Below are positions 1 to 47,988 of a DNA stretch of 47,988 nucleotides, piece after piece. Every line of letters begins with the position of its first letter. Within the stretch, counting starts at the first letter, position 1. The DNA is from Pseudoclavibacter sp. AY1F1 (GTDB lineage Bacteria; Actinomycetota; Actinomycetes; Actinomycetales; Microbacteriaceae). Location of the stretch: positions 1 to 47,988 of the forward strand of contig NZ_PSTQ01000017.1 in assembly GCF_002931075.1 (NCBI RefSeq). The letters are read 5' to 3'. The notes under the pieces are model-generated. The model was given only the letters and a program-made list of their open reading frames with translations, had not been told where the DNA came from and did no database searches. The translations under genes and the position numbers were made by a program.

Positions 1-100
1 GGCGGGGTGGCTGGGTACAGCAAGACGAGAGAGGGCCGGGTCGTCGCGAGCCAGCCGGCAAGCGGCGACGTGGCGCGATCAGTCAGATTTTCCACGCGAA

Positions 101-2140
101 GTGACTCGCCATGCACAGAATGTCGGTGGTCCACGAGACGATGAAGGCATGCAAAACGAACCGGTGGACATCGAGGCGCCGCAGCCTGCGGTGCCCGGCC
201 GTTCCGCTCGCATCCGGGAGGTACGCGACCGCCTTGCGGCCTGCCTTGGTGTCGATCCCGCCGTCGTCGACAGTGCTTGCCAGGAGGCCGAAGACCGCAC
301 GGTCGGCCACCGCCGCACTCTGCTGATCTACGCGCTCGCCGACAACCAGCGGCAGCTCAACCACTTGCACGGCGAGCAAGCCGAGCTGCACGCTCGGGCA
401 CTGGAGATGGGGCTCCGCAGCGACGAAGTTGCCGGCACTTCGAGCCCTGCGGTCGAAGTACGGTCGCTTGCGGCTGAGATCGGAGCCGTGTCTGGCAGGT
501 CGCAGCGGTCGGTGCAGATCGAGTTGGGTCGGTCGGATGCGATGGCCAACCTGTTCGAGCCAGTCCAGGTGTCGATGAAGTCCGGGGCGATCAGTCGTGC
601 GCACGCGCTCGTGATCGTCGACGCCGGCCTGCGCATCGTGCATCCCGACCCTGCCGAGCTCGCGCGTCGTCGGGAGGAGTTCTGCCGGGTGGTGCTCGAG
701 AAGGCGGTCTCCACGACTCCCGGGCGCATCAAGGCGATTGCGGAGCGCGCCGCGGAGGAGCTCACGGAGGAGTCGCTCGACGAGCGGTTCGAGCGGGCAC
801 GACGTACGCGCAGGGTGATGCTGTCCCAGCTCGACGATGGGCTCGGCGAGCTCACGATCATCGACTCCTACGCGAAGCTCCGGTTGGTCTTTGACCGAAC
901 GACGAGACAGGCACGAGTCATCAGCGACGCCGAGCGAAGGGCAGCGAGGGAAGCCAACGCAGCCCAGTCGGCTCACCAGACCGACGTTCCTCTCCCCGAG
1001 CCGCGGTCACTCGATGAGGTGCGAGCCGATGTGCTGGGCGACAGCTTCCTCAGGGCGACGCCCGAGGAGTTGAAGGGCCGAGACCCGATCAAGGCGAGGG
1101 TCGCATTCGTGGTGCCCACCGAAGGGTTCCTTGCACCGGCAGCACCTCCGCGCCGCGGAACCCGGCCAGGCCAACCACCGGGTCCGCCTGGGACAGCCGC
1201 AACACTGCCACCGCGAGTGATCTCGACGCCGGCGCTCCTCGACGGCTACATCCCCGTGCCTACCGCGGAGGTCCGTCGTCTGATCGACGCGGCTCCAGAG
1301 TTCGAGCGCATCTTCACCGACCCGATCAAGGGCACGCTGGTCGAGGTCGACACCTACCGTCCGACGAGTGCGATGCGACGACGTCTCTCCGTTCGCGACG
1401 GGCGATGCCGGTTTGTGGGCTGCATGATGCCGGCGAACCGTTGCGAGATCGACCACACGGAAGCTTGGGAGGAAGGCGGCTCCACGAGCCTCCCCAACCT
1501 CGGCCACCTCTGCAAGGGCGACCACACGGGCAAGCACCACGGAGATTGGGCCGTCGAGCAGCTGCCCGACGGCGTCTACGAATGGAAATCGCCCACCGGT
1601 CTCCTCTTCAGCGATGAACCAGTCAAGTTCGGACGACTCACCTCACTGCCCCAGCCGCACCCCTCGCCCCTGACGCAGCCTGCCGCGGACGCCCAATCCC
1701 CAGACCCGCCAGCTCTTCGAGAACCAGGTGAGCCGTACAATCCCGCGAACCCAGGCGACGCTGGCGACGCTGGCGACGCTGGCGACGCTGGCGACGCTGG
1801 CGACGCTGGCGACGAGGATCATCGCAAACGCTTCCCGAACCCTGGCGACGAGGATCATCGCAAACGCTTCCCGAAGATTGGGTATCTAGAGGAGTTCCGG
1901 CGTGAGCGCGCGGCGAAGAAGGCGGCCATCGAGGCTGAGGCCTTGCGGACGCGTCAACCGGAGTTCCGCCCCACAGCGCAACAGGGCACGGCTGATGCAG
2001 CGCAACAAGGCACGGCTGATGCAGCGCAACAAGGCGCGGCTGATGCGCTTGAGCGGAATATGCCGGAGGGCGGGACGAGAACCGGAGGACGAGCGGTCGA
2101 GGAGACCTCGGGCTCCGCACAAGATCCACCGCCCTTCTAG
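101..2140 (+). CDS. DUF222 / HNH endonuclease-signature protein (13E12 repeat family)
   Basis: A 679-residue protein of the actinobacterial DUF222 family with a C-terminal HNH domain. The N-terminal alpha-helical DUF222 part spans roughly residues 40-330. The HNH part begins near residue 436 (CRFVGCMMPANRCEIDH), followed by N and H in SLPNLGHLCKGDHTGKHHGDW, so the zinc cysteines, the catalytic-type His and the Asn/His are present. Family members occur in many copies in actinobacterial genomes; their role is not settled (HNH nuclease, possibly mobile or intein-derived). The C-terminal 150 residues are repetitive: GDA units (DNA 1754-1815), a duplicated 12-residue block with EDHRKRFP (1808-1879) and three AQQGTADA blocks (1976-2047). 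The start is uncertain: GTG at 101 gives the full frame, ATG at 149 is an alternative, and neither has a well-placed ribosome site. Family is clear; function is not. Confidence 0.88.
   Translation: MTRHAQNVGGPRDDEGMQNEPVDIEAPQPAVPGRSARIREVRDRLAACLGVDPAVVDSACQEAEDRTVGHRRTLLIYALADNQRQLNHLHGEQAELHARALEMGLRSDEVAGTSSPAVEVRSLAAEIGAVSGRSQRSVQIELGRSDAMANLFEPVQVSMKSGAISRAHALVIVDAGLRIVHPDPAELARRREEFCRVVLEKAVSTTPGRIKAIAERAAEELTEESLDERFERARRTRRVMLSQLDDGLGELTIIDSYAKLRLVFDRTTRQARVISDAERRAAREANAAQSAHQTDVPLPEPRSLDEVRADVLGDSFLRATPEELKGRDPIKARVAFVVPTEGFLAPAAPPRRGTRPGQPPGPPGTAATLPPRVISTPALLDGYIPVPTAEVRRLIDAAPEFERIFTDPIKGTLVEVDTYRPTSAMRRRLSVRDGRCRFVGCMMPANRCEIDHTEAWEEGGSTSLPNLGHLCKGDHTGKHHGDWAVEQLPDGVYEWKSPTGLLFSDEPVKFGRLTSLPQPHPSPLTQPAADAQSPDPPALREPGEPYNPANPGDAGDAGDAGDAGDAGDAGDEDHRKRFPNPGDEDHRKRFPKIGYLEEFRRERAAKKAAIEAEALRTRQPEFRPTAQQGTADAAQQGTADAAQQGAADALERNMPEGGTRTGGRAVEETSGSAQDPPPF
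1754..2047 (+). repeat. Three in-frame tandem repeat blocks in the DUF222/HNH C-terminus
   Basis: Three different arrays stand in a row inside one reading frame. At 1754-1815 a 9-bp unit (ggcgacgct) is repeated about seven times and encodes Gly-Asp-Ala. At 1808-1843 and 1844-1879 a 36-bp unit is duplicated almost exactly. At 1976-1999, 2000-2023 and 2024-2047 a 24-bp unit occurs three times. All unit lengths are multiples of three, so copy-number changes would alter protein length without breaking the frame. The HNH domain lies entirely upstream. Confidence 0.93.
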
Positions 2141-2474
2141 CCCTTCGGATTCCCACCCCGCTCACCGTTGGCAGGGCGTCGAGCAGTCGTACATTGAGGC
2201 AAGGGGCGCAGGAAATCGGTGCCACTCGCCAACACGACGAGGGCGACACGTAGTAGGGACACATCCCAGGGACACGTAGCAGCTGCCGTCGCAACAGCGC
2301 CAGTCGCGGCAACAGCGCCCGCCGCGGGAGCAGCAAGCGCTCGAACAGCAAGCAGCAACGCGCAACAAGTAACAAGTAACAAGTAACAAGCCAAAAGCAA
2401 CAAGCCACAAGCAACAAGCAACAAGCTCACGAGTGCGAATAGGCAAGCTCACGAGTGCGATCAAAGGAGACGCC
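2141..2474. repeat. Repeat-rich intergenic region
   Basis: This 334-nt gap has no convincing gene. It holds low-complexity sequence: repeated gcaacagcgcc-type words (about 2287-2350), then a run of CAACAAG/TAACAAG heptamers (about 2358-2426), then a 17-bp exact direct repeat, CAAGCTCACGAGTGCGA, at 2422-2438 and 2444-2460. The second copy ends three bases before the ribosome binding site (AAAGGAGA, 2463-2470) of the next gene. Confidence 0.85.
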
Positions 2475-3110
2475 ATGGCTGGTCAGATCATCATCGATCT
2501 TTTCACGACGCTGGACGGGGTGCAGCAGGCTCCGGGCGGTCCGGAGGAGGATCCGGAGGGCGGCTTCCGGTACGGGGGTTGGCAGGCGCCGCTGATGGAT
2601 GAGGCCGAGGGCGACGCGGTCAACGAGGGTGTGCAGAGCATGGATGCACTGTTGCTGGGAAGGAAAACGTACGACATCTTCGCGGCCTACTGGCCTCAGT
2701 ACGCGGGTGGCCCCTCCGACAGCATCGCGTCGGTTTTCAACAGGATCCCGAAGTACGTGGCGTCGCGGGGACGCCCCGATCTCTCGTGGGAGACCTCGCA
2801 CCTGGTGGGGACCGATCTTGCTGCCGAGGTGGCGGAGATTCGGGATCGGCACAACAGCATTCATGTCGTGGGGAGCGTCAACTTCGCTCAGGCGCTTGTG
2901 CGCGAGGGGCTCTTCGATGTCCTGAATCTGTGGGTGTATCCGGTGGTGCTGGGGTCAGGGAAGCGCCTCTTCCCCGACGACGGGCCACCCCTCGGGCTCA
3001 CGCTCCTTGAGCCGCCCGTCGCTTCTCCAGGAGGATGCGTGCTCCTTAAGTACGGCCCAGGAGGACCCGTCGAAACCGCCGACATGGACGAGGCCCTCCG
3101 CGAGCGCTGA
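2475..3110 (+). CDS. Dihydrofolate reductase-family protein (RibD C-terminal domain)
   Basis: A 211-residue single-domain protein of the RibD-C/DHFR-like fold. It starts IIIDLFTTLDG, has the LLLGRKTYDIFAAYWP motif near residues 57-72, and has the HVVGSVNFAQALVREGLFDVLNLWVYPVVLGSGKRLF stretch (shown here by name only as the G-S-x-x-F-x-x-x-L helix and the PVVLGSGKRLF strand) typical of NADPH-dependent reductases of this family. These stand-alone proteins are usually annotated only as dihydrofolate reductase family; the substrate is unknown. The start is ATG 2475, preceded by AAAGGAGA (2463-2470) at ideal spacing, rather than an upstream in-frame ATG at 2433 that lies in the repeat region. Confidence 0.85.
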   Translation: MAGQIIIDLFTTLDGVQQAPGGPEEDPEGGFRYGGWQAPLMDEAEGDAVNEGVQSMDALLLGRKTYDIFAAYWPQYAGGPSDSIASVFNRIPKYVASRGRPDLSWETSHLVGTDLAAEVAEIRDRHNSIHVVGSVNFAQALVREGLFDVLNLWVYPVVLGSGKRLFPDDGPPLGLTLLEPPVASPGGCVLLKYGPGGPVETADMDEALRER

Positions 3111-3243
3111 CTGGCGCAGGTCAGTGGCACTCACACAGGCGATGGCCGCCGCGCAGGTCCATAGCTTTCGGCAGGTCGGTAGCACCAGTACAGGTCAGGG
3201 AAATCTGCGAATCGAGTCTTGGAAAGCGGGAGAGCAGTTACGG

Positions 3244-3279
3244 CGAACTGCCGCTCCGAAATCCCGGAGCGGCAGTTCG
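3244..3279. terminator. Perfect 15-bp hairpin between convergent genes
   Basis: The arms CGAACTGCCGCTCCG (3244-3258) and CGGAGCGGCAGTTCG (3265-3279) are exact inverted repeats around a 6-nt loop. The hairpin sits between the reductase gene (plus) and the end of the MMPL gene (minus), so it probably terminates both. No long T-run follows on either side. Confidence 0.7.
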
Positions 3280-3299
3280 TCGCAGGCCACACGCGAGCC

Positions 3300-5852
3300 T
3301 TAGTGCACCGGGTGCTTGCGCTCCAGCGCGGCCCCTTCGACGTCGACGTTCGGCATGATCTTGTCGAGCCACTTCGGGAGCCACCAGGCGGACTTCCCGA
3401 GGAGGTGCATGAGCGACGGCATGATGAGCATGCGCACGATGAACGCGTCGAGGAGCACACCGAACGCGAGACCGAACCCGATCGAGCGGATCATGGTCGA
3501 CTCGGCGAACACGAACCCGCCGAACACCGACACCATGATGAGCGCCGCAGCGATGACCACGGCCCGCCCGGCCCGGAAGCCCTGCACGACAGCAACCCTC
3601 GCCTCAGCCCCGTGCACGTACGCTTCGCGCATCCCGGACGCGAGGAACAGCTGGTAGTCCATGGCGAGCCCGAACAGAATGCCCACGAGGATGACGGGCA
3701 GGAAGCTCAGGATGGGCCCCGTCGCGTGCAGCCCGATGAGGTCGGCGAACCATCCCCACTGGAAGACGGCCACCACGGCCCCGTACGTCGCGAAGAGCGA
3801 CAGGATGAACCCGCCCGTCGCGATGAGCGGCACGAGGATCGACCGGAACACGAGGATCATGATGAGCAGCGACAGCCCCACAACCAGCGCGATGTAGAGC
3901 GGCAGCACCGAGTTGAGGCCCTCGGAGATGTCGATGTTGATTGCCGCCTGACCTGCAACGCCGAGCGTGATGCCATCCTCGATCTCAGGCAGAGCACGGA
4001 GCTCGCCGACGAGCTGCTCCGTGGAGATGCTGTTCGGCCCCTCCGCCGGCACGACCTGGAAAGCCGTCAGGCTCTTGTTGTCGGAAACCCCGATCGGGGC
4101 GACCGCCGTGACGTCGTCGAGCGAAGCGAGCTTCTCCGCGACAAGCACCTGCTTGTCGAGCACACCCGCATCGTCGAGCCCCTCCGGCAGCGTCGCAGTG
4201 ACGAGCAGGGGACCCGTCGTGCCCGCCCCGAACTGCTCCTCCGTGATCGTGAACGCCTGGTAGGACGCCGACTCCTCAGGCTCCGACGACCCATCGGGCA
4301 GGCCGACCCGCATGGAAAGCGCGGGGATGGCGACCGTGAGCAGCACGGCAACACCAGCGAACACGGTAACAATGGCCCGCCACGTCGGCATTGCCTTCAG
4401 CGGTGCCGCATGCGCGGCCCGCACCTGACCCGTCACGACCCCGACACCGCCGGTCGCGGCCCCCTCGGGGCCCGTGCCGTGCAGCTTGCGGATGTGCGCC
4501 CGCCTCCGCCTGTTGAGCACACGCATCCCGAGCTTGCCGAGCAGCGCCGGCGTCAGAGTGACCGCGATGAGCACAGCGATGAGCACGCAGACCGCGCCAG
4601 CCGTGCCCATAAGCCCAAGGAACGGGATGCCCGTCACGTTGAGAGCCAGCAGGGCGACGATGACCGTCGCACCGGCGAATACGACCGCGTTGCCGGCGGT
4701 GCCGTTCGCGAGGCCGATCGACTCTCGCACGTCCATGCCCTGCATGAGCTGCTTACGGTGCCGGTTCACGATGAACAGCGAATAGTCGATGCCAACCGCC
4801 AGGCCCAGCATGATGCCGAGGACAGGGGTGACCGACGCCATCTGCACAACACCGGAGAAGGCGAGCACGCTGACAACACCGATCGCAACACCCACGAGGG
4901 CCGTAAGAATAGGGAGGGATGCGGCCAGCGCCGACCCCAGCAGCACCAGCAGCACGATGGCCGCGAACACCAGACCGATGGCCTCGCCGATGCCGAAGAT
5001 CTGCGGGACGCTCTGCGCGATGTCCGTCGAGAACGCCACGTTGACGCCCTCCACGGGGTGCGCCTCGAAGTACTCGATGACCCCCTGCTTGGCCTCTTCG
5101 CTCAGCTCAAGGCGAGGCTCCGTGAACGACACGTTGACGATGGCCGTCGACCCGTCCTCAGAGACGAGGCTGATGCCATCCGAAAGTTCGACGAGGGTCG
5201 CGCCGTTCTCCAGCTGCTGCAGCTGCGTGTCGATCTCGTCCTGCGAGGCGTCCAGCGCGGCCTGCTGCTCGGCGAGCGCCTGCACCTGAGCGTCGAGCTG
5301 CGCCTGCTGCCCCGCGATCGCCTCAACCTGGGCGGCCGGATTGCCTGCAGCTACGAGCTGCTGCTTCGCCGCGTCGAGCTGCGCCTGCGCTGCATCGAGC
5401 TGCGCCTTGCCACCGTCGAGCTGGGCCTGGCCCGCATCAAGCTGCGCCTGCCCCGCCTCAATCTGAGTGCGCCCGCTCTCGACCTGCGCCGCCTGACCCT
5501 CGAGCTCGGCAGTCGCCGAGAACGGGTCGATGACGTCCGCAACGTCGGCGAGGTCGCCGCGATCCGCGATGACAGCGCTGATCTCGGCGCGCTGCGCATC
5601 CGTGAGCGCCGAACCGTCCGCAGTCGAGTACACGACGGTGCCGGATGCGCCAGCGAAGTCCGGCAGCTGCTCCTCGAGGTCCGAGATGACCTCACCGGAT
5701 GCGGTGCCGGGCACATCGAAGCTCGACGAGAGGCCCTTGAAGCCAATCAGGAACCCGCCGACGGCGAGCCCGAGGATGACCAGCCAGGCCCCCACGACAA
5801 CCCACACTCGGCGGGTCGCGAAGTTCCCCAGACGGTACAGCAGTTCGGCCAT
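3300..5852 (-). CDS. MMPL/RND-family membrane transporter
   Basis: An 850-residue inner-membrane transporter of the MMPL (RND) superfamily, which exports lipids, siderophores or drugs using the proton gradient. One transmembrane segment lies near residues 17-38. A long periplasmic domain follows and then a block of about five membrane helices; the same arrangement repeats in the second half. The conserved GIDYSLFIVNRHR and GLAMDYQLFLASGMRE motifs, one per half, are present. Residues about 118-220 of the first periplasmic loop are a heptad-like run (AGQAQLD, GGKAQLD, AAQAQLD) expected to form a long coiled-coil hairpin. The start is the second of two close ATGs: GAGAGG is six nt upstream of ATG 5852 but directly abuts the ATG at 5858. 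It is divergent from a TetR gene at 6108, which probably controls it. Substrate is unknown. Confidence 0.93.
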   Translation of the reverse strand: MAELLYRLGNFATRRVWVVVGAWLVILGLAVGGFLIGFKGLSSSFDVPGTASGEVISDLEEQLPDFAGASGTVVYSTADGSALTDAQRAEISAVIADRGDLADVADVIDPFSATAELEGQAAQVESGRTQIEAGQAQLDAGQAQLDGGKAQLDAAQAQLDAAKQQLVAAGNPAAQVEAIAGQQAQLDAQVQALAEQQAALDASQDEIDTQLQQLENGATLVELSDGISLVSEDGSTAIVNVSFTEPRLELSEEAKQGVIEYFEAHPVEGVNVAFSTDIAQSVPQIFGIGEAIGLVFAAIVLLVLLGSALAASLPILTALVGVAIGVVSVLAFSGVVQMASVTPVLGIMLGLAVGIDYSLFIVNRHRKQLMQGMDVRESIGLANGTAGNAVVFAGATVIVALLALNVTGIPFLGLMGTAGAVCVLIAVLIAVTLTPALLGKLGMRVLNRRRRAHIRKLHGTGPEGAATGGVGVVTGQVRAAHAAPLKAMPTWRAIVTVFAGVAVLLTVAIPALSMRVGLPDGSSEPEESASYQAFTITEEQFGAGTTGPLLVTATLPEGLDDAGVLDKQVLVAEKLASLDDVTAVAPIGVSDNKSLTAFQVVPAEGPNSISTEQLVGELRALPEIEDGITLGVAGQAAINIDISEGLNSVLPLYIALVVGLSLLIMILVFRSILVPLIATGGFILSLFATYGAVVAVFQWGWFADLIGLHATGPILSFLPVILVGILFGLAMDYQLFLASGMREAYVHGAEARVAVVQGFRAGRAVVIAAALIMVSVFGGFVFAESTMIRSIGFGLAFGVLLDAFIVRMLIMPSLMHLLGKSAWWLPKWLDKIMPNVDVEGAALERKHPVH

Positions 5853-5912
5853 CAGCATCCTCTCGGCGCACGCATCGTGCGCGCTCGTTCGTAGTGGCGC
5901 GCCGCCCGAAAC

Positions 5913-6042
5913 CGATCACAGAGACCGAAACCGATCACAGGGACCGCAAACGACCACAGGGACCGCAAACGACCTCAGGGACCGCAATCGAACACAGGGA
6001 CCGAAACGATCGCAGGATCGAGGCCGATCGCAGGGACCGACG
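5913..6042. repeat. Tandem 18-19-bp repeat array in the divergent MMPL/TetR promoter region
   Basis: Seven head-to-tail units of 18-19 bp with consensus near CGATCACAGGGACCGCAAA start at 5913, 5932, 5951, 5970, 5989, 6007 and 6025. There is no spacer between units, so this is not a CRISPR array. It fills most of the gap between the divergent MMPL and TetR genes and could present repeated regulator sites, or could be one more of the minisatellites found across the window. Confidence 0.9.
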
Positions 6043-6094
6043 TGGGAGCGCCGCCCTAGATCATACGCAACGTCTCGTCTACGCAGTTTGTGAA

Positions 6095-6107
6095 TATGAT
6101 GGCGGGC
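6095..6107 (+). promoter_or_regulatory. Leaderless-type -10 of the TetR gene
   Basis: TATGAT (6095-6100) ends exactly 7 nt before ATG 6108. That spacing puts the transcription start at or next to the first base of the start codon. No ribosome site is visible, which agrees with leaderless translation. Confidence 0.6.
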
Positions 6108-6767
6108 ATGCCAGAGCAAGCCGCAGACGTCTCAAAGCAAGCGCCAGATGTCTCAGAGCAAGCCGCAGGCGTCGACGAGCGCACCGCTTCCGGCCACCGC
6201 CAGGGCCCCGTCCGCAGCGAAGCGGCGCGAGTCGCGGTGCTCCAGGCGACCTCGAAGCTGTTCGCCGAGCGCGGCTACGAGCGCCTCACCATGGAGGGCG
6301 TCGCCTCCGAAGCGGGCGTCTCCAAGCAGACCATCTACCGCTGGTGGCCCTCGAAGGGCGCACTCGTCTCCGACTGCCTCCTCCAGGGACAGCTCTTCCC
6401 GGACCGCTTCACGGTGCCGAACTCGGGCGAGCTGCGCCGAGACCTCACGGCTTGGCTCGACACCATCCTCGCGCTGCTCGGCCAGCCACAGGGCGAGCTG
6501 CTTGTCCGCTCCCTCATCGCCGCCTCGGTCGAGAACGCCGACATCGGCAGGCGACTCCACGAGAGCCTCGGAGCCAGCCAGTCCCTCACCGAGAGGTTCC
6601 AGATCGCCATCGCCGACGGCCAGCTCGCGCCGGATGCACGCCTCGAGGAGATCGGCGAGGCGATCATCGGCGCGCTCCTCCTCCGCGCTCTCAGCCGAAG
6701 CGAGTCGAACGCGGGGAGCATCCAACGCCTCCTCGACGCGTTGCTCGGGCCGGCGCTCCCCGCTTAA
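6108..6767 (+). CDS. TetR-family transcriptional regulator
   Basis: About 219 residues. The HTH lies near residues 40-85 (ARVAVLQATSKLFAERGYERLTMEGVASEAGVSKQTIYRWWPSKG region, with the TetR-typical VSKQTIYRWWPSK recognition helix). The C-terminal ligand domain is of the TetR_C type found next to efflux genes. The first 25 residues are a degenerate repeat, QAADVSKQAPDVSEQAAGVDE, outside the TetR fold. The start at 6108 is chosen because of the leaderless -10 (6095-6100); GTG 6090 and ATGs 6096/6099 are in frame but overlap that hexamer. Divergent from the MMPL gene and probably its repressor. It ends 26 nt before the convergent histidine phosphatase. Confidence 0.87.
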   Translation: MPEQAADVSKQAPDVSEQAAGVDERTASGHRQGPVRSEAARVAVLQATSKLFAERGYERLTMEGVASEAGVSKQTIYRWWPSKGALVSDCLLQGQLFPDRFTVPNSGELRRDLTAWLDTILALLGQPQGELLVRSLIAASVENADIGRRLHESLGASQSLTERFQIAIADGQLAPDARLEEIGEAIIGALLLRALSRSESNAGSIQRLLDALLGPALPA

Positions 6768-6793
6768 CGTCCGCGCAACTCAGCCCCAGGACC

Positions 6794-7326
6794 TCATTCC
6801 CCCAGGAAGCGGGCTGTCGGCCATCCCGAGGTGGGCTCGAGAAGCACGACCTGCCCGTTCAGGATGCGCGGGCACGCAACCCCGGTGACAGCTTCGATTC
6901 CCGCGCGAAGGAAGACGCCGTGACTCACGACGACCGCCGTGCCCGGCGCAGCCAGGAGAGCAGTGAGCGTGGACCCTGCCCGCTCGCCGAGCTCGGCCGC
7001 AGTCTCCGAGCCCGGGTAGGCGCCGGCCGGCCAGCGCTCGGCGGCCTCGGCCACCTGCATCCCCTCGGCCTCCCCGAAATCGCGCTCGATCAGCCCAGGT
7101 TCAACAACCGGGGCGGCCATCTCGAAGTGGGAGCCGATGATCGCCGCCGTCTGCGCCGCTCGGGTCAACGGAGATGTGACCACGCGCCCCCACTGTGCAC
7201 GGGCGAGCAGCCTGCCCGCGGCGTGCGCCTGCAGTTCGCCGTGCGCATCGAGGGCGATGTCGCTGCGCCCCTGCAGCCGCCGCTCCAGGTTCCAGGCGGT
7301 CCGGCCGTGCCGCACGAGAGCCAGCA

Positions 7327-7327
<1 letters not shown>
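6794..7327 (-). CDS. Histidine phosphatase family protein (phosphoglycerate mutase-like)
   Basis: A 177-residue branch-1 histidine phosphatase. The catalytic LVRHGRTAWN motif is at residues 4-13 (His7), the second Arg/Glu elements are in TSPLTRAAQTA and LIERDFGEAEG (residues 51-90), and the second catalytic His is in VVVSHGVFLRA (His136). It hydrolyses small phosphoesters or phosphoproteins via a phosphohistidine; the substrate is not predictable. The start is ATG 7327, overlapping the stop of the ABC ATPase as TGATG, so it is translationally coupled as the last gene of the importer operon. A longer open frame upstream is only the antisense reading of the ATPase repeats. Confidence 0.9.
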
Positions 7328-8805
<1,478 letters not shown>

Positions 8806-9063
8806 GGTGTGCCCTTCGAGAAGGTCGAACGGATGGGGGACGCGGGAATGGAGGGACACGGGAATGGGGGACGCAGGAATGGAGGGACGCGGGAATGGAG
8901 GGACGCGGGAATACGGGAATACGGGAATGCGGGAATGCGGGAATACGGGAATGGAGGGAGGACCGAGCAGGCGCTGGGCCCCCGCTTCAGCGCCCTCGTC
9001 ACTTGGGCTCTCGTCACTTGGGCCCCGCGTCACTTGGACGCCCGCGTCACGTAGGCGCCCGCG
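8806..9063. repeat. Two tandem arrays between permease and ATPase genes
   Basis: The 258-nt gap is almost all repeat. About 8830-8957 is a run of GGGAATGGAGGGACGC-like and GGGAATACG/GGGAATGCG units. About 8996-9075 holds five units around GTCACTTGGGC; on the minus strand each is a copy of the last codons and stop of the permease (GCGCCCAAGTGA), so the end of that gene was multiplied downstream. No gene or clear terminator is seen. Confidence 0.88.
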
Positions 9064-10755
9064 TCACTTGGGCGCCCTCGTCGCGATGCCGATGACGGCG
9101 ACGCCGAGGAGCGCGACGATGAGCGAGAGCGCGGCCGCCGTGTTGAACGCGCCGGCCTGCTGGAGGTTGAAGATCGCGACGCCGAGGGTCTGCGATCCGG
9201 GCGAGAGGAGCAGCACCGACAGTGTCAGCTCACGCACCGCGGTGACGGCAACAAGCACGGCCCCGGAGATGGCGGCGGGCGCGGCCATGCGGCTGGAGAT
9301 ATCGACAAGCGCGCGCATCCGCCCCGCTCCCCCGATCCTGGCGGCTTCCTCGGCGCTCGAAGGGATGCTCGCGAGTGGTGCCGCCACGGCCTGCACAACG
9401 AGCGCAGTGAACGAGGTGACGTAGGCGCAGAGGATCAGCCATGGCGTGTTGAAGAGCCCGATGTGGGGCGCGAGCACGAGCCACGCGACGGCGATGACGA
9501 TGCCGGGAACCGCCTGCGGCAGCATGGCGAGCGCGCGCAGGGGGCCGCTGCCGCGCATCCGCGTTCGGGTGACGAGCACGGCGATGCCGAGCCCGAGGAG
9601 CCCGCAGATGACGGCCGCGAGCACGGCGAGCATCACCGAGTTCGTGGCACCCTGGATGGAGTTCGCCGAGGTCACGGCCTTCACGACGTTGTCGAGCGTC
9701 AGGTTCTTCGGCGCCAGCGCAAGCCCGGGCGCGCGGAGCAGCGACTGCTGCAGCAACGCGAGCAGCGGCAGCACCGTGACGGTGACCACCAGCGCCCAGG
9801 TCACGACGGAGGCCGGGATGCGCCCCTTTCCAAGCGGCAGGAGCTGCGGGGCAGACGACGACGAGTCGAGCTCCCAGCGGCTCTTGCCGATCAGGAAGTC
9901 AACGATCAGCGCCGCCAGCGCGAGCACCAGGAGGACAACTCCGATGGTCGCGACGACCGCGAGCGGCTCATCCACGGTCCCCGACTGCAGGTAGCGGTAG
10001 ACGAGCGTCGCGAGGGTTGTGTACTGCTCGGGCAGGCCGATGATCGACGGAATGCCGAAGTCAGCGAGATTACCCACCGCGATGAGCACAAACGACGACA
10101 GCAGCGCTGGACGAAGCAAGGGGACGGTGATCGTGAAGATGCTGCGCGCCGGGCTGGCCCCCGCGATGCGCGCCGCCTGCTCGAGGTCGGACGGCACCCG
10201 ACGCAGGGCGGCCGAGACGATGAGCATCGCGATCGGGTAGCTGTGCACGGTGAGGAGCAGGATGACGCCGTCCACGCCGTAGATCGACCACAGCGGACCG
10301 CCGAAGGCCTGCGCCCACCAGAGGTTCACGGGGCTCGTGGGCCCTGCGATGCCGAGCCAGGCGATCGCGCCGACGAACGGCGGCACCAGTAGCGGCGTGA
10401 GCGCGAGCAGGCGCAGCCCGCGACGCCCAGCGAGGTCGGTGCGGTCGAGCAGCACCGCGAGCGCCGTGCCGACTACAACAGCGCCGAGCGCGGATGCGCC
10501 GGCCGAGACGAGGCTGTTCGTCGCGGCCTCAACGACGTCGCTCTGCCAGAGGACGTGCAGCTGGGATCCGCTGGCCGCGAGCACGAGGATCGCGCCGATC
10601 GGAACGAGCACCAGTGCGGCGACGGCGACCCAGAGAGTGAGCGAGAGGCCGTGCACCCCGTCGAGATTGGGACGCGAAGCCGCCGGAACCGCCGCGGAGG
10701 CGGTGCCGCTGCGAACAGCGGCACCGCTCCCGGGTGTTGTGGCCGATGTGATCAT
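9064..10755 (-). CDS. ABC transporter permease, double-length (FbpB/PhnU type)
   Basis: A 563-residue permease containing two fused membrane domains. Each half carries an EAA loop that contacts the ATPase: EQAARIAGASPARSIFTITV near residue 210 and EEAARIGGAGRMRALVDI near residue 485. About 12 hydrophobic segments are visible. This architecture is typical of ferric-iron and 2-aminoethylphosphonate importers of the same superfamily. ATG 10755 lies 39 nt after the stop of the binding protein; no strong ribosome site is seen, so the start is moderately certain. Its 3' end is tandemly duplicated downstream (see 8806-9063). Confidence 0.92.
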   Translation of the reverse strand: MITSATTPGSGAAVRSGTASAAVPAASRPNLDGVHGLSLTLWVAVAALVLVPIGAILVLAASGSQLHVLWQSDVVEAATNSLVSAGASALGAVVVGTALAVLLDRTDLAGRRGLRLLALTPLLVPPFVGAIAWLGIAGPTSPVNLWWAQAFGGPLWSIYGVDGVILLLTVHSYPIAMLIVSAALRRVPSDLEQAARIAGASPARSIFTITVPLLRPALLSSFVLIAVGNLADFGIPSIIGLPEQYTTLATLVYRYLQSGTVDEPLAVVATIGVVLLVLALAALIVDFLIGKSRWELDSSSSAPQLLPLGKGRIPASVVTWALVVTVTVLPLLALLQQSLLRAPGLALAPKNLTLDNVVKAVTSANSIQGATNSVMLAVLAAVICGLLGLGIAVLVTRTRMRGSGPLRALAMLPQAVPGIVIAVAWLVLAPHIGLFNTPWLILCAYVTSFTALVVQAVAAPLASIPSSAEEAARIGGAGRMRALVDISSRMAAPAAISGAVLVAVTAVRELTLSVLLLSPGSQTLGVAIFNLQQAGAFNTAAALSLIVALLGVAVIGIATRAPK

Positions 10756-10794
10756 GAAAGGAACTGTGCGCTCATGAGGGGAACAGGGTGCTTC

Positions 10795-11838
10795 TTAGAG
10801 GAACAGCGTGCGGAACTTCTCGACGGCCGCATCCTGGCTGGCGCGGATGGTCTCGAGCTCCGGCGAGAGGATCGTGATCTCGTCCATGGACGGGGCACCC
10901 TCCGGCGTTCCCACGTCCTCCCGCACCGGCAGGTACGACTGGCTGACGGCGAGCTCCTGACCTTCGGAGCTCACGAGGAAATCGACGAACGCTTTCGAGG
11001 CCTCTGCTTCCTCGGTGCTCGCGAAGATACCGACTGGCTGCGACACGTACGGCACGCCCTCCGTCGGGTAGGAGACCGCGATGGGCGAACCCTGGGCTGC
11101 GAGTTCCCGCGCCAGGTAGTCGACGACGATGCCGACGGGCTGCGCGCCCGTCGCGATGGCCTGCGAGACGGGGCCGTTGCTGTCGGCGATCACAGGCTTG
11201 TTGGCGGCGAGCTTCGTCAGCCACTCTTCCCCGAGCGCGGGCTCGTCGAGCCACACGGCGGCGTTGTACGCGGCAGCACCCGACACGTCGGGGTTCGGCA
11301 TGACGAGCTTGTTCGCGTACTCGGCGCCGGTGAGCTCAGTCCACGACGTCGGCGGCTCGCTGACAAGCCCTGTGTTGTAGGCGATGACGGTCGGGATGAT
11401 GCGCGTGCCCGTGTAGTACCCCTCAGGGTCGACGATGTCCTGATTGAGCGACTCGACGTCGGTCGGCGAGTACTGCAGCAGCAGCTCGTCGGCCGCGTAG
11501 TCCTCGAACGTGCCGGCGTCCGCCGCGAGGAAGACGTCGGCCTGCACGCCGCCAGAGGCCTGCTCGGTCGCGACCCGCGTCGTGAGGTCGCCGGTGCCCG
11601 CACGGAACACCTCGACCGTCACCTCCGGGTGGACCTCGTTGAAGGCCGTGACAAGCGCATCCGCCTTCTCTTGCGGCTCTGACGTGTAGAGCGTGATCGT
11701 GGCGGCTTCAAGCTCGGAGGTTGCGGAGGGGCTGGCGTCGCCGCTGGCGGCGGTGCTCGGGGTGCTGGCGCAGCCCGCGAGGAGGACGCCGGCGAGGCCG
11801 AAGGCCGCGAGCGCGGCCGGAGTGCGGAGGGAGTTCAT
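10795..11838 (-). CDS. ABC transporter substrate-binding lipoprotein (FbpA/PhnS-like)
   Basis: A 347-residue periplasmic-type binding protein anchored by a lipid. The signal peptide ends in the lipobox LLAGC (Cys23), followed by a Ser/Ala-rich linker. The mature part begins ITLYTSEPQEKADALVTAFN and contains GGVQADVFLAADAG and IIPTVIAYN, as in class F (Fe3+/phosphonate) binding proteins. The adjacent tyrosine pair that ligates iron in FbpA is not evident: the corresponding region reads GIVVDYLARE. This favours a non-iron ligand but is only inference. It is the first gene of the importer operon, with ATG 11838; the (GAA)27 tract lies 82-162 nt upstream of the start. Confidence 0.9.
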   Translation of the reverse strand: MNSLRTPAALAAFGLAGVLLAGCASTPSTAASGDASPSATSELEAATITLYTSEPQEKADALVTAFNEVHPEVTVEVFRAGTGDLTTRVATEQASGGVQADVFLAADAGTFEDYAADELLLQYSPTDVESLNQDIVDPEGYYTGTRIIPTVIAYNTGLVSEPPTSWTELTGAEYANKLVMPNPDVSGAAAYNAAVWLDEPALGEEWLTKLAANKPVIADSNGPVSQAIATGAQPVGIVVDYLARELAAQGSPIAVSYPTEGVPYVSQPVGIFASTEEAEASKAFVDFLVSSEGQELAVSQSYLPVREDVGTPEGAPSMDEITILSPELETIRASQDAAVEKFRTLFL

Positions 11839-11919
11839 GATGACCTAACTGTTCGAGGGGAGAGCGGGTCTGGGGTGCTGCGAGGGGAAAGCGTTCGGGC
11901 GACAGGAGGAGGGGGAAGA

Positions 11920-12000
11920 GAAGAAGAAGAAGAAGAAGAAGAAGAAGAAGAAGAAGAAGAAGAAGAAGAAGAAGAAGAAGAAGAAGAAGAAGAAGAAGAA
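11920..12000. repeat. (GAA)27 trinucleotide microsatellite upstream of the binding-protein gene
   Basis: Twenty-seven uninterrupted GAA copies (TTC on the minus, coding-direction strand), followed by degenerate GGGAGAAGAA units to about 12033. It lies in the 237-nt gap between the metallophosphoesterase stop and the binding-protein start. It is a pure purine/pyrimidine mirror repeat that could form a triplex. The frames reading it as poly-Glu or poly-Ser are not considered genes. Confidence 0.97.
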
Positions 12001-12075
12001 GGAGAAGAAGGGAGAAGAAGGGAGAAAGAGGGAGACCAGCAACGCACGCAGCATGCGCTCGCGGAACAGGGCCGC

Positions 12076-12918
12076 TCAGGGCGCCGGGGTGAGGGTGAAC
12101 AGCGGGGCGGGATGCTCGACGCCGACGCTGGATGCGCTGACGCCGTCCGCGGCGAGGTGCACCAGTGAGTACATCGAGCGGTCGAAGCCGCTCACAGTGC
12201 CCGGTGCCGCATCCATGACCTGGTGGTAGGCGAGCGCCGGACCGACGGAGACGTGCACGCCGCGGATGGTGGCGGAGAGCGGATGGTGGAAGTGCCCGGA
12301 CAGGATGGTCCGGACGTCGGTTCCCTCGACGATGTCGAGAAAGTCAGCGGTGTCCCGGAGCCCGGCACGCGCCAGCATCGGCAACGGGGATCCGAGCGGC
12401 GGGTGGTGCATGACCACGACGGTGCCGGCGGGCGCCGCGCTTGCAAGCTCAGCTTCAAGCCACGCGAGCTGTTGTGGGCCAAGCGACCCCGCTGACGAGT
12501 CGAGCAGCAGGAAGCGCCACTCACCGACTCGCACAGCGCGAGGAGCCGCCGCGACGTCGGGCTGGCCGACGTCGGGCTGGCCCTCTGGCGCCTCGTGACC
12601 CGGCAGGATGCGCGCTGCGGTGCGGTCGTCGTGATTGCCGAGCACCGTCAACACGGGAACATCCCACGACGCCGCCAGCTCGAGCAGCGCCTCGCGAAGC
12701 GCAGGGTAAGCGGCCTCGTTCCCCCGCTCGATAAGGTCACCGCTGATCACGATCGCCTCCGGGGTGACGCCCGCGGCCCGCGCATAGCGACTTGCCGCGC
12801 GCATCCGCTCGATGCCGTCGATCGACCCATAAAGGGGTGCACCCGCAGTCGCGTGCACGTCGCTCAGGTGCAGCACCGTGGTGCGCGGCGGCGCGACGCA
12901 TTCCGAGACGGTGCTCAC
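12076..12918 (-). CDS. Calcineurin-like metallophosphoesterase (CpdA-like)
   Basis: A 280-residue cytosolic metallophosphoesterase. All five blocks are present: LSDVH (Asp20, His22), SGDLIERG (Asp61), GNHDD (Asn95, His96), VVMHHPPLGS near residue 170 and SGHFHH near residue 210. Relatives hydrolyse cyclic nucleotides or other phosphodiesters with two metal ions. GTG 12918 overlaps the preceding phosphatase stop by 4 nt (GTGA), so the two are translationally coupled. Together with the importer and the histidine phosphatase it suggests phosphoester catabolism. Exact substrate unknown. Confidence 0.9.
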   Translation of the reverse strand: MSTVSECVAPPRTTVLHLSDVHATAGAPLYGSIDGIERMRAASRYARAAGVTPEAIVISGDLIERGNEAAYPALREALLELAASWDVPVLTVLGNHDDRTAARILPGHEAPEGQPDVGQPDVAAAPRAVRVGEWRFLLLDSSAGSLGPQQLAWLEAELASAAPAGTVVVMHHPPLGSPLPMLARAGLRDTADFLDIVEGTDVRTILSGHFHHPLSATIRGVHVSVGPALAYHQVMDAAPGTVSGFDRSMYSLVHLAADGVSASSVGVEHPAPLFTLTPAP

Positions 12919-13691
12919 GAGGCGACCGCCGGAGCCGCTGACCCTGCCGGCACCTGCGCCGGCACCTGCTCCTGCTCCTGCTCCTGCTCGTGTGCGTACG
13001 CCTGCGCTTGCACTTGCGCTTGCACTTGCACCTTCGCCTTCCCGCGAAGGGCGCCCACCTGTTCGTCGGTGAGGCCGTGCCCACGCAAGTAGGCTTCGGC
13101 ACCGCCGAGTTCGCGCAGCACGTCAAGCGCGTACTCGATTGCCGCCGGCGGGCTGTCGAGGTGGAGGCGCAGGATCTCGTCCCGCTGCTCCGACGGGTAC
13201 GCGGCCGCGACCGCGAGCGCGAACGGCTCACGCACGGCTCGGACCTCAGCGCCGGAGCGGGCGTAATCGGCAACCACTTCACTTTCACTCGCGCCGCCGA
13301 CAAGCTGGGCGAGGGCCACGACAAGCCCCGTGCGGTCCTTGCCAGCCGTGCAGTGCACGAGCACCCCGTGCTCCGCGTTGGCGAGCACCGCGACGGCCTC
13401 GGCGAGCGCGCCGCCTCGGACGCGGAGGAGCGTCTCGTAGATGTCCTCGAGGCGCCCGGCGACAGGCGGCTCGCTCCCGTACAGCGGCACCTGGCGCACC
13501 GGGATGCCGTGGTCGCGGATTCCGGATTCGGCACGCTCGCGGAGGTCGAGGATGAGCGAGACGCCGAGGTCACGCAGGGCGGTCTCACCGCCGACTGTGA
13601 GCGCGTCCGGCGAGCCGGCGCGGACGATCCAGGGGGTCGTGGCGTCCGCGGCTCGGGCGTTGAACAGCCCGTCGATCTCAATTGCCCTCAC
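12915..13691 (-). CDS. Tyrosine-protein/phosphoinositide phosphatase (PtpB-like)
   Basis: A 258-residue phosphatase of the PtpB/DSP-like family. The P-loop HCTAGKDRTG places the nucleophile at Cys114 and the Arg at 120; the Lys and Asp after Ala-Gly are characteristic of bacterial PtpB enzymes, some of which also act on phosphoinositides. The N-terminus (IEIDGLFNARAAD) and LILDLRERAE fit the family. The C-terminus after residue about 215 is a repeat, KVQVQAQVQAQAYAHEQEQEQ, encoded by hexamers at 12949-13035. I chose GTG 13691, which has AGGAGG five nt upstream; ATG 13709 would place that AGGAGG inside the coding region. First gene of a coupled pair with the metallophosphoesterase. Confidence 0.86.
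   Translation of the reverse strand: MRAIEIDGLFNARAADATTPWIVRAGSPDALTVGGETALRDLGVSLILDLRERAESGIRDHGIPVRQVPLYGSEPPVAGRLEDIYETLLRVRGGALAEAVAVLANAEHGVLVHCTAGKDRTGLVVALAQLVGGASESEVVADYARSGAEVRAVREPFALAVAAAYPSEQRDEILRLHLDSPPAAIEYALDVLRELGGAEAYLRGHGLTDEQVGALRGKAKVQVQAQVQAQAYAHEQEQEQEQVPAQVPAGSAAPAVAS
12949..13035 (-). repeat. Hexameric repeats at the phosphatase C-terminus
   Basis: Plus-strand runs of CTGCTC (about 12966-12990) and CTTGCACTTGCG (about 12995-13035) encode the Gln/Glu/Ala/Val-rich C-terminal tail of the PtpB-like protein, beyond the catalytic domain. Confidence 0.88.
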
Positions 13692-14119
13692 GAGCACCTC
13701 CTGTTGCATGGGTTAGACAGACCCACTCGCTGAGTTCCGAGCCGTTACAGGGTTTCCGACTGTTACATCGATTCCGCACGGCTTGGAACGTCGTTACATC
13801 GGGAGTGTGACGAGCCAGGGTGAACGCCCGGTGACGAGCGTCGAGCGCGCGGATGAACTCAGGGCGACGAGTCCGCACGGGAGCCGACCGAGGGCGATAA
13901 GTGGTGCGCTCAGGTGCTGCGCGCCCCGCCCATCGACATCGACCCTGATGACTTTTCGCGACCGGTGATGGGTAAAAACCCATCACCAGTCGGCGAAACC
14001 CAGCACGAGCATCCGCAAAAACCCATCACCGCTGCGGAAACCCGGCAAGAGCCGGCGCCGCTCATTGCGGTCGCCCCGGGAGGGAGCAGCACGTCGCGAG
14101 CGGGCGAGGGCCTCTGAGC
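13692..14119. other. 428-nt intergenic region with inverted and direct repeats
   Basis: No convincing gene. It contains three GTTACA words at 13744, 13762 and 13793, a perfect 10-bp hairpin GGTGATGGGT-AAAA-ACCCATCACC at 13964-13987, and a second copy of AAAAACCCATCACC at 14017-14030, each copy followed within 15 nt by GAAACCC. It should hold the promoter of the phosphatase pair and the end of the MurR/RpiR transcript. Confidence 0.7.
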
Positions 14120-15001
14120 TCAGTCCTCGGAGAGCGCGTCGGCCACGACGTGGCGCATGCCGACCACCTCGTCGTCGCCGAGCTGCTGAGAGAGCGCGGA
14201 GTGGAACGCATGGAGCACGATCGTGTGCCCGAGGCGTGCGAGGAACGGGTCGATGTCGTGCGCCGTGCCCGCCGGCCCGGTCGTCACGGCGACGTCGGCG
14301 ACGCGTCCGAGCGGCGAGCGGGCGTAGCTGGTGACCAGGATCACGGTCGCGTCCTGCGCGCCCGCGGCTTCCGCCGCCCGCAGCGATTGCACGTTCGCGC
14401 CCGAGTAGCTGAGCACGAGGCATACGTCGCCGGCCGAGAGCGAGCGCACGGCGAACTGCTGGGCGAGCGCATCCACCGGAGCCTCCACGGAGTGGCCGAG
14501 TGTGCTCAGTCGCATCGCGAAGTCCTGCAGGGGTGGCCCCGAGAAGCCGCTGCCGACGAGCACGATGCGGCGGGCTCGTCGCAGGGCCGCCACGGCAGCG
14601 ACGATGCGCTCAGGGTCGACGTTCTCCTGAGCGAGGCGCACAGCGTCGATCGCGTCGTCGAAGGTGCTCGCCTCCCGCGCCGGTGCCTGCTCACGAGGGG
14701 CGAGCGGGGCCGACCGGGCGAGGTCGAGGCGCAGGTGCTGGAAGCCGCGGAAGCCGAGGCTCTGGCAGGCGCGGATGACGGTGGCCGTCGAAGTCCCCGC
14801 GGCGTCCGCGAGCTCGGCCGTCGACCACTCTACGACCTCATCCGGTCGCGCAAGCACCATCTGCGCGACCTTGCGCTCGCTCGGGCCGAGGGCGGCGGAT
14901 GCGGCACGAACGCGCGCGAGCACGCTCAGCTCTGGCCGGGTCACACCGGCCTCTCGCCCCGCAACGCCCACCTGCCCTGACGTGTGCGGGAGGCCTGACA
15001 T
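14120..15001 (-). CDS. MurR/RpiR-family transcriptional regulator
   Basis: A 293-residue regulator: an N-terminal HTH_6 domain (about 25-100, with TSTATVIRACQSLGFRGFQHLRLDL as the recognition region) and a C-terminal SIS sugar-phosphate-binding domain (about 125-270, with VLVGSGFSGPPLQDFAMRL and CLVLSYSGANVQSLRAAEAA). Such proteins sense phosphosugars. The target is not obvious: it is divergent from a quinone oxidoreductase and downstream of the phosphatase/ABC island. The start is supported by a leaderless -10 (TATACT on the minus strand, 15009-15014) exactly 7 nt from ATG 15001. Confidence 0.9.
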   Translation of the reverse strand: MSGLPHTSGQVGVAGREAGVTRPELSVLARVRAASAALGPSERKVAQMVLARPDEVVEWSTAELADAAGTSTATVIRACQSLGFRGFQHLRLDLARSAPLAPREQAPAREASTFDDAIDAVRLAQENVDPERIVAAVAALRRARRIVLVGSGFSGPPLQDFAMRLSTLGHSVEAPVDALAQQFAVRSLSAGDVCLVLSYSGANVQSLRAAEAAGAQDATVILVTSYARSPLGRVADVAVTTGPAGTAHDIDPFLARLGHTIVLHAFHSALSQQLGDDEVVGMRHVVADALSED

Positions 15002-15014
15002 GTGAGGGAGTATA
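15002..15014 (-). promoter_or_regulatory. Leaderless-type -10 of the MurR/RpiR gene
   Basis: TATACT (minus strand, 15014 to 15009) followed by 7 nt and the ATG. It is close to the sigma-A consensus and there is no room for a ribosome binding site. Confidence 0.65.
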
Positions 15015-15040
15015 GGCGGCCGCGTGAAACACTGGCCCCC

Positions 15041-16021
15041 ATGCGCGCAATCACGGTTCCAACGCCAGGCGGGCCAGACGCCCTCACGCTCTCCGAGGTC
15101 GACGACCCCACCCCCGGTCCGGTCGAGGTGGTCATCGACGTGGCGGCCGCGGGCGTGAACCGAGCCGACGTCGCGCAGCGCGAGGGCAACTACCCGTCAC
15201 CCGACGGCGCACCCGAGTGGCCCGGCCTGGAAGTGAGCGGCACGGTGGTCGCGCTCGGCGCATCCGTCACCGCGTGGAAAGTCGGCGACTACGTCGTCGC
15301 CCTCCTGCCCGGAGGTGGCTACGCGGACAGGGTCGCCGTCGACGAAGGCCTCGTGCTCCCCATGCCGAGGCGCGTCGACCTCGTCGAGGCGGCCGGCCTC
15401 CCCGAAGCCGTCGCGACCGTCTGGTCGAACCTCTTCATGAACGCCGGCCTCAAGGCTGGGGAAACGCTGCTCGTGCACGGTGGCACCAGCGGAGTCGGCA
15501 CCATCGCCATCCAACTCGCCACCGCCCTCGGCGTCACCGTCTACGCGACCGCCGGCTCACCCCAGAAGGTGGCCGTGACCGAGCATCTCGGCGCCACCCG
15601 CGGCATCAACTACCGCGAAGAGGACTTCGTGGACGTCATCGCCGAGGCCACGGACGGCCGCGGCGTCGACGTCATCCTGGACATGGTGGGTGGCGACTAC
15701 CTCGCCCGCGATGTCACGGCGCTCGCCCCCGGCGGGCGCATCATGGTCATCGCCGCCCAGGGCGGCAATGACGCCACCATCAACGTGGGTCGCCTCATGC
15801 AGAAGCGCGGCCGAATCTGGGGCACCACGCTGCGGGCGCGGCCACTGGATGAGCGGCGCGAGATCATCGCGCAGGTCCGCGAGCACGTGTGGCCGCTCGT
15901 CGAAGCCGGCAAGGTGCGGCCCCTGCTCGACACGGTTGAGACCCTCGACTTCGCGCACCGCGCCCACCGCCGCATGGAGTCGGGCGACCACGTCGGGAAG
16001 ATCCTCCTCGCCGTGCGCTGA
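15041..16021 (+). CDS. NAD(P)H-quinone oxidoreductase, PIG3-type zinc-independent MDR
   Basis: A 326-residue medium-chain dehydrogenase/reductase without the zinc-ligand region. The GroES-like part spans residues 1-115 (GVNRADVAQREGNYPSPDGAPEWPGLEVSG region) and the Rossmann part starts at VHGGTSGVGTIAIQLA (about 145-160). The ending HRRMESGDHVGKILLAV is typical of PIG3/QorA-type enzymes, which reduce quinones with NADPH. ATG 15041 is used because homologues begin MRAI; an in-frame upstream ATG at 15002 overlaps the divergent regulator promoter. Its stop neighbourhood (CGCTGAGCA) is echoed once about 25 nt downstream. Confidence 0.9.
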   Translation: MRAITVPTPGGPDALTLSEVDDPTPGPVEVVIDVAAAGVNRADVAQREGNYPSPDGAPEWPGLEVSGTVVALGASVTAWKVGDYVVALLPGGGYADRVAVDEGLVLPMPRRVDLVEAAGLPEAVATVWSNLFMNAGLKAGETLLVHGGTSGVGTIAIQLATALGVTVYATAGSPQKVAVTEHLGATRGINYREEDFVDVIAEATDGRGVDVILDMVGGDYLARDVTALAPGGRIMVIAAQGGNDATINVGRLMQKRGRIWGTTLRARPLDERREIIAQVREHVWPLVEAGKVRPLLDTVETLDFAHRAHRRMESGDHVGKILLAVR

Positions 16022-16354
16022 GCACCCACCTCGTCGCCCGCTGAGCAACATCGGTTGGCGCGCGGATTCAGGGCCGGTTCCACGACTGGACTCACAACCC
16101 GACTCAGGACTGGGCCCATGACGGGGCCCACGACTGGAATCAGCATCGCGCGCTGCGCGCTGCGCGCTGCGCGCCGCGCGCCGCGCGCCGCGCGCCGAAA
16201 ACCGCATTCCTGCAGACGGATCCTGGGTGATTTCGCTGACTTGCATCACCGATCAGGAACGGCAGTTCCGCGTCACCACCTGGCGCCGCGTGAGGGGTTA
16301 GAGTCCCGGCATCAGCAAGCGTTCCGGGGGGAGCGCGCCGTTCCGGGGGGAATC
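16022..16354. repeat. Repeat-rich intergenic region with a 7-bp GC array
   Basis: No gene seen. A CCACGACTGGA word recurs near 16080 and 16128. At 16148-16196 a 7-bp unit repeats seven times without interruption: three GCGCGCT then four GCGCGCC. Just before the next gene the word CGTTCCGGGGGGA is duplicated (about 16320-16352), its second copy supplying the purine-rich ribosome site. Confidence 0.85.
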
Positions 16355-16828
16355 ATGTGTCGAGTTGATGGCGACCAGTTCGGGTCGAAGAGCGGGGCGA
16401 AGACGCCCCCAGGGGCCCAGTCGAGCACAGGTGCCGCGTCGGGCAGAGCGTGTAAGTCGAACGCCGACTACGACCACATCGTCGAGCGAGACACCCTCCC
16501 GCGCCCGCGGGCAGGCGACTCGTGGACCCGCGAGCGCGGCTACGCCGTCAAGTTGAGCGGCGACGACTGGCTCTTCTTCACAGCCCTCGAACCCGCCTAC
16601 GCGTACGGACGCGCGGGCCGCATGTCCACCCGGGCCACCAGCTGGTCGGTGCGAGAAGCGGTCATCGAGGTGAAGCTCGACCAGAGCACAGGCCATGAGG
16701 AACGCACACTCCACCTCCTCTTCGGGGCGGACCACGCGTACCGCAGCAAGGCGAGCGATCGGAAGCTGCTCAGCGACTTCGTCGCGGGCGTCACCGGCCG
16801 CATCGCGCACTGGCCGATCTCCGCCTGA
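16355..16828 (+). CDS. Hypothetical protein (unrecognised)
   Basis: A 157-residue protein that I do not recognise. The first 50 residues are low-complexity and hydrophilic. The rest looks like a small globular domain with a central YAVKLSGDDWLFFTALEP strand region and an AVIEVKLDQSTGHEERTLHLLFGADH hairpin. There is no signal peptide or membrane segment. The start ATG 16355 follows GGGGGGA with five nt between. The DJ-1 gene follows 36 nt downstream on the same strand. Confidence 0.6.
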   Translation: MCRVDGDQFGSKSGAKTPPGAQSSTGAASGRACKSNADYDHIVERDTLPRPRAGDSWTRERGYAVKLSGDDWLFFTALEPAYAYGRAGRMSTRATSWSVREAVIEVKLDQSTGHEERTLHLLFGADHAYRSKASDRKLLSDFVAGVTGRIAHWPISA

Positions 16829-16864
16829 GCCGGCCTCCGGGTTCGCGCCTGCGAGAATGACGGC

Positions 16865-17485
16865 ATGTCCGAAGCGAAGCGTCGCGTCACCGTTGTCCTG
16901 TTCGAGGGGTTCGAACTTCTCGACGTGTTCGGCCCGGTCGAGCTCTTCCGACTCGACCCGTCGCTCTTCGACGTCGAGCTGATCGCCCCGGAAGCGGGAC
17001 CCGTCCGCAGCTCTCAGGGTGCGGAGGTCGTCGCGACGAGCGGATTCGCCGAGGCCGCGAGCCCCGACATCGTGCTGGTCCCTGGCGGCCAGGGCACGAG
17101 ACCGCTCGCCGTCGACGCCGACTTCCTGGACTGGCTTGCGACCTGGGCGGCGGATGCGCGGCTCGTGACATCCGTCTGCACCGGTTCCGCGCTCCTCGCG
17201 GCCGCCGGCCTCCTCGATGGGTTCCGCGCGACCTCGAACAAACGCGCCTTCGCGTGGGCGTCATCGCACGGCACCACCGTCGACTGGGTGGCGCAGGCGC
17301 GCTGGGTGGAGGACGGGAACCGGTGGACCTCATCCGGAATCGCCGCAGGCATGGACATGACGGCGGCGATCATCGCCGCGATCCACGGGCCGGAGGTCGC
17401 CGCGCAACTGAGCGACGCCGCAGAACTGGAAGTGCACACCGACGCGAGCTGGGACCCGTACGCCGCGAAGAACGGACTCATCTGA
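16865..17485 (+). CDS. DJ-1/PfpI-family protein
   Basis: A 206-residue cytosolic protein of the DJ-1/PfpI superfamily, subgroup resembling isonitrile hydratase and AraC-type amidase domains. It shows VVLFEGFELLDVFGPVELF near the N-terminus (with the conserved acidic residue), IVLVPGGQGTRP and the nucleophile elbow VTSVCTGSALLAAAGLLDG with the reactive Cys at about residue 106. SSGIAAGMDMTAAII follows. The substrate is unknown. GAGAAT six nt before ATG 16865 may be a leaderless -10, weaker than the others in this window. The stop overlaps the next start (TGATG). Confidence 0.88.
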   Translation: MSEAKRRVTVVLFEGFELLDVFGPVELFRLDPSLFDVELIAPEAGPVRSSQGAEVVATSGFAEAASPDIVLVPGGQGTRPLAVDADFLDWLATWAADARLVTSVCTGSALLAAAGLLDGFRATSNKRAFAWASSHGTTVDWVAQARWVEDGNRWTSSGIAAGMDMTAAIIAAIHGPEVAAQLSDAAELEVHTDASWDPYAAKNGLI

Positions 17486-17715
17486 TGGCCCTCGAACTCC
17501 GCCCGAACTGCGAACGCTGCGACCTAGACCTGCCGCCTCACGCCGAGGCATACATCTGCACCTTCGAGTGCACGTGGTGCCGAGACTGCGTCGCCACGTT
17601 CCCGGGACGGGCCTGCCCGAACTGCGGTGGCAACCTCGAACGGAGACCCGTTCGTCCCGCGTCGAAGCTCGCCGCGAACCCCCCGAGCACGGTGCGTGTG
17701 CACGCAGGCTCCTAG
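17485..17715 (+). CDS. DUF1272 zinc-ribbon-like small protein
   Basis: A 76-residue protein with N-terminal MALELRPNCERCDLDLPP and cysteines in C-x2-C, ECTWCRDC and CPNCGG arrangements, matching DUF1272 proteins, which probably bind zinc. Function unknown. ATG 17485 shares one base with the DJ-1 stop (TGATG), so it is translationally coupled to it. Confidence 0.85.
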   Translation: MALELRPNCERCDLDLPPHAEAYICTFECTWCRDCVATFPGRACPNCGGNLERRPVRPASKLAANPPSTVRVHAGS

Positions 17716-17732
17716 CGGAAAGTTTCCCCTCG

Positions 17733-17777
17733 AAGCGGAGCGCGCTGGGCCGGCGCATCTGCCCAGCGCACTCGCTT
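17733..17777. terminator. Bidirectional terminator hairpin between convergent genes
   Basis: GCGCTGGGC (17742-17750) pairs with GCCCAGCGC (17761-17769), and the stem extends outward with few mismatches to AAGCG (17733) and CGCTT (17777). It lies between the DUF1272 stop and the end of the alcohol dehydrogenase on the other strand. Confidence 0.72.
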
Positions 17778-17796
17778 CCTGCACCATGTCACTCGG

Positions 17797-18846
17797 CTAT
17801 GCGCGTACGAGGACCTTCATGCCCTTGCCCGCGCGCAGGCTCTCGATCGCCCCGACCACGTCGTCGACCGCGACGTCGTCAACCCAGCCGTCCGCCGTGT
17901 ATCCGCCAGCCGCCATCGCCGCGATGACCGCGTCGAAGTCGCTCTGCAGGTAGGCGAGCGTGCCCACGATCGCGGTCTCCCCCATGACAAGCTGCGTCGG
18001 CAGGAAGTCCATGGGCCGCTCGTGGATGGCGACGACAACAACTCGGCCGCCTGGCGTGAGGTTCGCGAGCGAGGCCGCCACGGCGGGCCCGACTCCGGCA
18101 GCGTCGAACGCCACGTCCACGCCGTCACCGCCCGTGAGCTCAGCGACGCGAGCCGACAGGTCATCCTTCGTGGGGTCGACGAGATTCGAGGCGCCGACGC
18201 CGGCGATCGCCGCCCGGCGCCCTTCGCTCGGCTCTGAGACGATGACCGTCTCGATGCCCTTGGCGCGCAGCGCGAACCACACGCCGATGCCGATGGGGCC
18301 GGCGCCAGAGATGAGCGCCGTCTGCCCCGCCTGCACACCGCTCTGCTCGACCGCATGCCAGGCCACGGCCATCGGCTCGACAAGCGCCCCCAGGCGCAGG
18401 TCGACGTTCTCGGGCAGCACGTGCAGCTTGGTTGCATCCACCGTCGTGAACTCGGCCATGCCGCCGCCGTGCGACGAGAGGCCGTGGAAGCCGATCTTCG
18501 TGCACACGTTCGGCTTGCCACGACGGCAGGCGGCGCACTCGCCGCACGCGTAGATCGGCCAGACCGCGACCCTGTCGCCGAGCTGCACCGAGTCGACACC
18601 CTCCCCGAGCTCGACCACGGTGCCCGAGAACTCGTGGCCGAGGATCTGCGGCGGCAGCGAACCCGTCACGGGGTGCGGATGCTCGAAGTCGAGGCCGGAG
18701 CTCTCCGGCGCGTAGTACACGTGCAGGTCGGAGCCGCAGATGCCCGCATACGCGTTGCGCAGCTTCACCTGGCCGGGACCAGGCGTCGGCTCGGCGACTT
18801 CCTCGACGCGCACATCCTCCTTGCCGTGGAACACCGCCGCCTTCAT
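17797..18846 (-). CDS. Zinc-dependent 2,3-butanediol/sorbitol-type dehydrogenase
   Basis: A 349-residue medium-chain alcohol dehydrogenase. The catalytic zinc site is in ICGSDLH (Cys37) and GHEFSGTV (His/Glu near 70). The structural zinc cysteines are in YACGECAACRRGKPNVC (about 99-115). The nucleotide fold is at LISGAGPIGIGVWFALRAKG. The sequence GICGSDLHVYYAP and the order of motifs resemble (R,R)-butanediol dehydrogenases, but sorbitol/threonine-type substrates are also possible. ATG 18846 overlaps the SDR stop as ATGA, so the pair is coupled and probably acts on the same or consecutive alcohol/ketone substrates. Confidence 0.88.
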   Translation of the reverse strand: MKAAVFHGKEDVRVEEVAEPTPGPGQVKLRNAYAGICGSDLHVYYAPESSGLDFEHPHPVTGSLPPQILGHEFSGTVVELGEGVDSVQLGDRVAVWPIYACGECAACRRGKPNVCTKIGFHGLSSHGGGMAEFTTVDATKLHVLPENVDLRLGALVEPMAVAWHAVEQSGVQAGQTALISGAGPIGIGVWFALRAKGIETVIVSEPSEGRRAAIAGVGASNLVDPTKDDLSARVAELTGGDGVDVAFDAAGVGPAVAASLANLTPGGRVVVVAIHERPMDFLPTQLVMGETAIVGTLAYLQSDFDAVIAAMAAGGYTADGWVDDVAVDDVVGAIESLRAGKGMKVLVRA

Positions 18847-19721
18847 GCGAGGAACTTCCGCAGGTCGGGGTAGCCGGTCGTCGACCAGGCGCCGTCGACG
18901 ACGAGGTTGTCGCCCGAGATGTAGGAGGCGTCGTCGCTCGCGAGGAACAGCGCGGCGGACGCGATCTCCTCCGGCTGGGCTGCGCGGCGGAACGGGATGC
19001 GCTCGTCGTAGGCCTCCTGCACGCCAGGAATGTCGGTGAGCCCCTTTGTGAGCGGGGTCGCGACGAGGCCGGGCGAGACGGCGTTGACGCGGATTCCGTG
19101 CTCACCGAGCTCAAGCGCCGCCTGCTTCGTGAGCATGACCGTGGCCGCCTTCGACGCCGTGTAGCCGACACCGAAGTGCATGGGCACAAGCGAGTTGAGG
19201 GATGCGACGTTGACGATCACGCCTGGCTTCCCCTCGGCGAGGAACTGGCGGGCGGCGAGGCGCGTGCCGTTGAAGGCGCTGTAGAGGTTGAGGCGGACTG
19301 TGAAGTCCCAATCGGCGAACGAGATTTCGGTGAGTGTCCCCGCGCGGGACCCGCCCGCGACGTTGAAGAGCGCATCCAGCGTGCCGAACTTCTCGACGGT
19401 CTCGGCGACGAGGCCCGCGAAGTCGTCCTCGTCGGTCACGTCGGTGCGACGACCGGTGACGTTCTCGCCGAACGTTGCGCTCGCGGCCGCGACGAGCTCC
19501 GCGTTGATGTCGGCGACGACCACCGAGGCGCCTTCCGCGACGAGGCGCTCCGTGATCTTCGCTCCGATGCCCGAGACACCTCCCGTAACGATCGCGACCT
19601 TGCCGGCGAACCGGCCTGGGCTTGGGCTTGGGCTTGGGCCAGCGCTCGGGACAGCGCTTGTGCCAGCGCTCGTGCCCGGTCCGACTGTGGCAGCTCCGCT
19701 CGAGCCTGCTTCTTGCGACAT
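18843..19721 (-). CDS. Short-chain dehydrogenase/reductase (SDR)
   Basis: A 292-residue classical SDR. After a 37-residue Ser/Pro/Gly-rich leader (GTSAGTSAVPSAGPSPSPSPG, encoded partly by GGGCTT repeats at 19615-19640) come the cofactor motif TGGVSGIG (about 46-53), NVAGG, the catalytic Ser (VNVASLNS) and YTASK (Tyr/Lys near 183-187). It ends LASDDASYISGDNLVVDGAWSTTG. The acidic residue after the second strand (VVADINAE) suggests NAD preference. GGAG seven nt upstream supports ATG 19721. It is divergent from a TetR gene at 19836 and translationally coupled to the zinc dehydrogenase. Confidence 0.9.
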   Translation of the reverse strand: MSQEAGSSGAATVGPGTSAGTSAVPSAGPSPSPSPGRFAGKVAIVTGGVSGIGAKITERLVAEGASVVVADINAELVAAASATFGENVTGRRTDVTDEDDFAGLVAETVEKFGTLDALFNVAGGSRAGTLTEISFADWDFTVRLNLYSAFNGTRLAARQFLAEGKPGVIVNVASLNSLVPMHFGVGYTASKAATVMLTKQAALELGEHGIRVNAVSPGLVATPLTKGLTDIPGVQEAYDERIPFRRAAQPEEIASAALFLASDDASYISGDNLVVDGAWSTTGYPDLRKFLA

Positions 19722-19774
19722 TGCTCACTCCGTTCTGCCCGCCGTCGTTGGCGGACGAACCCAGACTACGCCGC

Positions 19775-19796
19775 CTATCAGTCACCTGTCAGATAG
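19775..19796. promoter_or_regulatory. Candidate TetR operator between SDR and TetR genes
   Basis: An imperfect 22-bp palindrome, CTATC (19775-19779) to GATAG (19792-19796), with further matching inner bases (CTATCAGTCAC against CTATCTGACAG read from the other strand). It lies 54-75 nt upstream of the SDR start and 40-61 nt upstream of the TetR start, where a repressor could control both. Confidence 0.55.
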
Positions 19797-19823
19797 TTTG
19801 CCGAGTGGATGCGCAGCACCCCA

Positions 19824-19835
19824 TAGGGTGGGCGG
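19824..19835 (+). promoter_or_regulatory. Leaderless-type -10 of the second TetR gene
   Basis: TAGGGT (19824-19829) ends 6 nt before ATG 19836, with no recognisable ribosome site between them. Confidence 0.5.
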
Positions 19836-20426
19836 ATGGATCCGCGTCAGGCACGAACCCGCACGGCCCTGCGCGCGGCGATCTACGAGCTCGCGGCCGC
19901 GCAGCCCATCACCGAGGTGACCGTCGCACAGGTCGCCAGGGCGGCCGGCATCACACGCGACACCTTCTACCGGCATGCCACAGCCCCGGAGGGCCTCCTC
20001 GCGGCGTTCCTGGGAGAAGAGATCGACGCGCTCATGGCACCGATGGAGTCGCTGCCCGCCAGCAGCGGCACCGAACTGAGCGTCTTCGACGAGCCAGAAC
20101 GTCAACTCCTGCGGCACGTCGCACGCCACGCAGAGATCTACCGCAACGCCATGACCCCTCGGTTGACCGGGCCAGTTCGCGACACCCTCGTCGACCGCAT
20201 CGAGGCCGGCCTCCTCGCCCACCTCGAGCGGCACGCGGAGATCGCGCCGGCCGCCCAGCCTGGCATCGCCCGCGAGCGCCACTTCCGCCTCCTCGTCGCC
20301 TACGCGGGCGGCGGAACCGTGAGCGCCATCGAAGCGTGGCTCCGCGAGGGAGACCTCAGCGATGTGGATGCGGCAGCCCGCACGATCATCGCCGCATCGC
20401 CGGACTGGTGGCTCGGCCGCGCCTGA
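19836..20426 (+). CDS. TetR-family transcriptional regulator
   Basis: A 196-residue regulator with an N-terminal HTH (AQVARAAGITRDTFYRHATAPEGLLAAF, about residues 30-58) of TetR type and a divergent C-terminal domain. It faces the coupled SDR / zinc-dehydrogenase pair across 114 nt that contain a palindrome at 19775-19796, so it is probably their repressor. The inducer is unknown. Confidence 0.86.
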   Translation: MDPRQARTRTALRAAIYELAAAQPITEVTVAQVARAAGITRDTFYRHATAPEGLLAAFLGEEIDALMAPMESLPASSGTELSVFDEPERQLLRHVARHAEIYRNAMTPRLTGPVRDTLVDRIEAGLLAHLERHAEIAPAAQPGIARERHFRLLVAYAGGGTVSAIEAWLREGDLSDVDAAARTIIAASPDWWLGRA

Positions 20427-20450
20427 CACGGCCGTGAGCCCCTCCCTGCG

Positions 20451-20588
20451 CCTTGTGCCACGTGCCGTGTGCCATGTGCCATGTGCCTTTTGCCCCGAGT
20501 CCCGTGCTCTGTGCTCTGTGCCCTTGTGCTCTGTGCCCTGTGCTCTGTGCTCTTGTGCCCTGTGCTCTTGTGCCCTGTGCCCTCTGCG
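20451..20588. repeat. CTGTGCT/CTGTGCC heptamer array
   Basis: A dense array of variants of ctctgtg, ccatgtgc and cttgtgccc fills the gap between the TetR stop and the promoter of the FAD oxidoreductase. Unit length drifts between 6 and 9 bp. Open frames across it encode only Cys/Ala/Leu repeats and are not regarded as genes. Confidence 0.88.
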
Positions 20589-20663
20589 TTTCTCGTTCGT
20601 GGCAGAGGGCTGGGAGTTGCATGACCATGCCCCTGGGACTCCTCGCCCACGAATCCCGGCGGC

Positions 20664-20676
20664 TAGCGTCGCTCTG
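20664..20676 (+). promoter_or_regulatory. Leaderless-type -10 of the FAD oxidoreductase gene
   Basis: TAGCGT (20664-20669) ends exactly 7 nt before ATG 20677, and no ribosome site precedes the ATG. Confidence 0.6.
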
Positions 20677-22077
<1,401 letters not shown>

Positions 22078-22198
22078 CCGCTCGAAGGTTGACCCCGCGG
22101 GTCACTCCAGTCGAAGGACGCGGCTCGCGCCCGTCGGGTAGTTGGGGCACCCCGCTGAGCGCACAGCGTTATGAACGCACAGCACTACAAGCACAGCG

Positions 22199-22759
22199 CT
22201 AGGTGCGCGGCTCCCAGTCGACCCAGTCGTAGCCGACGTCGTCGCAGGCGTCATCCACCTCGTCGAGCGCCGCTTCGATGGTTCCCGAATCTGGGGCGGC
22301 CGCGTGAGCCTTCGCCGCATCCCAGATGAGCCAGTCGTCTCGGTCGGAGGCACGCCCCGTGAACGTGAACACGAGACGGCCGACGGCATCGGCGACAGCC
22401 GGGTCGGAAGCGGCGGCGTCCCGCGACGCGAGCAGCTGGTCGACGGCGGCAGTGAACTGGGCCCCGGCCTCCTCGTCGCCGTCGAAGCGCGCGCCATCCG
22501 CAGACAGTGAGAACATCGCATCCGTCGCGGCGTTGGCGTCCTGACACACAAGCGCGTCACCCTCGAGCCCCTCAGCGAGCGGGAAGACCGTCGGCGCGGG
22601 GGTTGCGGGCGCCGCCGTCGCGAGCGCCTCAGCACTTTCGGATGCGGCAGGTGACTCGGACGGCCCCGACCCGATGCGCTCCGCGAGCGTGCATCCGCTC
22701 AACAGGACCCCAGCCGCGAGTGCACCCGCGGCACTCAGAACAATCGATCGTGGACGCAA
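22199..22759 (-). CDS. Putative lipoprotein of unknown function
   Basis: A 186-residue secreted lipoprotein. With TTG 22759 as start (GGGGGAGA two nt upstream) the product has a short signal peptide ending in the lipobox LLSGC (Cys23). An Ala/Ser/Pro linker follows and then an acidic domain rich in Asp/Ala (DALVCQDANAATDAMFSL ... DDACDDVGYDWVDWEP), whose two cysteines may form a disulphide. I do not recognise the domain. An in-frame ATG at 22948 would include the 30-bp repeats and is rejected. Confidence 0.7.
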   Translation of the reverse strand: MRPRSIVLSAAGALAAGVLLSGCTLAERIGSGPSESPAASESAEALATAAPATPAPTVFPLAEGLEGDALVCQDANAATDAMFSLSADGARFDGDEEAGAQFTAAVDQLLASRDAAASDPAVADAVGRLVFTFTGRASDRDDWLIWDAAKAHAAAPDSGTIEAALDEVDDACDDVGYDWVDWEPRT

Positions 22760-22810
22760 CGTCTCCCCCAGGGCTCTCGGCAACCGTTCCACCCTACGAG
22801 CTGCCCCTGA

Positions 22811-22946
22811 ACTCGAGCCAGACAACCTCGCGACAAGCAGACTCGAGCCAGACAACCTCGAAACAAGCAGACCCGAGCCAGACAACGTCGAAACAGTCCA
22901 GCCAGAAACCGACGAGCCTGAAACCGACCAACCTGAAACCGCAAAC
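22811..22946. repeat. 30-bp tandem repeats upstream of the lipoprotein gene
   Basis: Units at 22811-22840, 22841-22870 and 22871-22900 share actcgagccagacaacctcg plus a variable decamer ending caagcag. Shorter derivatives (agccagaaaccga, agcctgaaaccga, aacctgaaaccg) continue to 22946, up to the tRNA terminator. Confidence 0.92.
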
Positions 22947-22971
22947 AAAAAAGGCCCGCTTTCGCGAGCCT
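22947..22971 (-). terminator. Rho-independent terminator of tRNA-Arg
   Basis: On the minus strand AGGCTCGC-GAAA-GCGGGCCT forms an 8-bp stem (one G-U) with a GNRA-type loop, followed by TTTTTT. It lies 43 nt after the tRNA 3' end. Confidence 0.9.
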
Positions 22972-23014
22972 TTCCTGCATCTGTCTCAACACAGAGCTTC
23001 GTACCGAAGTACTG

Positions 23015-23087
23015 TGCGCCCGAAGGGATTCGAACCCCTAACCTTCTGATCCGTAGTCAGATGCTCTATCCGTTGAGCTACGGGCGC
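23015..23087 (-). tRNA. tRNA-Arg (anticodon ACG)
   Basis: The 73-nt minus-strand sequence folds as a cloverleaf: acceptor GCGCCCG/CGGGCGC, D-arm GCTC..GAGC, anticodon stem TCTGA/TCAGA with loop CTACGGA (anticodon ACG), and T-arm AGGGG-TTCGAAT-CCCTT. The discriminator is A and CCA is not encoded. The ACG anticodon is normally deaminated to ICG and reads CGU/CGC/CGA. Confidence 0.97.
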
Positions 23088-23239
23088 CGGGTCTTTCGCC
23101 TGCGCGATTGACCAGGGGATAGCTTACACACGACCTCGATGGTCCGCAAACCCGGCGGGTCGCGCCCCGTTCGGGCGATGCAACGAACGATGCCCGCGCA
23201 CCCATGCAGTCGCACAGTGCCGAGTCTGAGCCCCCGGAG

Positions 23240-23252
23240 TACCCTCGAACGA
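23240..23252 (+). promoter_or_regulatory. Leaderless-type -10 of the MFS gene
   Basis: TACCCT (23240-23245) ends exactly 7 nt before GTG 23253. This decides the start in favour of the GTG over in-frame ATGs further upstream that would add a proline/arginine-rich, non-membrane leader. Confidence 0.6.
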
Positions 23253-24542
23253 GTGACCCGCGACCGCAACAGCACCCCGAAGCCCCCGTCCACAGGCAAT
23301 CCCTGGCTCGGTCACCTCGGCGGGTCTCGCGACTATCGGCGGATCCAGCTCGCGATGCTGTGCGCCGGGTTCGCGACGTTCGCGCAGCTCTACGCCCCGC
23401 AGGCGCTCCTGCCGGAGATCTCGACGACCTTCGCGATCGACCCGGCGACAGCAGCGCTCATGGTCTCGATGGGCACCCTCGGCGTCGCGGTCTCGGTGCT
23501 CCCCTGGTCGATCGCGGCCGACCGAATGGGGCGGGTTCGCGCCATCACGATCTCCATCTCAAGCGCCACCGTGCTTGGCCTGCTCATGATCCTCATGCCG
23601 AGCTTCGAGCTCGCCCTCGTGCTGCGCCTCCTCGAAGGGCTTGCCCTCGGCGGCGTACCCGCCTGCGCCATCGCCTACCTGAACGAGGAGCTGCACCCCA
23701 CGGCCGCCGCGGGGGCAGCTGGCACATTCGTTGCGGGCAACACGCTCGGCGGTCTCGGCGGGCGCATCGTCCCGACCCCGGTCGCCGAGCTCCTCGACTG
23801 GCGACTCGGGCTCCTCACGGTGTCGCTCATCTCCGTCGCCATGGCGGTGCTCTTCATCTGGCTCATCCCGAAGCCCCGCGGGTTCGCGCCGCTCGCGAAG
23901 CACGCAGGCGGCACCCTCGGCGCGAGCATCGGGCGCGCCTGGAAGGCCATCACCGCGCACCTCTCCAGCACCAGGATGCTGGGCCTCTTCGCGCAGGGCT
24001 TCTTCCTCATGGGCGGGTTCGTCGCCGTCTACAACTTCCTCGGCTTCCACCTCACCCAGTCCCCTTACTTCCTGCCCGTCTGGCTCGTGTCGCTCGTCTT
24101 CGTGACGTACCTGGCAGGGTCCTTCTCGTCGCCCTTCATCGCGCGCCTCGCGGGCCGCCACGGCCGGAAGATCGTGCTGCTCGCATCCACCGCCGTCTCG
24201 CTCGGCGGCCTCGCCCTCACCCTCGCACCGCAGCTGTGGCTCGTCATCGCGGGCCTGGCGATCTTCACGGCCGCCTTCTTCGGAGCGCATTCCGTGGCCG
24301 TCGGCTGGGCCGGCGCCTACCCGACCCGGGGCCGAGCCCAGGCGACTGCCCTGTACAACCTCGGCTACTACGGCGGTTCGAGCATCTTCGGGTTCCTCGG
24401 CGGCGTCTTCTTCCAGCACTTCGACTGGCCGGGCGTCATCTGGATGGTCGGCGGCCTCACCATCATCGCCGGGCTGCTTGCCCTCTTCCTGCTCCCCTGG
24501 AAGGGCGAGACCGCGGCAACCCAGGCCATCCGCGTGCCGTAG
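23253..24542 (+). CDS. MFS transporter (YnfM/arabinose-efflux-like)
   Basis: A 429-residue major facilitator with about 12 transmembrane helices. The first helix follows DYRRIQLAMLCAGFATFAQLYAPQALLPEISTTF (named in part), and the loop 2-3 signature reads SIAADRMGRVRA. The motif LRLLEGLALGGVPACAIAYLNEEL and the second-half loop IARLAGRHGRKIVLL are present. It resembles YnfM/NepI-type exporters; the substrate is not predictable. The gene stands alone between the tRNA and the SRPBCC gene. Confidence 0.9.
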   Translation: MTRDRNSTPKPPSTGNPWLGHLGGSRDYRRIQLAMLCAGFATFAQLYAPQALLPEISTTFAIDPATAALMVSMGTLGVAVSVLPWSIAADRMGRVRAITISISSATVLGLLMILMPSFELALVLRLLEGLALGGVPACAIAYLNEELHPTAAAGAAGTFVAGNTLGGLGGRIVPTPVAELLDWRLGLLTVSLISVAMAVLFIWLIPKPRGFAPLAKHAGGTLGASIGRAWKAITAHLSSTRMLGLFAQGFFLMGGFVAVYNFLGFHLTQSPYFLPVWLVSLVFVTYLAGSFSSPFIARLAGRHGRKIVLLASTAVSLGGLALTLAPQLWLVIAGLAIFTAAFFGAHSVAVGWAGAYPTRGRAQATALYNLGYYGGSSIFGFLGGVFFQHFDWPGVIWMVGGLTIIAGLLALFLLPWKGETAATQAIRVP

Positions 24543-24860
24543 CCGGCCGGGGCAAGAGAAGTCAGAAGAAGTGGGCGGAGGCGAGGCTGGGGCGGCCGGG
24601 CAGCGAGCAGCCAGGTAGCCGGGCCGCCGGGCAGCGAGCAGGGCGCGTCAAGCCCGCTCATACGCGTCAAGGCGCTGACGGCGTCGCACGACCGCAACCG
24701 CAACTTCACGTAATCGTCACAGGCAACCCCGCGCCGAGCCTGCGAAGGTAAGCGCCGGGGTGCGACTCTTGTTGGAGAGGCTCGCGCCTTCGTCTTGCAC
24801 GTCTCAACGCCCGGCAGCTCGAGCCTCAACCCATCCCGCACCGACACAGAAGGAGGGCAC
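24543..24860. other. 318-nt intergenic region
   Basis: It contains a duplicated GCCGGGCAGCGAGCAG word (about 24596-24645) and a GGCAACCCCG (24723-24732) with a matching CGGGGTGC (24756-24763), which together can form a hairpin. No gene is seen. The AAGGAGGGCAC ribosome site of the SRPBCC gene lies at its end. Confidence 0.6.
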
Positions 24861-25529
24861 ATGACCACGACGCCCGCCTCCACCAGCACTCCGACGTTCG
24901 ACGGCGCCACTCAGCTCGCCGCAGTGAGCCGATCGGTGCGGATGCAGGAACTCGACGGCCACGACGGGGTTGTCATCACCCTCACACAGACGTTCGCCGC
25001 GAAGCGAAGCGCACTGTGGTCAGCGGCGACCGAGATCGCTCGCCTCGCCCAGTGGTTCGCTCCCGTCGACGGAAGCCTCCGCCAGGGCGGCACCTACCAG
25101 GTGCAGGACAACGCACACGGGCACATCACCGGTTGCCACGCGCCCGACTCCTTCACGGCGACGTGGGAGTACGACGGTGAGCACTCGCACATCGAGGTGC
25201 TCTTCGCGAAGGTCGACGAGACGCACGCCACGCTCACCCTCGAGCACCACTCCCCCACCGACGAGGAGACCTGGCCGAAGTTCGGCGTCGGCGCGACAGG
25301 AATCGGCTGGGACCTCAGCTTCGCGAGCCTCGCCCACCACCTCAAGACCGGCGCGAGCGTGCCCCTCGAAACAACACCCTGGGTGCAGAGCGATGACGCC
25401 CGCACGTTCCTCGTGCTCAGCGCAGAGGCGTGGGCGGATGCATCCATCGCGGCAGGCTCGGACGAGGCAGACGCCCGCGCCGCGCAGAAGCGCACCACGG
25501 ACGCCTACCTCGACGGCCTCAACGCCTGA
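24861..25529 (+). CDS. SRPBCC (AHSA1/START-like) domain protein
   Basis: A 222-residue protein with an AHSA1-type START-like domain (about residues 38-165): ITLTQTFAAKRSALWSAATEIARLAQWFAPVDG at its start and TWEYDGEHSHIEVLFAKVDETHATLTLEH in its middle. These fold into a hydrophobic ligand pocket; the ligand is unknown. The ribosome site AAGGAGGGCAC directly before ATG 24861 fixes the start. The end of the gene, ACGCCTGAGCC, including its TGA, is duplicated at once (25522-25532, 25533-25543). Confidence 0.85.
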   Translation: MTTTPASTSTPTFDGATQLAAVSRSVRMQELDGHDGVVITLTQTFAAKRSALWSAATEIARLAQWFAPVDGSLRQGGTYQVQDNAHGHITGCHAPDSFTATWEYDGEHSHIEVLFAKVDETHATLTLEHHSPTDEETWPKFGVGATGIGWDLSFASLAHHLKTGASVPLETTPWVQSDDARTFLVLSAEAWADASIAAGSDEADARAAQKRTTDAYLDGLNA

Positions 25530-25589
25530 GCCACGCCTGAGCCACGCCTCGGCGCGGTCCCCGACGAACTCCGTCGACTTCGAAGCGCG

Positions 25590-25760
25590 TTACGCCTTGA
25601 AGAGTTTCAGCTCGTCGGCCGTGAAGTAGTTCTGCGTGACGGCGCTAATCAGCACAAGGTACTTCCCGCGCTTTTCGTCGAACGACGTCACCGTGCCGAC
25701 GTTGCCCGTCATCGTCGCCCCCGTGATCTGCACCGTGTCTCCGACCTTGAATTCAGCCAT
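25590..25760 (-). CDS. Small KOW/SH3-like protein
   Basis: A 56-residue protein beginning MAEFKVGDTVQITGATMTGN and ending YFTADELKLFKA. The FKVGDTVQITG...GNVGTVTSFD pattern is like a KOW/SH3 barrel strand pair found in ribosome- or RNA-associated proteins. The function is not known. GGGGGAGAAATC precedes ATG 25760, a good ribosome site. It stands alone and convergent to the SRPBCC gene. Confidence 0.78.
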   Translation of the reverse strand: MAEFKVGDTVQITGATMTGNVGTVTSFDEKRGKYLVLISAVTQNYFTADELKLFKA

Positions 25761-25922
25761 GATTTCTCCCCCGTGTTACTTCAGAATTACTTCTGTTTTC
25801 GCGACTCTCTGCCGCCTTTCCGACGGTAGTTGCTGCTCAAGTCGCGCAGCCAGTGCCGTGGGTCACCTTGTGCCGTGACATTTGTCACGGACGTTGGAGG
25901 CATCGGGTTGCGGCGCTGTTCC

Positions 25923-26426
25923 TCAGTCGAGTCGGCGCGGGCCTGAGCCACCGCCGGCGAGCGCATCGTCTGGGTTGAGGAGCCCGCAGGCCTTCATGGA
26001 GAGGCAGCCGCAGCCAATGCATCCCATGAGCTCCCGCTCGAGGCGCTCGATCCCCCGGCGCCGTTCCTCGAGGGTTCGTTTCCAGCGGCGCGACGCACGC
26101 TGCCAGTCGTCCTGGCTCGGCGTCGCGTCGCGGGGCAGGTCAGCAAACGCGTCTTGGACATCGGAGAGGGGGATGCCGAGGCGTTTCGCGACCGAGATGA
26201 GCGAGACACGGCGGATCATGTGCCGCGCGTACCGGCGCTGGTTGCCCGTCGTCCGCACGGCCGCGATGAGCTCGAGCTCCTCGTAGAAGCGCAGAGCGGA
26301 TGCGGCGACTCCGGTTCGGCGCACCATCTCGCTGACCGTGAGCAGCTCGTCGGAGGCGCGACCCGAGTCCCCAGTCGCGCTGCGGGCGCGCTCGCGCGCC
26401 TCTGTGTCCTTGCGTGTCTCGCTCAC
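25923..26426 (-). CDS. soxR: SoxR-type redox-sensing MerR-family regulator
   Basis: A 167-residue MerR-family protein. The winged helix (LTVSEMVRRTGVAASALRFYEELELI) spans about residues 29-70, and a dimerisation helix follows. The cluster-binding motif C136-x2-C139-x-C141-x5-C147 (CIGCGCLSMKAC) is exactly the [2Fe-2S] motif of SoxR, oxidised by redox-cycling compounds to activate transcription. GTG 26426 has no obvious ribosome site, so the start could lie slightly downstream. It is divergent from a flavin reductase whose promoter carries a sox-box-like palindrome in a 19-bp spacer. In actinobacteria SoxR usually responds to redox-active secondary metabolites. Confidence 0.93.
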   Translation of the reverse strand: MSETRKDTEARERARSATGDSGRASDELLTVSEMVRRTGVAASALRFYEELELIAAVRTTGNQRRYARHMIRRVSLISVAKRLGIPLSDVQDAFADLPRDATPSQDDWQRASRRWKRTLEERRRGIERLERELMGCIGCGCLSMKACGLLNPDDALAGGGSGPRRLD

Positions 26427-26447
26427 AGTGAAATCCCACCGCTCGAA

Positions 26448-26478
26448 TTGACTTCAACCATACTTGAGGTTCTAGCCT
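26448..26478 (+). promoter_or_regulatory. SoxR-controlled promoter of the flavin reductase
   Basis: TTGACT (26448-26453, -35) and TAGCCT (26473-26478, -10) are separated by exactly 19 nt, the overlong spacer typical of MerR/SoxR-activated promoters. The 18-bp element CTTCAACCATACTTGAGG (26452-26469) in that spacer is an imperfect match to the CCTCAAG...CTTGAGG sox box. Seen directly; regulation is inferred. Confidence 0.8.
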
Positions 26479-26541
26479 CGTAGAAAGAACACAGAAGCAA
26501 TCCAGATCACCGTCCTCAAGAACAGGCAGAGAGCTCCCTCG

Positions 26542-27081
26542 ATGACAGAACCCGCCTCCGAGGCCCCGACCCAAGCAGCGCTGAGCCAAGCGGCGTTGGC
26601 CGAAGAATTCAAGACCGCCTTCCGGGAACACCCCGCAGCCGTCGCGATCATCGCCGCCCAGACAGCGATCGGCCCAGTCGGCCTCACCGCCTCGAGCGTC
26701 AGCTCCGTCGCCGTCGACCCCGCCACACTCTCGTTCTCGGTGACTCGAGCTACGGGCAGCGCCGGCGGACTCCTCGAGGCAGGCGACGTCACCGTGAATC
26801 TCCTCAGCCTCGAGCAGGAGCAACTCGCCCTCGACTTCGCCCGCAGCGGTGCCCCACGCTTCACCCCCGAGCAGGGCTGGGACCATTTCGCCACCGGCGA
26901 GCCCTACCTCCCTCAGGCGCGGGAGACACTGCGCTGCCGCATCGCCAGTACCGTCAAGGTCGGAGGCTCGACGATCGTGCTCGCCGAAGTCCTCGAAGTC
27001 CTCCACGGCAGCAGCGTCCCGCCACTCATGTACCAGAACCGGCGATTCGGTCGCCTCGACGCCGCGTCATTCGACCAGTAG
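26542..27081 (+). CDS. Flavin reductase family protein
   Basis: A 179-residue FMN-binding split-barrel protein of the flavin reductase (DIM6/NTAB) family: HPAAVAIIAAQTAIGPVGLTASSVSSVAVDPATLSFSV holds the conserved GLTASS motif near residue 50, and LEVLHGSSVPPLMYQNRRFGRL is the C-terminal signature. It reduces flavins with NAD(P)H, often for a partner monooxygenase not present here. The promoter suggests SoxR activation. The gene end, including its TAG, is followed by two diverged copies of the same 23-25-bp segment (27085-27132). Confidence 0.88.
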   Translation: MTEPASEAPTQAALSQAALAEEFKTAFREHPAAVAIIAAQTAIGPVGLTASSVSSVAVDPATLSFSVTRATGSAGGLLEAGDVTVNLLSLEQEQLALDFARSGAPRFTPEQGWDHFATGEPYLPQARETLRCRIASTVKVGGSTIVLAEVLEVLHGSSVPPLMYQNRRFGRLDAASFDQ

Positions 27082-27132
27082 AGAGCGTGTCATTTGACCA
27101 GCAGAGACCGCGTCGCTTGACCAGCAGAGACC
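27064..27132 (+). repeat. Gene-end tandem duplication after the flavin reductase
   Basis: Three units: 27064-27084 (GCGTCATTCGACCAGTAGAGA, containing the stop; written here as a 21-mer split GCGTCATTCG / ACCAGTAGAGA), 27085-27109 and 27110-27132. Units two and three replace TAG with CAG, so only the first ends translation. Confidence 0.88.
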
Positions 27133-27203
27133 GCGATTAGCAGGCGTTCACCTCAGACCATCCTGAACCAATCCACGAAATACGAAAGAAAGAGGGCCAG
27201 ACA

Positions 27204-27827
27204 ATGACCGCTTATACCCTTCCCGACCTCGCCTACGACTACTCCGCACTCGCTCCGAGCATCAGCGGCGAGATCATGGAACTGCACCACTCGAAGCACC
27301 ACGCCACTTACGTGAAGGGCGCCAACACGGCGCTCGAGCAGCTCGCGGAGGCTCGCGAGAGCGGCAACCTCGCGAACGTCAACAAGCTCGAGAAGGACCT
27401 GGCCTTCAACCTCGGCGGCCACGTCAACCACTCCATCTTCTGGACGAACCTCTCCCCGAACGGCGGCGGCCAGGCGACCGGTTCGCTCGCCACCGCGATC
27501 GACGAGCAGTTCGGCTCCTTCGACAAGTTCGTCGCGCAGTTCACTGCCGTCGCACTCGGCGTGCAGGGCTCCGGCTGGGCAGTGCTCGCCTACGACGTGC
27601 TCGGCGAGCAGCTCGCGATCTTCCAGCTCTTCGACCAGCAGGGCAACGTTCCATTCGGGCTCGTCCCGCTGCTCATGCTCGACGTCTGGGAGCACGCGTA
27701 CTACCTCGACTACCGCAACGTGCGCGCCGACTACATCAAGGCGTTCTGGAACATCGCTGACTGGGACAACGTGCAGCAGCGTTACGACGCAGCGACGACG
27801 AAGACAAACGGCCTCATCACGCTCTAG
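27204..27827 (+). CDS. sodA: Superoxide dismutase (Mn/Fe)
   Basis: A 207-residue cytosolic superoxide dismutase. The start reads [15 protein letters not shown]; the metal ligands are His28 (ELHHSKHH), the His in [10 protein letters not shown] near residue 76, and Asp/His in [11 protein letters not shown] near residue 163. The [12 protein letters not shown] loop is typical of actinobacterial Mn/Fe enzymes. AGAGGG lies 8 nt before ATG 27204. It follows the SoxR/flavin reductase pair by 122 nt and ends in a strong hairpin. Confidence 0.97.
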
Positions 27828-27846
27828 CCTTTCCGCGCTCAGGAGC

Positions 27847-27887
27847 ACGTTCGGGATGCGCAGCCTTTGGGCGCGCATCCCGAACGT
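27847..27887 (+). terminator. Terminator hairpin after sodA
   Basis: Perfect 15-bp arms ACGTTCGGGATGCGC (27847-27861) and GCGCATCCCGAACGT (27873-27887) around an 11-nt loop, 19 nt after the sodA stop. A short T-poor tail follows. Confidence 0.8.
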
Positions 27888-28056
27888 CGTTCCTGGCCCT
27901 TCGCCACGTTCAGGCGATTTCGCCGTACACAGACACGCTTTCCTGGTAAAAGACCCGGGGCGTTTGCAGTTTCCTACACGCCCCCTACTGTGATCTCCGA
28001 GGCACTGCATCACCTCCGATGCGGGCCGGACGTTTCACCCATAAAAGAGGGATCCC

Positions 28057-28446
28057 ATGGACTACTGGTCTAATTTCTGGAACATCATCTGGTACGGCTT
28101 CACGTTCTTCGTGTTCATCGCCTACATCATGGTGATCTTCTCGATCTTCAGCGACATCTTCCGCGACCATAAGCTCAAGGGTTGGCACAAGGCGCTCTGG
28201 ATCGTCTTCATCTTGGTCTTCCAGGTTGTCGGCCCCATCGTGTACCTCATCGTGCGCGGTGCAGGCATGGGCCAGCGCCAGGCGCAGGCGATCAAGGCCG
28301 CGCAGGACGCACAGGAGAGCTACATCCGCGACGTTGCACAGGTCTCACCGGCCGACGAAATCGCGAAGGCGAAGGCCCTCCTCGACTCTGGCGCCATCAC
28401 GCAGAGCGAGTACGAGACGCTCAAGGCGAAGCACATCAACGCCTAG
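28057..28446 (+). CDS. Membrane protein with SHOCT-type C-terminus
   Basis: A 129-residue protein: two hydrophobic segments (residues about 10-33 and 44-68, the second WIVFILVFQVVGPIVYLIVRG, PLDc_N-like) and a C-terminal short helix-pair of SHOCT type, DEIAKAKALLDSGAITQSEYETLKAKHI. Such proteins are common in actinobacteria, with no settled function. The AGAGGGATCCC before ATG 28057 is a fair ribosome site. Confidence 0.85.
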   Translation: MDYWSNFWNIIWYGFTFFVFIAYIMVIFSIFSDIFRDHKLKGWHKALWIVFILVFQVVGPIVYLIVRGAGMGQRQAQAIKAAQDAQESYIRDVAQVSPADEIAKAKALLDSGAITQSEYETLKAKHINA

Positions 28447-28474
28447 GACCCTCGTCACACAACGCGCTCGAAGC

Positions 28475-28528
28475 CTGAGGCGCGGCGGGGCGGTGGATGC
28501 ATGCATCCACTTCCCCGCCGCGCCTCAG
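28475..28528. terminator. 54-nt near-perfect palindrome (terminator-like)
   Basis: The arms CTGAGGCGCGGCGGGG (28475-28490) and CCCCGCCGCGCCTCAG (28513-28528) are exact inverted repeats. The centre, GTGGATGCATGCATCCAC (28493-28510), is itself a perfect palindrome; only the CG/TT dinucleotides are unpaired. The next gene's -10 (28529) follows directly, so the hairpin insulates the two genes. Confidence 0.88.
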
Positions 28529-28541
28529 TAGTCTCGGTGGC
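28529..28541 (+). promoter_or_regulatory. Leaderless-type -10 of the EI24 gene
   Basis: TAGTCT (28529-28534) ends exactly 7 nt before ATG 28542 and follows directly on the palindrome. Confidence 0.6.
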
Positions 28542-29345
28542 ATGATCGGGCAGTTCTTCGCAGGCGTCAGCGCGCTCTTCCAGGGCTTCGGGTACTGGAG
28601 GAAGAAACCGCACCTGATGCTGCTCGGACTCATCCCGGCGCTCATCGTGTTCCTGCTGGTGGGCGCCGCGCTCGTGACGCTGCTGTTCTTTGTCGATGAC
28701 ATCGTCGAGTGGGCAACCCCGTGGACCTCCACCTGGGATGAGCTGTGGCGCAACACGCTCCGCATCGCCTTCATGACCCTCATCGTCGCGGGTGGCGTCT
28801 TCCTCTCGATCACGACGTTCACGGCCATCACCCTCACCGTCGGCGACCCGTTCTACGAGCGAATCTGGCTGAGCGTCGAGCGCGACCTCGGCGACGAGAA
28901 CCCCGGAGAGGGGCTCGGCATCTTCGCTGCGGTCAAGGGCAGCCTGTGGCTTGTCGGCATGGGCATCCTCGCCGCCATCGTGGTGGCCATCATCGGCGTC
29001 ATCCCGCTTGTTGGCTCAGTCACCGCGGCCGTCGTCGGCGTGGCACTCAACGGGACTGTGCTCTCCAGAGAGCTCACCGGCAGGGCACTGGATGCGCGTC
29101 GCCTGCTCGGCGAGCAGCGGGCAGCCGTCATCCGCGGCAACCGAGCCCAGCTGCTCGGATTCGGTGTCGCCACACAACTGTGCTTCATGGTCCCCGGCGG
29201 CGCGGTCTTCACGATGCCGGCAGCCGTCGCGGGTTCGACGGTGCTCGCGAGGCGACTGCTCGACGAACGCGGCCTCACGAGTGTCGGCAGCCGCGAGGGC
29301 GCGCCGGAGCTCGGCAGACCCGCACAGCGCCAAATTCCGCACTAG
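28542..29345 (+). CDS. EI24-domain membrane protein (CysZ-like)
   Basis: A 267-residue membrane protein of the EI24/CysZ family. It begins MIGQFFAGVSALFQGFGYWRKKPHLM, has about four to five long hydrophobic stretches (residues 30-60, 78-105, 130-175 and 215-240) and the VGDPFYERIWLSVERDLGD motif between them. CysZ relatives transport sulfate, but the actinobacterial homologues are not characterised. The leaderless -10 supports ATG 28542 over an in-frame ATG at 28497 that lies in the palindrome. Its stop region is tandemly duplicated (29337-29396). Confidence 0.86.
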   Translation: MIGQFFAGVSALFQGFGYWRKKPHLMLLGLIPALIVFLLVGAALVTLLFFVDDIVEWATPWTSTWDELWRNTLRIAFMTLIVAGGVFLSITTFTAITLTVGDPFYERIWLSVERDLGDENPGEGLGIFAAVKGSLWLVGMGILAAIVVAIIGVIPLVGSVTAAVVGVALNGTVLSRELTGRALDARRLLGEQRAAVIRGNRAQLLGFGVATQLCFMVPGGAVFTMPAAVAGSTVLARRLLDERGLTSVGSREGAPELGRPAQRQIPH

Positions 29346-29396
29346 CCACCGCACTAGGCACCGCGCCAGGCACCGCGCTCAAGACCGCGCTTGCCG
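29337..29396 (+). repeat. 12-bp tandem array starting at the EI24 stop codon
   Basis: Five 12-bp units: CCGCACTAGCCA (29337), CCGCACTAGGCA (29349), CCGCGCCAGGCA (29361), CCGCGCTCAAGA (29373) and CCGCGCTTGCCG (29385). The first contains the EI24 stop (TAG), and the last supplies the TTGCCG -35 of the PTS promoter. Confidence 0.92.
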
Positions 29397-29420
29397 AATC
29401 CGCGATGTTGCGGTTAGAGT
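29391..29420 (+). promoter_or_regulatory. Promoter of the first beta-glucoside PTS operon
   Basis: TTGCCG (29391-29396, -35) and TAGAGT (29415-29420, -10) with an 18-nt spacer. The predicted start near 29427 leaves the antiterminator RNA site almost at the 5' end of the transcript. Confidence 0.6.
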
Positions 29421-29434
29421 TCGAGGCGACTGCG

Positions 29435-29480
29435 GGCCTGTTACTCAGCGAGGCAAGAACCCACGTCACAGCTCCCGAGT
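29435..29480 (+). promoter_or_regulatory. RAT (antiterminator RNA) site of PTS operon 1
   Basis: GGCCTGTTACTCAGC followed by GAGGCAAGAACCC (29435-29462) matches the BglG/LicT ribonucleic antiterminator pattern (GGnTTGTTACTG...GCAGGCAAAACC). A hairpin AGCTCC-CGAGT-GGAGCT (29470-29486) follows and may be part of the leader terminator, although it lacks a T-run. The antiterminator is encoded at the end of the same operon. Confidence 0.75.
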
Positions 29481-29488
29481 GGAGCTGA

Positions 29489-33094
<3,606 letters not shown>

Positions 33095-33100
33095 TGTCGC

Positions 33101-33133
33101 TCCCGGGGACCCCGCAGGTCGGGGTCCCCGGGA
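33101..33133 (+). terminator. Strong hairpin between GH1 and antiterminator genes
   Basis: CCCGGGGACCCC (33102-33113) and GGGGTCCCCGGG (33121-33132) form a perfect 12-bp stem (13 with T33101-A33133) around GCAGGTC. It lies 7 nt after the GH1 stop. A second weaker hairpin, GACTGCGTCC-GAGC-GGACGTAGTC, is at 33144-33167, just ahead of the antiterminator gene. They probably reduce readthrough into that gene. Confidence 0.8.
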
Positions 33134-33239
33134 AACCCACTCAGACTGCGTCCGAGCGGACGTAGTCTTCATCTGTGCGCGCGGCAGGAACCGTGAACTG
33201 CCGAGTGCCGAACCAGAGAACTTGAGGAGGGGAGACCCG

Positions 33240-34136
33240 ATGACGAAGACGCAGACGGGGACCCTGCTGAGGGTGTTGAACAACAACGCCATCATGGTCG
33301 ACGCCGCAGGCGACCGAGTCATCCTGCTCGGCCGCGGCATCGGCTTCGGCAAGCGCCTCGGCGACGCCGTCGACCTCGAGGCCGCCACCGAGTCGTTCTC
33401 TCCCTCCACAGCGCTCGAGCTTCGCCAGCTCGCCGACTTCGCCAGGGAGATTCCGCTCGAAGTGTTCCGCGTCGCGCGGAGGGCCGTCGACCACGCCGAA
33501 ACCGTAGGCGACGTTCGGCCGAGCCAAGCGCTGCTTCTCTCAGTTGCCGACCACCTGCACTTCGCGGTCGTCCGCGCCCAGACTGGCTTACGCGTCGACT
33601 TCCCACTCAAGTGGGAAATAGCCCAGCTGTATCCGCGTGAGACCCAGCTTGGTCAGGCGACGGTCCGGTTCGCCAACGAGGAACTCGACGACGCGTCCGC
33701 CATCGACGCCGACGAGGCCACCGCATTCGCGATGCACTTCGTCAACGCGCAGTTCGCGAAGTCGGACACCTCGCAGACCGTGGCCATGACCAAGACCCTG
33801 CAGAGCGTTGTCGACGTCGTCACCGAGACCCTGGGGGCGGATGCGACTGCCGACCCCACGAACGTCGCCCGCTTCGTCACGCACCTGCGATACCTGTACG
33901 CGCGCATGACCACGCGCACGCAGCTCGACAGCGCTCCGCCGCAGCTCTTCACGGCCATCCGGGACTCGTACCCCGAGATCGTCGCGACGAGCGACCGAGT
34001 GCGCGACATCATCGAGGCGCAGGGCGGCAAGCTCAGCGAAGCCGAGGTCTGCTACCTCGAGATCCACCTCGCGCGCCTTTCGACGAGCGGCCGGGAGCCG
34101 CAGGCGGCTGCGCCCGCGGACGTGCCGCCCGCGTAG
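33240..34136 (+). CDS. licT: BglG/LicT-family transcriptional antiterminator (operon 1)
   Basis: A 298-residue RNA-binding antiterminator. The N-terminal CAT domain (residues 1-60) has LRVLNNNAIMVD and the LLGRGIGF loop. Two PTS regulation domains follow. All four phosphorylatable histidines seem present: SVADHLHFA (PRD1), AFAMHFVNA (PRD1), RFVTHLRYLYARM (PRD2) and CYLEIHLARL (PRD2). It should bind the RAT at 29435 when HPr-phosphorylated and not inhibited by EIIB. GAGGAGGGGAGA precedes ATG 33240. Its position as the last gene after a terminator differs from operon 2, where it is first. Confidence 0.93.
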   Translation: MTKTQTGTLLRVLNNNAIMVDAAGDRVILLGRGIGFGKRLGDAVDLEAATESFSPSTALELRQLADFAREIPLEVFRVARRAVDHAETVGDVRPSQALLLSVADHLHFAVVRAQTGLRVDFPLKWEIAQLYPRETQLGQATVRFANEELDDASAIDADEATAFAMHFVNAQFAKSDTSQTVAMTKTLQSVVDVVTETLGADATADPTNVARFVTHLRYLYARMTTRTQLDSAPPQLFTAIRDSYPEIVATSDRVRDIIEAQGGKLSEAEVCYLEIHLARLSTSGREPQAAAPADVPPA

Positions 34137-34343
34137 ACGGACCGGACCCCGCGCGCACCGCCGAACCGCGGGCTGCTCGGGGCATGTTCCGCTGCTCCGC
34201 CCACCCCATCGCCCGTCATTTCGAGATGGGTTCCACGCTTCGGGATGGCTTGCAACCCATCCGCGTGCGTGAAAGCCATCCCCAGTCTCACGATGCGGGC
34301 ATGCGCGCCGGCGTCGGCGAGCGGCGCGTGACTTGCGCTGCGG
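34137..34343. other. 207-nt convergent intergenic region with interleaved inverted repeats
   Basis: GATGGGTT (34225-34232) pairs with AACCCATC (34254-34261), and GGGATGGCTT (34242-34251) pairs with AAGCCATCCC (34273-34282). The two stems interleave, as in a pseudoknot. No gene is seen here between the antiterminator stop and the aminotransferase stop. Confidence 0.75.
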
Positions 34344-35582
34344 TTAGCGCTGTTTCGCGACAGCGCGGCCGAGGCGGGCGGCGCCCTCCTGCAGTCGCTC
34401 GATGGGGGTGTCGCCGTAGGAGAGGCGGAGTCGGCGGTCGGCGTCCGTGCCTGGACCAGACGGGAAGAACGAACCCCGCTGGTAGCTGATGCCCTCGGCC
34501 GTCGCGTCGTCCGCGAGCTTGTCGGCGTCGATCGAGTCGTCCGCGATCCGCGGCCACAGGAACAGGCCGCCCTCTGGTGCGTCGATCTCGAAGACCCCGG
34601 GGGACTCGGCTTCGAGGGCCGCCGCCAGCCCATCCGCCCGCTCCCGGTACAGGGCGCGCGCCGAGGCGAGCGTGTCGTCGAAGAACGTGGGCGTCGTCCC
34701 GAGCAGCTCGGCGACCGCGTGCTGCACGAGCTGCGAGGAGTGCGAGTCCTGGCGGGCGCGCAGCGACACGAAGTCGGGTAGGAGCCGCTCGGGCAGCACG
34801 ATCCAGCCGAGGCGCAGGCCAGGGCCGAGCGTCTTCGTGAACGTGTTGATGTGGATCACGTGCGACGAGTTGTTGAAGACCTCGAAGTCGAGTTCCTCGC
34901 CGCGGAAGCCGAGCTCCCGGTACGGGTTGTCGGCGAGCAGAATGAAGTTGTACTGCTCTGCGAGGCGCACGAGCTCGCGGCGACCCTCGAAGGTCAGGCT
35001 GTGCTGCGACGGGTTGTGGAAGTCGGGCACCGTGTAGACAGCCGCCGGGCGCACGCCCGCGATGAGGTGCGCCTCCAGCTCGGCAACATCGAAGCCGTCA
35101 CGGCCGACCGTGATCGGCAGGATCTTGGCATCCGAGAGCTCGAGCCCTCGAAGGAACAGCGGGAAGATCGGGTTGTCGACGGCGACAAGTCCACCGCGCT
35201 CGACGACAAGCTGCACGGCGAGCGAGATGCCGTGGAATCCGCCGTTCGTGATGAGGATGCGCGACACCGGCACGCCCTCGCGAGCGGCGATCCACTCGCG
35301 GAGCGCTGGGACCCCCTCGGTGCGCCCGTACTGCAGCGCAGGCACGCCGGGCACCGAGAGGACGCGCGCGGTGGCCTCGGCCAGCTCGGCCGAGGGCAGC
35401 ACCGACGGGTCTGGGATGCCTCCGAGCAGCTCGATGGCGTCGGGGTGGCGGTCGCGCAGCGTCGCGTCGCCGAAGCCCTTTGGGGCTGTGAAGGCGCGGG
35501 CGAGTTCGGTCGAGGTCCACGTCGGGGGCGCTGATGCTGCCGACGTCTCGGTGAGGTTCTGGTGAGTGGCGGTCGTCGTCAT
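34344..35582 (-). CDS. PLP-dependent aminotransferase (class I/II, MocR-like fold without HTH)
   Basis: A 412-residue aminotransferase. QYGRTEGVPALREWIA near residue 85, VYTVPDFHNPSQHSLTFEGRRELV near 180, LADNPYRELGF and the cofactor lysine in HINTFTKTLGPGLRLGW near residue 255 define the 2-aminoadipate/alpha-amino-acid aminotransferase subgroup. It transfers amino groups between an amino acid and a 2-oxo acid in the cytosol. It lies 93 nt after the ABC ATPase fusion on the same strand, so imported peptides or amino acids are plausible substrates. AGAGAGAG about 9 nt upstream of ATG 35582 is the likely ribosome site. Confidence 0.88.
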   Translation of the reverse strand: MTTTATHQNLTETSAASAPPTWTSTELARAFTAPKGFGDATLRDRHPDAIELLGGIPDPSVLPSAELAEATARVLSVPGVPALQYGRTEGVPALREWIAAREGVPVSRILITNGGFHGISLAVQLVVERGGLVAVDNPIFPLFLRGLELSDAKILPITVGRDGFDVAELEAHLIAGVRPAAVYTVPDFHNPSQHSLTFEGRRELVRLAEQYNFILLADNPYRELGFRGEELDFEVFNNSSHVIHINTFTKTLGPGLRLGWIVLPERLLPDFVSLRARQDSHSSQLVQHAVAELLGTTPTFFDDTLASARALYRERADGLAAALEAESPGVFEIDAPEGGLFLWPRIADDSIDADKLADDATAEGISYQRGSFFPSGPGTDADRRLRLSYGDTPIERLQEGAARLGRAVAKQR

Positions 35583-35675
35583 CGTGTGTCGCTCTCTCTC
35601 GCGCGGGCGGTCAGACCCGGTCAGATCAGAAATTCTTGAAAGGGCTCACCCGCGACGCGGGCGTGCCGGTGCGCA

Positions 35676-37376
35676 TCAGACGAGCGCCGGGACCTGCTCG
35701 GCCGGTGTTGCGGTCGCCAAGACCGCGTGGCCGTAGCTCGGTGTTGGGATCGCGTCGATGAGCGCCCGCGTGTACGGCTGCTCTGGATGCGCGAGCACCT
35801 CGGCGACGCGCCCCGACTCGACGACCTTGCCGCCCTGCAGCACCGACACCGTGTCCGCGACCTGGCGCACAAGCGCGAGGTCGTGCGAGACGAACAAGTA
35901 GGTGAGGCCAAGCTGGGCCTGCAGCTGGAACAGCACCTCGAAGATCTCCGCCTGCACGGTCACATCGAGCGCCGAGGTGGGCTCGTCGAGGACCAGGACG
36001 TCGGGTCGCAGCACGAGTGCGCGCGCGATCGCGACGCGCTGGCGCTGCCCGCCGGACAGCGCCGAGGGTTTCCTCGACAGGTACTCCGCGCCCAGCCCCA
36101 CCGACGCGAGCGCGGCCCGCGCCTTCTCGGCACGCTCCCGCTTATCGCCGACCTTGTAGCGATCGAGCGGCTCGCGCACGAGGCGCTCCACACGCCACGT
36201 CGGGTCGAGGGACGTGAACGGGTTCTGGTAGACGAGCTGCAGATGGCGGCGGATCTCGCGCAGCTGCTTCGGCGTGCTGCCGTCGACCCGCTCGTCACCG
36301 ACTCGCACCTCGCCGGAGTCCGCCTCTTCGAGTCCGAGGAGGATGCGAACGGCGGTCGTCTTGCCTGAGCCAGACTCCCCCACGAGCGCGTGAGTGGTGC
36401 CCGCCTTGACCGAGAACGAGACGCCGTCCAGGGCCGCGACGCGACGCTCGCCGACCGAGAAGCTCTTCGAGACACCCGTCACCGCAACCTGATCCGAGCT
36501 CCCGCCACGGCTGTCCCGTTGCAGCAGGGAACCGTACCGGTCGGGGTTCAGCGCCGGCGCATCCTGACGCAGTCTTACCGTGTACGGCGACGTCGACTCG
36601 GTGAACACCCGCTCGGTGGGGCCCGACTCCTGAACCTCGCCGCCCTTGAGCACCACGATCTGCTGCGTGCGCTCCGCCGCGATCGCGAGGTCGTGCGTGA
36701 TGAGCACAAGCCCGATGCCGAGCTCGCTCTGCAGTTCGCTGAGGACCTCAAGGATGCGCTTCTGGATGGTCACGTCGAGGGCGCTTGTCGGCTCGTCGGC
36801 GATGAGCAGGTCGGGGCTCGGCAGCACGGCGAGGCCGATGAGCACACGCTGCAGCATGCCGCCGGACAGCTGGTGCGGGTACGACTCGTAGACGCGCCTG
36901 GGATCGGGCAGCCCGACCCGCTCGAAGGTCGCGAAGATGAGCTCGCGCTGCTCGTCGCGCGACAGCCCATCGACGAGGTCGGCGGCCTCGTGGGCCTGCG
37001 AGCCGATCGTGCGCACCGGGTTGAGGGCGTTCGCCGGGTCCTGTGGCACGAAGCCGATGCGCGTGCCCCGCAGCGGCCGGAACTGGCGCGGCGAGTAGGC
37101 GAGCACATCCCTGCCCTCGAAGCGGATGCTGCCGGCAGCCTTACCGCCGTCCGGAAGGAGGCGGAGGATCGCGCGGGCGATCGTCGATTTACCCGACCCC
37201 GACTCCCCGATGAGCGCGAGGCTCTCGCCGCGGTTGAGGGTGAAGCTCACGTCGGTGACGACCTGGCTCTTCCCGTACGCGACCGAGAGGTTCTCGACCT
37301 GCAGCAGGGGCTGCCGGTCTGGCTCGGGGGCGGACGCCGTCGCGGGTGCGGATGCGGATGCGGATGCGGTAGTCAT
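35676..37376 (-). CDS. Fused dipeptide ABC transporter ATPase (DppD-DppF type)
   Basis: A 566-residue protein with two nucleotide-binding domains. Domain 1 (residues about 25-265): Walker A IGESGSGKST near 55, signature LSGGMLQRVLIG, Walker B LLIADEPTSALD. Domain 2 (about 300-550): Walker A VGESGSGKTT near 335, signature LSGGQRQRVAIARAL, Walker B VLVLDEPTSALD. Each is followed by the oligopeptide-type ending (SPYTVRLR, QPYTRALIDAIP). A single fused chain replaces the usual DppD plus DppF pair. The N-terminus is an Ala/Ser repeat encoded by GCGGAT hexamers (37348-37369). GAGAGG lies six nt before ATG 37376. It energises the permeases encoded upstream. Confidence 0.93.
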   Translation of the reverse strand: MTTASASASAPATASAPEPDRQPLLQVENLSVAYGKSQVVTDVSFTLNRGESLALIGESGSGKSTIARAILRLLPDGGKAAGSIRFEGRDVLAYSPRQFRPLRGTRIGFVPQDPANALNPVRTIGSQAHEAADLVDGLSRDEQRELIFATFERVGLPDPRRVYESYPHQLSGGMLQRVLIGLAVLPSPDLLIADEPTSALDVTIQKRILEVLSELQSELGIGLVLITHDLAIAAERTQQIVVLKGGEVQESGPTERVFTESTSPYTVRLRQDAPALNPDRYGSLLQRDSRGGSSDQVAVTGVSKSFSVGERRVAALDGVSFSVKAGTTHALVGESGSGKTTAVRILLGLEEADSGEVRVGDERVDGSTPKQLREIRRHLQLVYQNPFTSLDPTWRVERLVREPLDRYKVGDKRERAEKARAALASVGLGAEYLSRKPSALSGGQRQRVAIARALVLRPDVLVLDEPTSALDVTVQAEIFEVLFQLQAQLGLTYLFVSHDLALVRQVADTVSVLQGGKVVESGRVAEVLAHPEQPYTRALIDAIPTPSYGHAVLATATPAEQVPALV

Positions 37377-37420
37377 AGCGTGCCTCTCATTCGTCTGTTC
37401 AGCCAAGGTCCGGCGTCCGA

Positions 37421-38290
37421 TCAGGACGTCTGCCGGAGCCACCGGCTGATGCGGTTGACGGAGAGCACCGTCGCGATGGTGACAAGCGCGGGCCACAGGA
37501 CAAGCCAGGGCGCGCGCGGGTAGTCCTTGCCATTGGAGATGAGGAGGCCCCAGTCGGACGCGGGCGGCGGGTCACCGTAGCCGAGGAACGCGAGGCCGGC
37601 GATGACGAGGATCGAGAGCCCGAACTGCAGCACGGCAAGCGCGAGCACGGAACGGGACGCGTTCGGGAGCACGTGACGGCCGAGCACGTGCCACTTCGAG
37701 CCGCCCTGCAGGTACGCGGCCTCCACGAACGTGGCCCGCCGCGTCTTCAGCACCTCGGAGCGCATGACACGGGCGAAGACGGCAACCGCGGACACGCCCG
37801 TCGCGATCGCGGCGTTGATGGTCTGGAAGCCGAGCGACGAGACGATCACCACGGCGAGGAGGAAGCTCGGGATCGCGAGCAGCACATCCACGAACCTCGC
37901 GAGCACCGTGTCAGTCCAGGAGCCGATGAAGCCGCCGATGAGGCCGATCGCGCCGCCCACCACGACGCCGATGACGACGGCGACGAGCGCCGACGAGATC
38001 GACGACTGGGTGCCGAAGACGACCCGAGCGAACTGGTCGCGGCCCAGGTGGTCGGTGCCGACCCAGTGCTGCAGGCTCGGGCCGAGGAACTTGTCGGCGG
38101 GCACGCCGTCGACGGGGCTGTAGGACGTGAAGACGCCAGGAAACAGCGACCAGGAGAGCACAAGCGCAATGACGAGGAACGACAGCACAACCGTCGGCGG
38201 GAGGACCCCGATGGCGCGCACCTTGAATGCGGCTTTCGGGCTGCGGCCGCCCGTGGCGCCAGGGGCGGCGTTCAGAACTGCGGAAGTCAT
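37421..38290 (-). CDS. Dipeptide/oligopeptide ABC transporter permease (DppC type)
   Basis: A 289-residue permease with six predicted helices. LGPSLQHWVGTDHLGRDQFARVVFGTQSSI holds the DppC-typical GTDxxGRD motif near residue 80. The EAA loop is VEAAYLQGGSKWHVLGRHVLPNA near 205. ATG 38290 overlaps the DppB stop as ATGA, so the two are translationally coupled. The ATPase fusion follows 44 nt downstream. Confidence 0.93.
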   Translation of the reverse strand: MTSAVLNAAPGATGGRSPKAAFKVRAIGVLPPTVVLSFLVIALVLSWSLFPGVFTSYSPVDGVPADKFLGPSLQHWVGTDHLGRDQFARVVFGTQSSISSALVAVVIGVVVGGAIGLIGGFIGSWTDTVLARFVDVLLAIPSFLLAVVIVSSLGFQTINAAIATGVSAVAVFARVMRSEVLKTRRATFVEAAYLQGGSKWHVLGRHVLPNASRSVLALAVLQFGLSILVIAGLAFLGYGDPPPASDWGLLISNGKDYPRAPWLVLWPALVTIATVLSVNRISRWLRQTS

Positions 38291-39429
38291 ACGATGCTCG
38301 CCTCTTCCTTGAGTGGTGAGTCGGGCTTGAGTGGTGAGTCGTGCTTGAGTGGTGACTCGGGCTTGAGTGGTGATTCGGGCTCGACTGGTGAGTCGGGCTG
38401 CGAGGACTGCGACGCGGCAGACGCCTTCGCGCGTTCGGGCGTGGATGCATCCCCGTCGCCGATCACGGGGCCACCCTTCTTGCGGTTGCCCTCGATGTCG
38501 ACGCGCGGGTCGAGGATCGGGTAGGCCAGGTCGGCGAGCAGGTTCACGAGCACGAAGACGACCGCGGCGAGACCGACAACCGCCTGCAGGACTGGGAGGT
38601 CTTGGCTTGCGACGGCACGCTGCACGACGCTGCCGATGCCGCTCCGCCCGAACACGGCCTCCGTGATGAGCGACCCTCCAAGCAGCTCACCGACCGTGAG
38701 CGCAAGCACCGTCACCGCCGGGAGTGCCGACGGCTTCAACAGGTGTCGCGTGAAGAGCCGACGCTGCGTGAGGCCGCGCGAACGCGCCACCGACGCGTAC
38801 TCCTGCGAGGAGGCGTGGTCGAGGTTCGTGATGAGCACCTCCGCGATCTGCGCGGAGACGGGAATGCCGAGGGCGACGGCGGCAAAGAACGTCGCCCAGG
38901 CGCTCTCAGGGTCGACGATGCGGAACAGGCCAAGCCCGAACGCGAACACGTTGATGAGGAGCAGGCCGATGACGAAGTTCGGCACCGACAGGAACAGCGA
39001 CGGGAACGCGCGGAGCAGGCCCTGGCCATAGCGGACGGGGAGCACCTGCGTGCCGAACGCGATGAGCACGGCGAGCACAACCGCGACGAGGAGGGCGCTG
39101 CCCGCGAGCGCGAGCGTCGAAGGCAGCGCATCCCCGATGAGGTCGGCGACGGGGAGGTTCGACCGCAACGAGACGCCGAAGTCGCCGACCACGAACCGCG
39201 TGAGCGAGCCCCACAGCTGCACGAGCAGCGGCTGGTCGAGGCCGTAGTAGGCCACGATGCGGGCGATCTCCTCCTCCGTGAACCCGTTCTCCGGGTTCCG
39301 GAGCGTGCTCGTGACCGGGTCGCCGGGCAGCACGCTGATCACGAAGAACGTGAAGACGTAGGCGAGCAGCACCACGATGACTGCCTGCCCGGTTCGCCTC
39401 AGCGCGAAGCGCGTGTACCGCCCTCGCAT
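38287..39429 (-). CDS. Dipeptide/oligopeptide ABC transporter permease (DppB type) with repeat tail
   Basis: A 380-residue permease. VISVLPGDPVTSTL near residue 33 and GDFGVSLRSNLPV near 85 are DppB motifs, and the EAA loop (QEYASVARSRGLTQRRLFTRHLL) is at about 215. The membrane part ends near residue 320 (LADLAYPILDPRVD). The last 60 residues are a cytosolic extension with SPLKPESPLKHDSPLKPDSPL, encoded by five 18-bp repeats. ATG 39429 follows the binding-protein stop after one base. Confidence 0.92.
   Translation of the reverse strand: MRGRYTRFALRRTGQAVIVVLLAYVFTFFVISVLPGDPVTSTLRNPENGFTEEEIARIVAYYGLDQPLLVQLWGSLTRFVVGDFGVSLRSNLPVADLIGDALPSTLALAGSALLVAVVLAVLIAFGTQVLPVRYGQGLLRAFPSLFLSVPNFVIGLLLINVFAFGLGLFRIVDPESAWATFFAAVALGIPVSAQIAEVLITNLDHASSQEYASVARSRGLTQRRLFTRHLLKPSALPAVTVLALTVGELLGGSLITEAVFGRSGIGSVVQRAVASQDLPVLQAVVGLAAVVFVLVNLLADLAYPILDPRVDIEGNRKKGGPVIGDGDASTPERAKASAASQSSQPDSPVEPESPLKPESPLKHDSPLKPDSPLKEEASIV
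38308..38397 (-). repeat. 18-bp x5 tandem repeat at the DppB C-terminus
   Basis: Five units of 18 bp (plus strand CTTGAGTGGTGAGTCGGG and variants) at 38308, 38326, 38344, 38362 and 38380. They encode SPLKP(E/D)-type hexapeptides. The frame is kept. Confidence 0.95.
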
Positions 39430-39430
39430 G

Positions 39431-41083
39431 TCAGCTCAACCAGGCCGTGGCGTAGTTCGCGAACGCCACGCCGTCGTAGGTCACGCCCTGCAGCCCAGGC
39501 TGCTGCACGTAGATGCGCTGCACGATCTGCGTGACCGGGACGTAGTACCCCTGCTCGAGCACGTAGGCCTGGAGCTCGTCGGCCAGCTGCGAGCGGGCCT
39601 CGGGGTCGCTGGCCGTCGAGATGCCGGTCGCGAAGTCGTTGAGGGTCGTGTCGCTCTCGCCGACGCCGAACCAGTCTTCGCCGCCGTTCACGCTCGTGAG
39701 CACACCCGCGACGGTGCCGATGTCGATGAAGCTGCGCGTCGGTTCCTCGACGGCGATGCCCTCCTTGTTCGTGACGCGCTCGCCGTAGGTGATCACGTCG
39801 AAGGCCTCGAGGGTGACGTCGAAGCCGATCCGCGTCAGCTGCTGGGCGATGAGCTCATCCACGGGCTGCGAGGTCGCCAGGTAGGGCGTCGGGTGCAGCG
39901 TCACCTCGAGCCGCTTGCCGTCTTTGGTGCGAACGCCGTCGGCGCCGGCAACCCAGCCGGCCTCGTCGAGGAGTCGCTCGGACTCTGCAGGGTCATACGC
40001 GAAGGCGGCAGAGTGATCCGTGGCCTCGGGCACGTTGCTCTGGATGAACGACTCGGCGGCCTGCCAGTCGTCGGTGTAGACGGTGTCGAGGATCTCCTGG
40101 CGGTCGATGCCGTGCTGGAACGCCTGCCGGACCGCGGTCTCACCGAATGGCTCAACTCGTGTGTCGACGGCGAAGCCGTACGCGAAGCCGAGGTAGCGGG
40201 GAGTCGCGACCTGGAAGCCCTCCGAGCTCAGCGCCTCCAGCTCCTGCGGCGAGGCGTTGTAGCCGACGTCAGCCTGCGACGACTGCACGGACGCGGTCCG
40301 CAGCGACTGCTCGGCGACGATCTTGTACGTGATCGAGTCGAGGTAGGCGGGACCCGTGTGGTCGAGCGCCTCCGGACCCCAGGTGTAGTCGTCGCGCTTC
40401 GTGAGGACGACGTTGTCGCCCTCCTGCCACGACTCGACGGTGAAGGCACCGCTGCCGATGGCGTTGCTGAGGTCGGCCTGCCCCTCGGCCGGCAGTGCGA
40501 TCGTCTCCGGCGAGAGCAGGATCGAACCGTGGTAGCCGAGCGTCGGGATGAAGCCGAGGGTCGGCTGAGTGAACGTCACCTTGACCGTCGCCGGGTCGAC
40601 AGCGGTCGCGCTTTCGTAGTTCGCGGACGGGAAGAGACCGATGCGGTTGATGCCGCGCGCCGGGTCGCCCTTCGCCCAGATGTCGAGGTTCGCGACGACC
40701 GCATCCGCGTCGACGGGTGTGCCGTCCGAGAAGGTCACGCCGTCCCTGAGGTTGAGCGTGTACTCGGTCGCGTCCTCGTTCTGCTCCCAGCTCTCGGCGA
40801 CCCAGGGGCTGACGGCCCCCTCCTCATCCACGTAGACGAGCTTGTCGGTGACCTGCCGCCAGACCTGGCCCTGGTAGCTGGAGATGGACCCGTTGTTGGG
40901 GATCCACGTGTCGCCGAGCGAGTCGATGAGGAACGTGATGTCCCCGCCCGCCTGGGGCTCGCCACCGGCTGCTGCGCCGGGGGTCGCGTCGGACGTCGCG
41001 CAGGCTGCAAGCAGCGACATGCTCGCGAGCACGCCGATGGCTGCGGCGAGTTTCCGTCGGAGTCGTGGGTGTCGTGTCGACAT
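39431..41083 (-). CDS. Oligopeptide-type ABC transporter substrate-binding lipoprotein (family 5)
   Basis: A 550-residue binding protein of solute-binding family 5. The signal peptide ends in the lipobox LLAAC (Cys28). The mature part includes YTLNLRDGVTFSDGTPVDADAVVANLDIW near residue 130, the family-5 signature, and AVRQAFQHGIDRQEI near 330. It delivers peptides, opines or other ligands to the permeases. ATG 41083 starts at the signal peptide; the ribosome site is weak. A 15-bp repeat lies upstream (41133-41192). Confidence 0.92.
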   Translation of the reverse strand: MSTRHPRLRRKLAAAIGVLASMSLLAACATSDATPGAAAGGEPQAGGDITFLIDSLGDTWIPNNGSISSYQGQVWRQVTDKLVYVDEEGAVSPWVAESWEQNEDATEYTLNLRDGVTFSDGTPVDADAVVANLDIWAKGDPARGINRIGLFPSANYESATAVDPATVKVTFTQPTLGFIPTLGYHGSILLSPETIALPAEGQADLSNAIGSGAFTVESWQEGDNVVLTKRDDYTWGPEALDHTGPAYLDSITYKIVAEQSLRTASVQSSQADVGYNASPQELEALSSEGFQVATPRYLGFAYGFAVDTRVEPFGETAVRQAFQHGIDRQEILDTVYTDDWQAAESFIQSNVPEATDHSAAFAYDPAESERLLDEAGWVAGADGVRTKDGKRLEVTLHPTPYLATSQPVDELIAQQLTRIGFDVTLEAFDVITYGERVTNKEGIAVEEPTRSFIDIGTVAGVLTSVNGGEDWFGVGESDTTLNDFATGISTASDPEARSQLADELQAYVLEQGYYVPVTQIVQRIYVQQPGLQGVTYDGVAFANYATAWLS

Positions 41084-41132
41084 GGTGTGTGCTGCTTTCT
41101 CGGGGGTTCTGCGGTGTGGAGCGCGGGTGGGG

Positions 41133-41192
41133 TGGAATCGGGTCTGCTGGAATCGGGTGTGATCGGACCGGGTGTGGTGGGATCGGGTGTGG
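41133..41192. repeat. 15-bp x4 tandem repeat between oxidase and binding-protein genes
   Basis: TGGAATCGGGTCTGC (41133), TGGAATCGGGTGTGA (41148), TCGGACCGGGTGTGG (41163) and TGGGATCGGGTGTGG (41178). They fill much of the 157-nt gap. Confidence 0.93.
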
Positions 41193-41240
41193 TCTGGCGC
41201 GTGGATGCTCGGTGCTGCCGGGCTGCGCGTGTCGCGCTGG

Positions 41241-42740
41241 CTAGATGGCCTTGCCCGGGTTGAAGAGCGCGGCGGGGTCGAGCGCCCGCTTGATGGCGTG
41301 CTGCGCCTCGCGGTTGCGGTCGGAGAGCTCAAGGGCGGCGAGGTCGAGCTTCGAGGATCCGATGCCGTGCTCACCGCTCACGGTGCCGCCGAGCTCGAGC
41401 GCGAACTGTGCGAGCGCGCTGGCCGCGTCGTGCAGCTGCGGGGGTACGAGGGCGGGGTCGGCTCCCTCGGGGATGCGGAGCGTGATGATGGGGTGCAGGT
41501 TGCCGTCGCCGGCGTGCGCGACGGCGCCGATCGTCACACCGAACCGCTCCTCGACAACCGGGAAGTGGGCGAAGATCTCGGGGATGCGCGACTTGGGCAC
41601 GGCGATGTCTCCGCCCGCGAACCACTCGGCCGGGTCGAAGCCGCGGCCGGAGCGGCGCAGCTCCCACAGCGCTTCGCCGTCTTCGACGCTCTCCTCGGTG
41701 ACGAGCCCGCCGACGGCTTCGAGCGCCGCCCGCAGGTCTGCCGACTGCTCGTCGATGCCGTAGCCGTCGAGCTCGATCAGGAGGAGGGCGCCGCCGCGGG
41801 CGGTCAGCGTGCTCCCCGTGTGGTTGTCGATGTTCTCGAGCGTGCGCGAGTCGAAGAACTCGACGACGCTGGGCCGCACCGTGCTGCGCGTGATGGCGGA
41901 GAGCGCATCCGCACCGGCCGCCGTGCTCTCGAAGAACGCCGAGACCGTGCGGCGGGCGACGGGGATGGGGCGCAGGCGCACGGTCGCCGCGACCACGATG
42001 CCCAGGATGCCCTCCGAGCCGACGAAGAGGGAGACCAGGTCGAGGCCCGTGACGCCCTTGATGGAGCGGTGCCCGACGTGCACGAGGCTGCCGTCGGCGA
42101 GCACCACGTCGAGCGCGAGGATCGACTCACGCGTGACGCCGTACTTCGCGCAGCGCAAGCCGCCGGCGTTGGTGGCGATGTTGCCGCCGATCGACGAGAT
42201 GTCCCAGCTGGCGGGGTCAGGGGCGTAGAAGAGGCCGTACGGCTCGAGGTGCCGGTTGAGGTCGGCGTTGATGACGCCGGGCTCGACGACGGCGACCTCG
42301 TCGAGTGGGCTCACCTCGACGACCCGGTTGAGGCGCTCGGTCGAGACGACAAGCTGCTCCTGGTCGGCAGTTGCGCCGCCGGCGAGACCAGAGCCAGCGC
42401 CGCGTGGAACGACGGCCACACCGTGCCTGGCCGCGGCTCGCACAATGGCCTGTACCTCTTCCACGCTCGTGGGGAACGCGACCGCCGGGCCGAGGTCGAT
42501 ACCCGCGAGGCGCGCCAGCGTGCTCGCATCCACCGCGTACTCGCGAGTCTCCGCCGAAGGAACGCGCACGTCGAGCTGCGGCAGCTCAAGCGAGAGCTCG
42601 CCGAGAACACGCTGCAGCGGCGCAGCTCCTGGCTCAGTTGCTGGCGCAGCTCCTGGCTCAACTGCGAGCTCAGCTGCTGTGGCGGCACCTGACGCTGAGA
42701 GCTGGGCGGTCGGCGTTGGGGTGGCGAGCTTGGTGGGCAT
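41241..42740 (-). CDS. FAD-linked oxidase (GlcD/D-lactate dehydrogenase type)
   Basis: A 499-residue flavoprotein of the VAO/PCMH family. After a 40-residue repeat leader (ELAVEPGAAPATEPGAAPL), the FAD domain shows VVPRGAGSGLAGGA (about 117), the PDPASWDISSIGGNIATNAGG stretch (about 190) and VGSEGILGIV. The C-terminal domain has AHAGDGNLHPIITLRIPEG (metal/substrate His) and SGEHGIGSSK. The family oxidises 2-hydroxy acids such as D-lactate, glycolate or D-2-hydroxyglutarate. GAAAGG is 5-6 nt before ATG 42740. It lies upstream of the ABC importer, 157 nt from the binding-protein start. Confidence 0.9.
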   Translation of the reverse strand: MPTKLATPTPTAQLSASGAATAAELAVEPGAAPATEPGAAPLQRVLGELSLELPQLDVRVPSAETREYAVDASTLARLAGIDLGPAVAFPTSVEEVQAIVRAAARHGVAVVPRGAGSGLAGGATADQEQLVVSTERLNRVVEVSPLDEVAVVEPGVINADLNRHLEPYGLFYAPDPASWDISSIGGNIATNAGGLRCAKYGVTRESILALDVVLADGSLVHVGHRSIKGVTGLDLVSLFVGSEGILGIVVAATVRLRPIPVARRTVSAFFESTAAGADALSAITRSTVRPSVVEFFDSRTLENIDNHTGSTLTARGGALLLIELDGYGIDEQSADLRAALEAVGGLVTEESVEDGEALWELRRSGRGFDPAEWFAGGDIAVPKSRIPEIFAHFPVVEERFGVTIGAVAHAGDGNLHPIITLRIPEGADPALVPPQLHDAASALAQFALELGGTVSGEHGIGSSKLDLAALELSDRNREAQHAIKRALDPAALFNPGKAI

Positions 42741-42937
42741 GCTGGCCTTTCGACGGGGCGGGGAACGATCCTTCGAAAGGTACGGAAACGCTGATGCCCT
42801 GAATAGGCGGCGGCGTCGCATCCCTTCGCGGTGCGTTGCCGGGCTTCAGACAGCGTCATGTTTCGTAACGAGGAGTGCCACAGAGTGGCGCCGATTGGCG
42901 CGGAGTAGCGCGGAGTCAGCGCGGAGTCGGCGCGGGT

Positions 42938-42954
42938 GTTGCCTGTCAGGCAAC
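42938..42954. promoter_or_regulatory. 17-bp perfect palindrome, candidate operator
   Basis: GTTGCCTG-T-CAGGCAAC, an 8-bp half-site with a single central base, 200 nt upstream of the FAD oxidase start. The size and symmetry suit a dimeric repressor, but no regulator gene is adjacent. Confidence 0.45.
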
Positions 42955-43020
42955 GCCCGGCAGTCGCAGCCTCGCTCGACACCATCCCCGGCGGTCGGAT
43001 CGGCGAGTGTGCCGAGCCCG

Positions 43021-43102
43021 GCTGTCCAACATGAGTGCAATATCGGCCGAAAACCAGCCCTAGGTGCTTCGGGACCCGGTATTTGCACTGATGTTGGACA
43101 GC
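43021..43102. repeat. 26-bp imperfect inverted repeat, GCTGTCCAACAT arms
   Basis: The left arm (43021-43046) starts GCTGTCCAACATGAGTGCAA. The right arm (43076-43102), read on the other strand, starts GCTGTCCAACATCAGTGCAA. They differ at two positions plus one insertion and are separated by 29 nt. Confidence 0.9.
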
Positions 43103-43150
43103 GCTTACGGCAACTCCCTGTCCGGGTGCCCGAACGCGTGCACCGACACA

Positions 43151-43185
43151 AGAGGCGGGCCGCGCGATGAGCGCGACCCGCCTCT
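43151..43185 (-). terminator. Hairpin after the second GH1 gene
   Basis: AGAGGCGGG and CCCGCCTCT pair at the outside, with GCGC-GATGA-GCGC inside and two mismatched bases between. It is 55 nt after the GH1 stop on the minus strand. Confidence 0.65.
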
Positions 43186-43239
43186 GCAAGCGCCGATCCC
43201 CCGAGGAACGGACTACCGGAAGAGTCGGGATGCTGGCCG

Positions 43240-46600
<3,361 letters not shown>

Positions 46601-46696
46601 GGGACCGCTCTCCTTCTCCCGCCTATGGCGGCAACTCAGTCTGGAGCCCCTGGTCTGCTGAGCCGCCAAGCCACTCCAGAGGAGATTTTGGGCAAC

Positions 46697-46771
46697 AAAA
46701 AAACCTGAACTCGACCACCGCCTTTTCGGCGATATGAGTTCAGGTTTTGCCCGCTTGACCGGTAACAATCC
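46697..46771 (-). promoter_or_regulatory. RAT site overlapping a leader terminator (operon 2)
   Basis: On the minus strand the RAT starts GGATTGTTACCGG (46771) and ends GCGGGCAAAACCT (46742), almost the BglG/LicT consensus. Its last bases begin a 13-bp terminator stem: AAAACCTGAACTC (46748-46736) pairs with GAGTTCAGGTTTT (46712-46700), followed by a run of seven T (46703-46697). The two structures are mutually exclusive. Bound antiterminator should hold the RAT and prevent termination before the PTS gene. Confidence 0.95.
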
Positions 46772-46805
46772 AAGGATTCCGCAGGACTTCATTGCCCTGC
46801 GGCTG

Positions 46806-47732
46806 TCACTCTAGCATCGGCTCAACGTCCGTGCCATAGGCAATGTGCTGAGCGAGTCGTTCGATGTGCACTGTCACATACAGGAGCTCCTCGTCGGTCA
46901 GCTCGACCCCCGTCGCTTCCCGCACGTAGCCCTTCACCTGCTCTGCGATCGCGAACGAGCGCGGGTAGGTGCGCTTGGTGAAGTCGAAGAACGATGAGTC
47001 GGTGGAGCGGAGCATGCTGCGCGAAACGAGCCGCTGCAGGAGGAATTGGATGTGCAGCACGAATCGCGCGTAGTCGTGGCTGTCCACGTCGAGGTCGACG
47101 CCGAGGCCGGCTTCGACGGTCACGACGACGTGCTGCACGCGGCGGAACAGCAGCGCTGACGTGCCGTCAGGTTCGTCGCGCGTCGAGTTCAGCACGTGCA
47201 TGGTCAGGAACACCGCTTCTTCCGGCGGGAGGTCACGCCCGAGGGCGGCGGAGATCGCGGCGGACATGCGTTTCGAGGCCGCAAATTCCTGGGGGTGCAG
47301 TACCCGGAGTTCCGGCATGGAGGTCGCGGGGATGCGGATCCCCTGATCGAGCCTCTCGAGCACGTACTGGATGTGGTCGATGATCGCGAGGGGCAGGCGC
47401 TTGCCGAGGTCACGGCCGAGGGTGCGCTCAGCTTCGTCAACCGCGCCCATGACGGCCTCCACAACCGCGTACGGCACTGCGCTCAGCAGCTGGAGCGCCT
47501 GGTCACCCTCGCTGCCAGTTGCGAGCACAAACGTCTTTTCGACCCGTGACGGGTCGACGAGGTCGCCCGGCTTCAACTGGAAACCGATCCCTCGCCCCAT
47601 CAGCACGCGCTCCTGGCCGGAACCGTCGATCTGGATCACAACGTTGTTGTTGATGACCTTCGAGATACCGGGGCCCGGGGAGCTGCTGGGGTTGCGGGAG
47701 TTCCTCCTGCGGGATTCACCCATAGTGGGCAT
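46806..47732 (-). CDS. licT: BglG/LicT-family transcriptional antiterminator (operon 2)
   Basis: A 308-residue antiterminator. After a 22-residue Ser/Arg/Pro extension come the CAT domain (SKVINNNVVIQID, LMGRGIGF) and two PRDs. All four histidines are conserved: AIIDHIQYV and FLTMHVLN in PRD1; RFVLHIQFLLQRL and YVTVHIERL in PRD2. AGGAG eight nt before ATG 47732 fixes the start. It is the first gene of operon 2; the RAT lies 35 nt after its stop, so a basal transcript can make the protein before the terminator is met. Confidence 0.94.
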   Translation of the reverse strand: MPTMGESRRRNSRNPSSSPGPGISKVINNNVVIQIDGSGQERVLMGRGIGFQLKPGDLVDPSRVEKTFVLATGSEGDQALQLLSAVPYAVVEAVMGAVDEAERTLGRDLGKRLPLAIIDHIQYVLERLDQGIRIPATSMPELRVLHPQEFAASKRMSAAISAALGRDLPPEEAVFLTMHVLNSTRDEPDGTSALLFRRVQHVVVTVEAGLGVDLDVDSHDYARFVLHIQFLLQRLVSRSMLRSTDSSFFDFTKRTYPRSFAIAEQVKGYVREATGVELTDEELLYVTVHIERLAQHIAYGTDVEPMLE

Positions 47733-47798
47733 TGTATTGCTCCTGGCTCTGAGGAGCCGCGGTGATTTCTCCCGAGGGTTCCGTGCCCCTGTGAGGTG

Positions 47799-47836
47799 TT
47801 TGGGTACAAAAAGCTGAGGTTTTGGGTACAAAAAAG
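47799..47836. repeat. Direct repeat TTTGGGTACAAAAA
   Basis: TTTGGGTACAAAAAGC (about 47800-47815) and TTTTGGGTACAAAAAAGC (about 47819-47837) are near-identical. The second copy includes the T-run of the rRNA terminator as read on the minus strand. Confidence 0.8.
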
Positions 47837-47890
47837 CCGGGGTTGGTCACCGAGGAGCATCTCTGCTCACTCAACAACCAACCCCGGCTT
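47830..47890 (-). terminator. rRNA operon terminator
   Basis: On the minus strand AAGCCGGGGTTGGT (47890-47877) pairs with ACCAACCCCGGCTT (47847-47834), followed by TTTT. A long 29-nt loop lies between them. It ends the rRNA transcript just after the 5S gene. Confidence 0.88.
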
Positions 47891-47898
47891 ATGAAGAA

Positions 47899-47988
47899 GT
47901 CCGGCGGTGACCTACTCTCCCACAGGGTCCCCCCTGCAGTACCATCGGCGCTGAGAGTCTTAGCTTCCGGGTTCGGAATGTAACCGGG
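47899..47988 (-). rRNA. rrf: 5S ribosomal RNA, 3' part (truncated by window edge)
   Basis: The reverse complement carries the conserved CATTCCGAACCCGGAAGCTA loop region, GCGCCGATGGTACTGCA and the end GGGAGAGTAGGTC-CCGCCGGAC. About 90 nt are inside the window; roughly the first 28-30 nt of the gene lie beyond the right edge. Confidence 0.97.

Follow-up and report, generated by a model that had tools for sequence, protein, structure and literature searches.

How did one stretch of bacterial DNA come to hold so many short tandem arrays whose units are mostly unrelated to each other? Regular tandem arrays are, by most accounts, scarce in bacteria. In the window (the whole stretch that was analyzed, 47,988 nt of genome G000), TRF calls with a score of at least 50 gave, once merged, 33 arrays that span 2559 bp, or 5.33% of the sequence. 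These arrays are real: dinucleotide shuffles in 1-kb blocks contained 0-5 arrays (n = 10, mean of 1.6), and shuffles of codons within genes and of dinucleotides between them contained 0-6 (n = 20, mean of 2.85). For strong arrays (score of at least 80), 19 are present in the window, compared with a mean of 0.2 in the latter shuffles. All 16 stretches listed by an earlier, sequence-only reading were recovered, the start coordinates differing by at most 18 bp and the end coordinates by at most 34 bp; the largest boundary shifts changed 2358-2460 to 2354-2426 and 11920-12000 to 11915-12020. Arrays beyond that list include 5248-5456, 8990-9082, 14976-15010, 27062-27135 and 42883-42935.

Repeat units within genes had been described as multiples of three. 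This description holds for all 15 genic arrays of the window and for 53 of 59 in other samples of G000, compared with 7 of 14 and 29 of 63 intergenic arrays, respectively, when the best period per merged array is used, gene-edge arrays are dropped (4 in the window, 5 elsewhere) and the arrays of the HNH gene (101-2140) are counted as intergenic because the simple gene caller missed it. The samples outside the window comprise 24 segments (464 kb of 4.1 Mb) picked by contig, non-randomly, to which four contigs of 677, 1385, 4346 and 18758 bases contribute nothing.

The further claim that arrays never enter a catalytic core stands for the most part, as they lie mainly in tails, linkers and gaps, but two need qualification. 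The array at 21509..21546 (plus strand), CAGGGA x6, is an insertion within a sulfide:quinone oxidoreductase-like enzyme and occupies an unaligned gap (residues 378-409) between two structure-matching blocks. The 21/42-bp units at 5248..5456 (minus strand, residues about 134-203) in an MMPL-family gene overlap the Pfam MMPL match (151-455). At this locus, 21/42/63-bp units are found in all five species compared, namely G000 and four sisters with kept synteny (G001, G002, G005 and G007; one genome each, with copy numbers compared between species). The resemblance of these units to 7-residue coiled-coil heptads suggests that this is probably a structural repeat.

The remaining genic arrays include several in C-terminal tails. 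The tail of the HNH protein carries 9-, 36- and 24-bp arrays (1754..2046, plus strand); at the place orthologous to 1754-1875, there are 9-bp arrays in G002, G005 and G001 and a 24/30-bp array in G007. In an ABC transporter ATPase, the tail holds 63/36/18/6-bp arrays (7367..7620, minus strand), the units of which differ in G002, G005 and G001, and 9- and 27-bp arrays past the aligned ATPase block (7767..7922, minus strand). A tyrosine phosphatase tail has 6/12-bp arrays (12946..13029, minus strand), with different units of 12/24, 18, 18/36, 36 and 27 bp in the sisters. The 18-bp unit in the tail of an ABC permease (38308..38399, minus strand) occurs 5.1 times in G000 and 2.3 times in G001. At the start of a TetR gene, a 21-bp x3 array (6112..6173, plus strand) is matched by 2 copies in G001 and a shorter stretch in the other sisters. 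A 23-bp x3.2 array (27062..27135, plus strand) begins within the final codons and the stop codon of a flavin reductase gene, and its unit is single copy in all three sisters that cover the locus. For one weak TRF row (32779-32850) within a GH1 gene, the G005 and G001 counterparts are equally long and array-free.

The intergenic arrays show the same variety. AGCAACA x10 (2354..2426) has a 7-bp counterpart in G005 (AAGCAGC, 4 copies). A 19-bp x7 array (5906..6040) fills the gap between divergent MMPL and TetR genes, and the anchors of this gap are 129-172 bp apart in G000 versus 9-47 bp in the four sisters. For the 16/32-bp array at 8833..8953, upstream of the ATPase gene or in its N-terminal extension, no source was found at the orthologous place in the sisters. 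The neighboring 17-bp unit (8990..9082, 5.6 copies) recurs in rotated, related form in G002 (3.6 copies) and has an array-less match in G005 and G001, and a match beside a different array in G007. A GAA microsatellite (11915..12020; 35.3 copies by TRF, about 27 uninterrupted) is found upstream of the gene for a solute-binding protein (10795-11838, minus strand); the same gap holds a 17-bp array in G002 and no array in the other three sisters. At a divergent RpiR/ADH boundary, the 18-bp x1.9 unit (14976..15010) has an array-less match in G002 and G007 and 2.3-2.4 copies in G001 and G005. The gap with the 7/15/22-bp array (20444..20587) measures 167 bp in G000 versus 37 bp in G005 and G001, and that with the 12-bp array at 29337..29390 measures 79 bp in G000 and 30 bp in G005. 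Another 12-bp array (31596..31646), immediately upstream of the GH1 gene (31661), makes its stretch 37-38 bp longer than the G005 and G001 counterparts. The 15-bp x4.7 array (41124..41193) is absent in G001, the sole sister that covers the locus, and the 10/11-bp array (42883..42935) corresponds to an 11-bp array of a different unit in G001. A 22/23-bp x2 duplication (47792..47844) either lies upstream of a BglG-type antiterminator gene (46806-47831, minus strand) or forms its beginning; the unit is single copy in G002, G005 and G001. Finally, a 7-bp array (CGCGCGC) is present at 16147..16205, and 30- and 15-bp arrays (22811..22941) lie near tRNA-Arg (23014-23087).

Many arrays show up as net added length between conserved flanks. 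The five orthologous regions contain 129 arrays, of which 119 were placed on window coordinates and 10 were dropped. Counted by hand on the best unit per species, with some loci covered in fewer than all five species, these fall into 47 loci. Of these, 21 have an array in a single species, 16 have unrelated best units in at least two species and 10 have related units. Where the window itself has an array (27 loci), the corresponding numbers are 9 without arrays in the sisters, 13 with unrelated best units and 5 related; most arrays are lineage-specific, in support of the earlier reading. Two labels call for care: the 8833-9082 locus is classed as unrelated, even though G000 and G002 share related 17-bp arrays at that place, and the related label at 1645-1875 rests on sister pairs, apart from the 36-bp best unit of the window.

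A slippage or duplication process had also been proposed, and a local source is seen for some arrays. The unit is matched at the orthologous sister place for 15 of 33 arrays, a count that includes sister-shared arrays and, at the cut-off applied, an expected maximum of 2-3 chance hits. For the other 18, no source was detected in any sister; these could have had another birth route, or their source could have been erased by divergence (26-37% of fourfold sites). Where a sister allele is unexpanded, its longest exact match at the period of the later array is 5.0 bases versus 2.9 at neighboring lags (21 loci, p = 0.0008; three loci with several entries were reduced to one entry each), and the excess persists when runs of at least 9 are left out (19 loci, 4.4 versus 2.9, p = 0.002). 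The match exceeds every control lag in only 10 of 25 events, and such microhomology could be a decayed second copy instead of a cause. Comparison of 160 G000 arrays with one another gave 19 similar alignments, the best 15 of which form 5 pairs. Units in the window and the 24 other segments are mostly unrelated and give no sign of a mobile element or of a repeat family spread over many sites (REP-like, satellite transposition).

Taken together, we propose, with a probability of about 0.78, that the arrays were born locally by tandem duplication, expanded, decayed by point mutation and were filtered by selection that spares conserved DNA. They would be independent minisatellites plus a few microsatellites, each begun when a short resident sequence was duplicated in place, most likely because the polymerase slipped, or the template misaligned, between direct repeats only a few bases long. 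The same slippage process would add further copies, and point mutation would erode them; we infer both the polymerase step and ongoing copy-number change. Births would occur in coding and non-coding DNA alike, but the survivors would mostly be those in gaps, along with those in linkers and tails whose unit length is a multiple of three. Neither a single repeat family nor a mobile element nor loss of mismatch repair would be required. The earlier view that selection removes arrays from folded domains is consistent with the data, if not proved by them: genes with arrays are no less conserved outside them than array-free genes (15 versus 20 genes, p = 0.25). Lower conservation of array-bearing genes was, by the same comparison, rejected as the cause of the patchiness described below.

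The window is a hot stretch of G000. The sequence-only reading had asked whether such arrays are absent from the rest of the genome: they are present there, but at a lower density (27 per 100 kb over the 464 kb) and in patches, with 0-19 per 20 kb and none in 2 of the 24 segments. Across these segments, array number follows GC content (rho of 0.73, to which gene type may contribute) and shows no relation to intergenic fraction (rho of -0.04). The density, described earlier as unusual for bacteria, is so relative to 76 GH1-gene loci among the matches listed (74 non-actinobacterial; 3.5 arrays per 100 kb, 4 of 80 listed loci being dropped as too short), but not relative to seven sampled genomes of the same class (5-73 per 100 kb).

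A heritable change in replication or repair may have raised the rate of tandem duplication throughout the genome in the G000 lineage, a possibility that we hold only tentatively. Outside the window, 23 segments of G000 average 5.4 arrays per 20 kb versus 2.5 in 30 sister segments (permutation p = 0.0014, with the 5.7-kb segment L106 excluded), and strong arrays average 2.2 versus 0.6 (p = 0.0095); however, the segments compared are non-orthologous and non-random, and with ten large-contig segments the contrast weakens (p = 0.025; strong arrays, 0.056). Under matched synteny, strong arrays number 14/7, 17/9, 16/9 and 19/11 in G000 and each sister, but the gap is small for all arrays (22 versus 19, 28 versus 26, 23 versus 18, 32 versus 22). 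A second stretch has 9 arrays in G000 versus 3 in G002, and 6 versus 2 in the part covered by G001. Because this stretch and the window were picked for their richness in G000, the comparison favors G000.

The repair and replication genes offer no candidate for such a change. In G000 DnaE1, the PHP region aligns to the solved bacterial DnaE 7pu7, of mycobacterial origin, and the metal-site motifs are kept; loss of DnaE1 proofreading was rejected on this comparison of G000 with the sequence of the solved structure. A check for nucS had been suggested with a mismatch-repair cause in mind, and the outcome lends that cause no support: NucS was found in 38 of 40 genomes searched, G000 included, and MutS_V is absent from 56 of 59 genomes of the class, G000 again included, so that the lack of MutS does not set this lineage apart. 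A mutator that arose there through loss of mismatch repair was rejected. In the part of a review used here, NucS is reported not to correct indels (PMC8228993), and its presence is therefore not diagnostic. Within the genus, Ku was found in G000, G001, G002, G004, G005 and G007 but not in G003, G006, G008 and G009; NHEJ was rejected as the source of duplications, since the Ku-less genomes G003 (25 arrays per 100 kb) and G008 (43 per 100 kb) show that Ku is not required.

The first 18 kb of the window are array-rich in all five species, which raises the doubtful prospect that this region, inherited by each of them, is a persistent hot spot of tandem duplication. In the sisters, the orthologous 20 kb holds 18, 17, 15 and 16 arrays, compared with 0-7 in 30 other 20-kb segments of their genomes, and 20 of 29 loci there (hand count) are single-species or have unrelated best units. 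Against this, genes in the region are less conserved (87-91% versus 90-95% amino-acid identity), such that weaker constraint could suffice; fourfold-site divergence is slightly higher in 3 of 4 comparisons (0.31-0.37 versus 0.26-0.36), and this single region compared across species was chosen for its arrays. That such a hot spot of about 18 kb outlasted the splitting of at least five species, its individual arrays being gained and lost repeatedly, and that one lineage in addition raised its rate without loss of NucS or PHP motifs, seems rather unlikely. Proximity to the replication terminus was also considered as a cause; among ten genomes, a dif-like pattern matched G009 and G006 only.

It is highly improbable that the arrays are functional elements under selection, such as contingency loci, regulator sites or spacers. 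Some positions may be length-sensitive, including the GAA array before the solute-binding protein gene, the MMPL/TetR gap, and the arrays before the GH1 gene (31596-31646) and beside the antiterminator gene (47792-47844), but the units are mostly unrelated to each other and mostly absent from the sisters, and frame-shift switching is unlikely for the genic arrays, as their units keep frame. Assembly artefact is scarcely credible: long arrays are difficult for short reads and G000 is a 29-contig draft, but collapse would be expected to shorten arrays, not create them, copies carry point differences, genic arrays keep frame, arrays are also found in the four sister assemblies, and the single-contig genome G003 has 25 per 100 kb.

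Several known systems resemble these arrays. Bacterial VNTRs and contingency loci, reportedly the subject of Zhou et al. 2014, have similar unit sizes and both intergenic and in-frame positions. Between the species compared here, one and the same unit varies in copy number at a few loci, and variation within the species may occur. For this group, no earlier report was recognized, as judged mostly from listings. The sister set with kept synteny makes array birth, growth and replacement readable locus by locus, and offers a natural system for measuring the start and removal of tandem duplications in a MutS-less group; the arrays are also candidate typing markers. In the portion of PMC12699852 drawn on here, STR density in bacteria rises with GC content (r = 0.49), in agreement with the GC correlation among G000 segments, and STRs show no average enrichment; judging by its title, that work deals with shorter units than most G000 arrays. 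For a beta-lactamase gene, de novo tandem repeats are described, in the part used, as short-segment duplications, some of which have direct repeats at their borders and are ascribed to replication slippage (PMC4169377); they concern one gene under selection, whereas the present arrays are spread over the genome and selection for them is not visible.

The closest likeness is to the prokaryotic satellites of Subirana and Messeguer 2019, defined in the sections considered here by at least 4 repeats of a 10-200 nt unit at regular spacing and viewed as local arrays that likely stem from local errors of DNA duplication (PMC6749651). By TRF, this definition fits 12 window arrays (250 per Mb) and 33 arrays of the 464 kb elsewhere (71 per Mb), or 9 and 22 with at least 80% matches; most of the 33 window arrays fall outside it, with fewer copies or shorter units. 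A stricter exact-decamer rule, an imitation of rather than the program of those authors and applied to a sample rather than the whole genome, gives 2 in the window and 9 elsewhere, i.e., 11 in 512 kb or about 21 per Mb. This density is near the top bacterial entries given there (23.0 and 21.9 per Mb; some archaea reach 89), and above the group medians (0-3) and four listed actinobacteria (2.25-6.44) (PMC6749651). As with those satellites, many mutually unrelated local arrays are spread over one genome, and their origin appears local (few similar arrays; sister matches for 15 of 33); relative to the sections considered, the locus-by-locus comparison with sisters is what differs here. The window thus holds a high local density of a known kind of bacterial repeat, the origin of which is partly traced through four sister species.

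The short tandem repeats are a real feature of this DNA. TRF, at a score of at least 50, returns 33 merged arrays covering 2559 bp (5.33%) of the window, which is the 47,988-bp contig C10 of the Pseudoclavibacter sp. AY1F1 genome (G000; 4.1 Mb, 29 contigs), and recovers all 16 array stretches listed in the sequence-only reading. Shuffled windows carry 0–5 arrays (ten dinucleotide shuffles) or 0–6 (twenty codon-aware shuffles), and the tandem-array observation stands. A GAA array at 11915–12020 extends for 106 bp (35.3 copies by TRF, about 27 uninterrupted) and lies some 77 bp upstream of the gene for a solute-binding protein (10795–11838, minus strand). This length is long for a bacterial trinucleotide array, and GAA-type purine tracts are able to form triplexes.

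The gene order of much of the window is kept in the four closest sister species (G002, G005, G007 and G001), in blocks of 76–96% nucleotide identity, and many of the window arrays are additions when set against them. At 5906–6040, seven 19-bp copies lie between divergent MMPL and TetR genes, where the anchors are 129–172 bp apart, compared with 9–47 bp in the sisters; because about 120 bp is added between conserved flanks, the array may alter promoter–operator spacing. The gap holding the array at 20444–20587 measures 167 bp here versus 37 bp in G005 and G001. Within coding tails, one stretch can carry unrelated arrays, species by species: in the phosphatase tail (12946–13029) the units are 6/12 bp long here and 12/24, 18, 18/36 and 36/27 bp long in the sisters. 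Across the five orthologous regions, 119 of 129 arrays could be placed, at 47 loci, which by hand tally hold an array in one species (21), unrelated best units in several (16) or related units (10). Among the 27 loci where the window has an array, these numbers are 9, 13 and 5. Some one-species loci may reflect missing cover, as parts of the second half are absent in G002, G005 and G007.

The second half also contains two PTS EIIBCA/GH1/antiterminator sets in opposite orientation (29507–34136 and 43240–47831). Because the alignments jump from 29994 to 47401 in G002 and from 34642 to 42937 in G005, the intervening DNA has been lost or gained. Within 23014–23203, adjacent to the tRNA-Arg gene, G002 carries about 5.9 kb more, between matches to 23151 and 23203. 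Since its ORFs correspond to an AraC-type regulator, an ABC ATPase plus periplasmic-binding domain and a FecCD permease, this is an uptake set rather than a phage.

A slippage or duplication process had been suggested as the source of the arrays, and the sister genomes bear this out in part. For 15 of the 33 window arrays, a match to the repeat unit occurs at the orthologous position of at least one sister; for 18, no source is visible in the sisters' orthologous DNA. The clearest matched cases are 47792–47844, 27062–27135, 8990–9082 and 38308–38399. The array at 27062–27135 begins within the terminal codons and the stop codon of a flavin reductase gene, a sequence that is single-copy in three sisters. 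The array at 8990–9082 has 5.6 copies in G000, 3.6 in G002 and an array-free match in G005 and G001, and that at 38308–38399 has 5.1 copies in G000 against 2.3 in G001. In array-less sister alleles, the longest exact match at the future period is 5.4 bases versus 2.8 at neighbouring lags (25 events, p=0.0001), beating every control lag in 10 events. The excess persists for distinct loci only (5.0 versus 2.9; 21 loci, p=0.0008) and after removal of runs of at least 9, possible decayed second copies (4.4 versus 2.9; 19 loci, p=0.002). Such microhomology is expected if slippage takes place between short direct repeats; in resident sequence, this slippage would yield the first tandem copy, and we infer the polymerase step itself.

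Unit lengths of genic arrays are multiples of three in 15 of 15 window cases, as claimed from the sequence, and in 53 of 59 elsewhere; for intergenic arrays the counts are 7 of 14 and 29 of 63. By residue numbers derived from coordinates, the ABC ATPase arrays (about 370–422 and 471–555 of a 568-residue frame) fall outside the aligned block 78–332, and the phosphatase array (about 227–254) lies past a block ending at 223. The further claim that arrays never enter a catalytic core holds for these proteins but has to be qualified twice: the CAGGGA array (21509–21546) is an insertion in a sulfide:quinone oxidoreductase-related enzyme, between blocks 146–377 and 410–569, and units in the MMPL gene, probably heptads and common to all five species, overlap the Pfam match. 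Array-bearing genes were not found to be less conserved outside their arrays than array-free genes, so the stretch, rather than the gene, seems to determine whether an array survives.

Two effects, one regional and one of the lineage, would merit testing on whole genomes. In each sister, the DNA orthologous to the first 20 kb holds 15–18 arrays, versus 0–7 in 30 other segments. The genes of this part are somewhat less conserved than others, and three of four comparisons put their divergence at fourfold sites slightly higher; these differences may or may not account for its richness. Outside the window and its orthologues, G000 has 5.4 arrays per 20 kb versus 2.5 in the sisters (p=0.0014); on large contigs only (ten segments) the values are 4.4 and 2.5 (p=0.025), or 1.5 and 0.6 for strong arrays (p=0.056). 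Matched synteny with each sister gives 14 versus 7, 17 versus 9, 16 versus 9 and 19 versus 11 strong arrays; all arrays differ less (22 versus 19, 28 versus 26, 23 versus 18 and 32 versus 22). In a second stretch, chosen for array richness in G000, the counts are 9 versus 3 in G002 and 6 versus 2 in the covered part of G001.

The known causes tested do not explain the G000 excess. A DnaE1 proofreading defect is rejected, as the PHP motifs are intact in G000, and Ku presence does not follow array density. A Ku match is absent in four of ten genus genomes (G003, G006, G008 and G009; G006 is 83% and G008 90% complete). The suggested mismatch-repair cause is not supported: NucS is present in G000, and MutS is missing from 56 of 59 genomes of the class, G000 among them. 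A review reports that NucS loss leaves indel rates unchanged and that the DnaE PHP exonuclease could remove indels (PMC8228993).

By the same TRF measure throughout, the window holds 68.8 arrays per 100 kb, compared with 27.4 elsewhere in G000 (0–19 per 20 kb; 24 segments, 464 kb) and 11.5, 9.2, 10.0 and 17.5 in G002, G005, G007 and G001 outside the orthologous region. Other genus members, in a sample that left out G006, have 25 (G003, one contig), 15 (G004), 43 (G008) and 10 (G009); pooled values are 14 for six genera of the family and 28 for three of the order. A density unusual for a bacterial chromosome, as first described, is upheld against the surroundings of GH1 genes (3.5 per 100 kb; 76 loci, 74 non-actinobacterial) but not against seven class genomes (5 to 73). 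Given these values, array density is high for bacteria generally and very high locally, but not unique among high-GC actinobacteria. One class relative, G068 (7.5 Mb, GC 74%; segments L219, L220 and L221), has 73 arrays per 100 kb, above G000 overall. A regular-array rule imitating a published one (exact decamers, at least four times) gives 11 regular arrays in 512 kb of G000, about 21 per Mb, 5 in 1472 kb of the 74 non-actinobacterial loci and 1 in 600 kb of the four sisters elsewhere. By this rule 60 kb of G068 contains 5 regular satellites, or 83 per Mb, also above G000 overall. In the published table, the top bacterial value is 23.0 per Mb and medians are 0–3 (PMC6749651). The window arrays are local minisatellites in little-constrained bacterial DNA, real, partly resolved and of a kind already known.
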